In this document: piece after piece, positions 1-64,000 of the stretch
Position numbering within the stretch: the first letter of the stretch is position 1
Layout: every line of letters begins with the position of its first letter
DNA from: Undibacterium sp. 5I1
GTDB taxonomy: Bacteria; Pseudomonadota; Gammaproteobacteria; Burkholderiales; Burkholderiaceae_D
DNA: 64,000 bases
Reading direction: 5' to 3'
NCBI RefSeq assembly: GCF_034314085.1
Contig: NZ_JAVIWI010000001.1
Coordinates: 248,001-312,000, forward strand
The notes under the pieces: model-generated
The model's input: the letters and a program-made list of their open reading frames with translations, nothing else
Told to the model about the DNA's origin: nothing
Databases searched by the model: none
Position numbers and translations under genes: made by a program

Positions 1-5
1 GAGCA

Positions 6-30
6 GCCCAGTTTTTTCTTGGGCGTTTGT
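6..30 (+). terminator. possible terminator of a gene left of the window
   Basis: A short GCCCA/TGGGC stem with a T-rich loop is followed by GTTTGTT. It could end a plus-strand gene upstream of the window. The stem is only 5 bp, so support is weak. Confidence 0.3.
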
Positions 31-64
31 TAATTGACCGGTGGCAGCTCTAAGAATCACAGCT

Positions 65-1306
65 TTAAGAGCGACGATACAGATCAGGAATTTTTTTACG
101 GCTTAAGATCATCATCCCCAAACTACCTATGCCAAGTAATAACCAGTTAAGTATAGGTATATGCATGGTTTGAGCAAGATCAAACAGCACACCGCCAGCG
201 AGGCTACCGATCATTGTCCCTGTGCTTTGATAAAAAATCTGTTGCGACATCAATTTGCCGGTGTCTTCCGACGATCTTGTCGAATGTCGTGCAATAAGGA
301 CATCAAATGAGGGGCCGTAAAATACTTGTGCAAATGAAAGCAAAATTGCAGAAATGATGACGGCACTGCTGTGGCCACCAGCGAACACCATCAGAGCAAA
401 ACTAGCAAACAGGCAACTGTAGCCAATCTGCAAGAAGCGGAAATGATCGCGTATCCGCACGGCTCGTTTAGACACCGGTATCTGGAAGAAGATGATGACC
501 AGTGCCGCCAGCCAAAATGGGGTGGAGACAGGAATACCTGGAGTGAACTTAGGAATGTGCAGGCTAAAGCCAATCATAGGCTGGACCGCAAAGCACCAGA
601 ATACGGCATTTGACACCATAAACAGCCGTGGCAGTGTTTTTGATGGCGTGACTGATAGCGCTGAATCTGCTTGATTATTTGCAGTGACCGATGCAGCTTG
701 TTTGACTGCCAGCACGGCAAGATAGTCCGTCTCATGCGCAGCAATCGCGCGCATGGCATACAACATAAATATGGCATAAGCGATAAACGTGATCAGCACA
801 ATCAAGAACACGATTTTAAGGCTATGCACCGGCACCCAACCCGCCATCAGATATCCCAGCACCAAGCCCATTCGTATGGCAAAGGCTAGACGACTAAATA
901 AAGACGACTGATCTAATTCTTTTAACTTCAGTAAATAATTTTTCAGCCCAGGAAAAGACAATCCGCTTCCCAATCCAGCCAGTACCGCAAACAAGGCCAA
1001 AGCCCAGGCCTGATGTAAATACGCCATGCAATACAGGGCAAGCCCCTCCAGCAAGATATTGCCTGTGACAGAAAATGGATGATTCGCCAGCTTGGGATAG
1101 CGGCTACCCAAATGCGAGCCGATGACACGACCAAAATTCAAGCCAAACAGAATCGATGCGGCCCAAGTGCCAGAAAAGGATTTACCTGTTTCCGACACAA
1201 TCAATGGCGTGTACAACGCCACCCCAGCAGAGGCCAGCGCAACGCCGACATAAATTAGATAGGAATTAAAAACAGAATTAAACGGCTTGGTTTGCATGAG
1301 CTTCAA
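65..1306 (-). CDS. MFS transporter
   Basis: This 413-residue protein is almost entirely hydrophobic, with about 12 predicted membrane segments. A polar central loop (roughly residues 185-225) separates two six-helix halves, as in the major facilitator superfamily. Short basic stretches between helices (for example SKRAVRIRDHF after the seventh or eighth helix) fit cytoplasmic loops. The sequence gives no substrate clue, and there is no neighbouring catabolic gene. It is divergent from the small membrane protein at 1432. The first ATG is kept as start because the N-terminus is short and basic before the first helix. The family call is secure; drug efflux or metabolite export are both possible. 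Confidence 0.8.
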   Translation of the reverse strand: MKLMQTKPFNSVFNSYLIYVGVALASAGVALYTPLIVSETGKSFSGTWAASILFGLNFGRVIGSHLGSRYPKLANHPFSVTGNILLEGLALYCMAYLHQAWALALFAVLAGLGSGLSFPGLKNYLLKLKELDQSSLFSRLAFAIRMGLVLGYLMAGWVPVHSLKIVFLIVLITFIAYAIFMLYAMRAIAAHETDYLAVLAVKQAASVTANNQADSALSVTPSKTLPRLFMVSNAVFWCFAVQPMIGFSLHIPKFTPGIPVSTPFWLAALVIIFFQIPVSKRAVRIRDHFRFLQIGYSCLFASFALMVFAGGHSSAVIISAILLSFAQVFYGPSFDVLIARHSTRSSEDTGKLMSQQIFYQSTGTMIGSLAGGVLFDLAQTMHIPILNWLLLGIGSLGMMILSRKKIPDLYRRS

Positions 1307-1431
1307 TAAAGTCGTTTATGCGTCTGGTGTGATGCAGTTCACATAAAGCAGAGTTTGACAGACGAGGCCAGATAGATTATCTGTTGGCTGTGACGAAATA
1401 AAACAAAACAAAAAACCCAACCGGAGACAAC

Positions 1432-1863
1432 ATGATCCAGCGCTATATCAAAATCATCCTCTACATCGCTGGTGGCATTATGCTGCTGGCAGGCCTACAG
1501 TTTATCGTACCCTTACCCCTATTGCAGGCACAACAATTGGTTGTAAGCGATAGCGCAGGCATATTATTCGCCCGCCATTGGAGTTTATTGGTCGCTTGTC
1601 TGGGTGGCTTATTGATTTATTCCGCCAGGCACCCTGAATGTCGCATTCCCATTATTGTCGCCGTCACGGTAGAAAAAATCGGTTTGGTCGGCGTACTGCT
1701 GATGAGCCTGAACGACGCTGCCTTGAAGCCAATGCTGCCTGTGATTGTATTGGACGGTGGTTTTGTGATTTTGTTTTTGATTTATTTATTCGGGCGGAAT
1801 GGTAGCAGCGAGGTTGATAAGGACAACGATGACAAGATTCGCGTTAAATCATCTGTGCCATAG
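1432..1863 (+). CDS. small four-helix membrane protein, unknown function
   Basis: A 143-residue protein with four hydrophobic segments (about 8-28, 47-63, 72-92, 101-121) and a charged, Asp/Lys-rich cytoplasmic-type tail. It has a Shine-Dalgarno-like CGGAG seven bases before the ATG. I do not recognise the family; the size and topology resemble small DoxX/DUF4345-type membrane proteins, but no diagnostic motif is visible. Its stop codon is only 5 bp from the stop of the convergent LytTR regulator, with no obvious terminator between them. Confidence 0.65.
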   Translation: MIQRYIKIILYIAGGIMLLAGLQFIVPLPLLQAQQLVVSDSAGILFARHWSLLVACLGGLLIYSARHPECRIPIIVAVTVEKIGLVGVLLMSLNDAALKPMLPVIVLDGGFVILFLIYLFGRNGSSEVDKDNDDKIRVKSSVP

Positions 1864-1868
1864 CAAAA

Positions 1869-2660
1869 TTACATTTGCCTGAACCGATGCTGAAAAGCTT
1901 GCGATACGGTTTGCCATTCGGCCTCATTCATTAGTTTCAGCACAAGGCCATTATCTTGTCTTTGCAATGTATCAATGGCCGCGACGCTGACGATGGCACT
2001 ACGCGATATTTGCCAGAATTTTTCTGGGTCTAGTTGCAGCATCAGGTCCTTGATCGTGGTACGGATCAACGCTTCAAATTTGTTGGTGACGACCTTGGTA
2101 TATTTGGCATCTGCCCGAAAGCATTGCACGTCATTTATATTGATAATACGCAACTGTGTGCCGCTAGACGCCTGTATCCATTTCAACGGAATAGGATTTG
2201 GCTCGCCCTTTTTTTGTTCTTGCTGTTGTTCTGATATAGCAAAACTTGCGAGTGGGGTGGCTAGCTTTTCTTGCAATCGTTGTACCGTCACCGCCAGTCG
2301 GGTCAAATCAAGAGGCTTGAGGAGATAGTCAACCGCACCTTGATCAAACGCCTGTATTGCATACTCATTGTATGCCGTCAAAAAGACAATATGACAACGT
2401 TGCGCCGCAAGGCGTGCCACGTCAACGCCAGATAAACCTGGCATGCGTACATCTAAAAAAGCGATGTCAGGTTGATGCTCCTGAAGTAACCTCATCGCAT
2501 TAATACCATCTGCTGCTTCTGCAACAATCTCTAATTCTGGCCATAACAAAGTTAAGGCTTTGCGTAACTCGGTTCGCAATAAACTCTCGTCCTCCGCCAA
2601 GAGGGCGCGCCGCGCTTTAGCGTTGGCTTGGAGGATGGTAGTGGTTTGTGTCAAACGCAT
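1869..2660 (-). CDS. LytTR-family response regulator
   Basis: DNA-binding response regulator of 263 residues. An N-terminal receiver (about 18-135) carries the acidic pair E23/D24, phosphoacceptor D70 in AFLDVRMPG, T95 and K115, so it looks fully active. A Gln/Lys-rich linker (QQQEQKK) leads to a C-terminal LytTR domain (about 165-260) with the typical FRADAKYTKV and FWQISRSAIV motifs. It starts 6 bp after the stop of the cognate kinase and is therefore co-transcribed with it. Members of this family regulate exopolysaccharide, alginate or export genes; the target here is unknown. The first 17 residues precede the receiver, so the true start could be slightly internal. Confidence 0.9.
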   Translation of the reverse strand: MRLTQTTTILQANAKARRALLAEDESLLRTELRKALTLLWPELEIVAEAADGINAMRLLQEHQPDIAFLDVRMPGLSGVDVARLAAQRCHIVFLTAYNEYAIQAFDQGAVDYLLKPLDLTRLAVTVQRLQEKLATPLASFAISEQQQEQKKGEPNPIPLKWIQASSGTQLRIININDVQCFRADAKYTKVVTNKFEALIRTTIKDLMLQLDPEKFWQISRSAIVSVAAIDTLQRQDNGLVLKLMNEAEWQTVSQAFQHRFRQM

Positions 2661-2666
2661 ACCGCG

Positions 2667-3722
2667 CTATACCTTCAGTTCGTTTTGGATGGGAAGCCTA
2701 ATCGTCGCAATCACACCAGATGGTAGTCGTGCCGCTAAGCTCAATTCAGCACTTGTTTCGGTACTTTCATCATCGCCTTGGCCGTACAGCGTTTGCAAAC
2801 GCTCTTGCAGATTGATCAGACCAACGCCGTTACCCAACTCTGCTTGGAAGCCCGCACCATCATCGCTGACTGTGATCGTCAATATGCTGGCGTCCACAAC
2901 TGCGTTTATCTGCAAATGTCCACCTCTCAGTTGTGGCTCTATCCCATGTTCAATCGCGTTTTCTACCAAGGTCATCACACACAAGGGCGGGATAGCGCAA
3001 GCACGTGCAGCCTCTGATGCGTCTATCGTAAATTGCAATCGTTCACCCAGGCGAATTTTCATAATATCGAGGTAGGCTTTAGCGCGTTCCAACTCTTGCC
3101 CCAGCGTCGTCGTATTTGCGCGCAAATCGGGCATTGCCGCGCGCAGGTAGACGTTTAGATGATTTAACATCGCCTCCGCTGCGACTGCATCGTCACGTAT
3201 CAATACGCGTGCATTTGCCAAAGTATTATATAAAAAATGCGGTTCTATCTGACCTTGCAATGCAGCTAAACGCGCCTCCAGCAATTGACGCTCCACAGCG
3301 TGTGTTGCTTGGGCTTTGGCGAGTGTGGCGTGCTCTTTGTACGAGATTTCGGCAGAGATTGCTGCGGGTAAAATAGTTGCTGTTAATAACACTAGTAGCA
3401 AGCTTGGCATAATCCAGTCCGCATGTCTGATTCGTAACATAGGCCATAACGTTTTTTCTATCAACAATCCGCTGGCGATCGCCACCGTCATTAAAAAGCA
3501 CAACCCCATCCAATACAAAGTTGGACTACATTGTCTGCGTTTGCTTAACAGGATAATCAAGAAAACTTTTGCAATACTAAACGTCAGTAATAGTGCAACC
3601 AAATCCGCCAGCCACGCAGCACGGTGGCTGAGTACCATGCCGATCAGTATCAATATAGTTGATGCCAAGACGGGCAAGAATGGCCAGTCTTGGTGTGCGG
3701 ATGGACGTAACAAAGTCGGCAT
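2667..3722 (-). CDS. LytS/YpdA-type sensor histidine kinase
   Basis: Membrane kinase of 351 residues. About four hydrophobic segments occupy residues 14-125. A short coiled linker precedes the His_kinase (PF06580-like) motif QGQIEPHFLYNTLAN with phosphorylatable H162. The ATPase domain shows the N-box VENAIEHGIEPQ and G-box SDDGAGF. This is the classic partner of LytTR regulators, and the regulator gene follows 6 bp downstream. The start is 2 bp after the stop of the exported protein upstream, so all three genes probably form one operon. There is no periplasmic sensor domain, so sensing likely occurs in the membrane. Confidence 0.9.
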   Translation of the reverse strand: MPTLLRPSAHQDWPFLPVLASTILILIGMVLSHRAAWLADLVALLLTFSIAKVFLIILLSKRRQCSPTLYWMGLCFLMTVAIASGLLIEKTLWPMLRIRHADWIMPSLLLVLLTATILPAAISAEISYKEHATLAKAQATHAVERQLLEARLAALQGQIEPHFLYNTLANARVLIRDDAVAAEAMLNHLNVYLRAAMPDLRANTTTLGQELERAKAYLDIMKIRLGERLQFTIDASEAARACAIPPLCVMTLVENAIEHGIEPQLRGGHLQINAVVDASILTITVSDDGAGFQAELGNGVGLINLQERLQTLYGQGDDESTETSAELSLAARLPSGVIATIRLPIQNELKV

Positions 3723-3724
3723 TG

Positions 3725-4330
3725 TTATTCAGTAAAGTTCAGATTACGTGGCGGCTCAAGTCTCAGACCTGATCGGTATGTTGGTATCGGGAATTTATCA
3801 GGTGTCGGTGAAAGCGCATGCTTTTCTAACTTTAAGTCTCGTACCCAAATTTTCCCCTGGGAGGCGAGCGCAATACCGATCTCAAATTGATTACGGTATG
3901 CATCAGTGCTCTGGGGTAAATAGGATTTGAGAATGATTTTCTCCCATCCTCGTCCATCTGGAATCACTTGCACCTTCATTTCCAAATCGCCGCCTGAGCG
4001 CATGTGGCGTAACCAGATTTTATTTTTCGCAGCGCCAGTTGCGCGAGCCATCAAGCTAAATTCAATGACTTGTCCCTGATAATCAGTGCCATCGATCGTT
4101 TGGGTAATTGCTGCAACCTCGTCGCTTGGCTGACCTCTGCTGGTGATATATAAAGCTGGATGCTCCTTGCTGCCTTCGTCAGTATCAATACCGATCTCAT
4201 ATTTATCATTGTCGGTTGGTCCCCACACAGTCCAACCCGCAGGATTACCGATCCTGATCGGGTCTGCAAATGAGGTGTTGAGCGCAACCGCTACGATGGT
4301 CGCTACTAGAATAATTTTCAGATGTTTCAT
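3725..4330 (-). CDS. exported protein of unknown function, first gene of the LytS/LytR operon
   Basis: The ATG at 4330 is chosen over an upstream ATG at 4375 because it follows a good ribosome site (GGAGAA) and begins a clean signal peptide (KHLKIILVATIVAVALNTSFA). The mature part, about 180 residues, is rich in beta-strand patterns with GWTVWG, RGWEKIILKSYLP and KIWVRDLKLEK. This resembles carbohydrate-binding or jelly-roll folds in which a WVRDL strand closes the sandwich; that is inference from pattern, not a recognised family. Placement 2 bp before the kinase gene suggests that it is an accessory ligand-binding or co-regulated protein. Confidence 0.65.
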   Translation of the reverse strand: MKHLKIILVATIVAVALNTSFADPIRIGNPAGWTVWGPTDNDKYEIGIDTDEGSKEHPALYITSRGQPSDEVAAITQTIDGTDYQGQVIEFSLMARATGAAKNKIWLRHMRSGGDLEMKVQVIPDGRGWEKIILKSYLPQSTDAYRNQFEIGIALASQGKIWVRDLKLEKHALSPTPDKFPIPTYRSGLRLEPPRNLNFTE

Positions 4331-4462
4331 CGCCGCTTCTCCTTGTTGTTTAATGACCGAAACAAGTTTATGCATTTGCTAGTTACCTCACATTTTGTTT
4401 GCGATAAAGACATCGGATTACGCGATAAGAGCAGGGCTTTAACCGATAAACGTTTATCTGAA

Positions 4463-5650
4463 TTAAGTTGAGCGGGAATTCTTGATCAGTATTGAATTTA
4501 GCACTTTAGTATTCCCTGACTCTGTACGCTTTACAAAATTAGTCGGGAAAAATCGATTACGCAATTTCATAAATGGAGTTTCTACCAGAGTAAATAGCAG
4601 CCATCCGCCGATCAGACTGGCGACAAACATCACACCAATTCCACTAGCGCTAGTTACGCTTATCCCTATGCTGTTTAAGGGGTTGATTAGTACATTCATC
4701 AATGGCTTATGTACCAGATATAAGGCGTAAGACCAGATTGCTAACTTAGCTGCGCCAGGAATACGAAGCCGATACAGCCAAGAGACGGGACTAAGTGCCG
4801 CTACCGTTAATAAAGCAAAACTGATCGCCAGCAGGCTATAACCAAAAGCGGTGGTGAACCATAAAAATCCCTGACCATCGACGTAGTTGTAATTGGTAAA
4901 TAAGTAGAGGCTAAAAAAACACAACCCAATACCACCGAGTAAAGTTGTTCGCCCACATGCTTGCGTTCGCTGCCATGCGGCAGGATGGAAGTTCTTTAGC
5001 ATCGCTATTGCAACACCGGGTAACAACTCATCAAACCGACATAAGCTGGAATAATAAATATTGACGTAATACAGACCGCCATCGCTGCCAACATCGCGCC
5101 ACATCCAACTTCGTATTAACACTGCAATAGTCATCAAACCGATCAATAATATCCAACCGGCTTTGAGCGATTTTCGCAGGCGATGTACTAGTAAGGCGAT
5201 GGCTGGCAACAACAGATAAAACTGCTCTTCGACGCATAGGGACCAGGCATGAGAAAACGCCGAACCAGGACGCAAGTTAAAATTTTGCGTAAAGCTTAAA
5301 AATTTCCACAAAGGTGTAACAGGATTCCCACCGACGGCAAGAGGAAACAATAAATACACTGCCAATATCACGTAAAAGTTGGGCAACGTTCGCAAGGCTC
5401 TGCGGATATAAAACATCTTTAGCGAAAACGAATGACCCGATTGCATTGCTGAAAAAATCTGATTGCCGATCAGATAGCCGCTCAGCACAAAAAATAAATC
5501 GACGCCGGCCCAGCCAATTTGACTCAAGCTACCGAAGCTCGCCTCATGACTGACAAAGACCATGTAGTGATACATAAATACCAGCAAAATTGCAATCGCA
5601 CGTAAGGTATCCAGTCCATTGATGCGGCTGGAAGAAGAGGTCATTGTCAT
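4463..5650 (-). CDS. OafA/YrhL-type acyltransferase (acyltransferase family 3)
   Basis: Integral membrane acyltransferase of 395 residues with about 10 hydrophobic helices. It has the family signature near the N-terminus: RINGLDTLRAIAILLVFMYH, with the conserved Arg-Ala-Ile and the His after the first helix. Further motifs are GWAGVDLFFVLSGYLI and HAWSLCVEEQFYLLLP. Such enzymes O-acylate lipopolysaccharide, peptidoglycan or exopolysaccharide sugars at the membrane. It has no adjacent polysaccharide cluster. It is about 130 bp upstream of the exported protein in the same direction and may or may not share its transcript. Confidence 0.9.
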   Translation of the reverse strand: MTMTSSSSRINGLDTLRAIAILLVFMYHYMVFVSHEASFGSLSQIGWAGVDLFFVLSGYLIGNQIFSAMQSGHSFSLKMFYIRRALRTLPNFYVILAVYLLFPLAVGGNPVTPLWKFLSFTQNFNLRPGSAFSHAWSLCVEEQFYLLLPAIALLVHRLRKSLKAGWILLIGLMTIAVLIRSWMWRDVGSDGGLYYVNIYYSSLCRFDELLPGVAIAMLKNFHPAAWQRTQACGRTTLLGGIGLCFFSLYLFTNYNYVDGQGFLWFTTAFGYSLLAISFALLTVAALSPVSWLYRLRIPGAAKLAIWSYALYLVHKPLMNVLINPLNSIGISVTSASGIGVMFVASLIGGWLLFTLVETPFMKLRNRFFPTNFVKRTESGNTKVLNSILIKNSRST

Positions 5651-6204
5651 GGAAAAGTAAAATGAAAAAGTTCAGAGCAGGCTACTTAAATCAACACGAA
5701 AATATGTCTGTATCTCAGTAAATAAACCAGGAAGAAACAACATCAGCAGCGTATCAGTAAGCGAATGCTTTATGGTGATTTTGGCTAACTATTTTTACAG
5801 CAAAATTCTTATTTCTGGGACGAATTGGATAAGCGTTTTTCAGGGATGCTTTAAGTTTCAACATGCCTGCATATTGAGTGATTCCAAGGCTGCATTATGT
5901 CGACCAGTTGTCGCAGTAATGATAAAAACCTGAGTAAAAATGAACTTCGATCTCATTTTTTAGAAATTTCGCTAAGATCATCCATATAAAATAAGGCTTA
6001 CAAGCCATTTTTGCTCTGTAAGCCTTATTTATATTGGACATCTAAATCAGAAATTTTTTTAAAATCTTTTATTCATAACGAAGGCCATTAGTAACAATGC
6101 AAATTCTAAGCATGTCATTCCCGCGTGTCTCAAGCAGGATTGGTAAGAAAAATAGCTTTATGCGCAATGTTGTAGGTCGACTCAAGAGTTTTTATAAATT
6201 CCCA
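5651..6204. other. gene-free stretch between acyltransferase and PLP lyase
   Basis: No ORF with coding character was found in these 554 bases. The stretch is AT-rich and contains the hairpin at 5982-6037, described separately. The acyltransferase promoter should lie in the left part. Confidence 0.6.
5982..6037. repeat. long hairpin with TAAGGCTTAC arms, relative of 28425-28484
   Basis: Inverted repeat with a perfect 13-bp inner stem, AAATAAGGCTTAC paired with GTAAGCCTTATTT. The stem continues imperfectly to CCATATA and TATATTGG. The loop is 16 nt. It lies about 170 bp past the stop of the lyase gene (minus strand) and shares GGCTTAC/GTAAGCC and TTGGAC flanks with the perfect hairpin at 28425. 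A terminator role is possible, but the poly-T is short. Confidence 0.6.
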
Positions 6205-7305
6205 TCAAAGCTTTTCCAAAATTTTCTCTACAAATAACGTAAGCGCGTTCTTCACATCAACGTCCTTCATCGCTAACAGTTGATCGCCGATATACCATTC
6301 AAACATGCATTGTTCTGGCAGTGCCGTGTGCACGGCATTGCCGAATAACCAGATGCCATGTTCGTGCGCGATCTGGTTGCGGATGTCGGTTGCACGTTCT
6401 TTATTGACGGGTAAATACAGGTGCAACATATTGGATTGAGGCTGCACTGGATTGGCTTTTAATTGTGGAAAATCTGCCAGCAGTTGATACAGCCATTGTG
6501 TACGCTGGAATAGGGCCGGCATGTCGTCCAGACGCTGATCAAATTGCATCGCTGCTGCCACGACGTAGGGCGAGCGGCGGAATACATTGCCGCCTTGCCT
6601 TTGCATCCAGACCCGTGCCTGATCGATCAGAGATTTACCGCCTAGTAGCATCGCGCCGCCGAGACCGCCTATGCCTTTATAAAACGAGACATACACAGAA
6701 TCAAAACCTTCCGCGATCTCGCGCAAAGGCTGAGCAAATCCGCTTTGTGCTTCCCACAAGCGGGCGCCGTCCATGTGTAGATGAATATTCTCTTGCTGGC
6801 AGTAGGACTTGATGTCCTGAAGTTGTTGCCAGCTAGGGAGTTGCCCGCCGATTTCTCGCATGGGTAATTCGTATTGAACGGCACCGATTTTTTCCGGTAT
6901 CGCCTTGAGATCGTCTACTGTCCAGGGGCGATATGGATTGCCGATTCTGAGGGCATTAAAGTGGCGAAGCAATTCATGATTGCTGTTTTCATGGATAAAA
7001 ATATGTGAACTTGGATGTAAGCCCACCAAATTGTTGCCACGTTCGGCACAAGCGAGTCGCAAGGTGGTGACTTGTGTCATGGTGCCGGTGATGCAAAATA
7101 AGGCGGCTTCTTTACCTAATAGCTGAGCGATTTTTTGTTCAAAGTGTTGGACTAATTCACCCTCACCATAAGTGTCATGCAAGACATGGTTGGCTTCGCA
7201 CCATTGCGCCATGGCGGCAAACTGTTCCGCTGGCGGTAGTTGACGGTGACCGGGGAGGATGGTGTGACAGCTCAGGCGTAAAGCGGCGATTTCGGCGTTG
7301 GTCAA
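6205..7305 (-). CDS. PLP-dependent beta-eliminating lyase / threonine aldolase-like
   Basis: Fold-type I PLP enzyme of 366 residues. Visible motifs are FCITGTMTQVTTLRLA (phosphate-binding region, about 71-86), HMDGARLWEA with the cofactor-binding Asp at about 179, and VYVSFYKGIGGLGGAML with the Schiff-base lysine K210. The order matches low-specificity L-threonine aldolases (PF01212), which cleave threonine or allo-threonine to glycine and acetaldehyde. The length is slightly greater than the usual 330-350. A related beta-hydroxy amino acid lyase is possible. It is monocistronic and divergent from the M14 peptidase. Confidence 0.8.
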   Translation of the reverse strand: MTNAEIAALRLSCHTILPGHRQLPPAEQFAAMAQWCEANHVLHDTYGEGELVQHFEQKIAQLLGKEAALFCITGTMTQVTTLRLACAERGNNLVGLHPSSHIFIHENSNHELLRHFNALRIGNPYRPWTVDDLKAIPEKIGAVQYELPMREIGGQLPSWQQLQDIKSYCQQENIHLHMDGARLWEAQSGFAQPLREIAEGFDSVYVSFYKGIGGLGGAMLLGGKSLIDQARVWMQRQGGNVFRRSPYVVAAAMQFDQRLDDMPALFQRTQWLYQLLADFPQLKANPVQPQSNMLHLYLPVNKERATDIRNQIAHEHGIWLFGNAVHTALPEQCMFEWYIGDQLLAMKDVDVKNALTLFVEKILEKL

Positions 7306-7510
7306 GATGAGGCTCCTGGGGCGTTGTGGGTTGATGTATTTTACGTGATTCGTGACTGTGCGAGATTTGCCTGTATACCAAGATAATATCGCTCGCTACC
7401 AGTCTAATTCAGGCAAAATCACGGTAGTTATTTTTCCTAACGTATCTAATTGATCATCACGGGATGCGTGCTGCATACCTTGGATACCTTCTTCACCTTG
7501 GACGCTCACT

Positions 7511-9202
7511 ATGTCAACAGACCTGCAAATACCTTACGAACTCGGTAATCAAAACCAAACGACGACCTGGGATCAGTGTATTGGCTTTTATCAAAAGCTG
7601 GCATCCACTTTTCCTCATGTCTTGCACTTCAGTCAGATTGGCATCTCGGATGCCGGTGTGCCTATTCATGCTGGTGTAGTGACTGCGGATGGCGTATTTG
7701 ATCGTGAGCAGATCAAGCATGAACAGCGTCCGGTATTTTTTAATAATAACGGTATTCACCCCGGTGAGCCCGAAGGTATTGATGCCTGTATGGCGCTGGT
7801 GCGCGACTGGTGTGTGATGCCAGAGCGGTTGGCGCAACTAGGTCGTACCGCGTTTATTTTTATTCCGATTTATAACGTGGATGGTTGCCACAATCGTCAA
7901 AACACATCGCGGGTGAATCAAGACGGTCCCGAGTTGTTTGGATTCCGCGGGAATAGTCTGCATCTGGATTTGAACCGTGATTTCATTAAGTGCGACAGCT
8001 TGAATGCGCAAGTGTTTAACCAATTTTTTACCGCTTGGGACCCAGATGTGATGGTGGATACACACACCTCCAACGGGGCAGATTATCCTTACACGATGAC
8101 CTTGATCCATACCCAAACAGATAAACTCGGCGGCGATCTGGGGCAGTTTTTGCGTGAGCAGATGCTGCCAGTGATGTTTGCAGATATGGCGCAACGCGGC
8201 TGGCCGACTTGTCCTTATGTGAATCCTGTCAAAGAGAGTCCTGATCAAGGGATAGAAGAGTTTTTAGAAACTGCGCGATTCTCTACGGGCTACGCCGCTT
8301 TGCATCACACCATCGGTTTTATGCCAGAAACGCATATGCTAAAACCCTTCGCCGATCGCTACGCATCCATGCGCGCTCTAGTCGAAGTCGCGTTGGAGTT
8401 CACCATCAAGCACGCAGAACAAATCCAGCAATTGCGTGACGCCGCCAAACAACAAGGAAAAAAACGCAGTCATTGGCCGGTGAAATGGCGCCGGGATGAC
8501 GAGCATGTCTCGACGGTTCGTTTTAAAGGCTATGAGGCTTGCCACAAGCCCAGTGCATTAGGCGACTACAGTCGTTTGTACTACGACAAACATCAAGCAT
8601 GGGAAAAGGATATTCCTTACTTCAATCATTTCAAGCCAGAAGTCGTAGTCCCTGCGCCGATTGCCTATGTCGTACCCCAGCAATGGCGCGCTGCGATTGA
8701 GCGCTTGCAGTGGAATGGCGTCAAGATCGAGCGAATTGCCAGTGACCGCATTGTGCAGGCGCAGACCTACCAAATTCGTTCAGTTACATCGCGCCCACAT
8801 GCCTATGAAGGTCATTTATTTCATGACGACATGGAGCTGAGCACGCAGACTGGCACCCATCAGATCAAGGCGGGTGATATCTGGATTACGCTGGATCAGG
8901 ACCAAGCGCGGTATGCGGTCGAAACCTTGGAGCCACAGGCACATGACAGCTTTTTCCGTTGGGGATTTTTTAATAGCGTATTAGAGAAGAAAGAAGCTTT
9001 CTCCGATTATGTATTTGAAGATCTGGCAGAAGAATTACTCCGTGAGGAGCCAGTATTGGCTACGCAATTCGCTACATGGAAAGCAGATCATCCCCAGCTA
9101 TTGAACGACCAGAATGCCGTGCTGAGTTTTATTTTTGCGCATTGCCAGCGGTATGCAGAGCCAGAGTGGCGCCGTTACCCGGTGCTGGCGATATTTGCTT
9201 AA
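7511..9202 (+). CDS. M14-family zinc carboxypeptidase-like protein
   Basis: A 563-residue protein. The first 300 residues match M14 metallopeptidases: zinc ligands H83 and E86 in GIHPGEPEG, substrate-binding N155/R156 in LDLNRDF, third zinc ligand H185 in VDTHTSNG, and the presumed catalytic Glu at about 273 in MPETHMLKP. The remaining 260 residues are extra, with beta-rich YEGHLFHDDMEL and KAGDIWITLDQDQARY stretches, probably a C-terminal accessory domain. No signal peptide is seen, so it is probably cytoplasmic. It may cleave peptides or amino-acyl conjugates; the substrate is unknown. The 80-bp repeat R1 starts 30 bp after its stop. Confidence 0.8.
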   Translation: MSTDLQIPYELGNQNQTTTWDQCIGFYQKLASTFPHVLHFSQIGISDAGVPIHAGVVTADGVFDREQIKHEQRPVFFNNNGIHPGEPEGIDACMALVRDWCVMPERLAQLGRTAFIFIPIYNVDGCHNRQNTSRVNQDGPELFGFRGNSLHLDLNRDFIKCDSLNAQVFNQFFTAWDPDVMVDTHTSNGADYPYTMTLIHTQTDKLGGDLGQFLREQMLPVMFADMAQRGWPTCPYVNPVKESPDQGIEEFLETARFSTGYAALHHTIGFMPETHMLKPFADRYASMRALVEVALEFTIKHAEQIQQLRDAAKQQGKKRSHWPVKWRRDDEHVSTVRFKGYEACHKPSALGDYSRLYYDKHQAWEKDIPYFNHFKPEVVVPAPIAYVVPQQWRAAIERLQWNGVKIERIASDRIVQAQTYQIRSVTSRPHAYEGHLFHDDMELSTQTGTHQIKAGDIWITLDQDQARYAVETLEPQAHDSFFRWGFFNSVLEKKEAFSDYVFEDLAEELLREEPVLATQFATWKADHPQLLNDQNAVLSFIFAHCQRYAEPEWRRYPVLAIFA

Positions 9203-9231
9203 GCCCCTCTTTTTCTATAGATGGTTTATGC

Positions 9232-9311
9232 ATACTCCTTGTTAGTATATTTAATCGACCAAGTAATTATTGGTATATAAGGCGATTTTTGAAAAAATTA
9301 TGGGGAGTATA
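9232..9311 (+). repeat. 80-bp dispersed element, copy R1
   Basis: Starts ATAC-N9-GTAT (17 nt), then a weaker central stem ACCA/TGGT, then ATAAGGCGATTTTT, and ends GGGGAGTAT. It is oriented with the upstream M14 peptidase gene. Compared with other copies, one central base pair is T-A elsewhere and A-T here. Confidence 0.85.
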
Positions 9312-9426
9312 CGAAATTATCTCTATTTTTGACTAGATGGAATTTCTGCTAAAAAGAAAAAATAATCATAGAAACGTATCGAGTGCAAAGTAAGCGAGAT
9401 TGCCTTTTGCGCTTTGTGCATTTTCG

Positions 9427-9456
9427 CTGAGCGTGTTTTTACGGCGCTCAGTTTTT
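9427..9456 (+). terminator. rho-independent terminator after M14 peptidase
   Basis: A perfect 7-bp stem, CTGAGCG paired with CGCTCAG, with an 11-nt loop, is followed by TTTTT. It probably ends the transcript that includes the peptidase and repeat R1. Confidence 0.65.
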
Positions 9457-9457
9457 C

Positions 9458-9496
9458 ACTTAGCTATTCAACTTAGCTACTCAACTTAGTTAGTCA
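9458..9496. repeat. 13-bp tandem repeat, three units
   Basis: Three adjacent units: acttagctattca, acttagctactca and acttagttagtca. The last two units differ from the first by one and three bases. Confidence 0.8.
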
Positions 9497-9644
9497 ACCA
9501 AGTGAGCCTAATTGCTTAGCCAAAACACGTACTGAATCAGTGCACGATCAAGCTGTTGTTTAGCAACACGTTTGAACCTGCCGCTGTGACAGCAAAACGC
9601 AATTTCTGTTTAATCCTTCATCGTTGTTGTGGTATTTTGTTGCG

Positions 9645-10784
9645 ATGAATTCAAGCACAAATCCTCCCACTTCCACTCAACTTCCTCAATATCAACGCTG
9701 CATGGTCATGGCTGGCGGCGGCTTTCGTTTTGGGATTTATCTTGGTATGTATGCCGCAGCGCGTGATGCCGGGAAAACGCCTGATCTGTTATTAGCCAGT
9801 TGCGGCGCGGCGATTGCGGCGACGCTGATTCAGGCTTTACCGGATGATGGGCAGTGCAAGGCGTGGCTGAGTTCGCATGAGATGTATCAGTTCTGGGCGA
9901 GTCTGCAATCGACATCGCAAGCGGCGATTCATCGCTCTTTGATTCAGGCGATTAAGCGTAAGTTGTCCTCAAAAAATACGCCCAAGATACCGGATGTATT
10001 TCAAGATTATATGTTTGAGATACCGCCTAATTTGCCATTGCCAACTGCCAGTCCAAGTCAAACTGCTGGGGCACCAGCGGTTGCGATTATCGGCGGCAAG
10101 CTGTTATACCAACCAGAAGAAGTAGGGCAGCCGCGTGGTCATCGTAAATTATTTGAAGAAACCGTTTTTTGCGATCAGCGAACAGCCGCACTATTGCAAG
10201 GTATTCAATCGCCATTCAGCGCCCCGATATGGGGGAATCATGCGATTGCTCCACAACTGTTGATCGATGTCGATATGCCTTTGGCAGAAGCGGTGCGGAT
10301 TTCGGTATCTGACATGTTTTATTTTCGTTGTCACAGCTATCGTCGTCCGTCTACCGGGCAGATGGAACACTATATCGGTGGCGTACTCGATCTATTTCCT
10401 ATCGAGATAGCCAGGCGGCTGGCGCATGAGGTCACGATGGAATTTAAAGAGTCGTTTGATCAGACTTTTGCGATCCCTGCTTTGCGTGCGGTGTTGGGCA
10501 TTAACGGCAATCAGCGCTTACGTTATGTTCACCATCAATTTGCGGATACCTGGATTGATAGCTCAGATATCAGCATTGCACTGGCACGCGAACAGGTGCA
10601 AAAGAAGCTGGCTTTCAGGCGTAACCGGGTTAGCCTGATCATGCCGGACAGCTATGACACTTATGTGCAGTATATTGAAGCGCAGTGGCAATACGGTTAT
10701 CAACGTGCAAAAGAGGCATTCGCGAAAACCACCGCCAATTCCAAAGAGCCAATCCGCAACGCTAATCGTTACAATAGCCCGTAA
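9645..10784 (+). CDS. patatin-like phospholipase, unusual nucleophile motif
   Basis: The ATG at 9645 is preferred over a TTG 21 bp upstream. The glycine-rich oxyanion loop MAGGGFRFGIYLG sits at about residues 22-34. The nucleophile elbow reads LLASCGAAIAA with S52, so the first Gly of the usual GxSxG is replaced by Leu. The second catalytic element GGVLDLFPIE matches the Asp-containing DG[GA]-like motif. Length about 379 residues; no signal peptide. If active it would be an intracellular lipid acyl hydrolase. The fold assignment is fairly safe; activity is uncertain because of the altered elbow. Confidence 0.7.
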   Translation: MNSSTNPPTSTQLPQYQRCMVMAGGGFRFGIYLGMYAAARDAGKTPDLLLASCGAAIAATLIQALPDDGQCKAWLSSHEMYQFWASLQSTSQAAIHRSLIQAIKRKLSSKNTPKIPDVFQDYMFEIPPNLPLPTASPSQTAGAPAVAIIGGKLLYQPEEVGQPRGHRKLFEETVFCDQRTAALLQGIQSPFSAPIWGNHAIAPQLLIDVDMPLAEAVRISVSDMFYFRCHSYRRPSTGQMEHYIGGVLDLFPIEIARRLAHEVTMEFKESFDQTFAIPALRAVLGINGNQRLRYVHHQFADTWIDSSDISIALAREQVQKKLAFRRNRVSLIMPDSYDTYVQYIEAQWQYGYQRAKEAFAKTTANSKEPIRNANRYNSP

Positions 10785-10832
10785 GGGGTTTGAAATCAGG
10801 TGTAAAACCTCTAAAAGTTGTCGATTGATGCA

Positions 10833-10860
10833 CAGTTTGTTTTATAAATTGAACAAACTG
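10833..10860. other. hairpin between patatin-like gene and exported protein
   Basis: A perfect 9-bp inverted repeat, CAGTTTGTT and AACAAACTG, with a 10-nt AT loop. It lies 49 bp after the patatin-like stop and upstream of the next promoter. It could be a terminator lacking a T-run or an operator. Confidence 0.5.
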
Positions 10861-10975
10861 TTGTTAATCAAAGAGTTAATTGCCGCATGGATACAACTCT
10901 ATCCTTTTAATTTGATCTAAACTTAATTAGAATCAAAACAGCCTCGCCAGGCTTTCAATCATTACAGGAGTCGCC

Positions 10976-11377
10976 ATGAAAAAATTTGTCTCAAAGGCAG
11001 TTGTTGGTATGTTGTTGGTTTCAGGTGTTGTTTCGGTTGCGTCAGCAGCTAATGCCGCAGTCGATACCTCTGTTGATGGTATCTTTACTGCGCTGACAAG
11101 CACGAAAGATTTGCAAGCTACAGTTGATACCTTGGTAGCAAACGGCGCTGGTGCTGGTTCAGTTGTCGCTGTCGCCGCGGCTGCTGGTATTTCTTTGGAT
11201 ACAGTCAAAGATCTGACGATTTGCACTAACGATATCTCTGCAGATTCCAAAGTACTGAGCGCGACTTGCATGAAGCCACGTACTATCGCAACGGCGTATA
11301 TCGTCGGTATGAACGATCCTTTGAAATACCTGCCTGCAACAGCAGCTGGTGTTCGTAAAGATAAAACTACGAAGTAA
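10976..11377 (+). CDS. small exported protein, unknown function
   Basis: A 133-residue protein with a clear signal peptide (MKKFVSKAVVGMLLVSGVV, cleavage near ASA-ANA) and a good ribosome site (ACAGGAG) before the ATG. The mature part is Ala/Val-rich with GAGAGSVVAVAAAAGISLDT. It has two cysteines about 20 residues apart (ICTND and ATCMK) that could form a disulfide in the periplasm. Its own terminator follows. I do not recognise the family. Strong translation signals and a dedicated terminator suggest an abundant monocistronic product. Confidence 0.7.
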   Translation: MKKFVSKAVVGMLLVSGVVSVASAANAAVDTSVDGIFTALTSTKDLQATVDTLVANGAGAGSVVAVAAAAGISLDTVKDLTICTNDISADSKVLSATCMKPRTIATAYIVGMNDPLKYLPATAAGVRKDKTTK

Positions 11378-11412
11378 TTTGTTCGTATAGTTTGTATTGG
11401 GTTTGTATTAGT

Positions 11413-11449
11413 AAAAAAGCGATGCAGAAAAATCTGCATCGCTTTTTTT
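11413..11449 (+). terminator. rho-independent terminator of the exported protein gene
   Basis: The stem GCGATGCAGA/TCTGCATCGC, loop AAAA, is flanked by A6 and T7, so it can act on both strands. It lies between convergent genes and probably serves both. Confidence 0.9.
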
Positions 11450-11476
11450 ATTGCTGCTCGCCAGAAAAAAATTGGT

Positions 11477-12169
11477 TTATTGATTTGGCGTAGTCAATTT
11501 CTTATTGTCAGAAGAGGCTGGAGATTCTTTTTTATCCTCATCCTTATCGGTTTCAACCGAAGAGTCATCCATATAGCGTTCTGCTAATTTAAAAAATTTA
11601 TCGTAAAAATCACCGGTTGGTATCGTTTCGCTGGCGACTTTGACTAGAGAATCGTCACTGGCACCGAACGGCAACGATACCGAGCCCAGTGCGCCGACGC
11701 CGATGCTGGCGGAGTTGCTGCTCTTTTTGAGCGAGTAACGGTCGCGTACCGCATTGGCAAAAACGGTGGTGCTATTACTGCCTTTGCTGTCGGCGGCGCA
11801 GACTACCGTAAATTCAATCTCGGCGTGAATATCACTATCGTGTTGGAATTTTCTGCGGCCTCTGACGAAGGCGGTTTTGGATTCGCTGATGACATAACCC
11901 TGGCTGAGCAAAGCACGGCGGGCGGCTTCGCAAGCCGTTTTTTCCGATCCGGGAAAGCTATGGGTAAAGACATCGGCAGAGCCAAATTCTTCTTCTTTGA
12001 GAGCGACTTTGCTATTGCCGAGATTGCTCCCAAAACTGCCGCAGCCTGCGAGTGTCGTGACGAGTAACAATGCTGCCAGCCGAGTGATGTTGACTTGCTT
12101 ATTCAGCGAGTTAGCAGAGGAGGCAAAATGGGAAAAGGAGAAAAAGCGCATCGGTTCTATATTGTTCAA
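11477..12169 (-). CDS. DUF2242-family lipoprotein
   Basis: A 230-residue protein with lipobox LAGC (cysteine at about 43) after a hydrophobic stretch, so it is predicted to be membrane-anchored. The body matches DUF2242 proteins of Burkholderiales: CEAARRALLSQGYVI, FANAVRDRYSLKKS, SIGVGALGSVSLPFG and KVASETIPTGDFYDKFF. The function of this family is not known. The tail is acidic and Lys/Ser-rich (EDKKESPASSDNKK). The n-region before the lipobox is long (about 25 residues), so the true start may be the internal ATG six codons in. The gene is convergent with the exported protein gene. Confidence 0.75.
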   Translation of the reverse strand: MNNIEPMRFFSFSHFASSANSLNKQVNITRLAALLLVTTLAGCGSFGSNLGNSKVALKEEEFGSADVFTHSFPGSEKTACEAARRALLSQGYVISESKTAFVRGRRKFQHDSDIHAEIEFTVVCAADSKGSNSTTVFANAVRDRYSLKKSSNSASIGVGALGSVSLPFGASDDSLVKVASETIPTGDFYDKFFKLAERYMDDSSVETDKDEDKKESPASSDNKKLTTPNQ

Positions 12170-12221
12170 TTAGTTTGTTTAGTCTGGTTTGTTTGCTGAG
12201 TTTAGTCAGCAAAGGATTACG

Positions 12222-12932
12222 TTAAAAACTACCCGCAAACTGATAACGTTGGCCCGGATGCCACATCGTGACTATCGTGGCGATTTTGGTCTTTGATATT
12301 GTTTGACGGTGTAATAGCAAACATGGTTCCTTGCTGGTGATATTTAACATCGTCGCGATTTGTTTAGACGGTAACAACGCTTCAATACGGTAGCTGACAC
12401 TTTCTAAGGGCGCTACCACCATCAGATATTCATTCGGTGTCATGGTCATAAAATTTTGTTCCAGATAGTCAGGCGCAATATCCGAATTGACCCAGCGGTC
12501 TTCTACCTGAATCGCAATATCATTCTCAAAATGTACGATGACCGAATGGAAAAGCGGATGTCCTATTTTTACCTTAAATTGTTGCGCCAGTATGTCACTC
12601 GCGGCCACCGCGACTAGCGCATGCAATTGGCTGCGATGCATGTGACCGCGCGCTCTGACTTCTTCCGCGATACTTTTAATCTCGACTAAGGTTGCCTGAT
12701 ATTTATGCTGCGCGACATAGGTGCCCGAACCTTGAATACGCGTCAGGATTTGTTCGCTGGTCAACTCTCGTACAGCCCGGTTGACCGTCATGCGGGATAC
12801 GCTGAACTGCTCTGCTAGCGCAGTTTCGGACGGAATCGCATCGCCTTCTTTCCATGTGCCGGACTGAATTTCTTTTAGTAAATAATCCTTGATACGCTGG
12901 AACACGGGTGCGTTTTCTTGTTGGTTTGACAC
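12222..12932 (-). CDS. hutC: HutC, histidine-utilisation repressor (GntR/UTRA family)
   Basis: An N-terminal winged helix (VFQRIKDYLLKEIQSG, then SETALAEQFSVSRMTVNRAV) is followed by the UTRA ligand-binding domain (FHSVIVHFENDIAIQVEDRW) typical of HutC. It represses hut genes until urocanate binds. The GTG at 12932 is chosen as start: AAGGA lies six bases upstream, and the first domain begins nine residues in. The longer ORF from 13004 adds a Cys/Phe-rich stretch unlike HutC. It is transcribed away from hutU, and a perfect palindrome lies between the two genes, so autoregulation is likely. Confidence 0.92.
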   Translation of the reverse strand: MSNQQENAPVFQRIKDYLLKEIQSGTWKEGDAIPSETALAEQFSVSRMTVNRAVRELTSEQILTRIQGSGTYVAQHKYQATLVEIKSIAEEVRARGHMHRSQLHALVAVAASDILAQQFKVKIGHPLFHSVIVHFENDIAIQVEDRWVNSDIAPDYLEQNFMTMTPNEYLMVVAPLESVSYRIEALLPSKQIATMLNITSKEPCLLLHRQTISKTKIATIVTMWHPGQRYQFAGSF

Positions 12933-13019
12933 AGGATTCCTTGTAACTAAGGTGGTGGCATTAAAAAAACATAAAAATATAATCTTGCACATTGTCTCAT
13001 ACAAAAATCCAGTTGCAAA

Positions 13020-13035
13020 AGTTGTATATACAACT
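13020..13035. promoter_or_regulatory. HutC-type operator palindrome
   Basis: The perfect 16-bp palindrome AGTTGTATATACAACT contains the core TGTATATACA associated with HutC binding sites. It lies 88 bp before the HutC GTG and 145 bp before the hutU ATG, where it can control both divergent promoters. Confidence 0.8.
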
Positions 13036-13179
13036 TAAACTTATTTCAAAGACTGGTCATCATCTGGTTTTTAGAAGCGCATTGAACGTATATATTGAGT
13101 TAGCTTGAGTTAGTTTAGTTAATTTGACTGAGTTTGACTTTGCGCCAGCCAACACTATCGAAATAGGACGGAATACATC

Positions 13180-14880
13180 ATGAACAACGATCCACGCTGG
13201 GACGAAAGCCGCGAAATCCGTGCACCACGCGGTGCTGAAAAAACCTGTAAAACTTGGGTAGCCGAAGCCGCTTATCGCATGCTTCAGAACAATCTGGACC
13301 CCGAGGTTGCCGAGAATCCTAAGCATTTGGTCGTGTATGGCGGGATTGGTCGTGCTGCCCGTAATTGGGCGTGTTTTGATCAGATTCTGGCCTCGCTAAA
13401 AGAGTTGGGCGAGGACGAAACCTTATTGATTCAATCTGGTAAGCCGGTCGGCGTGTTCAAAACCAATGAGGATGCGCCCAGAGTGTTGATCGCCAATTCT
13501 AATCTGGTGCCCAAGTGGGCTAACTGGGAACATTTCAATGAACTCGACCGCAAAGGTCTGTTCATGTACGGTCAGATGACAGCAGGTAGCTGGATTTATA
13601 TCGGCACTCAAGGCATCGTGCAAGGCACCTATGAAACCTTTGCCGAAGCAGGGCGTCAGCATTTTGGCGGTGACTGGGGTGGGCGCTGGATTTTGACCGC
13701 AGGTTTGGGCGGCATGGGCGGTGCGCAACCACTGGCGGCTAGCTTTGCTGGCGCTGTTTCTTTAAATATTGAGTGTCAGCAATCTAGTATCGACTTCCGC
13801 TTGCGTACCCGCTACGTCGACAAGCAAGCCAAAGATTTGGACGATGCCTTGGCACTGATCAAACATCATTGCGACCGCAAAGAGGCGGTATCAATCGCCT
13901 TGCTCGGCAATGCAGCAGAAGTCTTGCCAGAACTAGTTAGACGCGCCAAAGCTGGCGGCATGAAGCCTGATCTGGTCACCGATCAAACATCAGCGCATGA
14001 TCTGATCAATGGATATTTGCCGATAGGCTGGACGGTTGAGCAATGGAAGGCAGCACAACCAGATGCAAGCCAGCACGCAAAACTGACTGCCGATGCCGCA
14101 CAGGCTTGCGCGGTGCATGTGCAGGCCATGCTGGATTTCCATGCGATGGGTATTGCGACGGTGGATTACGGCAATAACATCCGTCAGGTCGCGTTTGATA
14201 CCGGCGTGAAGAATGCTTTCGATTTCCCCGGCTTTGTACCTGCCTATATCCGTCCTCTGTTCTGCGATGGCAAAGGGCCATTCCGCTGGGTCGCTTTATC
14301 GGGCGATCCGGAAGATATCCGCAAAACCGATGCCAAGATTAAAGAACTCTTCCCAGAGAATAAAGGCGTGCATAAATGGCTGGATATGGCGGGTGAGCGA
14401 ATTGCCTTCCAGGGTTTGCCAGCACGTATCTGCTGGCTAGGTCTGGGTGAGCGCCATATCGCTGGTCTGGCGTTTAACGAGATGGTTAAAAATGGCGAGT
14501 TAAAAGCACCCATCGTCATTGGACGTGACCATCTCGATACCGGTTCTGTTGCTAGCCCTAATCGCGAGACGGAATCGATGATGGACGGTACCGATGCTGT
14601 CTCCGACTGGCCTCTACTTAATGCCTTGTTAAATACCGCAGGTGGTGCGAGCTGGGTGTCCTTGCATCACGGCGGTGGCGTTGGTATGGGTTACTCACAA
14701 CATTCCGGCATGGTGATTGTGGCGGATGGCACGGATGCAGCAGCAAAACGTCTGGCGCGCGTCTTGGTCAACGATTGTGGTTCCGGCGTGATGCGTCATG
14801 CGGATGCTGGTTATCCGCAAGCGGTTGCCTGCGCTGAGCGTAATGGCTTGAATTTACCCATGATTAATAACTCAAAGTAA
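13180..14880 (+). CDS. hutU: urocanate hydratase HutU
   Basis: The 566-residue enzyme converts urocanate to imidazolonepropionate, step two of histidine degradation, using tightly bound NAD+. Recognisable family segments are [20 protein letters not shown], the glycine-rich [14 protein letters not shown] that contacts NAD+, [19 protein letters not shown] and [16 protein letters not shown]. Length is normal for the family (about 555-565). AGGACGG precedes the ATG. It is the first gene of the plus-strand hut set, but a 344-bp gap with repeat R2 separates it from hutH. Confidence 0.98.
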
Positions 14881-14962
14881 TGAGTTGAGAGAGTGAGTTG
14901 GGGCAATAAATTGACGCAGCCAACCGAGACCGTAAGTTGATAACAATGAGCAGATCAAAACT

Positions 14963-14986
14963 CCCTCTTTCGCTTGTGGGAGAGGG
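14963..14986. repeat. CCCTCT...AGAGGG hairpin, REP-like
   Basis: Short inverted repeat CCCTCT/AGAGGG around a TTCGCTTGT-type loop. A longer version of the same type is at 28282-28305. Such gagaggg motifs recur in many proteobacterial intergenic regions. Confidence 0.55.
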
Positions 14987-15017
14987 GATGATTGCCGTAG
15001 ATTTGATCGTATTAATA

Positions 15018-15099
15018 ATACTGGTGGTAAGTATATTTTAGGTGTCCAGAGAGTAATTGGACATTAAGGCATATTTGCTAGTGATTGGTGGGGAGTATA
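15018..15099 (+). repeat. 80-bp dispersed element, copy R2
   Basis: ATAC-N9-GTAT start, perfect central TGTCCA/TGGACA stem, ATTAAGGCATATTT, and GGGGAGTAT end. It lies 137 bp after the hutU stop and is co-oriented with hutU. Confidence 0.85.
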
Positions 15100-15224
15100 T
15101 TGAAATTGACTCAAAATTGAATGCTTCCGCCTCCAACGAATCAATGTTTTATCCCAGCACAATACCAAACTGCACATTTCATCACATTTCAAAACTGCCA
15201 AGAATAATTTAAATAAGGACAAAC

Positions 15225-16766
15225 ATGAATACCAATACTTTCATCATTCGCCCAGGCCAAATGAGTCTGTCCGACTTACGCGCGATCTGGCGCACGGCTT
15301 TGCCGCTGGAGTTGGATGCCAGTGCCTATGAGGCGATCAACGCGTCCTCCGCAACGATCCAGAGTATCGTCAAAAAGGGCGACGCGGCGTATGGTATCAA
15401 TACCGGATTTGGCAAACTCGCCAAGACCCGCATCCCCGATGAGCAATTAGAATTACTGCAAAAAAATCTGATACTGTCGCATTCAGTCGGCTCCGGTGAA
15501 TTGATCGCTGATGAGGTTGTGCGCTTGATTTTATTGATGAAGATCGCCAGCCTCGCGCGAGGATTTTCTGGTATCCGTGCCAGCGTCATCGATACCATGA
15601 TCGCGCTCTACAATGCTGGCATCATGCCCGCAATTCCGGTCAAAGGATCGGTCGGCGCGTCAGGTGACCTGGCGCCTTTATCGCATATGACGCTGGCCTT
15701 AATGGGCGAGGGCGAAGTGCGTGTGAAGGGACAATTAGTCTCGGCAAAACTGGCGTTAGAAAACGCCGGAATCACAGCAGTCGTGCTGGCTGCCAAAGAA
15801 GGTCTGGCGCTGATTAACGGCACCCAAGTTTCTACTGCATTGGCGCTCAATGGTTTGTTTCTCGCTGAGCGCTTGCTGGAAGCCGCAACGATTACCGGAG
15901 CATTGTCGGTCGACGCCGCCAAAGGCAGTGACGCGCCGTTTGATCCACGTATTCATGCAGTGCGCGGTCAACCTGGCCAGATCGCTACCGCAAAAATTTA
16001 TCGTGAATTGCTAGAGGGGAGCGAAATCCGCCGCTCGCATCTGGTCAACGACGAGCGTGTACAAGATCCGTATTGCCTGCGTTGCCAGCCACAAGTGATG
16101 GGCGCCTGCCTGGACATTATCAATAACGCAGCCCGTACTTTATTAATTGAAGCGAATGCCGTAACCGACAACCCGCTGGTATTTTTGGATACAGGCGAGG
16201 TCATCTCCGGCGGTAACTTCCATGCAGAGCCAGTGGCGTTCGCAGCAGATACGCTGGCTCTGGCAATTGCGGAAATCGGTTCTATTTCTGAGCGCCGCAT
16301 TGCCTTGCTGATTGATGCAAGTTTGTCAGGTTTGCCGCCATTTCTGGTGCCAAATTCCGGGCTCAATTCTGGCTTTATGATCGCGCATGTAACGGCTGCG
16401 GCGTTGGCTTCAGAGAATAAATCCCACGCCCATCCAGCCAGCGTCGATACGATCCCGACTTCAGCCAATCAGGAAGATCATGTCAGTATGGCGACCTTCG
16501 CTGGCCGACGTCTGCATGAGATGGCACACAATACTGCCACCATTGTCGGTATAGAGTTACTAGCTGCAGCGCAGGGCGTCGATTTTCATCAGCCGCTGGA
16601 GACCTCAGCGAGTCTGGCGACAGTACATCATGCGCTACGCCGCAAGGTTGCGTTTTATGACAAGGATCGCTTCTTTGCACCAGATATTGCAGCAGCAAAA
16701 CAGATGGTGCTGGATGGCGAATTGAGCGCACAATGTCAGCACTTGTACACTCATCTATATGCGTAA
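15225..16766 (+). CDS. hutH: histidine ammonia-lyase HutH
   Basis: It deaminates L-histidine to trans-urocanate, the first step of the pathway. The Ala-Ser-Gly triad that cyclises into the MIO cofactor is visible as A145-S146-G147 in [14 protein letters not shown]. Other family segments are [25 protein letters not shown] and [12 protein letters not shown]. The 513-residue length is typical. It is followed 52 bp later by hutD. Confidence 0.98.
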
Positions 16767-16787
16767 AGCAGCCCGTTATCCTTAAAT

Positions 16788-16813
16788 ACATAACGCCAAC
16801 ACATAACGCCAAC
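16788..16813. repeat. perfect 13-bp tandem duplication before hutD
   Basis: Two identical units of acataacgccaac are followed by a partial third unit (acatcATG) that runs into the hutD start. The duplication sits exactly where a ribosome site would be expected. Confidence 0.9.
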
Positions 16814-16818
16814 ACATC

Positions 16819-17430
16819 ATGCGTAAATGGAGCCAGCAAGACTACAAAACTATGCCCTGGAAAAACGGTGGAGGCAGCACGACTGAGCTGGCAGTTTTTC
16901 CTGAAGGCGCAAGCCTAGATCATTTTGTGTGGCGCATCAGCACCGCGCTGGTCAGCAGTAGTGGCCCGTTTTCACACTTTCCAAGGATTGACCGTACATT
17001 GGCAATTTTGTCAGGAGAGGGCTTGACCTTGCATGCCGATGAGGAGGGTACGGATACGCCCTCCAGCATCACGCTTAACCGCAGCAGCATGCCACATCAA
17101 TTTTCTGGCGAGACATCGATCCGTGCCGATTTACTTGATGGTCCAGTTTGGGATCTTAATCTGATGACACGGCGGGGTGTTTGCACCCATTTTATGCAGC
17201 GTCTGGAAGCGGGTGAACATTTTGTCGCCGCACAAAATGCGCAACAAGTATTGATTTATTGCGCAAAAGGACAGGCAGTCTTGAATAAAGTGATGGACGT
17301 CAGCGAAGCAGATTTAATTTTGCTGGAAGAAGATCATGAACACGCCGGTGTTAGATTGATCGTGCAGGCACATGAGAGTAGCGTGTTATATCTGATGCGT
17401 ATTAGTTTTTTAAATCATGCTGGGATCTAA
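16819..17430 (+). CDS. hutD: HutD family protein
   Basis: The 203-residue cupin-like protein has the HutD/Ves signature near its start (TMPWKNGGGSTTELAVFPEG), FVWRISTALVSSSGPFSHFP, and DLNLMTRRG in the C-terminal half. In pseudomonads HutD is thought to limit hut operon expression, perhaps by binding the inducer; that role is assumed here from family membership. No clear Shine-Dalgarno sequence precedes the ATG, because the upstream bases are a 13-bp duplication. hutI starts three bases after its stop, so the two are translationally close. Confidence 0.92.
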   Translation: MRKWSQQDYKTMPWKNGGGSTTELAVFPEGASLDHFVWRISTALVSSSGPFSHFPRIDRTLAILSGEGLTLHADEEGTDTPSSITLNRSSMPHQFSGETSIRADLLDGPVWDLNLMTRRGVCTHFMQRLEAGEHFVAAQNAQQVLIYCAKGQAVLNKVMDVSEADLILLEEDHEHAGVRLIVQAHESSVLYLMRISFLNHAGI

Positions 17431-17433
17431 ACC

Positions 17434-18663
17434 ATGCTGACTCTCTGGACCAATGTTCATCTGGCGACAATGCAGGATGGTTATGGCGAAATCCGCGACG
17501 CTGCAATTGTGGCGAAGGATGGCAAGATTGTCTGGCTAGGTAAACGTATCGATTTATCTGCTGATTTGCTTGCTGATTTTCAAGCGAATTCCCAAGCGAG
17601 CATGTCACACGATGGACAAGGCTGCTGGCTGACACCTGGTCTGATTGATTGTCATACCCACATCGTCTATGCAGGCAATCGCAGCGATGAATTTGAGGCG
17701 CGTTTAAACGGCGTCGCCTATGAAGATATCGCCAGACAAGGTGGCGGTATTCTTTCCACGGTGCGCGCGACCCGTGCCGCCAGTCCAGAGCAGCTAATGC
17801 AAGCCAGTTTGCCCAGAGTACGCAATTTATTAAAAGAAGGCGTCACTACACTGGAGATCAAATCGGGCTACGGTCTGGATGTTGAAACAGAGGCCAAGAT
17901 GTTGCGGGTTGCCAGACAATTCGCACAAGATTTTCCGGTACGGATCAAAACGACTTTTCTCGGAGCGCATGCTTTGCCTCCGGAATATGCAGGTCGCGCC
18001 GACGATTATCTGGATCTGGTTTGCAATCAGATGCTACCAGCGCTAGTGGCAGAAGGTCTGGTCGATGCAGTTGATGCGTTTTGTGAAAAAATTGGCTTCT
18101 CGCCAGCGCAGACTGAAAAAGTATTTCAAGCGGCACAGCGCCATGGATTGCCAGTCAAATTGCATGCCGAGCAGCTCTCAGATCAGGGCGGTACAGCACT
18201 TACGGCACGCTATCAAGGCTTGTCTGCCGATCATCTGGAATATTTATCGCAAGAGGGCATCAACGCGATGGCGCAGCATGGCACAGTCGCAGTGCTATTA
18301 CCCGGTGCTTACTACTTTTTGCGAGAAACCAAATTACCTCCGGTCGCTGGTTTGCGCGAGGCGCAGGTACCCATTGCCATTTCTACCGACTGCAATCCGG
18401 GTACCTCACCAATGACCTCTTTGTTGCTAGCAATGAATATGGCCTGCACCTTATTCCGCTTAACGCCTTTGGAGGCATTGGCAGGCGTCACCAAACATGC
18501 CGCCCGCGCTTTGGGTTTGCAAGATCAGATCGGCACCTTAGAAATTGGTAAGGCAGCAGACTTCGCATTGTGGGCGATAGACCGGCCAGGTGATCTGGCC
18601 TATGCGATCGGTGGCAATCCTTGTGTGGGGATTGTGTTTGCTGGAGAGCAGATCGTTAGTTAA
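17434..18663 (+). CDS. hutI: imidazolonepropionase HutI
   Basis: Metal-dependent amidohydrolase of 409 residues that opens imidazolone-5-propionate to N-formimino-L-glutamate, step three of histidine breakdown. The metal-binding HxH is H74/H76 in [20 protein letters not shown] further His is in [12 protein letters not shown], and the catalytic-region Asp is in [11 protein letters not shown]. The length matches the family. It is the last hut gene here. No hutG or hutF follows, so formiminoglutamate must be processed by enzymes encoded elsewhere. Confidence 0.97.
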
Positions 18664-18697
18664 ACTATGGCATTAGATTCAATTTAAAGGAACGACC

Positions 18698-21600
18698 GTG
18701 ACCTTATCAGCCAAAGTGACATTGCAGGCGCATCTCAAAAAAACTTGGCAAGGGCGTATCGGTAAAATCATCATCAGTCTGGTGGGCTTGCTAGCACTGA
18801 TCATCTTGTTGAGTTGGCTGCTGCTACCGGTTTATGCAAAGCGAGTCGCGGTCGAGCAAGTTCAGCAGCAGTTAGGTCGCAAGCTAGCGATTGGCGAGAT
18901 TCGTTTCTCCCCCTTTACTCTCGCGCTCACGGCTAACGATATCAGCTTGTACGAGCCAGATCAGCGCAGCCCGGCACTGTCTTTAAAAACTCTGGTACTT
19001 AATCTCTCATTGAGTTCTGCCTGGCATCGGGCTTTGGTGATCGATGAGGTCAGACTAACCGCACCGCAAGTCCATGTAGTACGCACCAGCGCGGATGCTT
19101 ATGGTCGCTATAATTTTTCTGACATCCTCGATAAACTGGCGGCGCAACCCAAAAGCGATGCGCCTTTTCGTTTTTCTCTGGCGAACTTGCAATTGCAAAA
19201 TGGCAGTATTGTTTTTGACGATAAAGTACTGGGGAAGCACATAAAAATAGACGAGCTGCAAATTGCAGTACCGTTTTTATCCAACTTCCCAAAAGAAGTA
19301 AATAGCTTCATACAGCCGATGTTGTCCGCCAAAATCAATGGCACACCATTCGATTTAAAGGCGCGTAGTAAGCCGTTTGTGGATAGCTTGGACACGACTT
19401 TAGCGATTGATATTGATCGCCTGAATGTACCTGCCTATGTTGCTTATATTCCAGTCCCTTTGCCATTAAAAATACAAAGCGCGCAATTATCTACCAAGCT
19501 GGATCTGACTTTTAGCCGTAAGAAAAACCAAGCAGAGTTGCTGTTATCTGGTCAGCTGCAATTGCATAAAATAGACCTCAGAGATAATGCCGATACCCCG
19601 TTGTTGCTGACCGATGTGATTACGGCGCAGATCAAACAAATTAATCTGATTAGCGGTGCAGCGAGCTTAGATCAGTTAAGCATAGAGGCACCAGAAGTTT
19701 GGCTGGATCTAGACAAAAAAGGCCAGCTCAACTGGGCCAAACTGAGTAGTCCCGCTCTTACTCCAACCCCCGCTACGGATCAGGCAAAGTCTACGCTGGC
19801 AAGTGATCCGATAAAAAATTCTGCTCCAGTTGTTAATGCCGTTAACTCCGCTAACGCTGCTAATACGATTACCGCGGTCACATCAGATTCCAAGAGTAAA
19901 GCAATCATTGCCTTAAATTCTATTGTGCTCAGCAAAGGGCAAATCCATTTTAGTGACGCCTTGCATTCGTCACCAGTTACACCAATTAATTTAAAAGATA
20001 TCGCCCTCAATATTAAACAATTGAGTACCGATGTTGCGGCCAAGCCAGCCAGCGTTTTAATCAGTATCGCTACCGAGCAAGATGCACAAAGTAAATTTGA
20101 AGGGCAATTCAGCGTCGCCAGCGGGATGGTGGATGGCAATGTGAGTCTGAACGGTTTGTCACTGGCTACTTATCAGCCATTGTTTAATCCTGTATTAGCT
20201 GCCACGCTGGCAGGCAAGTTAGCGGCGCAGTCGCATATCCATAGCCAGGACGGGCAAGTAAAAATAGCAGATTTAAATTTGCAATTAGCAGATTTTTCCA
20301 TCCAGTCAAAAGCGAAAACTGAGGGCGGTATTGCAATCAAATCTTTAGCACTGAGCAAGCTAGAACTTGATACTGCGACCAAGGTAGTTAACGCGAGTAG
20401 TTTAGAAATGACAGGTCTGCAAGCCGATGTCCAAAAAGATCAGACCGCAACATTAAATCTGCAAAAATTTTTGATAGCGCGGAATGGACAAAGTGAGCAG
20501 AGTGCAAAACATCAAGCTACTCAAGATAAAGTTAGTATCAATGTAGAAGCAGTAAAGTTGGCTGGTGCTGCCAAGTTTAACAACGCTAGCGCCAGCAATC
20601 CCGCCACTGTTCCAGAATCGAATGCATGGCGCGTCAATCTGCACAATTTTTCTGTCAACGATAGTAGTGTGCGCTTTGATGATCAGTCGCTTTATCCTAG
20701 TGTGAACGTGACGCTGGATGGCATCAGTCTGGTCGCTAGTAATCTCAGCAGTAATCTATTGGACGGTTCAGTCGTGGACAACGCCTTCCAGACGGCGAGC
20801 TTTAAATTAAAAACGACGATTAATCGCAAAGGTAAATTAAGCCTGAGCGCCGATGCCAGTGCTGGCTTAAAAAATATCACGGCATTAATTGATGCCCAGA
20901 CCTTGCCAGTTGCTGCTCTATACCCTTACTTTGCGCGCGAGTTAAATGTCACTTTAAGTCGTGGTGACGCCAGCGCTAAAGGCAAGCTAGTGATCCTGAG
21001 TGACAAAGGACAAGCACCAAAAATAAGTTATGACGGTAATTTAAAATTCAGTGATTTCCATATGCTGGAAAGTGGTGCCAGCGACGATTTTTTAGAATGG
21101 AAATCAATCGACCTGGACGGTATTAACGCAAAATTAGGTGGTAATAAACCTACGATATTGTTGAGGAAATTGAGCTTGACGGATTTTTATGCCAGGGTAG
21201 TTTTGTCTGATAAAGGCAAACTGAATCTGCAAAATATTACCGTCAACAAATCTGCTGACGGCACAACGGATGCGAACAAGATTGTCGAAATCAAGAAGGC
21301 AGATGTCAATTCAACTGACACGGCAAATTCAGTCAACTCTGCTGACGCTGCCACCACCTCCGCTACCTCCGGTACCGTATCTATCGTACCTGCCGCGTCA
21401 GTCTCGGCGACCACGCCAGTCATCGTTTCTACACCGATAGCACCGCCAGTCAAGCAAACTAATCCGCTAGTGATCCGGATTAGTCAAACCGTCCTGCGCG
21501 GCGGCAATGTCAACTTCACAGATAATTTTGTCCGTCCCAATTACAGCGCTAATTTAACTGGCGTTAGTGGCACGATAGGTGCGATTGCGTCTGACAGCAC

Positions 21601-22657
21601 GCAGCCCGCCACAATTGAGTTGAATGGCAAGATTGATAATGATGCGCCGTTAGTGATTTCTGGCACGCTCAATCCTTTATCCTCACCGATTTTTTTGGAT
21701 ATTAAAGGCAGCGCCAACGGGATGGAGCTGACGCGCCTGACACCCTATGCTGCAAAATATGCAGGTTACGCAATTGATAAAGGCAAGTTGTCGGTGCAGG
21801 TGTCGTATCGGGTAGAGAATCAGCAATTGCAAGCGCAAAACGACGTGCGTTTAGATCAGCTCACTTTTGGCGAAAGAATTGATAGTCCCAATGCCACGCG
21901 CTTGCCGGTACAACTGGCACTGGCCTTGTTGCGTGATAACGATGGAAAAATTGCGATCAATTTACCAATCTCTGGCTCTTTATCTGATCCGCAATTTTCA
22001 GTCGGCGGGATTATTTGGAAAGTCTTCGTCAACTTAATTACCAAGGCAGTGACATCTCCGTTTGCCTTGTTGGGGCAGGCGTTTGGTGGCGGAGAGGAAT
22101 TATCCTATGCCGAGTTTACGCCGGGGCTGGCGATCTTGACACCGGACACCAGCGCTAAGTTGGACAACCTAGCCAAAGCGCTCAGCAACCGCACCAGTTT
22201 GCGTATGGATATTCTTGGTAGAGCCGATACGCAAACCGATACAGAGGGCTTGCGCCGCGCCAGTCTGGAGAAAAAAATCAAGCAAGCAAAACTCGCTAGC
22301 TTGCAAAAGAAAAATCCTCAATTGAGTCTGGAGCAAATCAGTTTGGATGAAGGTGATAAAAAAACTTATATCGAAGACGTTTATAAAGCTGAAAAATTTA
22401 GCAAGCCGCGTAATGTGATCGGCATTGCCAAAACTTTGCCACCAGAAGAGGCCGAGCGTTTGATCCTTGCTAACACGCCGGTCACACCTGAAAATCTGCG
22501 TCAGTTAGCCCAACGCAGAGCCGATGTGGTAAGGGATTATTTGGAGCAAACAGGCGGTATTGCCAAAGAGCGACTGTTTTTGATTGCGCCAAAATTGACG
22601 GCAGATGGGATTAAAGATAAAGGTCTGCCAAATCGGGTAGATTTTTCTGTTAAATAG
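18698..22657 (+). CDS. giant DUF748 (AsmA-like) envelope protein
   Basis: A 1319-residue protein beginning at a GTG with AAAGGAA before it. One N-terminal membrane helix (about 26-48) is followed by a long beta-rich periplasmic region with AsmA-like repeats such as IGEIRFSPFTLALTANDISL and the C-terminal DUF748 stretch (PVQLALALLRDNDGKIAINL). Two Ser/Ala/Thr/Asn-rich linkers lie at about residues 365-405 and 865-925. The tail (LRMDILGRADTQTDTEGLRR) looks OmpA-like in rhythm, without clear peptidoglycan-binding residues. AsmA-like proteins are linked to lipid transport across the envelope; the role here is inferred. It begins 34 bp after hutI but is probably functionally unrelated. Confidence 0.85.
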   Translation: MTLSAKVTLQAHLKKTWQGRIGKIIISLVGLLALIILLSWLLLPVYAKRVAVEQVQQQLGRKLAIGEIRFSPFTLALTANDISLYEPDQRSPALSLKTLVLNLSLSSAWHRALVIDEVRLTAPQVHVVRTSADAYGRYNFSDILDKLAAQPKSDAPFRFSLANLQLQNGSIVFDDKVLGKHIKIDELQIAVPFLSNFPKEVNSFIQPMLSAKINGTPFDLKARSKPFVDSLDTTLAIDIDRLNVPAYVAYIPVPLPLKIQSAQLSTKLDLTFSRKKNQAELLLSGQLQLHKIDLRDNADTPLLLTDVITAQIKQINLISGAASLDQLSIEAPEVWLDLDKKGQLNWAKLSSPALTPTPATDQAKSTLASDPIKNSAPVVNAVNSANAANTITAVTSDSKSKAIIALNSIVLSKGQIHFSDALHSSPVTPINLKDIALNIKQLSTDVAAKPASVLISIATEQDAQSKFEGQFSVASGMVDGNVSLNGLSLATYQPLFNPVLAATLAGKLAAQSHIHSQDGQVKIADLNLQLADFSIQSKAKTEGGIAIKSLALSKLELDTATKVVNASSLEMTGLQADVQKDQTATLNLQKFLIARNGQSEQSAKHQATQDKVSINVEAVKLAGAAKFNNASASNPATVPESNAWRVNLHNFSVNDSSVRFDDQSLYPSVNVTLDGISLVASNLSSNLLDGSVVDNAFQTASFKLKTTINRKGKLSLSADASAGLKNITALIDAQTLPVAALYPYFARELNVTLSRGDASAKGKLVILSDKGQAPKISYDGNLKFSDFHMLESGASDDFLEWKSIDLDGINAKLGGNKPTILLRKLSLTDFYARVVLSDKGKLNLQNITVNKSADGTTDANKIVEIKKADVNSTDTANSVNSADAATTSATSGTVSIVPAASVSATTPVIVSTPIAPPVKQTNPLVIRISQTVLRGGNVNFTDNFVRPNYSANLTGVSGTIGAIASDSTQPATIELNGKIDNDAPLVISGTLNPLSSPIFLDIKGSANGMELTRLTPYAAKYAGYAIDKGKLSVQVSYRVENQQLQAQNDVRLDQLTFGERIDSPNATRLPVQLALALLRDNDGKIAINLPISGSLSDPQFSVGGIIWKVFVNLITKAVTSPFALLGQAFGGGEELSYAEFTPGLAILTPDTSAKLDNLAKALSNRTSLRMDILGRADTQTDTEGLRRASLEKKIKQAKLASLQKKNPQLSLEQISLDEGDKKTYIEDVYKAEKFSKPRNVIGIAKTLPPEEAERLILANTPVTPENLRQLAQRRADVVRDYLEQTGGIAKERLFLIAPKLTADGIKDKGLPNRVDFSVK

Positions 22658-22773
22658 CAGTACCTTCTTCTTATTGCGGATAAGTGAGAGTAAGACGGTG
22701 AACTGAATACGGCGTTTAAACAGTACGGCTTTTGTACGGCAAATAGTTTATGTGGTCGCCAATATAATAACTT

Positions 22774-22853
22774 ATACTCCCACTGGGTATATTTTATTGT
22801 CCATATAATTGTTGCTCAATAAGGCGATTTTATTAAAAATCAGGGGGAGTATA
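22774..22853 (+). repeat. 80-bp dispersed element, copy R3
   Basis: ATACTCCC start with GTAT 13 nt later (17-nt unit), ATTGTCCA with a partly degraded partner arm (TTGCTCAAT), AAGGCGATTTT, and GGGGGAGTAT end. The full terminal inverted repeat ATACTCCC/GGGAGTAT is present. It lies 116 bp after the DUF748 stop, same orientation. Confidence 0.87.
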
Positions 22854-22955
22854 TGAATTTAATCTTAATCGCTGATTGTTAATCGTAATGCCCTGATCGC
22901 ACCAAACCCATTGTGACCAAGCGCAGTGCTGGATCTTTAATCAGAACGGAGCACT

Positions 22956-25517
22956 ATGTTAGAAGCTACGCTAGCAGCGGATGAAGAGCAGCGCCTTGCG
23001 GATCTACACTCGTTAGAAGTATTAGACACGCCTGCAGAAGAGCGGTTTGATCGTATTACCCGAATAACTCAGTGTCATTTTGATGCGCCGATTGTGCTGA
23101 TTTCTCTGGTCGATTATCAGCGGCAATGGTTTAAGTCGTCGCAAGGACTGGACGCTACAGAGACCCCGCGCAATATCTCTTTTTGCGGGCATGCTATTTT
23201 GCAAGAGTCAGTTTTTGTGGTCGAAAACGCCTTGCTAGATCCGCGCTTTGCCGATAATCCTTTAGTCACTGGCGAGCCGCATATCCGTTTTTATGCGGGG
23301 ATGCCAATTAAAGGGCCGGGTGGACATAAGATTGGGACACTCTGTGTGATTGATCGCCAGGCACGTCAACTTGGTACTAGCGATAAGCAGATGTTGAAAG
23401 ACTTAGCCGCGATGGTCGAGTCGGAGATGAACGCGCTGGATCTAGCCCAGCTAAAACGACAACAAGATCATGAGTTCAGCTTATTGCAGTCGGTGATGGA
23501 CAGCATGAGTTCTACCTTGTCGGTGCGTGATAATCATGGGCGCTATTTATTCGTCAATAAAGAGTATGAACTGGTTCATCAACGTTTAGGCAAAGATTTA
23601 ATCGGCAAGACTGTGTTTGATTTATTCCCGACTGATGCGGCCAAGATTAGCCACAACGCAGATCGTAAAGTGATCGAATCGGGTAGCGTTCTGGAGTCGC
23701 AATCCGTCGTCGCGCAAGAAGATGGCGAGCATATTTATCAGATAATTCGCACCCCTTTGTACCGCAGCAGCGGTGAGATTTATGGCGTCTGCGTGATTGG
23801 CATTGATATCAGTCAACGTCTGGCGTCCGAGCAAAAAATGAGGGTAGGTGAAGACCTTTTATTATCAGTGATGAATAGCACCAGTTCTCTGATTGCGGTA
23901 CGTGATCTGAACAGTCGTTACTTGTTTGTGAACCGGAAATACGAAGAGCTGATCAAAATGTCTGGCATCGATATTTTGGGAAAAACGATGGAAGATATTT
24001 ATCCTTCTGAGTTCGCCAAAAAAGCGCGGGAAGAGGATTTGTTGGTGTTCCAGAGTGCAGAGTCGCTGGCGATAGATAGTATTTTTCCTTCATCCGATGG
24101 AGATGTCCATTTCCATTCAGTACGCTCACCTTTGCTTGATCGTGACGGCAAAATATATGGTTTGTGCATAGTCGCGTCCGACATTACTCAAGCCCGGCGC
24201 AATGAGCAAGCATTAATAGAAAATCAAAGCTTATTAGAGTCACTGAATCTGCGTTTAAGCAATGCCAGCGCCTTGCATAATGCGATTTTGGATGTGGCTA
24301 ACTTCTCGATTATTGCCACCGACACGGAAGGCACTATTCAGATGTTTAGTGCCGGTGCGGAGAAAATATTAGGCTATTCCGCAGAGGAGGTGGTTGGCAT
24401 TCATAGTCCGGCAATCTTCCATGATATGAATGAGATCATCGCCAAAGCGGCGCAGTCTAGCCTGGAATTAAATCAAACCATCGCCCCAGGCTTTGAGGCA
24501 TTTGCAGCGAAGGTCAGACAAGGTGGTTACGATCATCAGGAGTGGACGTATATCCGCAAAGATGGGTCACGTTTGCCCGTCATGTTATCGCTTGCAGCAC
24601 TTTTTGGCGACCAAAATAGTGACGCTAACATCAACCCAAACATTACCTCAAACGTCAACTCATACCAAAACCTGAGCCTAAGTGAGCATCAAAATAAGCA
24701 TCAAAATAAACAAGATACGATCGTTGGTTTTTTAGGGATTGCCTACGATCTGTCTGAGCAAAAACGGATGGATAAAATGAAGAACGAATTCATTTCCACC
24801 GTATCGCATGAGTTGCGGACACCGCTGACTTCTATTCGTGGGTCGCTTGGCTTGCTGTCTTCTGGCAAATTGATGGAAATATCGCCCCGCGCACATGACT
24901 TGTTTGAGATTGCTAAAAATAATTGTGAGCGATTGGTAAGGCTGATCAACGATATTCTCGACATTGCTAAAATGGAATCTGGGAATATGACATTTGATCT
25001 GCGTCCGCATGTCATGCAAGAACTGGTCGCCAACGCCATTGCAGCAACCCAGGCCTATGCCGAGTTGTATCAGGTAAAGTTAGAGTTGCAGTCTGAGCAG
25101 ACGCCCATGACAGTGCTGGTTGATGCCGACAGACTATTGCAAGTGATGATCAATTTGTTATCTAATGCCTGTAAATTCTCTCCTAAAGGTGGCGTCGTAA
25201 CGATACGCTTGCAGGCGTTATTGGCGGATTCTGTCGACCCAACTATCCCAGCCAATCCAGCGAGCCTGAGGTTATCGGTAATAGATAACGGTAAAGGCGT
25301 GCCAGAGGCATTTAAGGGACATATTTTTGAAAAGTTTGCCCAAGCAGATTCTTCAAATACCAGGCAAAAAGGCGGTACAGGTTTGGGCTTAAGTATTTGT
25401 AAAACGATTATCGAAGCTCATCAGGGACGGATTGATTTTTATAGCAAGCCGAATGAGCCAACTGAGTTTTTCTTTGAATTACCTGTTATTCAATCAATTG
25501 CATTAAGCCTTACTTAG
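22956..25517 (+). CDS. GAF-PAS-PAS-PAS sensor histidine kinase
   Basis: Soluble kinase of 853 residues without membrane helices. Order: GAF (about 15-165, with FYAGMPIKGPGGHKIGTLCV), PAS (175-295), PAS (305-420), PAS (440-600), HisKA with H at about 618 in TVSHELRTPLTSIRG, and an HATPase domain ending with KGGTGLGLSICKTIIEAHQG. The two middle PAS domains are near-duplicates (MDSMSSTLSVRDNHGRYLFV and MNSTSSLIAVRDLNSRYLFV). The third carries an Asn/Gln-rich insertion with an HQNKHQNK duplication. The single-domain receiver and the GGDEF protein downstream are the likely partners. Confidence 0.92.
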   Translation: MLEATLAADEEQRLADLHSLEVLDTPAEERFDRITRITQCHFDAPIVLISLVDYQRQWFKSSQGLDATETPRNISFCGHAILQESVFVVENALLDPRFADNPLVTGEPHIRFYAGMPIKGPGGHKIGTLCVIDRQARQLGTSDKQMLKDLAAMVESEMNALDLAQLKRQQDHEFSLLQSVMDSMSSTLSVRDNHGRYLFVNKEYELVHQRLGKDLIGKTVFDLFPTDAAKISHNADRKVIESGSVLESQSVVAQEDGEHIYQIIRTPLYRSSGEIYGVCVIGIDISQRLASEQKMRVGEDLLLSVMNSTSSLIAVRDLNSRYLFVNRKYEELIKMSGIDILGKTMEDIYPSEFAKKAREEDLLVFQSAESLAIDSIFPSSDGDVHFHSVRSPLLDRDGKIYGLCIVASDITQARRNEQALIENQSLLESLNLRLSNASALHNAILDVANFSIIATDTEGTIQMFSAGAEKILGYSAEEVVGIHSPAIFHDMNEIIAKAAQSSLELNQTIAPGFEAFAAKVRQGGYDHQEWTYIRKDGSRLPVMLSLAALFGDQNSDANINPNITSNVNSYQNLSLSEHQNKHQNKQDTIVGFLGIAYDLSEQKRMDKMKNEFISTVSHELRTPLTSIRGSLGLLSSGKLMEISPRAHDLFEIAKNNCERLVRLINDILDIAKMESGNMTFDLRPHVMQELVANAIAATQAYAELYQVKLELQSEQTPMTVLVDADRLLQVMINLLSNACKFSPKGGVVTIRLQALLADSVDPTIPANPASLRLSVIDNGKGVPEAFKGHIFEKFAQADSSNTRQKGGTGLGLSICKTIIEAHQGRIDFYSKPNEPTEFFFELPVIQSIALSLT

Positions 25518-25525
25518 GCTTGGCC

Positions 25526-25575
25526 AGTTGCATTCAGTTGCAATAAGTTGTATTAAGTTGCCTTGAGTTACATTC
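25526..25575. repeat. 10-bp tandem repeat, five units
   Basis: Five head-to-tail units beginning agttg or agtta (agttgcattc, agttgcaata, agttgtatta, agttgccttg, agttacattc). They start 9 bp after the kinase stop. The 10-bp period is close to one helical turn. Confidence 0.85.
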
Positions 25576-25765
25576 AGGCGTTTCGGCAACGCAACTCTTG
25601 AGCAATTTTTATAATACTTCTGGTAAGCTTGGATTAAATAGAATTGCTATTTTTAGCCTTGCGCCGCTATGGATGAAAAGCGACATACGCAGTAGGATTT
25701 TTAGTCAGAACTTTAATTTCATGGTGGTAACGATTTTTTCGCTATAAAAAGCAAAAGGAATTGCG

Positions 25766-26176
25766 ATGAGTGAAAAACCTCTGAATAAAATACTGTACGT
25801 CGAGGACGACCAGGACATCCAAACGGTAGCCCAAATCGCGCTGGAAGTTGTCGGTAGCTTTAGCCTGATTACTTGCAGCTCCGGCAGCGCAGCGTTGCAG
25901 GCAATAGAGACGGGCGCTATACCAGACTTGCTGTTGCTTGACGTAATGATGCCAAGTATGGATGGACCAACCACATTGGCCGAATTACGTAAGCTTGCTT
26001 CTACCTCCCAGACACCGGTTATTTTTATGACGGCCAAAGTGCAAACGGTTGAGCTTGATTACTATAAATCTTTAGGCGCTATCGGCGTCATTGCCAAACC
26101 TTTTGATCCTATGGAATTATCGGAGCAAGTGCGCGCTCTGTGGAATAATTCAAACAGTGGTGGCAAAGGAAATTAA
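25766..26176 (+). CDS. single-domain response regulator (CheY-like)
   Basis: A stand-alone receiver of 136 residues. It has acidic residues in LYVEDDQD, phosphoacceptor Asp in LLLLDVMMPSMDG, Thr in IFMTAKVQ and Lys in VIAKPFDPMEL, so all catalytic positions are present. It lacks an output domain and would pass phosphate between the kinase upstream and the Hpt protein downstream. Its TAA stop is immediately followed by the ATG of that next gene, so the two are surely co-translated. AAAGGAA precedes the ATG. Confidence 0.92.
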   Translation: MSEKPLNKILYVEDDQDIQTVAQIALEVVGSFSLITCSSGSAALQAIETGAIPDLLLLDVMMPSMDGPTTLAELRKLASTSQTPVIFMTAKVQTVELDYYKSLGAIGVIAKPFDPMELSEQVRALWNNSNSGGKGN

Positions 26177-27829
26177 ATGGCAGAAAAAAATGATAGTCTC
26201 CAGGAAAAACTGCGAGCACTAGAAAATCTGTTTTTAGAAAAATTGCCTTTGAAGATGCAAGAGATGGAGGAAGCACTCGCCCATTTTTTAGCAACGCCAG
26301 AAGATAAAGAGGTGCTGACGGTATTGCACCGGCTGCTGCACACCATGGCAGGGTCGGCCGGTACCTTCGGCTTTGCCGAAATGGGTTTGCAAGCACGTGA
26401 ATTTGAAATGCGACTTAAGCCGCTGTTTGCAGAGGGTGTCTGGTCACAGGAAGATTTAGATACCTATGCCTCTGAACTAAGAGAGTATTTTGTTACTGCT
26501 CTGCTTAATGCCAAAAGTAAAGGCGCTACGGTACAAGTTGTTGATTATTTGGAAAAAAATAGCGACAAAGATGGCTCTCGTCTGATTTATCTGGTCGATG
26601 ATGACAATGAAATTACCCAATCTATTTTGGTTCAGCTAGAACAATTTGGGTACGAGGTGGTACTCATAGACCAGCTAAAATCGCTGGCGGTATCCATCGC
26701 CACCAGGCGACCCGACATCGTGGTCATCGAACTTGGCTCTGAAGATGGAAAAACCGCCGGTGCAGAAGAAATCGTCCGCATCAAACGTCTTGGCCGTTTA
26801 AGTATTCCTACCATCTTTGTATCTCAATCCAGTAGTTTTGAAAACCGCCTGCAAGCCGTGCGCGCCGGCGGTGATGGTTACTTCACTAAGCCCGTCGATA
26901 TCGTCGCCCTGAGCGAAAGAATCGATGCTTTGGTCGGACGCGAAGAGCCCAAAGGCTACCGCGTACTGATTATTGATGATGATGTTGTTACTGCCGAGTA
27001 TTACAGTGCAGTTTTGCGCAATGCCGGGATGAGCGTGCGCTTGCTTAACGACCCTAGCCAGATTTTGGGCGTGATGACGGATTTCAGACCAGAGCTATTA
27101 TTGCTGGATGTATACATGCCACTTTGCAGCGGTGTGGAATTATCCAAAATGATACGGCAAGATAATTCTTATTTGGATATTCCCATCGTTTTTCTGTCCA
27201 GCGAAAACGACATGGGTAAACAATTAGATGCGGTACAGGCAGGTGCGGATGATTTCCTCACTAAGCCGATTACGCCAGAATTTTTAGTCTCCGCTTTATC
27301 TAGCCGGGCAGAGCGGTATCGCCTGTTACGCGCTCTGATTATGCGTGACGGCTTGACGGGTTTGTACAACCATACTGCCATCAAAGAAGAGCTGGGTGCA
27401 GAGATTTCCATCGCCAGCCGTAACCGCGCGCCACTGGCTTTGGCAATGATCGATCTGGATAATTTTAAACACGTCAACGACACCTACGGCCATCCGGTAG
27501 GCGATCAGGTGCTGCGTACTTTGTCGCGCCTGTTGCGGCAGCGCTTGCGTCGTAGCGATATTGTCGGGCGTTATGGTGGGGAGGAGTTCGTCATCATTTT
27601 CCCGGGCACCAGCGCAATCGTCGCCCGCCGGGTATTGGATCAAATTAGGATTGCTTTTGGCAAAATTGACCAGCATGCAGAGCAAGGTGATTTCGCAGTT
27701 ACGTTCTCAGCGGGTGTGGCTGATCTGGAATTAACCACGGATGCTGATGAGTTGTTTGATGTGGCTGATGCGGCGTTGTATCGGGCTAAGCAGGGTGGGC
27801 GGAATCAGATTGAGTTGGCGAAAATTTAA
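26177..27829 (+). CDS. Hpt-REC-REC-GGDEF diguanylate cyclase
   Basis: The 550-residue protein has an Hpt domain with phosphorylatable H55 (LLHTMAGSAGTFG), then a first receiver (about 135-255), a second receiver (about 263-380) and a C-terminal GGDEF domain (about 390-548). The first receiver appears non-canonical because the phosphoacceptor position reads VVIELGSEDG (Glu for Asp). The second is intact (LLLLDVYMPLCSG). The cyclase has an active GGEEF motif, and an RRSD inhibitory I-site five residues before it, so product inhibition by c-di-GMP is expected. It is probably the output of the upstream kinase and receiver. Confidence 0.92.
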   Translation: MAEKNDSLQEKLRALENLFLEKLPLKMQEMEEALAHFLATPEDKEVLTVLHRLLHTMAGSAGTFGFAEMGLQAREFEMRLKPLFAEGVWSQEDLDTYASELREYFVTALLNAKSKGATVQVVDYLEKNSDKDGSRLIYLVDDDNEITQSILVQLEQFGYEVVLIDQLKSLAVSIATRRPDIVVIELGSEDGKTAGAEEIVRIKRLGRLSIPTIFVSQSSSFENRLQAVRAGGDGYFTKPVDIVALSERIDALVGREEPKGYRVLIIDDDVVTAEYYSAVLRNAGMSVRLLNDPSQILGVMTDFRPELLLLDVYMPLCSGVELSKMIRQDNSYLDIPIVFLSSENDMGKQLDAVQAGADDFLTKPITPEFLVSALSSRAERYRLLRALIMRDGLTGLYNHTAIKEELGAEISIASRNRAPLALAMIDLDNFKHVNDTYGHPVGDQVLRTLSRLLRQRLRRSDIVGRYGGEEFVIIFPGTSAIVARRVLDQIRIAFGKIDQHAEQGDFAVTFSAGVADLELTTDADELFDVADAALYRAKQGGRNQIELAKI

Positions 27830-27923
27830 TTTTTTGACGTAGTCTGAGAGTATCTGGTATTAGGCAGTCATGCCTACACCGTTCATTTGAGATTGCAGGC
27901 CGGTGGTAGACCGGCGGCTACTC

Positions 27924-28084
27924 ACTTTTCTTGCTTCGCCAAGAAAAGTAAGCAAAAGAAGGCGACCTCGAAGTCGCTGCCCCTTCGGGGTTCCCGTTTG
28001 TAGAAGACAAAAATGGGAAAAGTTCGAAACTCGCTTAGCTCAGACAACGAACCTTTCTTATCCATTTTTGCCTTCTACAAACGG
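27924..28084. repeat. composite inverted-repeat block, Burkholderiales-type dispersed sequence
   Basis: It starts with a perfect 10-bp hairpin (ACTTTTCTTG/CAAGAAAAGT, 27924-27949), then a CCCC-TTC-GGGG mini-hairpin. Inverted arms follow at 27994-28016 and 28062-28084 that match at 22 of 23 positions (CCGTTTGTAGAAG... and its complement). From general recollection, similar wording (cttttcttgcttcgccaagaaaagtaagc) recurs in many betaproteobacterial intergenic regions; a database search would confirm this. Confidence 0.7.
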
Positions 28085-28121
28085 CAGCGCCAAAGCGGAA
28101 CTTCAAGCCAAAATCAATAGC

Positions 28122-28247
28122 AAATTCAAATTCAAATTCAAATTCAAATTCAAATTCAAATTCAAATTCAAATTCAAATTCAAATTCAAATTCAAATTCA
28201 AATTCAAATTCAAATTCAAATTCAAATTCAAATTCAAATTCAAATTC
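28122..28247. repeat. microsatellite, (AAATTC) x 21
   Basis: Exactly 126 bp of uninterrupted AAATTC hexamers, with no substitution among the 21 units. Such purity implies recent expansion by slippage. It lies in the long intergenic space between the GGDEF gene and parC, so copy-number change would not break a gene. Confidence 0.98.
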
Positions 28248-28281
28248 CCTCGTTGTCCCCAATCTAAAGCCTTTCAAGCGT

Positions 28282-28305
28282 CCCTCTCCTGCATGCGGGA
28301 GAGGG
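28282..28305. repeat. CCCTCTC/GAGAGGG REP-like hairpin
   Basis: A perfect 7-bp stem with a 10-nt loop, followed by the phrase atcgagggtgaggg. It is the same type as the hairpin at 14963. Confidence 0.6.
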
Positions 28306-28424
28306 ATCGAGGGTGAGGGTGATCGCAATGCCGCGCTCCGCGATAACTACTTAAAATGTAATCCTCTGTTTAAGTCATTTTATAAATTTCTTTAGATTTC
28401 CCTTCAGAAGTTCCTTTTAGTATT

Positions 28425-28484
28425 GTCCAATAAAAATGCGGCTTACCAAGCATTTTCCTTTGGTAAGCCGCATTTTTATTGGAC
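28425..28484. repeat. perfect 25-bp inverted repeat downstream of parC
   Basis: The two 25-bp arms (GTCCAATAAAAATGCGG... and its exact complement) are separated by 10 nt. The element starts 51 bp beyond the parC stop and would form a very stable hairpin in the parC mRNA tail. The ends GTCCAATA/TATTGGAC recall the centre of the 80-bp element family. An internal T5 could permit termination, but the hairpin is much longer than a usual terminator. Confidence 0.85.
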
Positions 28485-28534
28485 GATGTAATTTAATATT
28501 TTTAAAATATCAGATACAACTATTCTTTACTCTC

Positions 28535-30877
28535 TCAACCTACACTAAAAATCCCACTTGGTTTGAGCTTGGATTCCAGCGCCTTACCTTTGCGAGCACG
28601 TTTGTTGATGTGGATACTCAAGGCCGACGCGCTTAAGACCACTTCTTGCGGTTTGGCTGCGCGCCCTATGCCGGCAACGCGAACACCTCTTTGGCTGATG
28701 GCCTGTGCTGCCAATAGTTTTTCTTTGGGTTCTAACTCCATTAAAATCACGCCTCTGCCGCCGCTGGTGAGTTGCTTGATCTCTGCCAGGCCGAATACCA
28801 GCAAACGACCTTTTTCTGATAAACAGGCAATCGCGCTGGCTTCTTCTGCGACTAGCGTCGGCTTCAATGGTTCGTCGCCATCGTCAAGCGTCATAAAGGC
28901 TTTGCCGGCCTTCATACGGCCAAACATGTCAGTGGCTTTGGCGGTGAATCCATAACCGGCGCTGGAGGCCAGTAACAGGGTTGAATCGGCTGTGCCTGCA
29001 AAGTAGTGCAAGATTTTCGTACCGCTCGCAAGATCAATCAATGTAGTGATCGGCACACCATCACCGCGTGCGCCGGGCAGCGCTGCAACTGGGACGGAAT
29101 AAACCCGTCCATTGGAGCCAAACACTAGCAACTGATCGATCGTCCGGCACTCAAACGTATTGTAAAGACTGTCACTCGCTTTAAACGTGAACTGGGCATT
29201 GTCATGACCATGGCCTGTGCGTGCGCGCACCCAGCCTTTTTCGGAGATGACGACGGTGACAGGTTCGTCGATGACTTTCTGTTCTGCGGATGCCCGAGCG
29301 GCTTCTTCGATCAGAGTGCGGCGCGTATCACCATATTGTTTGGTATCGGCTTCGATTTCTTTGATGATACATTTTTTCATCGAGGATGGATTGTCTAGCA
29401 AATCTTGCAAGCCGGTTTTTTCCAGGCGCAATTCTTCCAGTTGTTGCTGAATCTTGATCGCCTCTAAACGAGCCAGCTGGCGCAGGCGTATTTCCAGGAT
29501 ATCCTCCGCTTGGATATCGGATAGCCTGAAGGCATCCATCAACGCCGGTTTAGGTTCATCCGATTCGCGGATGATCTTAATGACCTTGTCTATATTTAAC
29601 AGAACGGCTTCCCGTCCTTCCAGAATATGGATGCGGTCATCGACCTTTTTCAGTTTGAACTGAGTGCGGCGGGTGACTGTAGCAAAGCGGAAAGTAATCC
29701 ACTCCTTGAGAATATCGAGCAAGCCTTTTTGACGCGGACGACCATCGCCGCCGATCATTACCAGATTGATGGAGGTCGATGTTTCGAGCGAGGTATGCGC
29801 CAGCAACATCTGCATAAACTCCGCCTGATCCTGATTTTTGGATTTTGGCTCCAGCACCAGACGTACCGAAGCCTCCCGGCCGGATTCGTCGCGCACGGCA
29901 TCGAGCATAGACAATACGACTTGCTTGAGCGAAGCCTGCTCCGGCGTCAGCGTTTTTTTGCCTAACTTGATTTTCGGATTGGTGATTTCTTCGATTTCTT
30001 CCAGAATTTTTTGGGAAGAAACACCGTGCGGCAATTCGGTAATCACGGCTTGCCATTGACCACGAGCCAGTTCTTCAATCTTCCAGCAAGCGCGTACTTT
30101 CATGCTACCGCGACCGGCTGCATAGATATCGGCAATTGCGGCAGCTGGAGTAATGATTTGACCGCCACTAGGAAAATCCGGACCCGGAATCATGCTCATT
30201 AGCTCAGCATGTTGCATGTTCGGATTGCGTATCAGCGCGACTGCGGCTTTGGCGACTTCGGTCAGGTTATGTGAAGGAATCTCCGTCGCCATGCCAACGG
30301 CGATACCGGATGCACCATTTAACAAGACGAACGGAAGGCGACCTGGCAACAAACTCGGTTCTTCAAATGAACCATCATAGTTAGGTTGAAAATCCACGGT
30401 TCCGAGATCGATCTCATCGAGCAATAAACGCGAGATTGGTGTTAGACGTGCCTCGGTATACCGCATCGCCGCAGCACCATCACCATCGCGTGAGCCGAAG
30501 TTACCTTGTCCATCGATCAAGGGATAGCGTAGCGAAAAATCCTGTGCCATACGCACCATCGCGTCATATACGGATTGGTCGCCGTGTGGATGTAACTTAC
30601 CTAAAACATCACCTACTACCGTTGCCGACTTACGCGGTTTGGCAGTGGAGCTCAGCCCCAGTTCGTTCATCGAAAACAAAATCCGCCGCTGTACGGGTTT
30701 TTGACCATCACACACATCTGGCAAGGCGCGACCTTTAACGACAGAGATCGCATAGTCAAGGTAGGCGCGTTCGGCGAAGCTGGCCAGCGTCAGAGTTTCT
30801 CCGCCATCGCCTCCGCCATCGCCTCCGCCTTTGTCGTCATCAGGTGCCTGATCAAATAAATTCGCTTGTTCGCTCAT
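28535..30877 (-). CDS. parC: DNA topoisomerase IV subunit A, ParC
   Basis: DNA-cleaving subunit of topoisomerase IV, which decatenates daughter chromosomes. The 780-residue protein shows the N-terminal [17 protein letters not shown], the quinolone-determining [19 protein letters not shown] and the catalytic Tyr in [30 protein letters not shown] and a C-terminal beta-pinwheel follow. An unusual acidic/glycine run ([14 protein letters not shown]) precedes the core. Where E. coli ParC has Ser in GDSAC, Gln is present (GDQSV). It lies downstream of parE in the same direction, with repeat R4 between them. Confidence 0.97.
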
Positions 30878-30910
30878 TGTGCTTAATTTTGTCGATTAAA
30901 TTATAAAAAT

Positions 30911-30984
30911 AGGGGAGTATCTGCCAATTTCACGCCTAATGTCCATTAATTATATGGACATAAAAATATACTTATGGGTAGTAT
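30911..30984 (-). repeat. 80-bp dispersed element, copy R4 (rearranged 3' end)
   Basis: Read on the minus strand it starts with ATACTACCCATAAGTAT, has a perfect ATGTCCA/TGGACAT stem and ATTAGGCG, then ends in ATACTCCCC instead of GGGGAGTAT. The last segment is therefore inverted relative to the other six copies. It sits 24 bp after the parE stop and 33 bp before the parC start codon region. Confidence 0.8.
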
Positions 30985-30986
30985 AT

Positions 30987-31007
30987 TTTCCGCCTGTAAG
31001 GCGGAAA
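30987..31007. other. hairpin just after the parE stop
   Basis: TTTCCGCCT and AGGCGGAAA form a 9-bp stem with a 3-nt loop, two bases from the parE stop codon and adjoining R4. No T-run follows on the parE strand, so it is not a standard terminator; it may stabilise the parE mRNA end. Confidence 0.6.
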
Positions 31008-31008
31008 T

Positions 31009-33000
31009 CTAAATGTCTGCTTCTACTTCGTTACCATGTTCTTCCAACCAGGCGCGACGAGCGGCGGCTTCGCCTTTGCCCATCAGCATATTGAAACGAG
31101 CTTCGGAGAAGGCTTGATCGAACTCACCCAAAGCCACTGGCAACAGGCGACGCGTATCCGGGTTCATCGTGGTTTCCCACAATTGTTCGGCATTCATCTC
31201 ACCCAGACCTTTGAAGCGTGAAATCGCCCAGGCACCGTCTTTAACGCCGTCTTTGCGCAGCTTGTCTTCAATCGCGATCAGTTCACCTGCATCCAGTGCA
31301 TACATTTTTTGAATCGGCTTTTTACCACGTGCTGGTGCATCCACCCGGAACAGCGGCGGGCGTGCAATGCAGACGTGACCTTGTGCAATCAATTTTGGGA
31401 AGTGTTTGAAAAATAGGGTCAGTAACAACACCTGAATGTGCGAACCATCAACGTCCGCATCCGACAGAATACAAATCTTGCCGTAACGCAGATTAGTTAA
31501 ATCGGGATTGTCGTTGACGCCATGCGGATCAACACCGATTGCGACGGCGATGTCGTGGATCTCATTGTTCGCAAACAAACGATCACGTTCGGATTCCCAT
31601 GAATTAAGAACTTTACCGCGCAGAGGTAAAATCGCCTGGAATTCTTTATCACGCCCCATTTTTGCAGAGCCACCAGCCGAGTCACCTTCAACCAAAAACA
31701 GTTCGTTACGGGCGATGTCACTCGATTCGCAGTCGGTCAGTTTGCCTGGCAAGACTGCAACGCCTGAGGATTTTTTCTTCTCCACTTTTTGAGCTGAGCG
31801 CAAGCGTGACTGGGCTTGTTTGATCACCAGTTCGGCGAGTTTTTTGCCGTAATCAACGTGTGAGTTCAGCCACAATTCTAGTGGTGGTTTGGTGAAGGAG
31901 GACACCAGCCGAACCGCATCACGGGAGTTCAGGCGTTCTTTAATCTGACCTTGGAATTGCGGATCAAGCACTTTAGTGGACAACACAAATGAGACGCGTG
32001 CAAACACGTCTTCTGGCAATAATTTAACGCCTTTGGGTAGCAGAGAATGCATTTCGGCAAAGCTCTTGACTGCGCCAAACAAACCTTCACGCAAACCGGA
32101 TTCATGCGTACCGCCTGCTGGCGTAGGGATCAGATTGACGTAAGACTCGCGCACGACTGCGCCTTCTTCTGTCCATGCGACCACCCATGCCGCGCCTTCA
32201 CCTTCTGCAAAGCCATCGCTCTCGCCAATGGCGTATTGTTCGCCTTCAAACAGCGGTATTAATGGCTCGCCATGGGATGATTGCGCCAAGGCCTCGGTTA
32301 AATAGCCACGCAAACCTTGATCGTATTGCCAGGTTTGAGTGTCGCCAGTTTTGGCATTGATCAACGTCACTTTGACGCCGGGCAACAAGACTGCTTTAGA
32401 TCGCAACAGTCTGGTTAATTCAGTCGCAGAAATCGTCGGCGAATCAAAATACTTTACGTCTGGCCAGATTGACACTCTGGTGCCGTTTTTCTTCTCACCA
32501 CGTGCCAGTGCTTGCGACGTCAAAGGTTCAATCACATCGCCGTTGGCAAAGGTTAGCTTATGCACACCTGCTTCACGCCAGACCGTGATTTCCAGTCGTG
32601 TCGATAATGCATTGGTGACTGATACACCAACCCCATGCAGACCACCAGAAAACGCATACGCACCGCCCGAGCCTTTATCGAATTTGCCGCCAGCGTGTAA
32701 GCGCGTAAAGACGATTTCTACGGTAGGAACGTGTTCTTCCGGATGCATACCAACTGGAATGCCACGCCCATCGTCTTCCACCGTTACGCTGTTATCTGCA
32801 TTGAGGGTGACAACAATATTTTTACAGTGACCGCCCAAGGCTTCATCCGAGGCATTGTCGATCACCTCTTGAATAATATGCAGTGGATTTTCAGTGCGGG
32901 TGTACATGCCCGGTCTTTGTTTGACCGGTTCCAGCCCTTTAAGGACACGGATGGATGATTCGCTGTAGTCGGATGGTGTGGTATTTTTTTTAGTGGCCAT
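31009..33000 (-). CDS. parE: DNA topoisomerase IV subunit B, ParE
   Basis: ATPase subunit of topoisomerase IV, 663 residues. The GHKL ATP site shows EVIDNASDEALGG, DDGRGIPVGMHPEE and GGLHGVGVSVTNAL. The TOPRIM domain shows EGDSAGGSAKMGRDKEFQAI and DADVDGSHIQ. The length and lack of the long GyrB insertion favour ParE over GyrB, as does parC immediately downstream. The ATG follows a long AT-rich divergent region shared with the orphan receiver gene. Confidence 0.95.
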   Translation of the reverse strand: MATKKNTTPSDYSESSIRVLKGLEPVKQRPGMYTRTENPLHIIQEVIDNASDEALGGHCKNIVVTLNADNSVTVEDDGRGIPVGMHPEEHVPTVEIVFTRLHAGGKFDKGSGGAYAFSGGLHGVGVSVTNALSTRLEITVWREAGVHKLTFANGDVIEPLTSQALARGEKKNGTRVSIWPDVKYFDSPTISATELTRLLRSKAVLLPGVKVTLINAKTGDTQTWQYDQGLRGYLTEALAQSSHGEPLIPLFEGEQYAIGESDGFAEGEGAAWVVAWTEEGAVVRESYVNLIPTPAGGTHESGLREGLFGAVKSFAEMHSLLPKGVKLLPEDVFARVSFVLSTKVLDPQFQGQIKERLNSRDAVRLVSSFTKPPLELWLNSHVDYGKKLAELVIKQAQSRLRSAQKVEKKKSSGVAVLPGKLTDCESSDIARNELFLVEGDSAGGSAKMGRDKEFQAILPLRGKVLNSWESERDRLFANNEIHDIAVAIGVDPHGVNDNPDLTNLRYGKICILSDADVDGSHIQVLLLTLFFKHFPKLIAQGHVCIARPPLFRVDAPARGKKPIQKMYALDAGELIAIEDKLRKDGVKDGAWAISRFKGLGEMNAEQLWETTMNPDTRRLLPVALGEFDQAFSEARFNMLMGKGEAAARRAWLEEHGNEVEADI

Positions 33001-33348
33001 GCAATAAATACGTGTTGGTTGTCGCTGATGTTGGAAATTAGGTACTAATTAGGTACCATGTAGACAAATTATTCCACAAAATTTTTGTTTGCTGGCAAGG
33101 TTTGCCTGTATTCTGGCAATCATTTTAAATAGGCTTGGTAGAAAGTCATCAGAGCCAATCATCAGAGCAATAAGATCGCTATCCAATAGTAACGGGTAAT
33201 GAATGATGCGATCATAGCTGAGGATAGCTTAACTTAGCTCAGGGACTTTTTTGCTGCGATCTTATTTTCAGTTTTTTTGCAATTTTTTTACAATTTCTTT
33301 GCAAGTAATTTGCGACCATTGTAGCTGTTATGTGTTGATGGATAAACG
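33001..33348. other. divergent promoter region between parE and orphan receiver
   Basis: 348 bp without coding signal. A 13-bp near-perfect duplication (tcatcagagccaa/tcatcagagcaat) is at 33146-33171, and a strongly T-rich tract (about 33249-33310) lies just upstream of the receiver gene. Promoters for both directions should be here. Confidence 0.55.
33146..33171. repeat. 13-bp tandem duplication
   Basis: Two adjacent 13-mers, tcatcagagccaa and tcatcagagcaat, agree at 11 of 13 positions. Confidence 0.75.
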
Positions 33349-34176
33349 ATGTCAGAAAAAAACCCAACAATCGCAATCCGACTGATTGGATTTACTCCTA
33401 AAGAAAACGACACGTTTTCTACCGTTCTTGCGGTGATGCGCGAGAAGGGCTATAGCTATCTGTGCTTAAGAGATGGCAGCCTGCAAGACCCCGATCTTTT
33501 TATTGTTAATGCCGAAGATATGAAAGCATTGGCAACACTGTCTGATATCAACCCCGGCCACGCGCAACCCGTTTTGTTAATTGGTAAAACTAAGGTGAGC
33601 TTGCCTTACGCAGTCATGCCACGTCCGATTCGCTGGCGTAAATTATTTGATGTGCTCGATGAATTAGTGGATGAGCGCCAGTTGTTGTTGACAACTTTAA
33701 GTGCCTATGGCGACGTGGCGATACCCGAACGTCGTCGTCGTGAACGATTAGATTTTGATTTGACCGATGCGTCGGTATATCAAAAAATGCGCAACTCCGC
33801 GACCCCACGGGGCGGCATTTTGATTATTGATAAGGACATGCGTTTCAGAGATTATGTTGCGGCAATTATGGAGCGATATAACATTCCTGTGGGTATGAGT
33901 AATGATGCGGAGACAGCTTTAAGCTTGGATGCGCAATATCAATATGGATTGACCATGATTAATACATCGACGCCGGATATTGATCCGTATGGTTTATGTC
34001 GGTCACTCAAAAGTCAAAATGAACACCGAAAAACGAATGTGATGTTTTTGATCGATAAGACGTTTGTGTATAACCAGGAGTTTGCGCAAAGCGTGAGTTG
34101 CGATGGGTTTTTAAATAAGCCTTTGTCGCGCAAACTGGTTTTATCAACGATACAGAAATTTTTGCAGCTCACTTAA
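33349..34176 (+). CDS. orphan degenerate response-regulator-like protein
   Basis: A 275-residue protein with two receiver-like halves. The N-terminal half (about 9-112) has alternating strand/helix patterns but no acidic pocket. The C-terminal half (about 155-275) begins ILIIDKDMRFRDYV and ends GFLNKPLSRKLVLSTIQKF, like a CheY fold. The phosphoacceptor position reads TMINTSTPDID, with Asn instead of Asp. The lysine (NKP) is kept. It is probably not phosphorylated in the usual way. It has no output domain, no adjacent kinase, and its own promoter region. I infer a pseudo-receiver adaptor; the target is unknown. Confidence 0.7.
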   Translation: MSEKNPTIAIRLIGFTPKENDTFSTVLAVMREKGYSYLCLRDGSLQDPDLFIVNAEDMKALATLSDINPGHAQPVLLIGKTKVSLPYAVMPRPIRWRKLFDVLDELVDERQLLLTTLSAYGDVAIPERRRRERLDFDLTDASVYQKMRNSATPRGGILIIDKDMRFRDYVAAIMERYNIPVGMSNDAETALSLDAQYQYGLTMINTSTPDIDPYGLCRSLKSQNEHRKTNVMFLIDKTFVYNQEFAQSVSCDGFLNKPLSRKLVLSTIQKFLQLT

Positions 34177-34288
34177 GCTGACCAATAATGGTTGACCTAC
34201 TAGGTTCGGTGAGCTTCGGCGATTTCGCCTATCGTTTCGGAAGTTTCGTCCTTCCCAGCTCGTGCTAATTCGTTATTGATTCACTTAT

Positions 34289-35473
34289 TTATTTACTCAA
34301 TAAGCGCATGCCGCGTTCCAGTCCCTCGATGGTGACTGGGAACATGCGGTTGTTCATAATTTGCTTAATGATGGACACCGATTGACGGTATTGCCATAAT
34401 CCCTCTGGTTCTGGATTGAGCCAGATGAACTTCGGAAAAGCCGAAGTAAACCGTTGTAGCCACGCTGCTCCCGCTTCTTCATTGTTATATTCGACGGAAC
34501 CACCAGCCTGTAAAATTTCATACGGGCTCATGGTGGCGTCGCCAACAAAAATCACTTTCGTATCTGGCGTATATTTACGTAAGACATCCCATGTAGGAAA
34601 TTTTTCTGCATGACGACGGCGATTGTTTTTCCATAAATGATCGTAGACGCAGTTATGGAAATAAAAGAATTCCATATTTTTAAATTCTGTTTTTGCGGCT
34701 GAAAATAACTCTTCGGTCCTTGCAATGTGGTCGTCCATCGTGCCACCGACATCCAGCAACATCAAAACCTTGATATTGTTTTTTCGCTCCGGTTGCATTT
34801 TTATATCTAGGTAGCCGGCATTGTTGGCAGTTGCTTTGATTGTCGCGTCCAGTGCTAACTCATCTTCTGCTCCGTGACGGGCAAATTTGCGCAAACGACG
34901 CAGGGCGATTTTGATATTACGTGTGCCGAGTTCGCGCTCATCATCGTAATCGCGGAAGGCGCGCGCTTCCCATACTTTGACGGCAGTGCGGTTGCCGCCT
35001 TTGCCGCCGATGCGTATGCCTTCTGGATTTTGTCCGCCATTACCAAACGGTGATGTGCCGCCAGTACCTATCCATTTATTGCCGCCTTCGTGGCGTTCTT
35101 TTTGTTCTTTGAGTAATTCTTGCAAGCGATCCATCAGCTTGTCGTAGCCAAATTTTTCTAGCGCTGCTTTTTGCTCATCCGTTAGTTCGCGCTCCATGCG
35201 CTTGGCTAACCATTCCAGAGGAATTTCAGGATTCTTTTCAAAAATCGTTTCTATTCCTTTAAAGTAAAGACCGAAGGCTTTGTCGAACTTGTCGTAATAC
35301 GCTTCGTCTTTAACCATAATCGTGCGGGACAGAAAATAAAAATCATCCATCGACATGCTAATCAATCCTTTGTCCAGCGCTTCGAGCAGCGTCAGAAATT
35401 CCTTGATCGAAACAGGAATTTTTGCATCTTTAAGAGTGTAAAAAAAATCAATCAGCACGGCTGGCTCCTGCAA
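34289..35473 (-). CDS. CoxE-like VWA-domain protein
   Basis: A 394-residue protein. The N-terminal half is helical and charged (KIPVSIKEFLTLLEALDKGL), and a Gly-rich linker precedes the VWA domain. The metal site reads MLLDVGGTMDDH, a DxGxT version of the MIDAS DxSxS seen in CoxE-like proteins. VIFVGDATMSPYEIL and FPKFIWLNPEPE follow. These proteins usually work with a MoxR-type AAA+ ATPase as metal-cofactor or complex assembly factors. No such ATPase is adjacent: the next gene upstream is a GNAT. The family is secure; the client is unknown. Confidence 0.8.
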   Translation of the reverse strand: MQEPAVLIDFFYTLKDAKIPVSIKEFLTLLEALDKGLISMSMDDFYFLSRTIMVKDEAYYDKFDKAFGLYFKGIETIFEKNPEIPLEWLAKRMERELTDEQKAALEKFGYDKLMDRLQELLKEQKERHEGGNKWIGTGGTSPFGNGGQNPEGIRIGGKGGNRTAVKVWEARAFRDYDDERELGTRNIKIALRRLRKFARHGAEDELALDATIKATANNAGYLDIKMQPERKNNIKVLMLLDVGGTMDDHIARTEELFSAAKTEFKNMEFFYFHNCVYDHLWKNNRRRHAEKFPTWDVLRKYTPDTKVIFVGDATMSPYEILQAGGSVEYNNEEAGAAWLQRFTSAFPKFIWLNPEPEGLWQYRQSVSIIKQIMNNRMFPVTIEGLERGMRLLSK

Positions 35474-35517
35474 ATCTTGGTTTAGGTTTACTGCAATCGG
35501 CGTATTAATTAAATTAG

Positions 35518-36117
35518 TTAACTACCGCCCTGATATTTTTCATGCATGTACTGCAAATTCTGTTTTACGCCAGCCCATTCGTTTTGCAGGATGCTATACA
35601 CCACCGTGTCGCGAATCCGTCCATCTGGCAAAATCGTGTGGTTACGTAATACGCCGTCTCGTTTCGCCCCTAGACGCTCAATTGCTGCTTGCGAGCGACG
35701 GTTAAACCAGTCCGTGCGAAACTCAACGGCGATACACTCAAGCATGTCAAACGCATGTGACAGCAATAGCAACTTGCACTCGGTATTGATCGCGCTTCTT
35801 TGCACTCGCTTGGCGTACCAGGTGTAACCGATTTCTAAGCGTTTATTATTATGATCGATATTGCAGTAACGTGTAGAACCGACGATCTGGCCAGTCTGTT
35901 TTTCCCTGATCACAAAAGGAATTGCCTTTTTTTGATCTTGCATTTCTAACGCAAGATCAAGCCAGTTTTGCGTGTTTTCTGGGCTAGGTACCGAGGTGAA
36001 AAATAGCTTCCATAATTCACCGTCAGCCGCTGCCGCCTGAATCTCAGCAAAATGTTCTTGATGCAATGGTTCTAAGCTAACATGGCGACCTTGAAGTGTG
36101 ATGGGCGTGCATTGCAT
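35518..36117 (-). CDS. GNAT acetyltransferase (RimJ/RimL-like)
   Basis: A 199-residue protein beginning with ITLQGRHVSLEPLHQEHFAE, typical of Acetyltransf_3 enzymes. VIREKQTGQIVGSTRYCNID and RLEIGYTWYAKRVQRSAIN, which holds the acetyl-CoA-binding region, follow. A strand-helix unit, IAVEFRTDWFNRRSQAAIERLGAKRDG, closes the fold. It transfers acetyl groups to an N-terminus, a small molecule or an antibiotic; the acceptor cannot be read from the sequence. It is 44 bp upstream of the VWA gene in the same direction and may be co-transcribed. Confidence 0.85.
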   Translation of the reverse strand: MQCTPITLQGRHVSLEPLHQEHFAEIQAAAADGELWKLFFTSVPSPENTQNWLDLALEMQDQKKAIPFVIREKQTGQIVGSTRYCNIDHNNKRLEIGYTWYAKRVQRSAINTECKLLLLSHAFDMLECIAVEFRTDWFNRRSQAAIERLGAKRDGVLRNHTILPDGRIRDTVVYSILQNEWAGVKQNLQYMHEKYQGGS

Positions 36118-36407
36118 AAGAAGTCCTTCAAATAAATAAGTGAGCTTAGGTGCTTAGTGTGTCAATATTTTGTGATGATTCCCAGATACAGAACGACACT
36201 TTGGGGATGAATACAACAATTCTTTCATTGTTTGTTATTGTTTCTATTAACTATCAGCAAAAATGCAGGGAATTCAGGTCAATCCAGTGAGATGCTTGCC
36301 AACTTTTGAAAAAACAGTTACACTGCAAAGCTGTACAGAATTATGCGGCGTGGAAATTTGTGAGTTCACTTTGAACCCGTCGCTCTCGACCACGTTTAGG
36401 AAATCTC

Positions 36408-36674
36408 ATGGCAAATACCGCACAAGCACGCAAGCGCGCTCGTCAAGCAGTAAAACAAAACGCACACAACTCCAGCCTGCGCTCGACGCTGCGCACAGCA
36501 ATCAAAGCTGTTCGTAAAGCGATTGAAGCAGGTGATAAAGCTGTTGCAACTACAATCTTCCAAACTTCCGTTTCGACGATTGATCGCATCGCAGATAAAA
36601 AAATCATTCACAAAAACAAAGCAGCTCGTCATAAAAGCCGTTTGGCTTCCGCTTTGAAGGCTTTGTCTGCTTAA
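36408..36674 (+). CDS. rpsT: 30S ribosomal protein S20
   Basis: An 88-residue, Ala/Lys/Arg-rich, all-helical protein that binds 16S rRNA during small-subunit assembly. The N-terminus [20 protein letters not shown] and the C-terminal [18 protein letters not shown] are standard for S20. It is monocistronic with a strong terminator behind it. The usual autoregulated translation of rpsT cannot be judged from this sequence alone. Confidence 0.98.
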
Positions 36675-36748
36675 TATTTAAGCGATAATTGGTTTTTTGG
36701 TATTGTCTTTGATAATATTAACGAGTTAATTATAAAGTCAGTAATGAA

Positions 36749-36782
36749 TAAAAAACCGCAATAAATTATTGCGGTTTTTTTG
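36749..36782. terminator. bidirectional terminator between rpsT and rluE
   Basis: A perfect stem, AACCGCAATAA with TTATTGCGGTT, is flanked by A-runs and T-runs. It can terminate both the rpsT and the convergent rluE transcripts. Confidence 0.92.
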
Positions 36783-36802
36783 CGTCCTTAAAATCTCATT
36801 CT

Positions 36803-37393
36803 TTAGCTACGATTTCCAAGATTTCCTGATTTTATGCGCGCCAGCCATTCTGCACTGACTTCTTGCCATGAGCCTGGCATTAGTGCGTGACTTTCTAGTG
36901 TGAAATTGGCAATTCCACTGCGTATTAATCTTAAAGTTGGCAGACCAACTGCGGCTGTCATGCGTCGCACTTGCCGATTTTTCCCCTCCGTTAAGCTTAT
37001 GCTGAGCCAGCTCGTAGGCTTATCCTCCCTATATCGTATTGGCGGGGTGCGATCCCATAGCCAGTCTGGTTCATAAATATGCTTAACTTGACATGGCTTG
37101 GTGACAAAATCGCCTAAATCCAGGGGATTTCTTAACTTCGTCAATGATTCTGGTGACGGCTGACCTTCGACCTGGACCAAGTAAGTTTTAGCCTGTTTTA
37201 AATCTGGATGGCTAATCGAATGTTGTAACTTCCCGTTATCGGTAAGCAATACAAGCCCCTCGCTATCTGCGTCAAGGCGTCCAGCAGGGTAGACATTCGG
37301 TACATCGACATAGTCGGCTAATGTCTGGCGCGTTGGATGCGCCGAGAACTGGCACATCACGTCGTAAGGTTTATTGAGTAATATCAGTTTCAT
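36803..37393 (-). CDS. rluE: 23S rRNA pseudouridine synthase RluE
   Basis: A 196-residue RsuA-family pseudouridine synthase without an S4 domain. It has the family motif AGRLDADSEGLVLLTDNG with the catalytic Asp (about residue 41), plus AKTYLVQVEG, PPIRYREDKPTSWL and GKNRQVRRMTAAVGLPTLRL. The PTSWL and DRTPPIR segments are characteristic of RluE, which modifies U2457 in E. coli 23S rRNA near the peptidyl-transferase centre. It is convergent with rpsT and divergent from icd. Confidence 0.9.
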   Translation of the reverse strand: MKLILLNKPYDVMCQFSAHPTRQTLADYVDVPNVYPAGRLDADSEGLVLLTDNGKLQHSISHPDLKQAKTYLVQVEGQPSPESLTKLRNPLDLGDFVTKPCQVKHIYEPDWLWDRTPPIRYREDKPTSWLSISLTEGKNRQVRRMTAAVGLPTLRLIRSGIANFTLESHALMPGSWQEVSAEWLARIKSGNLGNRS

Positions 37394-37491
37394 GGCGCTA
37401 TGATAATCTGCGTATGCCTAGTATTGCAAAGTGATGGCATCTAGTAAAATACTAGTGCATAATACGAAATGGTAGTCTTGTGTCTTATATA

Positions 37492-37535
37492 AGAGTACAT
37501 TCAGAGTACATTCGGAGTAAATTTAGAATAAATTT
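37492..37535. repeat. 11-bp tandem repeat, four units, upstream of icd
   Basis: Two identical units agagtacattc are followed by two drifted ones (ggagtaaattt, agaataaattt). They lie 108-151 bp before the icd start, within its promoter region. Confidence 0.8.
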
Positions 37536-37642
37536 ATTTGCATTTTTATATTTGTATTTACTTGAATATGTATATTCGGCCAACAAGGCTTGTTACGAGC
37601 GAAGCGCGATCCGCTTAATCGCCCCAATCTACGGAGAAAAAG

Positions 37643-38896
37643 ATGTATCAACATATTAAAGTTCCTGCCGAAGGTAAGCAAATTACCGTCAATGCTGATT
37701 TCTCGTTAAACGTTCCAGATAATCCAATTATTCCGTTCATTGAAGGTGATGGCACTGGTGTAGATATCAGCCCTGTCATGATCAAAGTGGTGGATGCTGC
37801 TGTAGCTAAAGCTTACGGCGGCAAGCGTAAGATTAGCTGGATGGAAATCTACGCTGGTGAAAAATCGACAAAAGTATACGGTCCTGATGTCTGGTTGCCA
37901 GAAGAAACCCTAAAAGTCTTGAAAGACTATGTCGTTTCTATCAAAGGCCCATTGACTACACCAGTTGGCGGCGGTATCCGTTCCCTGAACGTGGCGCTGC
38001 GTCAAGAGTTAGATTTATATGTCTGCTTGCGCCCGGTTCGCTACTTCAAAGGCGTGCCATCCCCAGTGCGTGAGCCAGAAAAAACTGACATGGTGATCTT
38101 CCGCGAAAACTCGGAAGATATCTATGCGGGTATTGAATTCCAAGAAGGCTCTGATCAAGTTAAAAAACTGATCAAGTTTTTGCAAGACGAAATGGGCGTT
38201 AAAAAAATCCGTTTCCCAGATACCTCAGGTATTGGCGTTAAACCAGTATCCCGTCAAGGTACTGAGCGTTTGGTACGTAAAGCGATCCAGTACGCGATCG
38301 ACAACGACAAGCCATCCGTAACGATCGTCCACAAAGGCAACATCATGAAGTACACCGAAGGTGGCTTCCGTGATTGGGCTTATGCTTTGGCACAAAAAGA
38401 ATTCGGCGCAGAATTGATCGATGGCGGTCCATGGTGTAAGTTCAAGAATCCAAAAACGGGTAAAGATATTATCGTCAAGGATTCCATCGCTGATGCGTTC
38501 TTGCAGCAAATCTTGTTGCGTCCGGCGGAGTACAGTGTGATCGCAACATTGAATCTGAACGGCGATTACATCTCTGATGCATTAGCTGCACAAGTTGGTG
38601 GTATCGGTATTGCTCCAGGCGCTAATTTATCTGACTCTATCGCGATGTTTGAGGCCACTCACGGTACAGCGCCTAAGTATGCCGGTAAAGATTATGTGAA
38701 CCCAGGTTCATTGATCTTGTCCGCAGAAATGATGTTGCGTCACATGGGTTGGGCTGAAGCGGCGGATCTGTTGATCAGCGCTACAGAAAAAGCGATCACT
38801 GTGAAGAAAGTTACTTACGATTTCGCACGTTTGATGGAAGGCGCAACACAAGTATCTTGCTCCGGCTTTGGCGATGTAATGATCGAAAATATGTAA
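37643..38896 (+). CDS. icd: NADP-dependent isocitrate dehydrogenase
   Basis: TCA-cycle enzyme oxidising isocitrate to 2-oxoglutarate. At 417 residues it matches E. coli Icd in length and pattern: [33 protein letters not shown] with the regulatory/substrate serine, and [26 protein letters not shown] (cofactor site) and the Lys/Tyr-containing [12 protein letters not shown] follow. The serine in GGGIRSLN is the residue phosphorylated by AceK in enteric bacteria. AACGGAG-like bases (ACGGAGAAA) precede the ATG. A strong terminator and repeat R5 follow. Confidence 0.98.
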
Positions 38897-38938
38897 AACT
38901 CATCCAGTGCTTTGTTGCACTAGATCGTTCTATGTAGC

Positions 38939-38981
38939 AAGCCCTTGATTTTCCTCGTGAGAATCAAGGGCTTTTATTTTG
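38939..38981 (+). terminator. rho-independent terminator of icd
   Basis: A perfect 12-bp stem, AAGCCCTTGATT/AATCAAGGGCTT, with an 11-nt loop, is followed by a T-rich tail (TTTTATTTTG). Confidence 0.92.
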
Positions 38982-39070
38982 TACTGTCGATGATCTTAAA
39001 ATTCTATTTATGGGCAAGATAGCTGATATTTATCTCATTAAAGCTAGACCATTAATCACGACAGTTATAG

Positions 39071-39150
39071 ATACCCCTAATTAGTATATTTATTTGTCCA
39101 TAGAATCATTGGACAATAAGCGATATTACGTAAAAATAGGAGGGAGTATA
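39071..39150 (+). repeat. 80-bp dispersed element, copy R5
   Basis: ATACCCCT start with GTAT at the fixed spacing, perfect TTGTCCA/TGGACAA stem, ATAAGCGATATT, and GGGAGTATA end. It is oriented as icd, not as the convergent TonB receptor gene, and lies beyond the icd terminator. Confidence 0.87.
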
Positions 39151-39455
39151 TTAAATCGATATTTTTTCAATTACCAAAAGAATAGTCCACCTTGCCGGTG
39201 CGCCAATCATGTGTTGAGGCTCGAATAAATATCAGAAGTCAGACCAGATATGGTGCGTTGGTAGCTACGTGTACCAAAAATATCGTTGTTTGATGCAGGG
39301 AGTTGAAGTGCTTGAGAGGGCAGTGCTTACTAGCTCAGAGTAATGCTGGGAGCGTTACCGCTTCTCCCAACATAATCAAAAATAAAATATCAGTTTTCTA
39401 TTGAAAAAGATGCGCCATACATGCAATCAGTTATGCAGTATGACGCAATTTTCTA

Positions 39456-41675
39456 TTAGAAATTACCCTTGAACTGGACACCAAAGATGCGTGGTTCGTT
39501 GATAAAGCCAGTCAGGTTATTGAAGTCAATACCGCCGGTTACACGTACTGTGTTGGTGATATTGCGGGAATAAGCGGCTACTTCATATTTGCCGTCTTTC
39601 CAGCTATATCCAACGCGTAAGCCGCCTTCGACCAATGGTTTGCCAGTGAATTCTTTGGCTTCATAAAGGAAGAAGTTGATTTTGCTGCGATAAGACCAGT
39701 CGGTATAGAAAAACAACTCACTATCGTCACTCATCGGGATGCCATAGCGCAGTGTTGCATTAGCAATCCATTTTGGTGCTTGTGGCAAAGGATTTCCGTT
39801 AATCAAGACACGATTAGCTGAATTGATTGGATCGGTAATCGTACACGCAGCACATTTAGCGACGGCCAGATTTGGATCTTGAATTTCTGTAAAGTTGTAG
39901 CTACCCCCCAGAGTTGCACGCAATCTATCTGTCAGCAAGGCTTCAAAATCAACTTCCACACCATGCCCCACTGTTTTGGCTGCGTTCAGCAACATGGTGG
40001 TATTTGATTGCCCACCGACTGCAGTCAACTGTTGATTTTTGATATCAAAATCATAGATACTGGCATTAACACGCGCGCGGCGGTTAAACAGATCTGCCTT
40101 GATACCAACTTCGGCAGATAAGATGGTTTCTGCGTTGGCAACGGTGATTGGTACTGTCGTCGACGGTGCTGCAATACTCGGTGCTCTAAAGCCAGTGGCG
40201 ATACGGGTATATAGATTGATATCTTTATTCAATGCATAGGCTGCACTTGCATCCCAGCTTACTTTGGAAGCAGATTCTTGCACTGCACTAGGTCCTATTG
40301 AACCTACTACATTGGCATTGAAATATTTTTTATCTTCGGTGTAGCGTAAGCCGCCACGTAATTTGATCTGGTCTGTCAAATCGTAATTGAGTGAGCCAAA
40401 CATCGCCCATGCATCATTTTCCTGGCGGCTATTAACGGCGCTAGTTTGAGCACCAGTCGTACTGTTATAGCCGTTACTGAAACCGGTTGTACCTTCATTA
40501 AAGTAGTACAAACCTGCTTGCCAGTTCAGAGGGCCGACATTCTTAGATTCTGCGCGGAACTCCTGCGTGAGTTGGCGATGATTGCGGATGCCGCCACCAG
40601 TCTCTGATTGGAAAGGAATGAAACCAGGTCCAGTTGGATTACCACCGTCAATGTCGCCACGGCTGAAATAGCTGCCAATAGCTTCATAACCCGTGATGGA
40701 GAACAGTTTGATGCCGTCCAGATTCCAGGTTAAACGTGCACTCGCGCCGTTGGTGCGCAAAGTTTGGTAGTTTTTGCCGTTAGTAGCAATCTTGTCTGGG
40801 TCAAAACCATCGACCAGATCGTTGCTACCTTTTTTGATGATATTGGCGCGGAATAAGCGGGCACTGCCATCAGTATCGCGGGCATGAATATTGAACAGTG
40901 CATTGAAGGTCGTGTTAGGGGCATACAAAAACTGAAGACGTTCTGCGTTCTCGTTATAACCTTCCAGAGATTTCTTTTGACCAGTGAATGTGTTATCCAC
41001 AAAATTGTCACGATGTTGACCTAACATCGAAAAACGCATTGCCCATTCTTTGTTGATTGGCGCATTGACGGCGCCTTCAACGTTGACCGTGTTGTAGGTA
41101 GCTTCAGATACGCTGTAGTAGCCTTCAGTGCGGTTCAGGATTGGTTTGGCTGAGTCAAACTTAACTACACCGGCTGGTGTGTTACGTCCAAACAAAGTAC
41201 CTTGTGGCCCGCGCAAAACTTCAACGCCGGCCAGATCAAAAATCGGGAAGCCTTTTAAGTCAGCATTTTCTTGCACGATGTCGTCGTAAATCAAAGAAAC
41301 TGGCTGGGAAGCGAATGTACTGAAATCGGTATTACCATAACCACGGATATAAAAACGTGGGAAAGTGCGGCCATTAGATGACTCAATATTCAAACTTGGC
41401 ACTTTAGCTGCCAACAAGCGAATATCGCCGCCACCAGATGTCAGAACGTCCAATTTTTCTCCACGCAATTGCGAGATGGAGCTTGGAACATCTTTCATAT
41501 TTTCTTGGCGACGCTCGGCAGTTACGGTAACAATTTCTAATTGTCCTGGTGCCTTCACTGGGTCTGCTGGCACCGCTGTTTGTGCCATTGCACAACCAAA
41601 CGGCAATGCGACTAGTGTCAACATCATTCCGCGCGTTCGGTTTAACCGACGCAAAGTTTTCGATTTCTTGCTCAT
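39456..41675 (-). CDS. TonB-dependent outer-membrane receptor
   Basis: A 739-residue precursor with a signal peptide (about 1-31, MLTLVALPFGCAMAQ). A TonB-box-like EIVTVTAERR is followed by a plug domain (FYIRGYGNTDFS, VEVLRGPQGTLFGRNTPAGV). A 22-strand-type barrel ends in the usual aromatic residue (VQFKGNF). The pattern is that of the FecA/iron-complex or sterol/carbohydrate receptor group; the ligand is not readable. No TonB/ExbBD or permease genes are nearby. Regulation probably comes from the adjacent GntR protein rather than Fur. A 467-bp upstream region holds two GTATAC palindromes. Confidence 0.92.
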   Translation of the reverse strand: MSKKSKTLRRLNRTRGMMLTLVALPFGCAMAQTAVPADPVKAPGQLEIVTVTAERRQENMKDVPSSISQLRGEKLDVLTSGGGDIRLLAAKVPSLNIESSNGRTFPRFYIRGYGNTDFSTFASQPVSLIYDDIVQENADLKGFPIFDLAGVEVLRGPQGTLFGRNTPAGVVKFDSAKPILNRTEGYYSVSEATYNTVNVEGAVNAPINKEWAMRFSMLGQHRDNFVDNTFTGQKKSLEGYNENAERLQFLYAPNTTFNALFNIHARDTDGSARLFRANIIKKGSNDLVDGFDPDKIATNGKNYQTLRTNGASARLTWNLDGIKLFSITGYEAIGSYFSRGDIDGGNPTGPGFIPFQSETGGGIRNHRQLTQEFRAESKNVGPLNWQAGLYYFNEGTTGFSNGYNSTTGAQTSAVNSRQENDAWAMFGSLNYDLTDQIKLRGGLRYTEDKKYFNANVVGSIGPSAVQESASKVSWDASAAYALNKDINLYTRIATGFRAPSIAAPSTTVPITVANAETILSAEVGIKADLFNRRARVNASIYDFDIKNQQLTAVGGQSNTTMLLNAAKTVGHGVEVDFEALLTDRLRATLGGSYNFTEIQDPNLAVAKCAACTITDPINSANRVLINGNPLPQAPKWIANATLRYGIPMSDDSELFFYTDWSYRSKINFFLYEAKEFTGKPLVEGGLRVGYSWKDGKYEVAAYSRNITNTVRVTGGIDFNNLTGFINEPRIFGVQFKGNF

Positions 41676-41810
41676 TTCCCAACCCTCACTTTTTTATAAG
41701 TAAAAAAACTTTTTTACTCGTTTCGCGCTTTTTATTGTGCAACCACAAGTTAATTTTATATAGGCAAATAGCATGCCAGAATTGGGGAGGAAAATAAATG
41801 AAAACTAAAA

Positions 41811-41822
41811 AATGTATACAAG
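41811..41822. promoter_or_regulatory. candidate GntR operator, proximal
   Basis: AATGTATACAAG carries the GTA-TAC core of FadR-type GntR sites and shares ATGTATACAA with the long palindrome upstream. It lies about 135 bp before the receptor start. Confidence 0.45.
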
Positions 41823-42011
41823 TTAGTTGTATTTTTATTCGCCAAACTACATTTGGCTTGCTAAATTTTCTTCACTTAAATCTAAAATTTTATCGATTCA
41901 GGCATTCAGATAATTAGAGTCCGCATCAATTTAGACCAAGTAAGGCTTACTTATTGTTTGATTTTGGTGCAAAGAGAAAATATTCTTGAAGAAGAATGAT
42001 TTTATGGAAAA

Positions 42012-42031
42012 AACAATTGTATACAATTGTT
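42012..42031. promoter_or_regulatory. candidate GntR operator, perfect 20-bp palindrome
   Basis: AACAATTGTATACAATTGTT is a perfect palindrome centred on GTATAC and fits the FadR-subfamily pattern yGTM-KACr. It lies 112 bp past the regulator stop and 337 bp before the receptor start. Confidence 0.6.
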
Positions 42032-42142
42032 CAAAGATCTCTCTGGATGCAGATAAGTGTTCGATCAGGACTAAATAAATATAAGACACAACAGAAAGTG
42101 ATCTAAGTGGTTTCAATTTTTAAGTGATCATTTAGCGAACCA

Positions 42143-42868
42143 TCAGCTGATTTCCAATATTTCGGCTAAGTTAATTTCTGGCTCCTCATCTTTGAGTTGT
42201 AGAGCATTCTCTATATCTAACAAATGCTGATCCATTAACTGGCATGCCAGCGTCACGTCACCTGCGGCAATCGCATCAATCAAACGACTATGCTCATCGT
42301 TAGGGCAGGTATTCGTCTCTGGCGATTGGTATAACGCAATAATTAGCGAACAGCGAGAAACCAGTTCTTGCAAAAAACGGATTAGCACAGTGTTACCGGC
42401 GACTTCCGCTAGCAAGACGTGAAAATCGCCTCCAAGACGTATCCACTTTGGGTAGTCTTGTGTGTGATAAGCATGATGTTCGTCGATAATTAATTGTCTT
42501 AATCTGGCTATTTGCAAAGGTGTCGCACGGTTAATCGCCAGGGGCACAATCGCTGCCTCTATTGCTCTGCGAGCGGCGAAGATGTCGCGAGTTTCCTGAT
42601 GAGTTGGCTGCGCCACGATGGCGCCCCGGTTGGGTCGCATCTCAAGAATATGGTCATGCGCTAGTCGTTGTAGCGCTTTTCTTACCACCGTTCTGCTGAC
42701 AGAAAAAAGTTCACAAAGACTGGTTTCAGTCATCTTTGTACCCGGCGGCAAGCGCTGACTCATGACGGCTTTTAGTACAGAGTTATAGATTTTTTCGTCA
42801 GTTGGTATAGCACCGCGCTTTACCGTTACTTTTACCGGGCGCAGCAGTTCAGTTGATTTCAGGCTCAT
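42143..42868 (-). CDS. GntR-family regulator, FadR/FCD subfamily
   Basis: A 241-residue repressor. Its winged helix (about 25-90) reads IYNSVLKAVMSQRLPPGTKM and ELFSVSRTVVRKALQRLAHD. A C-terminal all-helical FCD domain (RRAIEAAIVPLAI, LGGDFHVLLAEVAGNTVL, DEHSRLIDAIAAGD, MDQHLLDIENAL) shows the His/Asp residues that usually bind a metal and a small organic acid ligand. It lies upstream of and co-directional with the TonB receptor gene, so it is the likely regulator of that gene. The ligand is unknown, which also hides the receptor substrate. Confidence 0.9.
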   Translation of the reverse strand: MSLKSTELLRPVKVTVKRGAIPTDEKIYNSVLKAVMSQRLPPGTKMTETSLCELFSVSRTVVRKALQRLAHDHILEMRPNRGAIVAQPTHQETRDIFAARRAIEAAIVPLAINRATPLQIARLRQLIIDEHHAYHTQDYPKWIRLGGDFHVLLAEVAGNTVLIRFLQELVSRCSLIIALYQSPETNTCPNDEHSRLIDAIAAGDVTLACQLMDQHLLDIENALQLKDEEPEINLAEILEIS

Positions 42869-43084
42869 ACGTTTCTTCTTGATGAACAGCGATCGAACGC
42901 AGACTGTACTTTATTCTTTTGCGATTGTGAACCTTTGCTAAGCAATCTACGCAACTTGAACATACGCATTTCTTGTTTCAGTTTGTTGCACTTCTTACAG
43001 TGTTCAAACCGGATCGGGTCAACGATCCCATGCCAGCCCGCGTTTTTATGAGCACTACCCACTCAACATGAAAAGAGAAAAATC

Positions 43085-43687
43085 ATGAAAAAAAATCGCC
43101 TCGCTACATCCACACTGTTCACAGCAATCCTCACTGTTGGCATGCTTGGTTTATATAGCAGCCCAAGTTTTGCAGATACTGCAACCAACGTACAGCGCGA
43201 TAAAAAAGCCGAACATCATGATCGCGCTGATGTACATCGCGACAAGACTGATTTAACGCATGATCGCCATGATGTTGCCCGCGACAAAAAAGATCTTAAT
43301 GCAGCGGAAGCCAATGGTAATCAAGCGGCAATCCAACGTGATCAAACTGCATTGAAATTAGACAGCAGACAAGTCGGTCGTGAAAAAGCGCATCTGAATG
43401 CCGACCGCAGCAATCTGTCAAAAGACAAACAAGACGCTGCTAACGGTGTCTATAACTCGGCACGCCAGGCTGGCCATGCAGAGAAAGATATCAACCGTGA
43501 TCAAACTGCCGTCGTACATGATCGCCATGATTTAAATCGTGATCGTAAGGATTTAGTGGCGGATCAAGCTGCCGGAAATACGGCTGGTGTTGCACGTGAT
43601 CAGCAAGCTGTGAAATATGATGGAAAAACATTGAACCGTGATAAGTCCGAGCGTAAACATGATGAGAATGCGCTGAATCAAAACTAA
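43085..43687 (+). CDS. exported Asp/Arg/His-rich repeat protein
   Basis: A 200-residue protein with a signal peptide (about 1-30, ending PSFA-DT) and a very hydrophilic mature part. A 55-residue unit occurs twice, at about 51-105 and 137-191, with shared blocks HDRHD, RDKKDL/RDRKDL, GNxAxxxRDQxA and DRDK-type motifs. Asp, Arg, Lys and His dominate, and there is no cysteine. The pattern of alternating charges suggests a long charged helix or a disordered chain that may bind metals or nucleic acid; that is inference. It has its own terminator. I do not recognise the family. Confidence 0.75.
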   Translation: MKKNRLATSTLFTAILTVGMLGLYSSPSFADTATNVQRDKKAEHHDRADVHRDKTDLTHDRHDVARDKKDLNAAEANGNQAAIQRDQTALKLDSRQVGREKAHLNADRSNLSKDKQDAANGVYNSARQAGHAEKDINRDQTAVVHDRHDLNRDRKDLVADQAAGNTAGVARDQQAVKYDGKTLNRDKSERKHDENALNQN

Positions 43688-43728
43688 GCTGCATGCCGAA
43701 TTAGTGTGACGGTCAATGTTCTAAAAAA

Positions 43729-43760
43729 ATATGTCCCGCTTTAAACAGAGCGGGACATAT
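43729..43760. terminator. terminator-like hairpin after the repeat protein
   Basis: A perfect 12-bp stem, ATATGTCCCGCT/AGCGGGACATAT, with an 8-nt loop, preceded by A-runs and followed by TCATTTAT. It lies between convergent genes and may serve both. Confidence 0.8.
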
Positions 43761-43850
43761 TCATTTATAAGAACGTATTTGGAATGAACCGGAGCATCTG
43801 TTTCATTCCAACATAAAACGATGTCGTAACTCTAATTACGACAAAATAAA

Positions 43851-44588
43851 TTATGGCTTCACAATATAGATATTCGATTTAGGACAAGTGCTGGCAACAT
43901 TTCCATCCAGGACTAAAGACGAGCCGCTAGGGAATTGTGCCAACTGGTCTTTATTGATCGAAATCCACGCTTCAGTAAAATAATTTTTACCGCCACTTGT
44001 GACGCATTTCAATGACACTGCCGTGTGTGTATTGCTACCGAAAGCATTATCAAACGCGGTTAACATTTGTGCACGAGTGACATATTGACCCAAATGCGTT
44101 TGTATAAAACTGTTAAAGCTTGTGCTGTTTAGACCTTGTACTAATTGCTCTGCCGCACCCCAAAATGCATCTGGTGTCGCCATGCCAGAGCAAGATCCAT
44201 GTTTGTAATACTCATGCTTATCCAGACATTCTGCAACGCCCGGCATATACGGCGTCAGTTTTTTAAAGCCTGCTGCGGTGACACCATAAGCATCCATTTG
44301 GCACCATGTACTGGACTTATCTAAATTAATTTCTTTCTGCGATACTCCACAATAAAACGGTTGCGTTCCGGTGTAGTCATTAGGCCATAAACCGTGCAGA
44401 GAGAAGTTACTTGCCGCATAGCTGCCTTTTAAATTGGCACATTCAGAATTGCCGCTACTAGTTGCGCAAAATCCTGGTTCCCACTGTGCTGCCAACAAAA
44501 AATAGTCGTACGTCTGCGCTTGCGCCGCTGTATTGATGGCAACGACAGCAATCAAGCTCACTACAGTTTTAATGAAAAGCTTCAACAT
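43851..44588 (-). CDS. secreted ribonuclease T2 family enzyme
   Basis: A 245-residue precursor with a signal peptide (1-24, INTAAQA-QT). Both catalytic segments are present: CAS I FSLHGLWPND with the first active His, and CAS II KHEYYKHGSC with the Glu and the second His. The cysteines in those segments fit the family disulfides. RNase T2 enzymes (E. coli RNase I type) cleave RNA non-specifically through 2',3'-cyclic phosphates in the periplasm or outside the cell. It is monocistronic. It probably serves nutrient scavenging; toxin-antitoxin context is absent. Confidence 0.92.
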   Translation of the reverse strand: MLKLFIKTVVSLIAVVAINTAAQAQTYDYFLLAAQWEPGFCATSSGNSECANLKGSYAASNFSLHGLWPNDYTGTQPFYCGVSQKEINLDKSSTWCQMDAYGVTAAGFKKLTPYMPGVAECLDKHEYYKHGSCSGMATPDAFWGAAEQLVQGLNSTSFNSFIQTHLGQYVTRAQMLTAFDNAFGSNTHTAVSLKCVTSGGKNYFTEAWISINKDQLAQFPSGSSLVLDGNVASTCPKSNIYIVKP

Positions 44589-44930
44589 GTGATTCTCCTA
44601 AAACGAATGTTAGGGGGGAGGGGAAACTTATTCTTAAGAAATGAGCTTAAGAATAAGCGCTAGCAAAAATATCACAGTATTGACAAAAAAATACTGCGAA
44701 GGCAGCAAATATAAAGTGCTGCTATGACAGCGCGATGACATTACTGTAACCATATTTTGATCAAAATATAAAGTCGAGCGGCTTAGCAAATTTCTGGAGT
44801 AGGTGCTTGAAATGGGTATTGAAGGAGATGTAGAAAAGAGAAATTTTGAAGCGAATACTTCACGTAAGAGCTGCGAAAAAATTATCTTTAACCGGATAGT
44901 CTGATGCAGAGAATAGTGCATTCAAAGGCA
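44589..44930. other. intergenic region, RNase T2 to MASE1 kinase
   Basis: 342 bp. A 95-codon ORF (44634-44921) is open on the minus strand, but it lacks a ribosome site and looks like random AT-rich sequence. No repeat from the families described here was found. Confidence 0.5.
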
Positions 44931-47681
44931 CTACGACGCCAACGGTAATTCAACGTAAAAAGTGGAGCCATGACCCTCCACACTATAGAAGCCAATTTTG
45001 CCAGACATCTTTTCTATCATTGACTTAGACAAGCTCAGTCCCAAGCCAGTGCCCGCATATTTACGGGTTGCTTTAGCGTCTTCCTGACTAAATTTTTGGA
45101 AAATGTTTTTTTGGAAGTCCGCAGAAATTCCAATCCCAAAGTCCACAACTTCTAGTCTGACCCAATCTGCAATCTGACGGATATGAATTTCTACTACGCC
45201 ATTTTGTTGGGAAAATTTGATCGCGTTTGAAAGTAAATTGGACAATACTTGCATTAATCTCTGGGTATCAACACTGACCATCGACGCTGGTGAGGCTTCG
45301 TAGAAAAACTGCATTTTGATGGAGAAGTTTTGAGCATATCCCTGGTTCGCTTCAATGCTTTGTTTGACTAGGTCACGCAAGATAATTTTTTCTATATTGA
45401 ATTGGATACCGCCATATTCTAATTTTTCAAAATCCAGCAAATCATTAATCAACAAGGTCAGGCGAGAAGCATTGTTGTTTGCCATCGTGACTAAAGTTTT
45501 TGCCTGATCTGACAATCCTCCGCCAACACCACCCGCCAACAAGCCAAGTGCACCACGGATGGAGGTGAGTGGTGTACGTAACTCGTGCGATACAGAGGAG
45601 ACAAATTCGCTTTTAAGTTTTTCTATGCGTTTTCGTTCAGACAAATCATGCAAAATTAAAACCACTAAATTTTGTGTTCCTAACGCTACTTTAGCCATCG
45701 CTAGTTCTAGCGGAATTTCTTCATGAGTTCTTTTTTTAGCGACCACTTCTTTACGTGCCGCTGTGGCGGTGCTGATGGTGTTGTCGCCTGTCATGTCAGA
45801 TTCTATATGGTCATTCAGATAGGCTGCTAAAAAAGTGGCTGATTCTACTTCTGGGAAAAGCTCCAGAATATTACGTCCAAATAATGCACCTGTTGAATAA
45901 TCGAGCAATATCTCTGCGGATTGATTGGCGGATGTGATTAGTCCGTGCGCATCTGTTGTGATGATCCCCTCTGCGGCATTGGCTAAGATGGCACGCAAGC
46001 GGGCTTCACTTTCATGCAGTTGACTGGTGCGTTGCGCGACTAATTTTTCTACATTAAAAGTATGTGCGGTCGCTACCAGTACATAAACAGCTAATAAGGC
46101 GGAAAACAGTAAGCTGCCAAATTTGGTGAACCAGGTGATCCATGATGTATGAGCCGCCCAATAGGTCGCTGATGGTTGCGCCAGAAACGCATATTGTCGA
46201 CTACCAAAATCAATCGTGGATTGGAAAACATGAGCGGCGTCGATGACTTTGATTGAGTCATAAAAAACACCATTACTTCCAGGGTAAGACAGGTCATAAA
46301 ATTCAAGTAAGAGATTGGCTTTTTTTTCTTCATTCAATAAATCACCGACCAGATTTTTTATTCTTACAACGCTGACTGCGGTACCCCGAAATGCGTCACG
46401 TCTTTCTTGTATATTGGTCACGGACTTGCCCCGTGCATAAATAGGTGCGTATAACAAGACGGAAAAATACTTGTCGTCCCCCGACAGAAGTACCAGGGGA
46501 TCGGTGACGGCAAGTTTGCCGCTATCTCGCGCTTCTTCTATCGCATTGCGCCTGATGGCGGTGCTGCCCATGTCAAAACCAAATACTCTTTTACCGTTTT
46601 CAAATGGCTCTATGTAGGTGATAGGGAAGTAATCCTCACGGTCTTCTGCGGGGACAGTTTTTCCGTTACTATTTTTTTCAGTAATTTGGAAGCTGATAAA
46701 GCCTTCACGTAATACGGATTCTTCAAACTTCGTTTTATCCGCGCGTAGCACTCTAGGCACCCAAAGCAGATCAGTAATTTCTTTTAGTGTGGTGAGCGGA
46801 TGTTCAGTAAAAATATGGAATTCAGTGCGGGATACTTTTTCTGATGCTGAATACAGGCGTTCTAAATCTTTGACCGCATCTGCATGCGCATTAAGGTTAT
46901 TTTGTAGTTTCTGGCTAATTCTCTCTGCTTCCAAACGGAACTCAAGTCGCTGTTTTTGGTCTTCTCTGTTACGGATAAAAACGAAGGCGATGATGACAGT
47001 AATCAGACAAATAACCAAAGGGAGCATGACTCCGTAGCGTCTGAATTGCCAAATTTCTCTTGGTCTGGCAAACAAAATCAGGATGAGTGGCGTGGTAATC
47101 AAAACTCCCAAAGTATCGCCTATCCACCATGTCAGCCAATGACTGCTGATATCGGATAAGGATATGATCCCAAATCCATAGAGAGCGATTACACCCCAGC
47201 TAGCGCTAACCAGACAACCTAAAACTGCACCCATGATAAAAAAGGTAAAAATATCCTGATCGGTATCTAATGCAAGTTCATTGCTGAACTGTATTGGTTT
47301 CTTTGTATGTTTCTGTAATTGCTTATTTAATTGTTTTTGAACTAGATAGCTACTGAGGAAAGCCTGCATACAAGCGCCGCTGGCTAGTACTGTGGCAAGC
47401 AGCAAATTGTTGCTTGTAATCTTGTGAGCTGGTTCCCAAGCGATGAGCAAGTTCACAATCAGTGAACCCAGTGCAACGCCAGGTAGCAGACGATATCCTC
47501 GGGTCAGAATTATGCCGAGCGCAATACCTGCTGGTGGGTAGATCGCAACGGCATAACCAGGAGGAATCGCTAGAAGCAGAGACAAGCGTCCCAATATGGC
47601 ATACACCAAAGTCAAACATAAAATTTGGAGCAATAAGCTGGATCTTAGACCGTCAGACATGCGTTTTACAGCAACCTGCAT
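44931..47681 (-). CDS. MASE1-CHASE-PAS sensor histidine kinase
   Basis: A 916-residue membrane kinase. The N-terminal MASE1-like part (about 15-215) has several helices, including YAVAIYPPAGIALGIILTRG. A CHASE-type periplasmic domain (about 245-510) follows, with REDYFPITYIEPFENGKRVFGFDMG, and then another helix (about 520-545). A PAS domain (570-685), a HisKA domain with H at about 697 in SSVSHELRTPLTSIRG, and an HATPase domain (YAGTGLGLSLSKSMIEKMSG) complete it. The response regulator is not adjacent. CHASE domains sense small extracellular ligands; the ligand is unknown. Confidence 0.92.
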   Translation of the reverse strand: MQVAVKRMSDGLRSSLLLQILCLTLVYAILGRLSLLLAIPPGYAVAIYPPAGIALGIILTRGYRLLPGVALGSLIVNLLIAWEPAHKITSNNLLLATVLASGACMQAFLSSYLVQKQLNKQLQKHTKKPIQFSNELALDTDQDIFTFFIMGAVLGCLVSASWGVIALYGFGIISLSDISSHWLTWWIGDTLGVLITTPLILILFARPREIWQFRRYGVMLPLVICLITVIIAFVFIRNREDQKQRLEFRLEAERISQKLQNNLNAHADAVKDLERLYSASEKVSRTEFHIFTEHPLTTLKEITDLLWVPRVLRADKTKFEESVLREGFISFQITEKNSNGKTVPAEDREDYFPITYIEPFENGKRVFGFDMGSTAIRRNAIEEARDSGKLAVTDPLVLLSGDDKYFSVLLYAPIYARGKSVTNIQERRDAFRGTAVSVVRIKNLVGDLLNEEKKANLLLEFYDLSYPGSNGVFYDSIKVIDAAHVFQSTIDFGSRQYAFLAQPSATYWAAHTSWITWFTKFGSLLFSALLAVYVLVATAHTFNVEKLVAQRTSQLHESEARLRAILANAAEGIITTDAHGLITSANQSAEILLDYSTGALFGRNILELFPEVESATFLAAYLNDHIESDMTGDNTISTATAARKEVVAKKRTHEEIPLELAMAKVALGTQNLVVLILHDLSERKRIEKLKSEFVSSVSHELRTPLTSIRGALGLLAGGVGGGLSDQAKTLVTMANNNASRLTLLINDLLDFEKLEYGGIQFNIEKIILRDLVKQSIEANQGYAQNFSIKMQFFYEASPASMVSVDTQRLMQVLSNLLSNAIKFSQQNGVVEIHIRQIADWVRLEVVDFGIGISADFQKNIFQKFSQEDAKATRKYAGTGLGLSLSKSMIEKMSGKIGFYSVEGHGSTFYVELPLAS

Positions 47682-47843
47682 TGGGATTCCTTGGCGGTGA
47701 TGTTGCTATGAACTTCTATTTATTTTTGCTTATTCTTTTAGCGTATTTGTTATCAGTATTTTCCGCGGTCGAGAGCTGAGAAATATTCAAAACTTCGAGC
47801 ACCCAGAGCGATATTTGTGTCACATATTTTATAGAGAATAAAT

Positions 47844-47923
47844 ATACTCCCCATTATTTTTTTTAAATATGCCGTTCTGACCATTAAATATATAGACGAT
47901 CAATATATACCTACGTGGAGTAT
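47844..47923 (-). repeat. 80-bp dispersed element, copy R6
   Basis: Read on the minus strand: ATACTCCACGTAGGTAT, a weakened central stem (ATCGTCTA...GGTCAG), GGCATATTT, A-run, GGGGAGTAT. It lies 134 bp after the stop of the GspE-like gene and in the same orientation. Confidence 0.82.
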
Positions 47924-47989
47924 ATATTGCTCTATTGCTGAGTTTATCAATAATTTGTCTGATAATTATATTAGCCAAGCAGTATTTAA

Positions 47990-48051
47990 AACTCACGCAA
48001 GATTGTTCCGGATAGAGCTTGCAACCCAGCTTGGATAGTTTTGCGTCAGTT
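47990..48051. repeat. degraded TTTTGCGTAAGT-family palindrome
   Basis: Arms AACTCACGCAAGA and TTTTGCGTCAGTT around about 37 nt are a weaker version of the palindrome at 55045-55138. It lies directly after the GspE-like stop codon. Confidence 0.5.
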
Positions 48052-48057
48052 CGCTAT

Positions 48058-49839
48058 TTAAATCAATGATGAAGTTACTTTTAATACCTCATCTGCGGTG
48101 GTGAGTCCCTCGATAATCTTATAAGCACCTGCGATACGCAAAGGTTTCATCTGATCTGCAATGCTCTGCTTTCTCAGTGCATGAATATCTGACTCTTCTT
48201 TGATGAGTTTGCTGAATGGCAGCGTTACAGTCAACAATTCATATAAGCCGGTACGACCTTTGTAGCCTGTCAAGCGACACTCAGGGCATCCTACTGGTCG
48301 ATAAATTGTTGTCGGTTTTGGTAGGTTCCATTCTTCGGTCAGACTTTTCCAGACAGCATCAGCTATTTCACCATCACCTGATTTGCAATGCGAGCATAGC
48401 GTTCGCACCAGTCGTTGCGCCAGAATCCCGATGATGGTTGCCTCCAGTAGATAATAGGGAACGCCTAATTCCAGCAGACGCATAATGGCGGATGGCGCGT
48501 CATTGGTATGTAAGGTTGATAGCACCAGATGCCCGGTCAATGCTGCCTGGATGGCCATTTCAGCCGTTTGTAAATCACGGATCTCACCCACCATAATGAT
48601 ATCGGGATCTTGCCGCATTAGAGCGCGCACGCCATCGGCAAAGTTCAGGTCAATCGATGGTTGTATCTGCATTTGGTTGAAAGAAGGCTCTACCATTTCG
48701 ATCGGGTCTTCTACCGTACAGACATTCACATCTGAAGTGGCGAGGGCTTTTAAGGTGGTGTAGAGCGTTGTGGTTTTGCCAGAGCCGGTTGGACCAGTGA
48801 CCAAAATAATTCCATGCGGTTTACTCGTGAGCTGATCCCAGCGACCAGCGTCCAGTGGTGGGAAACCCAGTTCTGGTAAGGTCTTTACCACCACTTCCGG
48901 ATCAAAAATACGCATTACCACTTTTTCACCAAACGCCGTTGGTAATGTGGATAAACGGAGCTCGACCTCTTGTCCGTCAGCGGTAAGGGTTTTGATACGA
49001 CCATCCTGTGGCCGGCGTTTTTCAATCACATCCATACGTCCCAGCAATTTGATCCTCGCAGTCATCGCAATCATAACCGCTGCAGGGACTTGGTACACCT
49101 GATGCAGTACACCATCGATCCGAAAACGGATTAAGGCCATTTCACGCTTGGGTTCGAGGTGGATATCGGAGGCGCGTTGATCAAATGCAAATTGCCAGAG
49201 CCAGTCAACAATATTGATGATGTGCTGATCGTTGGCGTCGACTTGCTTATTAGCCTTACCTAGCTCGACTAGTTGTTCAAAATTACTTCTGAGTGAAAGG
49301 TCATTTTTGCTGGCTTTTTTAGCGTCTTTAATTGATTTCGCTAATGAGAAAAATTGCGCAATATACTGAGAAATATCGAGCGGGTTGGCGAGCACTAAAC
49401 GGATTTCTTTACGCGTGATTTTGGCAATTTCTGGCTGCCACTCGGTATTAAAAGGATCTGTAGTCGCAATCGTGACGCTGTCCAGAGTGGATTCTACGGG
49501 CAAAATATTGAAGCGAGTCGCGTAGTTGGACGACATCACATCAGATACTTTGGTGAAGTCAATTTTTAGAGGATCAATCCGATAAAAAGGTAACTGAACC
49601 TTGTGCGCAGTCCACTCTGTTAGCCAATCCAAAGTTAATTGCTGGTTTGGTTTTTTAACCGAGTGCAGCTTGGCCTGCGCGATTGCTGTTAGCGTGTGCA
49701 TCGCTGCAGGACCATTTCTCAGAATCGCTTGGGCGCTATTGAATTCTGCCTTTGCATTTTCCTTGAGGATAATACCGTCTGCCATCAACCATGTGAAAAT
49801 TTGCTGCATGTTCAGAGATTGCTGTGGCGACTTAGTCAT
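48058..49839 (-). CDS. GspE/PilB-type secretion ATPase
   Basis: A 593-residue protein with an N-terminal MshEN-like part (about 90-165), then the AAA-like motor. Walker A is GPTGSGKTTTLYTTLKAL (about 345-362). The Asp box VCTVEDPIEMVEP, Walker B MRQDPDIIMVGEIRD, the His box ALTGHLVLSTLHTNDAP and the zinc-binding C-x2-C pairs (CSHC and CPEC) follow. All motor residues are present. Such ATPases power type II secretion or type IV pilus assembly, but no pil or gsp genes lie nearby, so it is an orphan copy. It is co-directional with, and 23 bp from, the spermidine-synthase-like gene. Confidence 0.92.
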   Translation of the reverse strand: MTKSPQQSLNMQQIFTWLMADGIILKENAKAEFNSAQAILRNGPAAMHTLTAIAQAKLHSVKKPNQQLTLDWLTEWTAHKVQLPFYRIDPLKIDFTKVSDVMSSNYATRFNILPVESTLDSVTIATTDPFNTEWQPEIAKITRKEIRLVLANPLDISQYIAQFFSLAKSIKDAKKASKNDLSLRSNFEQLVELGKANKQVDANDQHIINIVDWLWQFAFDQRASDIHLEPKREMALIRFRIDGVLHQVYQVPAAVMIAMTARIKLLGRMDVIEKRRPQDGRIKTLTADGQEVELRLSTLPTAFGEKVVMRIFDPEVVVKTLPELGFPPLDAGRWDQLTSKPHGIILVTGPTGSGKTTTLYTTLKALATSDVNVCTVEDPIEMVEPSFNQMQIQPSIDLNFADGVRALMRQDPDIIMVGEIRDLQTAEMAIQAALTGHLVLSTLHTNDAPSAIMRLLELGVPYYLLEATIIGILAQRLVRTLCSHCKSGDGEIADAVWKSLTEEWNLPKPTTIYRPVGCPECRLTGYKGRTGLYELLTVTLPFSKLIKEESDIHALRKQSIADQMKPLRIAGAYKIIEGLTTADEVLKVTSSLI

Positions 49840-49862
49840 TTTTTACTCGATCTAGACAATGT

Positions 49863-50687
49863 TCAGGCGGACTTTGTGGTTTCTTTTAATCCATCCACCC
49901 AAGATTTTGCGGGGAGTTTACTGATTTCTTTGATGATTGCTGCACGCTCATACAGTACCGGAAAATCGAGTTTGATGGCAGATTTGAAGGCAATAGCGAC
50001 GACGTTACCATCGTGTACTTCTGGCAAACAAAGTACGCGATCAAAAACAAATCGTAGTGCTTTTAAATTTTTAGCATAGCTTGGATGGTCGCCAAATAAA
50101 TTCACCGTTAAGAGTCCGTTTGGTGTCAGGCAAGCAGCGCAGGCTTCATAAAATTCTGCGGTATCTAATACCGGACCTTTAGCCGTCGCGTCATATAAAT
50201 CGACTTGCATGATATCGATTTGTCCTTCATTGGACGGATCATTGACAAAATCTAAGGCGTCCATTTCAACAACATGAAGACGTTCATCATTGGCCGGCAA
50301 CTTAAACATGCTTTCGCAAATGGCGATGACAGCCGGGTTCAGATCAACTGCGGTAATCCGCGCCATGGGAAACTGGCGATAACAGAATTTGGTCAATGCA
50401 CCCGTGCCCAGACCTAATTGCACAATGTACTTAGGGTCGGTGGCGAACAACATCCAGGCCATCATTTGTTGCGCGTATTCCAGCTCCAGCCAGTCGGGTT
50501 TGCGCAAGCGCATCGCACCTTGTACCCACTCCGTACCAAAATGCAGATAGCGCACGCCATCCAGTTCAGACAAAGTGATTGGGGCAAATTTGGCTTTACG
50601 TGCTGGTTTTTGTGCTGTACTACCAGCAGCTCTGGGGCCGGAGCGATAGTTGGCTTCGGCTTCTATGGATTTTCGTTTGATTAGCAT
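49863..50687 (-). CDS. spermidine-synthase-like methyltransferase-fold protein
   Basis: A 274-residue Rossmann-fold protein. Its nucleotide-binding loop is VQLGLGTGALTKFCYRQFP, followed by ITAVDLNPAVIAICESMFKL (ribose-binding Asp). The Asp-containing IMQVDLYDATAKGP lies where polyamine synthases bind the aminopropyl donor. The N-terminus is basic and probably disordered (RKSIEAEANYRSGPRAAG). It could be an aminopropyltransferase or a SAM methyltransferase. The acidic substrate pocket is not obvious, so I do not call it speE. It lies immediately upstream of the GspE-like gene in the same direction. Confidence 0.7.
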   Translation of the reverse strand: MLIKRKSIEAEANYRSGPRAAGSTAQKPARKAKFAPITLSELDGVRYLHFGTEWVQGAMRLRKPDWLELEYAQQMMAWMLFATDPKYIVQLGLGTGALTKFCYRQFPMARITAVDLNPAVIAICESMFKLPANDERLHVVEMDALDFVNDPSNEGQIDIMQVDLYDATAKGPVLDTAEFYEACAACLTPNGLLTVNLFGDHPSYAKNLKALRFVFDRVLCLPEVHDGNVVAIAFKSAIKLDFPVLYERAAIIKEISKLPAKSWVDGLKETTKSA

Positions 50688-50949
50688 GTAAGTATTTTAC
50701 CTAGTCCAGAGAATAAAAAAATATTTCATCTCTACTCTTTACAAAAAACTACATAGAAATATCAGCGGATTTTTTACAGACCAGAGTAAGGTCTTAGTTG
50801 CCAAGCTCTGTCGTGGCAATGTTGCGTAAGTCCTTGCCAAGACCAATTTTGGACAGAGAGATAGTTACTTGAACTGTGAGAAAGTTATTCCCATGCTATA
50901 TTTTTGTAATGGCTATTTGCCATTTTTCTTTTTTGACAGGGATTAATTC

Positions 50950-53022
50950 GTGAAAAAACACCTTCTGCGTAGTTTTGCTTTAAGTAGCGTTACATTAAGT
51001 GTATTGGCTCTATGTTCCAACCTTGTAATCGCTGATGAACCAGCTAAACCCGTTGGCTCTGCAACCAGCTCTGGTATTGATATTCAGTATATTGATCCTT
51101 CTGTCAGGGTACAGGACGATTTTTTTAGTTACTTGAATGGTAAATGGCTTAAAACTACAGAAATTCCTGCCGACAAATCGAGTTGGGGCGCATTTGCTAA
51201 ATTGCGCGACGACACGCAACCACAACTGCGTGACTTGATCGAAGCGGCACAAAAAGATACGCATAAAAAGATCGGTTCTGAAGAGCAAAAAATGGGTGAT
51301 TTTTACGCCAGTTATATGGATGAAAAAAAACTAGAGGCACTTAGCTATCAGCCATTGGCAGCAGAATTACAGCACATTCGCGTCATCAAAAATAAAAAAG
51401 CTATCCCTGCATTGATTGCCCATCTGAACCAGATCGGCGTAGCTGCACCGTACTCAATTTATGTCGGACAAGATGCCAGTGCTTCTACTAAATATGCGGC
51501 TCATATTAGCCAAGGCGGACTAGGTTTGCCCGATCGTGATTATTATCTTAAGAAAGATGATACCAAGCTGGCTGATGTGCGAGCCAAGTACGAACGTCAT
51601 ATAGAAAAAATTCTAAGTTTAGCCGGTGAAAAAAATGCGGCAGCTAACGCTAAGGCTATTATTGGACTAGAGACAGCCCTCGCTGAAGTGCAGTGGACGA
51701 AGGTGGAAAATCGTGATCCAGTCAAGCGCTATAACCGGATAGAAATAAAAAATTTAGATACGATTACTCCAGGCTATGACTGGCAAATGGCACTAGGTGC
51801 TGCAGGTATCGCAAGTAAGGTGGATTATGTCATCGTCGGTCAGCCTAGCTACTTTACGGGTCTGAATCAATTGATACAGACAACTGATTTGGCAACATGG
51901 AAATCTTATTTTGAATGGCAATTATTGCGCAGCTATTCTGAGTATTTATCCAAGAATTTTGTAGACGCTAATTTTGATTTCTACGGTACCACGATCACGG
52001 GTGTGACAGAAATGCGCCCACGTTGGAAACGCGGGGTTACCGTTGTCGAATCTGCTTTGGGTGAAGCGGTTGGGAAGAAATACGTTGCCCGGTACTTTCC
52101 TGCTGAGCGCAAAATACGCATGGAAGAATTGGTTAAAAATCTGTTGGTCGCTTACAAACAAAGTATTGATACGTTGGACTGGATGAGTCCAGAAACTAAG
52201 AGAGAAGCACAAGCCAAACTTGCTAAATTTACGCCTAAGATCGCGTATCCAAATAAGTGGCGTGACTACTCTGCGCTGAGCATAAAAAATGGCGACCTGG
52301 TCGGCAATGTGATGCGTGCCAATACCTTTTCATATCAGCGTCGTGTCGATAAATTAGGTAAGCCAATTGATCGGGAAGAATGGGGCATGACACCACAAAC
52401 CGTCAATGCTTACTATAATTCGAGTATGAATGAGATTGTATTTCCGGCCTCTATTTTGCAGCCACCATTTTTTGATATGGGTGCTGATGATGCGGTTAAT
52501 TATGGTGCAATCGGTGCAGTAATTGGCCACGAGATCAGTCACGGTTTTGATGATAAAGGTAGTCTATTTGATGGTGACGGTAATTTGCGTGATTGGTGGA
52601 CGAAAGAAGATCGTAAAAATTTCTCCACCAAGACTGACATGCTAGTTGCGCAATACAACAGCTATAGTCCGTTACCTGGTTATAACGTCAACGGTGAATT
52701 GACCTTAGGCGAAAACATCGCAGATAACTCGGGCATTGCGATTGCGTTTAAGGCGTATAAATTATCGCTCAATGGTAAGCCTGCACCCGTGATTGATGGT
52801 CTTACGGGTGACCAGCGTTTTTACATGGGTTTTGGTCAAGTATGGCGTAGCAAAATGCGCGATCAGCAACAGATTGTGCAAGTGAAAACTGACCCTCATT
52901 CTCCTGGACAATTTCGTGCTAATGGAACGATGGTAAATCAGCCAGGCTTTTACGAAGCGTTTGATGTCAAACAGGGTGACAAGATGTATTTGCCGCCGGA
53001 AAAGCGCGTCATTCTTTGGTAA
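50950..53022 (+). CDS. M13-family zinc metallopeptidase (PepO/neprilysin-like)
   Basis: A 690-residue precursor starting at GTG with a signal peptide (about 1-29, LCSNLVIA-DE). The zinc site is HEISH in AVIGHEISHGFDDKG, the third ligand Glu is in GENIADNSGI, and a substrate-binding NAYYNSSMNEIVFPA segment precedes them. The C-terminus ends VILW, with the family's conserved Trp. It is probably periplasmic and degrades oligopeptides. The length is typical. A dense MITE-like inverted repeat begins five bases after its stop. Confidence 0.93.
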   Translation: MKKHLLRSFALSSVTLSVLALCSNLVIADEPAKPVGSATSSGIDIQYIDPSVRVQDDFFSYLNGKWLKTTEIPADKSSWGAFAKLRDDTQPQLRDLIEAAQKDTHKKIGSEEQKMGDFYASYMDEKKLEALSYQPLAAELQHIRVIKNKKAIPALIAHLNQIGVAAPYSIYVGQDASASTKYAAHISQGGLGLPDRDYYLKKDDTKLADVRAKYERHIEKILSLAGEKNAAANAKAIIGLETALAEVQWTKVENRDPVKRYNRIEIKNLDTITPGYDWQMALGAAGIASKVDYVIVGQPSYFTGLNQLIQTTDLATWKSYFEWQLLRSYSEYLSKNFVDANFDFYGTTITGVTEMRPRWKRGVTVVESALGEAVGKKYVARYFPAERKIRMEELVKNLLVAYKQSIDTLDWMSPETKREAQAKLAKFTPKIAYPNKWRDYSALSIKNGDLVGNVMRANTFSYQRRVDKLGKPIDREEWGMTPQTVNAYYNSSMNEIVFPASILQPPFFDMGADDAVNYGAIGAVIGHEISHGFDDKGSLFDGDGNLRDWWTKEDRKNFSTKTDMLVAQYNSYSPLPGYNVNGELTLGENIADNSGIAIAFKAYKLSLNGKPAPVIDGLTGDQRFYMGFGQVWRSKMRDQQQIVQVKTDPHSPGQFRANGTMVNQPGFYEAFDVKQGDKMYLPPEKRVILW

Positions 53023-53026
53023 GTTA

Positions 53027-53264
53027 AACCCAGATTTTCCATTGGACCGCTACCACTTCGCAAAAAACGCAGACGGCGTGCGGTCTTCAGAGGGATAGCA
53101 CCACCGCGATTTGAGTGGAAACGCTACAGCGACAATTGCCCCTTTGGCGAACTGCCTGGCGTTGTTGCTCCTCCTAGCAAGATGCAGCTTGCGTCGTCGT
53201 CGCGTCTAGCCAGTCAGTTCGCCAAAGGCACACTTGTCGCTGTTCCAATGGAAAATCTGGGTTA
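53027..53264. repeat. 238-bp MITE-like element with perfect 20-bp terminal inverted repeats
   Basis: The ends are AACCCAGATTTTCCATTGGA and its exact complement. Nested inside is a second inverted repeat of about 28 bp, CAGCGACAATTG...GGCGAACTG at 53127-53154 against 53215-53243, with the sequence GGCGAACTG/CAGTTCGCC at its core. There is no ORF inside. The structure is that of a non-autonomous mobile element or a large palindromic repeat. Confidence 0.75.
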
Positions 53265-53278
53265 AATTCGATTGATGA

Positions 53279-53311
53279 AAAACTCGGGCGGCTAGTCCGA
53301 GTTTTATTTTT
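53279..53311. terminator. terminator between convergent M13 peptidase and glycosylase genes
   Basis: A perfect stem, AAAACTCGG/CCGAGTTTT, with a 9-nt loop, continuing ATTTTTAA. It is flanked by A-runs and T-runs, so it can act in both directions. Confidence 0.8.
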
Positions 53312-53332
53312 AATCAACTATCATTTTTGTTT

Positions 53333-53824
53333 TTACTCAGACGAGCGAGATAACTGCTTCCAGTCAACCAACTTTTGTTCAAAAGTACGGATAGCATACG
53401 CTGGTGAAGAAGAAGGTAATACGATTGTATTAAACCCTGCCGCTAAGAATTGAGACTCAAACTTAGCGGAAGTCTTGCCATTAAATCCGATCAGTTTTAA
53501 AGCAGGATATCGGTCTCGTAAAAAAGAAAAATCGTTGCTTCTGGCATGTCGGATATTCGAATCCAGACTGCCCACTCGATCGCAAGCATCAATCACATCC
53601 CATAAACCAAAACCATGCGCTAGCAAACGTGGCAGGCGATCTTCATAATGTAATACGCTCAGATTCTCATGCAGTACGGACGATATTAAACGCCAGAACT
53701 GGTTATGTTTATAGCCATAATATTGTTGTATTTCAAGTGATTTTGCACCCGGAAAACTACCCAATATTAACGTATGCGTTTGATGATCAATTACTGGCGG
53801 AAATCCTGATAATAGGATGGTCAT
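53333..53824 (-). CDS. DNA-deoxyinosine (hypoxanthine) glycosylase, UDG superfamily
   Basis: A 163-residue member of the family often called HDG. It has LILGSFPGAKSLEIQQYYGY (motif with the GSFPG turn and KS), HNQFWRLISSV, and GLWDVIDACDRVGSLDSNIR. IGFNGKTSAKFE and LPSSSPAYA, in place of the more usual LPSTSPANA, follow. The enzyme removes hypoxanthine arising from adenine deamination, the first step of base-excision repair. The start is the ATG at 53824. It is monocistronic and convergent with the M13 peptidase. Confidence 0.85.
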   Translation of the reverse strand: MTILLSGFPPVIDHQTHTLILGSFPGAKSLEIQQYYGYKHNQFWRLISSVLHENLSVLHYEDRLPRLLAHGFGLWDVIDACDRVGSLDSNIRHARSNDFSFLRDRYPALKLIGFNGKTSAKFESQFLAAGFNTIVLPSSSPAYAIRTFEQKLVDWKQLSRSSE

Positions 53825-53932
53825 AGGTCTTAGACTAAATAATTTTTCTTGGTAAAAATTAAGATTAAAATGATCATAGATAAGGCATAAAGACCTTAGG
53901 AATTCATCATCATAATATCCAGGAGAACCGTT

Positions 53933-54406
53933 GTGAACGAACTAAATACGCCTTTTCAGTCTTTATCTAAGAGCAATACCAGAACAGTTGAACAACTGTT
54001 AGCGCGATATGCGGAAAGTCATCAAAATCCTACCAACGAAATCATTCATTTTGTTTGCGTCCCAGTGATTGTCTGGACGATATTGGGACTGCTATGGGCA
54101 ATTCATCCATTAGCTGCGGTAGGCGTCGCATGGCTTTCTATTATTTATTATGCATCATTATCCATTCCATTTGCCATTGGTATGGTTTTTATGGCAAGTA
54201 GCATGTTAGGCACTATATATTTTTTGCCACCTTCCTGGGTATTGCCATCTGCATTGTGTATTTTTGTACTGGCGTGGATAGGTCAATTTATCGGACATAA
54301 AATTGAAGGTAAAAAGCCGTCATTTTTTGACGATATTCGTTTCTTGCTGATTGGTCCTTTGTTTGTCCTCGGATTTCTATATCGTCGTTTTAACATACGG
54401 TATTAA
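53933..54406 (+). CDS. Mpo1-like (DUF962) membrane protein
   Basis: A 157-residue protein starting at GTG behind AGGAGA. The signature is EQLLARYAESHQNPTNEIIHFVC with a His/Asn-rich head, then three or four hydrophobic helices. FIGHKIEGKKPSFFDD and LIGPLFVLGFLYRRF close the protein. The conserved His pair (SHQNP and IIHF) plus GHKIEGKKPS define the family. In yeast, Mpo1 is an iron-dependent dioxygenase for 2-hydroxy fatty acids. A similar oxygenase role in bacteria is inference. No lipid-metabolism neighbours are seen. Confidence 0.85.
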   Translation: MNELNTPFQSLSKSNTRTVEQLLARYAESHQNPTNEIIHFVCVPVIVWTILGLLWAIHPLAAVGVAWLSIIYYASLSIPFAIGMVFMASSMLGTIYFLPPSWVLPSALCIFVLAWIGQFIGHKIEGKKPSFFDDIRFLLIGPLFVLGFLYRRFNIRY

Positions 54407-54556
54407 TTTGTCACAAATCCTAAATCGAATTTAAGGCAAAATCTCTCAGAAATTGGAACCACTGTCCTTGGTGCTTGTCAAAAAAATGCTGATTAAAGTT
54501 TTAGGCAAATCAAAATTTATATGCATTCCTATTTGTGACCCTATTTGGAGATTGTC

Positions 54557-55006
54557 GTGAAAAAATTACTCGTTCTAAGTACTGTCCTCGCTCTCAGCGC
54601 TTGTGCTGTGCCTCCAACGTCCAATAGCGTATACCGTCCCGGACAAACACAAAATGAACAATCAGTGCGAATGGGCGTGGTCGAATCCGTTCGTGAGGTG
54701 ACGATAGACAAAGGCCAAAGCGGTGTTGGAACTGCCGCTGGTGCGGCGCTGGGTGGGATTGCTGCTGGTTCTAGTATAGGAGGTGGTAACGGTGCTATCG
54801 CAGCAGGTATCGTTGGTGCGATTGCAGGCGGATTAATCGGTCAAAAAGTTGAAGGCAATATGAATAAATCCATGGGACTGGAGATTACCGTCAGACTCGA
54901 TAATGGTGAGATGAAGGCAATTACTCAGGATGCTGATGAACTGTTCCGGTCTGGTGATCGTATCCGCTTGTTGTCTAACGGCAGAACAACGCGCGTCACT
55001 CACTAA
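54557..55006 (+). CDS. glycine-zipper outer-membrane lipoprotein (SlyB/Pcp-like)
   Basis: The GTG at 54557 is preferred over a TTG at 54545. GGAG lies six bases before the GTG, and translation then begins with KKLLVLSTVLALSACAV, a clean lipoprotein signal with lipobox LSAC. The mature part has a long glycine zipper (TAAGAALGGIAAGSSIGGG and AAGIVGAIAGGLIGQ) and a C-terminal domain (LEITVRLDNGEMKAITQDAD) typical of SlyB/Pcp proteins, which maintain outer-membrane integrity. About 149 residues long. Confidence 0.9.
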   Translation: MKKLLVLSTVLALSACAVPPTSNSVYRPGQTQNEQSVRMGVVESVREVTIDKGQSGVGTAAGAALGGIAAGSSIGGGNGAIAAGIVGAIAGGLIGQKVEGNMNKSMGLEITVRLDNGEMKAITQDADELFRSGDRIRLLSNGRTTRVTH

Positions 55007-55044
55007 CACTCATCTTGGATTTTAAAGACCTAACGAAATACTAC

Positions 55045-55138
55045 GACTTACGCAAAATTGTCCCGGCAAGGCGCAGCAACGAAGACATTAGTTTACGGCT
55101 AGCAGATTCAACGCAGCTGGACTGGTTTTGCGTAAGTC
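55045..55138. repeat. GACTTACGCAAAA palindromic repeat
   Basis: Arms GACTTACGCAAAA and TTTTGCGTAAGTC match over 13 bp around a 68-nt GC-rich centre. The element fills the space between the stops of two convergent genes (lipoprotein and amidotransferase). Degenerate copies of the arms appear at 47990-48051 and possibly 57826-57953. Confidence 0.75.
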
Positions 55139-55144
55139 CTAATG

Positions 55145-55981
55145 CTAATCAAGTGCTTCAGCGACTTCATACAGCTCTGCGGAGATCAAGATGTCTTTGG
55201 TTGGATGTCCCTCTAAAAACATTTTTAATTCACCCGGATGAAAGGCAGACCAGGATTCGTCCGATGTCAGCGGTTTGGTGGCGATGACAGCGATTTTGTC
55301 GTCGGGTTTATTAAACTTGCTGAAGTCGATGCTCTTGTCGCAGTCGATCAGTGCGGCAGTAGAAAATGGATACTCGCGCACGACGTAATGCAAATTGGTG
55401 GAGCAGTGGGCAAACAAAGCATCGCCATTAGATAACATAAAGTTAAATATGCCGTGCGAGGCTATGTACTTGGTCAGTTCGGTAATCGCATTGAACAAAG
55501 CTTCTGTCGGCGGCAGATCATCCGCATTGGCAGAAGGGAAGCGCTGCTGCAGACCTTCCATTAAATAACAAAACGCACGCTCACTATCCGTCTCACCAAC
55601 CGGGTGATATATACCATTGAGGCCATTAAGCGTTGGATGGAAGTTTTTCAGATCGCCATTGTGAGCAAAAATCCAAGATTTTCCCCACAGCTCGCGCATA
55701 AACGGGTGATTATTTTCAAGGATGATATTGCCCTGTGTCGCTTTGCGTATGTGGGCGATGACGTTGCAGGATTTGATCGGATTGCGTTTGATCATTTCTG
55801 CCAGCGGTGAGCTGATCGATGATAAATGGTCGGTGAACAGGCGGCAGCCAGTGTCGTTATAAAAAGCGATGCCCCAGCCGTCTTTATGTTCATCGGTAAG
55901 GCCGCCCCGCGCTGAGAAACCTTCAAATGAGAAAGTGATCTCGGCGGGATTATTGCAATTCATTCCAAGTAGCTGGCACAT
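55145..55981 (-). CDS. class II glutamine amidotransferase (YafJ-like)
   Basis: A 278-residue Ntn-hydrolase. The catalytic Cys2 directly follows the initiator Met (MCQLLGMNCN). EHKDGWGIAFYN, VIAHIRKATQGN, NNHPFMRELWGKSWIFAHNG and ETDSERAFCYLMEGL match GATase_4/YafJ proteins. They hydrolyse a glutamine or gamma-glutamyl amide, but the physiological substrate is unknown. The start at Cys2 is decisive because processing exposes it. It is monocistronic; the palindromic repeat lies just after its stop. Confidence 0.92.
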   Translation of the reverse strand: MCQLLGMNCNNPAEITFSFEGFSARGGLTDEHKDGWGIAFYNDTGCRLFTDHLSSISSPLAEMIKRNPIKSCNVIAHIRKATQGNIILENNHPFMRELWGKSWIFAHNGDLKNFHPTLNGLNGIYHPVGETDSERAFCYLMEGLQQRFPSANADDLPPTEALFNAITELTKYIASHGIFNFMLSNGDALFAHCSTNLHYVVREYPFSTAALIDCDKSIDFSKFNKPDDKIAVIATKPLTSDESWSAFHPGELKMFLEGHPTKDILISAELYEVAEALD

Positions 55982-56110
55982 CGATTACGATCCTGAATCT
56001 TGTAGTCTTGCTTGCAGTAAAAAACTGGTACACCTCCTAAAATACTCTTGCTGCTTAGAAACGGGTAAATTATTTACATAAATTTTCCTTATTTGGGGAA
56101 AAAATGATAA

Positions 56111-57739
56111 TTACTCGGGTTTGAACTCCTGCGCAAAGGTAAATTCATCTGTTCTGGCTGCATATTTGAGGCCTTTTCGCAACGCCCATGTAGCATATTG
56201 ATGATGGAGCGGGATAACCGCATAATCGCGCAAAGCCACGCCCATGGCCTTTTTAGCAAAATCACGGCGCTTGGTGTCGTCCACTGATGCTAAGGAGCTA
56301 CGGATTAATTCATCCAGTGCCGGATTACTGTATTTGCCCCAGTTCCAGCTGCCCCAGCCTGTTTCTGGATTTGCTGTTCCGAGCAAAGTCCGCAAAGCAA
56401 AATCACCTGCCACGCTGCCCCAGCCTAACAAGGCAATACTGAATTCGCCCTTGGAGGCTTTGGGGAAATATACCGCCAGCGGCATCGTTTCTACTTTGGC
56501 TTGTATGCCGATTTTGCTTAAAAATTGCGCCACGGTTTGTACTATTTGTTCGTCATTGATATAGCGATTATTCGGGCCATGCAGAGTGATATTAAAACCA
56601 TTGGGATAACCAGCCTCTGTCAGTAATTTTTTTGCTCCTTCGGGGTCGTAAGCTTCGACCTTAACGGTATCGTCATACCCCAAAATGCCTGGCGCTACGA
56701 TGTTAGAAGCAGGTACTGCCAAACCTTCTAAAACGCGGTCACTTAAGGCCTGGCGATTAATCGCTTTAGAAATTGCTTTGCGCACGCGGATATCGTGTAG
56801 TGGATTGGTGGTTAAAGGCTTGCCTGCTTTATCCGTGATATGAGGAGACACATGGGCTTGTTGATCGAGCGCCCAAAAAATCGTACGCCAAGAAATTTTT
56901 TGTTCTAATTTAACTTTGACGTTCGTTTTTAATTTAGGTAAATCGGCGGGTGGCACACTTTCAATTGCATCTACATCGCCCGCCAGCAGGGCTGCTACAC
57001 GGGGTGCGCCGCTGGTCAGTATGCGCAAAGTCACTTTGTCCCAATGAGGTTTTTCGCCCCAATAATTGTCATTGCGTACCAGTTCAATACGATCACCACG
57101 CTTGGCGCTAACGAATTTAAATGGCCCGGTACCGATCAGCGCTTTGCCTGTATTAAAGTCGTCTGTACTGGCATTTTGTGCGACTTTTTTTGACACGATA
57201 AAAATCGAATTAACATCTAAAGGCAAGGGGCCGTATGGGGTCGCAGTCTTCAAGCGTACCGTGTAAGCATCAACCGCTTGTTTGCTGATAATTTGTTTGG
57301 TGTAACTGGTAAATGAGCCGGGGCTATTGAGGATAGTGGCGGGGCGATCAAGTGAGAAAATGACGTCTTCTGCAGTCATCTCTGTGCCGTTGTGGAACTT
57401 GACTCCATGGCGCAATTTGAATTCCCATGTCAGTGGGTCAATCGCTTTCCATGAGGTTGCCAAGCCGGGAACCAGTTGGCCATTGCTATCCAGATTGACC
57501 AAAGCATCAAAAATATGGAAAGCGAATGCGTTATTCGGGCCGCTATTTAAATAATGCGGATCGAAGGACGTTACGTCCGCAGCCAGACCTACACGTAAAT
57601 GTAAATCTGCGGCGATACCTGGGGTGCTCCAGCCCAGCGTTAAGGCCAACAAACTGGCCGTACAAATAGCTAAGTACGTTTTTTGTTTGAGCTGGATGGC
57701 TCGGGCTAATGCAGAGGTGATTCGTTTAAAAATACGCAT
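56111..57739 (-). CDS. ABC transporter periplasmic peptide-binding protein (SBP family 5)
   Basis: A 542-residue precursor with a long basic n-region and signal peptide (about 1-43, cleavage GIAA-DL). The mature start LRVGLAADVTSFDPHYLN and the domain segments EFKLRHGVKFHNGTEMTAEDV, AISKAINRQALSDRVLEG, AEAGYPNGFNITLH-type and WGSWNWGKYSNPALDEL are standard for DppA/OppA proteins. It delivers peptides or similar solutes to a permease. No permease or ATPase genes are adjacent, so it is an orphan. The basic n-region may be longer than needed. Confidence 0.92.
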   Translation of the reverse strand: MRIFKRITSALARAIQLKQKTYLAICTASLLALTLGWSTPGIAADLHLRVGLAADVTSFDPHYLNSGPNNAFAFHIFDALVNLDSNGQLVPGLATSWKAIDPLTWEFKLRHGVKFHNGTEMTAEDVIFSLDRPATILNSPGSFTSYTKQIISKQAVDAYTVRLKTATPYGPLPLDVNSIFIVSKKVAQNASTDDFNTGKALIGTGPFKFVSAKRGDRIELVRNDNYWGEKPHWDKVTLRILTSGAPRVAALLAGDVDAIESVPPADLPKLKTNVKVKLEQKISWRTIFWALDQQAHVSPHITDKAGKPLTTNPLHDIRVRKAISKAINRQALSDRVLEGLAVPASNIVAPGILGYDDTVKVEAYDPEGAKKLLTEAGYPNGFNITLHGPNNRYINDEQIVQTVAQFLSKIGIQAKVETMPLAVYFPKASKGEFSIALLGWGSVAGDFALRTLLGTANPETGWGSWNWGKYSNPALDELIRSSLASVDDTKRRDFAKKAMGVALRDYAVIPLHHQYATWALRKGLKYAARTDEFTFAQEFKPE

Positions 57740-58266
57740 AGGGTTCTCTATCTTTTTAAGACTATGCCCGCTGGTGCCAGAATGTTGATTGGCCGTTGCT
57801 GAGCATTGAGGTTTTTATCGTTATCAGGACTTACTTAAACTGCCTCAGCGAGCCTGTGCTTCTTCGTCATATGCGTGCACATGCAGGTTCATGCAGGCGT
57901 ATTTTTGATGATGCACGTGGGCGCTACTGCTGCAGGCTTTTTTCGTAACTCCTAGTGAGACTATTTCTTTTGAAAATAATCTTAATTTGTCGCCAGCATA
58001 AAGTAAAAGACCAAATATGTTTTGCGATAACCATTTTTCGACTATGGGTTGACGTATGTGTTTGCGCCTGTTGATGTTTAGACAAACCTAGTCATGTTGA
58101 ATTTGCAATGAGTTTGGCTTGTGGTAGTGTGGTGGCTTATTCATGCTTTACTTTGGTTTTGCTCCAGTTTCGCTACAGAATTTCTTCTTTGTGTACGCCG
58201 ATCATTTTTGTAATACGCCGCTATTTTTTAGCATTGATTAATACAGCCGACATCTAGGAATATGAA
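57740..58266. other. intergenic region, 527 bp
   Basis: No gene was seen. A degenerate AGGACTTAC...CGTAACTCCT inverted pair at about 57826 and 57953 may be a decayed member of the GACTTACGCAAAA family. The rest is AT-rich with no clear operator. Confidence 0.45.
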
Positions 58267-58815
58267 ATGCCTCTTCAAATAGTATCTCGCTTAAAAACTC
58301 GCTCACAAACTAATGTGCAAGGTTTAGTTACCAGTGTTGCTATGGCTGGTTTGCTCTTATCCACAATTTCTTGCAGCGCTACTCCTGCTACTGACATGAA
58401 CGATAAAAAAGCTGCTTCAGTTGCCCCCCCCGCCGCCACCGCCACTTCTGCCTTGTCTGACGTTGCGCCAACGACGATCATACTGAGCTATCGCCAAGCA
58501 ACCAAGCTTGCCAAACAGGGCATGACGATAGAGGTGACCGAGGTTACTGATAGTCGTTGCCCGCCAAATACGCGTTGTGTTTGGGCAGGGCAGGCAACAG
58601 TGAGTTTTAAAGTCAGCCAGCCCGGCACGCCGGAAGCATTGCTGGTGATTGGCACCCCCGCACCAGCGGCAATGAATTTGCCGGCAGACGCTAATTACGG
58701 CGGATATCGATTTTCTTTAGTGAATCTGGAGCCGAAGAAAGTCGCCGGAGAGAATGTAGCGCCCGAGGCGTATAAGGCTGAAATCATGATGAGTAAAGCG
58801 GACGCTGCGAGGTAA
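58267..58815 (+). CDS. exported protein with conserved RCPPNTRCVWAG motif, unknown function
   Basis: A 182-residue protein with an N-terminal hydrophobic segment and a lipobox-like TISC at about 36, then an Ala/Pro-rich linker. The folded core starts at about 70. It holds VTDSRCPPNTRCVWAGQATV, with two cysteines six residues apart; this motif occurs in a set of small secreted bacterial proteins whose function is unknown to me. GGYRFSLVNLEPKK follows. The ATG at 58267 is used; an in-register alternative five bases upstream would be out of frame. Confidence 0.65.
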   Translation: MPLQIVSRLKTRSQTNVQGLVTSVAMAGLLLSTISCSATPATDMNDKKAASVAPPAATATSALSDVAPTTIILSYRQATKLAKQGMTIEVTEVTDSRCPPNTRCVWAGQATVSFKVSQPGTPEALLVIGTPAPAAMNLPADANYGGYRFSLVNLEPKKVAGENVAPEAYKAEIMMSKADAAR

Positions 58816-58882
58816 AACGCTTGCGGTTTTGATTCAGATTTTCAGTACGGATTTTTTATGAAGCTGTAAAGTGATAATGAAT

Positions 58883-58961
58883 ATACTCTCATCTAGTATA
58901 TTTTATTGTCCAATCAAAGTCTGGACAATCGACTATATTTATGAAAATCGAGGGGGAGTAT
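58883..58961 (+). repeat. 80-bp dispersed element, copy R7
   Basis: ATACTCTCATCTAGTAT start, perfect ATTGTCCA/TGGACAAT stem, GGGGGAGTAT end. It lies 67 bp after the exported-protein stop in that gene's orientation and opposite to efp. Confidence 0.88.
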
Positions 58962-59044
58962 CTATTATTTAGCTGTTTTTATTGATGTTTTTTTACGATT
59001 TTTTCACTAATTAGCGATCAATTTTTTTCTGGTAAAAAAAGACG

Positions 59045-59089
59045 AAAAAAATGCCACCGGTCTAGCTATTACGACCGGTGGCATTTTTT
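59045..59089. terminator. bidirectional terminator downstream of efp
   Basis: A perfect stem, ATGCCACCGGTC/GACCGGTGGCAT, with a 10-nt loop, flanked by A6 and T6. It serves efp and the convergent exported-protein gene. Confidence 0.93.
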
Positions 59090-59157
59090 ATTTGCGGCGA
59101 AATGAATCGCCTTTTTGCTATATCTTGATTGTAGCTTCAGTAAAGCTTAATCACGTC

Positions 59158-59733
59158 TTAGTTACGAATTACGCGCTTGTATTCGTTAGTCCGGGTATCG
59201 ATTTCAATCATATCGTCCTGGCTGACAAACAACGGTACTTGAACGCTGTGGCTATGCGCTTCAATCGCATTTTCAATCTTGGCTTCTTTCAATACGTTGC
59301 CTGATGTATTGCCTTTCACTGCTGGCTCTGAATAGACAACTTGGCGAACGATCGTTGTTGGCAATTCGACCGAAATCGCTTTGCCATCATAAAAAATTGC
59401 TTCGCATTCCATGCCATCTTTGAGGTAATGCAGGGCATCGCCCAAATTTTCTTCTTCGATCTCAAACTGCTCGTAGTCAGCGTCCATAAATACATACAAA
59501 GGATCAGCGAAGTAAGAATATGTGACAGGCTTTTTATCCAGTACAACAACGTCAAATTTGTCGTCGCCGCGGAATACGTTTTCCTGAGGGCTGTTGGTCA
59601 GCAGATTCTTCATCTTCCACTTGTAGGTGAAGCCCGTGCGGCTGGAGCCATTGACATCAGAACGCAGAACGATCATCGGCTTGCTGTCGACCATAATAAT
59701 GTTGCCAACACGAATTTCTTTTGCAGGTTTCAT
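59158..59733 (-). CDS. efp: elongation factor P
   Basis: The ATG at 59733 is chosen ([15 protein letters not shown]), not the upstream ORF start at 59778, because EF-P always begins near this sequence. The protein is 191 residues with three beta-barrel domains. The tip loop reads [10 protein letters not shown] with R32, the residue that EarP glycosylates with rhamnose. Lys-type EF-P would have lysine at the tip. EF-P relieves ribosome stalling at polyproline motifs. The gene earP lies 184 bp upstream in the same direction. Confidence 0.98.
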
Positions 59734-59917
59734 AGTGAATATACGTAAAAAGGTGGTTGCATAAAAATCATCTGTCACTTGCTGGTGTCACTTACTGTCG
59801 TCACTTAGTGGCTACGATAGATAATGAGCCTTGCAAGCCTACATCTGACTGAATTAGATAAGTCGTTTTAAAATACGTCGAAAATTAACCGCGTATTTTA
59901 ACCTATTTTAGCCGCAG

Positions 59918-61159
59918 CTAAACTGCCGCTTGCTGAATCGCCTTAGCAAACCTGAGCAAATTGGTGCTTAAATCCCCATTTTCTAATAATTGCTGTCGCC
60001 AATGATTAGATATTTCAGCAATTTTGGGCATGTCAGCCTGGAATCGTGGCCAGAGATTTTCCCAGCTATTGGCGGGTAAATGACTATTTTCCGTTTTTGC
60101 AGCGCCATTCCAGGCTAGGAAGAACTCAATCAAACTTTTTGCTGTAGTTTCTGCATTAGTTTCTGCACCTGCTTCTGCTGCTGTGCCTACATAGCGTTGC
60201 AAAAACGCTTTCAATTTAACGTGATGTAAGTTTTCGTCTTGTGGATAGATATGCCAGATAAAAGGTTTGCCCGCCCATTGTGCACGGACGAAAGAGTCTT
60301 CTCCCCGGACAAAATTCAGATCACATGCCCACAGTAATTTATCGTAATCAGCTTGAGGGATAAATGGCAACACACGCACCGTTAATGCGCCTCGCGTTGA
60401 GGATGCGCCAGCCTTTGGCTCTTGTCCTATAAATGCAGCAATCGCATCGGCAGCAACACCATCTGGTACCAGACAAGTCATTGCCACGTCACTTTGTTGC
60501 CAGGTATTAAGCAATGCTGACACTGGCGCTTGCGGATAGCAAAACAGCGATACTTTCAGCGAGCTCATCTCGCTCTCTGTAACGCCAAATTGCCCAAGAA
60601 AAGCTGCCATGCCAGTTTGATCAGATTGAAATTCTTGACGTTGTTGCTCCAAGTTTGATTCCAGTAGCAAACCGCCAGTTTTGTTCGTAAATCCCGGGAA
60701 GAAAAAATATTTGGTCAGCGGCAGTCTTGGATGCGGGGACGGCAGAATATGGCAACCTTCCACCCATTCTTCAGCGGTAAGACCCTCCAGATTGAGCCAT
60801 ACCGGACGCGGATTGCATTCTGCCATCGCCGCAATATACGCAGGCGGTATGTCACAGGCAAAAAATTCAATCACAATATCTGATATCTCATCGGCGACAA
60901 ATACACCATCTTGATCGCGCCAATGTTGTACTGTCACGTTCGCAATTTTTTGTCGGTCTAGGTCAATGGCAACCTCAGGGCAAATCCGCTGAAAACTCCG
61001 TAGATCGTCGACCCATAAAGTGACTTGGATGCCATGCTCTTGTTCTAATTGTTTGGCAAAGCGCCAGCAAATCCCGATGTCTCCATAGTTATCTACGACT
61101 TTGCAAAACAATGCGAGAGTTGTCGCCGGATGTTTTTTTGAGGGGATTTCTGAAGACAT
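59918..61159 (-). CDS. earP: EF-P arginine rhamnosyltransferase EarP
   Basis: A 413-residue GT-B glycosyltransferase (DUF2331) that transfers rhamnose from dTDP-rhamnose to Arg32 of EF-P. It begins with LALFCKVVDNYGDIGICWRF, whose two Asp (D23, D27) keep the four-residue spacing of the catalytic and substrate-binding Asp pair of EarP. WHIYPQDENLHHVKLKAFL and the acidic NFVRGEDSFVRAQWAGKPF sit in the nucleotide-sugar site. An Ala/Glu/Thr linker (AAEAGAETNAETTAK) lies at about 335. It pairs directly with efp downstream. rml (dTDP-rhamnose) genes are not in the window. Confidence 0.97.
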   Translation of the reverse strand: MSSEIPSKKHPATTLALFCKVVDNYGDIGICWRFAKQLEQEHGIQVTLWVDDLRSFQRICPEVAIDLDRQKIANVTVQHWRDQDGVFVADEISDIVIEFFACDIPPAYIAAMAECNPRPVWLNLEGLTAEEWVEGCHILPSPHPRLPLTKYFFFPGFTNKTGGLLLESNLEQQRQEFQSDQTGMAAFLGQFGVTESEMSSLKVSLFCYPQAPVSALLNTWQQSDVAMTCLVPDGVAADAIAAFIGQEPKAGASSTRGALTVRVLPFIPQADYDKLLWACDLNFVRGEDSFVRAQWAGKPFIWHIYPQDENLHHVKLKAFLQRYVGTAAEAGAETNAETTAKSLIEFFLAWNGAAKTENSHLPANSWENLWPRFQADMPKIAEISNHWRQQLLENGDLSTNLLRFAKAIQQAAV

Positions 61160-61254
61160 TTTTGATGGTTGGATTTTTGATGCTTAAATTGATTACTTTG
61201 CCGATCTCTCAAGCGCTATTTGAAATACTGTTTTGAATACCATTTCAAATACTC

Positions 61255-62061
61255 TCATCGGTAATGATTTTTCCATTCACGTAAAGCACCAAAATTGCTA
61301 GCATTGCCTTGACCGGCAGTAATTTTTCCAGCGGCGATCAGGCGCGCTTGAATAGATGCCTCTCGGACACGCATAAAAGGGTTAGTTTGTTTTTCTAATC
61401 CGATCTGACTAGGGACGGTCGGAATGCCATGATCGCGCTTATCTTGCTCGCGCTGGATGCGTTCAAGTAGAGCGAGATTCTCAGGCTCGACTTCTTTGGC
61501 GAAACGTAGATTAGACATCGTGTATTCGTGTGCGCAATACACAGCAGTGTCATCTGGTAATGATGCTAATTGATCGAGTGACGCCAACATTTGTGCTGGC
61601 GTACCTTCAAATAAACGGCCGCAGCCGCCGGCAAACAAAGTATCACCACAAAACAGCCAGTGCTGCTCTTTGGCGAAGTAAGCAATATGACCCAAAGTAT
61701 GTCCGGGCACTTCTAACACTTGTAGCTTTAAATTGATGCCGGGCAGCGTAATTTCGTCACCTTGATTTAAGTGCTGAGTTACCGCTTGTATATTGTCGTT
61801 TGCGGGGCCGAATACGGGTACAGATAAATGTCTGAGCAAGGCCGGGACGCCGCCGATATGATCTTGGTGATGATGGGTTAGCACAATTGCTGACAAGCGT
61901 AAATTGTGTTCATCCAATGCGGCCAAAATTGGCGTTGCATCACCAGGATCAACTGCTACTGCATAGGTGCCATTGTGTATTAGCCATAGATAGTTGTCGT
62001 CAAATGCCGGGACAGTCAATATACTAAGGGCTCGGTTTTTTGTAAGCTCGCTGGCGGACAT
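61255..62061 (-). CDS. gloB: hydroxyacylglutathione hydrolase GloB (glyoxalase II)
   Basis: Metallo-beta-lactamase-fold enzyme that releases D-lactate and glutathione in methylglyoxal detoxification. The binuclear metal motif is TH-H-H-Q-D-H in [12 protein letters not shown], followed by [29 protein letters not shown] and [15 protein letters not shown]. The C-terminal helices (NPFMRVRE) contact glutathione. The ATG at 62061 gives the usual 268-residue length. An ATG at 62094 is also possible and would add 11 residues. The gene is divergent from the methyltransferase at 62105, so the shared promoter gap is 43 bp or less. Confidence 0.95.
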
Positions 62062-62104
62062 AATTGCACCATTTGTACTAGTTGCACTAAGCATAAATTC
62101 CACA

Positions 62105-62914
62105 ATGAATACAGATAAAAATTCCATTATAGACCTAGGCACCTGGCTAGCACAGCCGTCCGGTGCTTACATCATGCAATGGGAGCAAGCTTTGCTGGAT
62201 CGTTTAACGGTGGATATTTTTGGCTTCAATGCTTTGCAGATTGGTTTGCCACAAATCGATGCCTTAAGCGCCAGCCGGATGCCGAATAAATGGCGCACCA
62301 ATAACGTCTTAGTTCCACTCCAAGAGAATACTATTGTCATCACAGGCAATACTCAAACGGAAGAGAAAAATAGCCGCTCGCCTATTGTTGTGACACATGA
62401 TTTTTGCGAATTACCATTTCATTCGCAAAGCATCGATTTAGTGGTGTTACCTCATGTACTGGAATTTGTGGCCGAGCCTCATCAGGTATTGCGCGAAGTA
62501 GAGCGGATTTTAATACCAGAAGGGCGCGTCATTATTTGTGGCTTTAATCGCGCAAGTTTATGGGGCGCAAGGCAGGCAGCCGGACGCATCGGTAAAAGTT
62601 ATTTTTTACCGGAAGAAGGCGATTTTATTAGTGTGCCGCGTATGAAGGATTGGCTAAAATTATTAAATATGGAAGTCAATCATGCGGATTTCGGATGTTA
62701 TGCGCCTCCATTTCGCACAGAAAAATGGCTCAACCGTGCCAGATTGATAGAGAATGCTGGCCAGCGCTGGTGGCCGTATTTCGGCGCGGTATACGCAATA
62801 CAAGCAATTAAACGAATTAAAGGAATGCATTTGATTGGCCCTGCATGGAAGCACAAACGAGCAGCCTTAGGCAATGCCGTGCCGGTGGCCAATCGCAGCA
62901 AAAAAAATGGATAA
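62105..62914 (+). CDS. class I SAM-dependent methyltransferase
   Basis: The start is the ATG at 62105 ([15 protein letters not shown]); the longer ORF from 61994 runs through gloB. The protein is 269 residues. SAM-fold features are [22 protein letters not shown] (motif-II/III-like) and [19 protein letters not shown]. The usual GxGxG loop is replaced by [13 protein letters not shown], so cofactor binding should be tested. Proteins of this type sit next to gloB and rnhA in many betaproteobacteria. It overlaps rnhA by 8 bp, so translation is coupled. The substrate is unknown. Confidence 0.8.
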
Positions 62915-63341
62915 GATAGAAATTTTTACAGATGGTGCCTGCAAAGGTAATCCTGGTCTTGGTGGTTGGGGGGCGTTACTAATCGCCGGCGAAAAAGAGA
63001 AGGAATTATTTGGCGGTGAGCGAGATACCACCAATAATCGGATGGAGCTGATGGCTGTGATCCAAGCTTTGGCTGTGCTGAAAAGACCATGCCAGATTGT
63101 GCTGCATTCAGATAGTCAGTACGTGTTAAAAGGCATTACGGAATGGATACAAGGCTGGAAGGCGAAAGGTTGGAAAACCGCTTCTAAGGCACCTGTAAAA
63201 AATGTCGATTTATGGCAGCAACTGGATGCCGCCCGCAGTGTTCATCAGATCGAATGGAAATGGGTCAAAGGACATGCCGGGCATCCGGGTAATGAGCGTG
63301 CGGATCAACTGGCGAACCGTGGTGTAGAAACTGTGAGATGA
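62907..63341 (+). CDS. rnhA: ribonuclease HI
   Basis: A 144-residue enzyme that cuts RNA in RNA-DNA hybrids (R-loops, primers). All catalytic acids are visible: Asp in [12 protein letters not shown], Glu in [13 protein letters not shown], Asp in [12 protein letters not shown] and Asp in [12 protein letters not shown]. The handle segment with Trp/Lys ([14 protein letters not shown]) is typical of RNase HI. The ATG at 62907 overlaps the last 8 bases of the methyltransferase gene; the longer ORF from 62874 is therefore rejected. Confidence 0.98.
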
Positions 63342-63492
63342 AGGGCGCAATGCGCAATCAGCGAGAAGCTAGCGAGAGGCCAGCGAAAAATTTGTAAGAA
63401 ATCAGCGGCACGTTTTTTGCGTAAGTTAATTGCATTCTGCAAAATCACATTCGTTTGCGCCGACCCGGTGCATTTTTATTGAGGAGATCTAA

Positions 63493-64000
63493 GTGAGTAA
63501 GACACAAACTAGTTCAGTCCGAGGGATCGTTGTCGGCCTATTGTGCCTGATTAGCGTCTCTGCATTTGCGCATGATGGTGTGCATCATGACACCATGGGT
63601 TTTGTGGAAGGGTTTATGCATCCCTTTTCTGGTCTTGATCATTTGCTGGCAATGGTAGCGGTTGGCTTATGGGCTGCACAAAACCGGCAATCGGCGCTTT
63701 GGGTTTTACCATTGAGTTTTCCGTTAATGATGATCGCAGGTGCACTGCTCGGGCGATCCGGTGTCGCTTTACCGATGGTAGAAACGGGGATCGCGAGTTC
63801 ACTTGCCATACTAGGTTTGCTGATTGCATTTGCAGTCAAGATGCCGGTCTGGCTGGCTGCAACGATGGTGTCTGTGTTTGGCGCATTACACGGCTATGCA
63901 CATGGTGCTGAAATGTCGCCCAATGCTTCGATTGCGATGGCTGGTGCAGGTTTTGTACTAGCGACTTTGTTGCTGCATATTACTGGATTGAGTATCGGTT
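63493..64000 (+). CDS. HupE/UreJ-family membrane protein, 3' end outside the window
   Basis: It starts at a GTG behind GAGGAG and is open to the last base (169 residues visible). A signal peptide (VVGLLCLISVSAFA) is followed by a His/Asp-rich HDGVHHDT. The family signature HPFSGLDHLLAMVAVGLWA and the later LHGYAHGAE are both present, with at least four further helices. HupE/UreJ proteins are nickel or metal-associated membrane proteins; secondary nickel transport is the usual proposal. No urease or hydrogenase gene is visible nearby. Confidence 0.88.
   Translation, partial: MSKTQTSSVRGIVVGLLCLISVSAFAHDGVHHDTMGFVEGFMHPFSGLDHLLAMVAVGLWAAQNRQSALWVLPLSFPLMMIAGALLGRSGVALPMVETGIASSLAILGLLIAFAVKMPVWLAATMVSVFGALHGYAHGAEMSPNASIAMAGAGFVLATLLLHITGLSIG

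Follow-up and report, generated by a model that had tools for sequence, protein, structure and literature searches.

An unnamed family of about 80-bp multi-box elements at gene ends in Undibacterium sp. 5I1, tentatively read as chromosomal DNA sites

The usual explanations for small dispersed repeats in bacteria are mobility or the formation of hairpins. MITEs, of which Correia elements are an example, are short and non-coding with inverted-repeat ends, and DNA uptake sequences are chromosomal and intergenic and come in lineage dialects. REPs are described in passages of PMC3733652 as stem-loops of 20-40 bp headed by GTAG or CGTC, which in enteric bacteria number in the hundreds and lie between genes, for the most part in one-way or convergent gaps near gene 3' ends. 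Two or more alternating REP units, often in arrays, make up a BIME, and passages of PMC2817692 report the binding of IHF and gyrase to BIMEs. The same source describes RAYT genes as always flanked by two inverted REPs; as passages of PMC3733652 report long inverted repeats in their place in some species, this flanking is not absolute.

The family described here, found in Undibacterium sp. 5I1, is BIME-like in its placement, with hundreds of intergenic copies near gene 3' ends. It differs from REPs and BIMEs in having no GTAG- or CGTC-headed hairpin, no complementary changes within lineages, a near-constant length of about 80 bp and, in 664 kb of chromosome, neither tandem nor mosaic clusters. 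The tests applied to it show no movement at present and no hairpin that covaries within lineages; it is built of several boxes, stable in its sites in the near relative G035, self-avoiding, and carries a lineage-specific centre even at one shared site. These traits point towards a functional signal in the DNA and away from the tail of a message or a newly mobile element, with a persistent REPIN-like population as the main rival.

Seven copies, R1 to R7, lie in the window, which is the whole stretch of 64,000 nucleotides that was analysed. They belong to two subtypes, A and B, which differ in the direction of the last box:

9232..9311, + strand: R1, type A, 3' of a Peptidase_M14 gene (7511-9202); copy at the same site in G035
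15018..15099, + strand: R2, type A, 3' of a urocanase gene (13180-14880); copy at the same site in G035
22773..22853, + strand: R3, type A, 3' of a DUF748 gene (18698-22657); copy at the same site in G035
30904..30985, - strand: R4, type B (reversed last box), between the topoisomerase B-subunit (31009-33000) and A-subunit (28535-30877) genes; copy at the same site in G035
39071..39150, + strand: R5, type A, in a convergent gap 3' of a gene of the isocitrate/isopropylmalate dehydrogenase family (37643-38896); copy at the same site in G035
47843..47924, - strand: R6, type A, between the genes for a type II/IV secretion ATPase (48058-49839) and a CHASE/MASE1 histidine kinase (44931-47681); copy at the same site in G035
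58882..58961, + strand: R7, type A, in a convergent gap 3' of a 182-aa ORF (58267-58815)

Judging from their Pfam matches, lengths and adjacency, the genes flanking R4 are probably parE and parC, and the gene 5' of R5 is presumably icd. All seven copies start 24-175 bp after a stop codon. The original prediction of seven copies at these places, each with ATAC-N9-GTAT, was borne out by motif and model scans of the window, where a further ATAC-N9-GTAT match at 41816 is not a copy; the model E-values, far beyond chance, run from 1.4e-9 (R4) to 8.6e-22, with most of these copies included in the training of the model. The common end claimed for six of the seven also held, as GGGAGTAT closes all but R4, whose last box, ATACTCCCC, runs in the opposite direction and marks the second subtype. 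As had been noted, R2, R4, R5 and R7 have a perfect GTCCA/TGGAC stem, whereas that of R3 and R6 is degraded; R1 has to be added to the degraded copies.

The seven copies are real but form a small fraction of several hundred on the chromosome. The chromosome measures 4.71 Mb, and 664 kb of it contain 67 copies (72 matches minus five opposite-strand shadows of other copies), or about one per 10 kb, which extrapolates to a chromosome total of about 475. No family match was found on the second contig (171 kb), which could be due to its recent arrival as a plasmid. Two exact patterns searched in viral_contigs and a blastn of R3 against plasmids and phages, searches that diverged copies would escape, found no element in mobile DNA. 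At gathering score Rfam matched nothing in the window, and no name for the family was found in Rfam or in the literature searched on repeats of Undibacterium, Oxalobacteraceae and Burkholderiales, in agreement with the earlier remark that no named family is known to have this layout; as far as these sources show, the family is an unnamed variant of dispersed extragenic repeats.

Type A elements are composed of an ATACTCC box, AGTATATTT, a rigid TGTCCA-N9-TGGACA dyad, T/A tracts and a GGGGAGTAT box, in this order. Conservation is concentrated in separate boxes (TATACTCC, AGTATATTT, TGTCCA-N9-TGGACA, T-tract/A-tract and GGGGAGTAT) at near-constant overall length. The consensus of 88 copies is 81 positions long and has a GTAG/CGTC head on neither strand. 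The outer and inner boxes together form an imperfect palindrome with consensus arms of 23 and 33 bp, and the 9-nt spacing of the dyad is kept in 85 of 88 type A and 29 of 30 type B copies of 5I1 as well as in 71 of 75 copies of G035. ATACTCC and GGGGAGTAT are terminal inverted repeats in type A, which type B lacks. The core GGGGAGTAT occurs 63 times in the 664 kb, where 0.8 occurrences would be expected in all; 61 belong to whole elements, lying no more than 40 bp from a copy, and two are elsewhere, so that solitary cores are almost absent.

All 105 chromosomal copies that were placed (the first set of 67 and 38 further ones) are intergenic, and 95 of them adjoin a gene 3' end. Their arrangement is sense in 40 cases, antisense in 28, convergent in 27 and divergent in 10. 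The original prediction had each element 3' of a gene and always in that gene's orientation, which is true of the window and, for the 3' placement, of 95 of the 105 chromosomal copies, but the orientation does not generalise: the 40 sense and 28 antisense copies of one-way gaps do not differ significantly (two-sided binomial P 0.18). Only five of the window copies are informative here, because the two in convergent gaps match one neighbour by necessity, and without these five the count is 35 to 28 (P 0.45). The genome-wide orientation bias, whose absence had been named beforehand as refuting, is thus not supported, and the constant trait of the family is its place at gene ends, not its direction.

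The copies also keep their distance from one another. In the 664 kb of 5I1 no interval is shorter than 2 kb, where about five to seven would be expected in one block (P <= 0.0006) and two in the other (P 0.04-0.07), and the best 150 copies have one such interval against 9.3 expected. One block is significantly even in its spacing (CV 0.61 vs 0.91, P 0.0004), the second is not (CV 0.81, P 0.42-0.49); the best 150 copies taken alone have a CV of 1.01.

Comparison with G035 gives no sign of present spread. Scanning of 80 copies of 5I1 and 47 of G035, with partners judged where both flanks could be mapped, found a partner for 18 of 18 copies of 5I1 and 18 of 18 of G035, with no empty site among these 18 mapped sites; in an overlapping comparison set, 13 of 13 copies are common to both. 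Across 14 full-length pairs, differences amount to 22/509 (4.3%) in conserved columns, 40/336 (11.9%) in variable columns and 258/3333 (7.7%) in the flanks. The conserved columns thus change more slowly than the flanks (P 0.004) and the variable columns (P 7e-5), a modest contrast from a non-random sample, most G035 contigs having been chosen for holding listed copies. Taken alone, the five pairs of full length from the window blocks give 11/181 for conserved columns vs 120/1192 for flanks, which is not significant (P 0.10), and a much larger contrast of 14/683 vs 390/3366 is inflated, the copies having been chosen partly by model match. A repeat at window positions 28005-28245 was tried as a neutral control and proved useless, with one copy in the 5I1 sample. 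Absence of the copies from the same loci in related strains, which had been named in advance as pointing to simple mobile-element spread, is not seen in G035; it is seen for R5, at whose site no element was found in 20 more distant members of the genus. Empty gaps, where a target duplication would be looked for, were seen in more distant species.

Elements sharing the layout were found in 13 of 145 sampled genomes and four of 44 genera; in the other lineages the boxes are kept and the centre is different. Under stricter filters, the profile built on 5I1 has no match in 18 of 36 genomes of the genus and one to four matches in four more, and the ParC loci of named relatives (148 kb, seven of 80 loci) gave no element match. 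In the genus genomes lacking a match, any function of the element may be dispensable, may be performed otherwise, or may be masked by divergence. The parE-parC gap holds the same subtype, judged by eye, in 5I1 and in seven of the 19 genus genomes shown, G035 among them; the versions in the other six species are diverged. At this one site the copies of 5I1 and G035 are closest to other 5I1 copies and that of G020 to G020 copies, those of G033 and G027 tie between G020 and G033, and those of G029 and G003 fit every sampled lineage poorly. Between lineages a joint change of the dyad halves is seen in G015 and another genus and is absent from G033 and G020, and a stem would explain it as well as a dimer site.

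The orientation of the window copies had been taken to argue for an mRNA 3'-end function or for transcription-coupled insertion, a case left without support by the 40 to 28 count and the RNA tests. A terminator, processing or stability signal in the message would agree with the placement of 95 of 105 copies at gene 3' ends and with the joint change of the dyad halves, and convergent ends with a copy do have fewer intrinsic terminators (9/54 vs 39/100, P 0.006) as long as the room before the element is left unmatched. Once room is matched the effect is lost (6/38 vs 8.5 expected, P 0.22), which led to the rejection of terminator replacement, and a terminator match inside the element was found at one of 82 gene ends. 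RNAalifold, run on 33 copies, predicted no pairs, covarying pairs formed no nested run within 5I1, G035, G015 or G033, and type B has one marginal covarying pair (P 0.043) of nine; an mRNA hairpin is not supported because no helix covaries within lineages. The use of both orientations also stands against an RNA element, as does the reversal of a box in type B, a change unlikely to leave an RNA structure intact, making this explanation highly improbable. Harder still to credit is a role in natural transformation, as a DNA uptake sequence whose dialects differ by lineage. The high copy number, the lack of matches on the second contig, the 3' placement and the dialects agree with it, and the Neisseriaceae are also Betaproteobacteria; the reading was nevertheless rejected, as the core is not over-represented alone (61 of 63 at whole elements in the 664 kb). 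The family acts as an 80-bp unit with rigid multi-box spacing, which is far longer than known uptake words.

A mobile origin has to be taken more seriously in the form of a long-lived REPIN-like population, non-autonomous and rarely copied in trans by a resident RAYT-type (Y1) transposase, with centres derived from each lineage's recent founders. PF01797 is matched in 26 of 26 genus genomes searched, and 5I1, with its large element population, has a RAYT-like protein (NF047646, 59.3 bits, below the cut-off of 80) with an element about 130 bp downstream of its gene; G035 and G020 likewise have a copy near a RAYT-like gene, and a second PF01797 fragment of 5I1 lies about 1.1 kb from a copy (L277). 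The end boxes of type A are inverted repeats, one pair of G035 copies is inverted with a common box (C205:48-191), and copy number and intergenic 3' placement are like those given for REPs in passages of PMC3733652. On the other hand, a copy near the RAYT-like gene is present in only three of 16 genomes inspected, on one side and never as two inverted flanking copies (15 of the 16 have element matches; copies near the gene were sought with the 5I1-based profile and exact motifs, which diverged copies may escape). PF01797 matches also occur in genomes where the element was not seen, the 18 mapped sites show no turnover, and by the covariation tests the ends are not hairpins, nor do they carry the GTAG/CGTC head; on balance such a population is somewhat unlikely, though a serious contender. 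A fossil MITE family, the now neutral remains of small inverted-repeat elements that multiplied long ago in a burst, appears very unlikely. Its elements would be short, dispersed and non-coding with inverted ends, as type A is, and the five window-block pairs taken alone would suit neutrality. The slower conserved columns of the larger synteny set do not, and diverged species keep the length, the boxes and, at one shared site, even the subtype; further differences from MITEs are the mutual avoidance of the copies, the absence of any site variable between the two close relatives, the stable type B without inverted ends, and the fact that no partner transposase was found.

The reading in which each copy belongs to a set of DNA sites, spread over the whole chromosome, for a putative sequence-specific DNA-binding protein or complex is preferred only tentatively, at a little short of an even chance. 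It draws on the box layout, the few divergent (promoter) gaps, the spacing, the retention in G035, the slower conserved columns and the lineage-specific centres. A putative dimer or tetramer would contact the boxes in double-stranded DNA, as we infer from the 10-bp difference between the arms, which is about one helical turn. The specificity of the binder would drift between lineages and the sites would follow, and promoters would exclude it, so that gene 3' ends would remain as places. Its most likely job, by analogy with what has been proposed for gyrase- and IHF-binding enteric BIMEs, would be to act on chromosome topology or on the architecture of the nucleoid where transcription units end. 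Quite unlikely as a whole is the bolder version, in which the elements would anchor a putative nucleoprotein system that partitions the chromosome every ~10 kb at transcription-unit ends; protein and sites would co-evolve, each lineage rewriting the centres of hundreds of fixed sites while outer boxes and spacing stay, and the direction of a single box would be all that distinguishes the two subtypes. The binder of the elements, once found, would allow a direct test of spaced architectural sites at bacterial gene ends.

Strand was considered as well. The best 150 copies (83 minus, 67 plus) show no strand runs, with 74 runs against 75.1 expected. The idea that type B follows replication in its choice of strand, suggested by ten of 11 non-type-A block copies on one strand, was dropped, the genome-wide list being mixed. 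One pair of G015 copies lies about 220 bp apart.

The seven window copies of the approximately 80-bp element (R1 to R7) are borne out by the window sequence in both position and description, with R4, which lies in the gap between parE and parC, ending in ATACTCCCC where the other copies have GGGGAGTAT. They belong to a large chromosomal family for which no published name was found in the literature searches made; Rfam gave no match anywhere in the window. A sequence-only profile built on 33 copies and used to search the genome under study, whose ParC is 85-86% identical to that of named Undibacterium records, revealed at least 150 strong copies among the matches listed, every one of them on contig C1 (4,709,037 bases). 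Two blocks of C1 (464 kb and 200 kb, 664 kb together) hold 67 copies at E <= 0.01, partial matches counted. The second contig, C2 (171,029 bases), was searched whole with the profile and holds none, against about 17 predicted from the density of the C1 blocks.

The layout of the six window copies other than R4, termed type A, has the consensus TATACTCC-(variable)-GTATATTTAATTGTCCA-TATAATAAT-TGGACAATAAGGCATTTTTTATAAAAATAATGGGGAGTATA in 88 copies from this genome, and type B, to which R4 belongs, has the same layout except that the final part is inverted in situ. Among the listed matches to a type B profile, 51 of 145 extend to position 71 or further, i.e. into the reversed box, and 30 copies were read. 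Exactly 9 nt separate the halves of the inner dyad in 85 of 88 type A copies, 29 of 30 type B copies and 71 of 75 copies from the near relative G035. A further arrangement (C1 373190; positions 1190-1229 of locus L081), with the first box reversed and GGGGAGTAT at the left, is kept nearly unaltered by G035 in its copy at this site. In another relative, G033, the left module of the copies (L362-L381) exists in both directions, the stretch separating ATACT from AGTAT being either a C-run or a G-run, which looks like small palindromic modules flipping in place. A longer and scrambled version related to the element, missed by the profile, lies at C1 561222 (position 313222 of block A of the own genome); it starts with GGGGAGTATATTTAATT and has separate TATACTC/GAGTATA boxes.

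All 67 block copies and all of 38 further independent copies, which were drawn from high-scoring matches and are not a random sample, are intergenic according to gene calls from a home-made codon-usage script rather than a standard gene finder. A cruder ORF list placed three of 45 copies within ORFs of 76-88 aa, which are taken as spurious. The 105 copies lie in sense (40), antisense (28), convergent (27) and divergent (10) positions, while gaps of at least 100 bp in the two blocks number 206 one-way, 59 convergent and 85 divergent; divergent gaps are therefore avoided and convergent ones favoured. Orientation along the upstream gene, seen in all seven window copies and read in the original prediction as pointing to a function at mRNA 3' ends or to transcription-coupled insertion, does not generalise (40 sense versus 28 antisense, P 0.18) and amounts across the chromosome to a weak lean at most, the agreement of the two convergent window copies with one neighbour being automatic in such gaps. 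Type B copies are found 10 times in sense, 10 in antisense, eight in convergent and two in divergent position.

Copies also keep apart from each other. The shortest distance between block copies is 2,164 bp, and random choice of non-divergent gaps would give about 5-7 short intervals in the larger block and about two in the smaller. The coefficient of variation of the intervals is 0.61 versus 0.91 in the larger block (P 0.0004) and an ordinary 0.81 in the smaller (P 0.42-0.49); the best 150 copies, a thinned subset, show one interval below 2 kb versus 9.3 expected, with a coefficient of 1.01. Two copies about 220 bp apart in the relative G015, and an inverted pair with a common box on contig C205 of G035, show that this spacing rule is not absolute within the genus.

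Comparison with G035 bears on the history of the sites. Each of the 18 copies with both flanks mapped in G035 has a counterpart there, as do all 18 in the reverse direction; the scan covered 80 own copies and 47 from G035, on G035 contigs mostly chosen for holding listed copies, the remainder being unmappable with the sequence at hand. An earlier, partly overlapping set had all 13 sites in common. In 14 full-length pairs, differing sites number 22/509 in conserved columns, 21/280 in middling and 40/336 in variable ones, and 258/3333 in the flanks, with the column classes derived from own copies that overlap the compared pairs. The lower rate at the family-conserved columns indicates that these are moderately constrained. 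An earlier 19-pair set gave a stronger contrast and is not relied upon, as many of its pairs were chosen by match to the model; in five full-length pairs from the window blocks alone, the contrast with the flanks was not significant.

Further afield, under stricter filters, the own profile matched 18 of 60 relatives (own genome counted in), all of the same genus; 18 of 36 genus genomes had no match and four more had 1-4. Six other species were read and share the layout with a different centre. The own GTCCA/TGGAC is replaced by GCGCA/TGCGC in G015 and by CCGCA/TGCGG in two copies from another genus (L422, L423), both halves having changed together, as expected of a dimer site or a stem alike; in G033 and G020 the halves are unlike each other. 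Screening of 145 genomes of the taxonomic family, spanning 44 genera, with a broader profile of 24 copies (three from the own genome, 19 from six further species of the genus, two from another genus) recovered the element in 13 genomes and four genera, one genus being represented by a single match. Copies read from two of the other genera have the same boxes, and one is type B. An unrelated repeat at window positions 28005-28245 occurs in multiple copies in several relatives (G002, G010, G015 and others) and once in the own sample.

By eye, the gap between parE and parC holds a type B element in the own genome and in seven of the 19 genus genomes inspected, G035 included, with 12 lacking it. 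The element is nearest to own copies in the own genome and G035, and nearest, by a wide margin, to G020 copies in G020 (14.8 versus 2.8, only four G020 copies being compared); those of G033 and G027 tie between G020 and G033 copies, those of G029 and G003 fit no lineage well, and that of G013, which could not be cut out by script, is absent from the comparison. At the site of R5, after the presumed icd, no element was seen within the approximately 315 bp inspected in each of 20 further members of the genus. A GC-rich hairpin (window 30986-31008) directly follows parE ahead of R4, and G035 lacks this hairpin between parE and the element while keeping the element itself. A short GGCGGAGGCGAT-type repeat lies by the parC start in the flank of R4 (window about 30780-30840, minus strand).

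Within lineages, a common fold was not found. RNAalifold predicted no base pair in 33 copies, and the strongest coupling in the 88-copy consensus set, between columns 44 and 46, is non-Watson-Crick. A covariation scan of four lineages gave single column pairs at z 3.8-4.6, negative extremes to -6.1 and no nested helix; of nine pairs in type B, one was marginal (P 0.043). Taken jointly, constraint at fixed sites, a box layout without a within-lineage fold, lineage dialects and mutual avoidance lead us to favour a candidate protein site acting at the DNA level. An old, slowly copied REPIN-like population would show several of these marks too, which leaves it the main rival. PMC3733652 places REPs mostly between one-way and convergent genes, the same placement as that of our element, whose location by itself is thus no novelty. 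The same paper holds REP-type families to be too uneven to count as important components of the chromosome, an argument against REPs having an architectural role.

A role as stand-in for terminators was not supported by the comparison of terminators at gene ends, and a DNA uptake sequence was rejected, solitary cores being almost absent. Viral, phage and plasmid collections yielded no element at the sensitivity used. Matches to PF01797 (Y1 transposase) occur in all 26 genus genomes searched, and a copy lies near the RAYT-like gene, a member of this family resembling REPIN-associated RAYTs, in three of 16 genomes inspected; such a neighbour is unremarkable given one copy per 10 kb and the preference for gene ends. 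Strong Y1 transposase matches distinct from the RAYT-like gene (L274, L247) are also present in the own genome, on the chromosome (C1 1427891 and 1440008) and on C2 (74480 and 95998).
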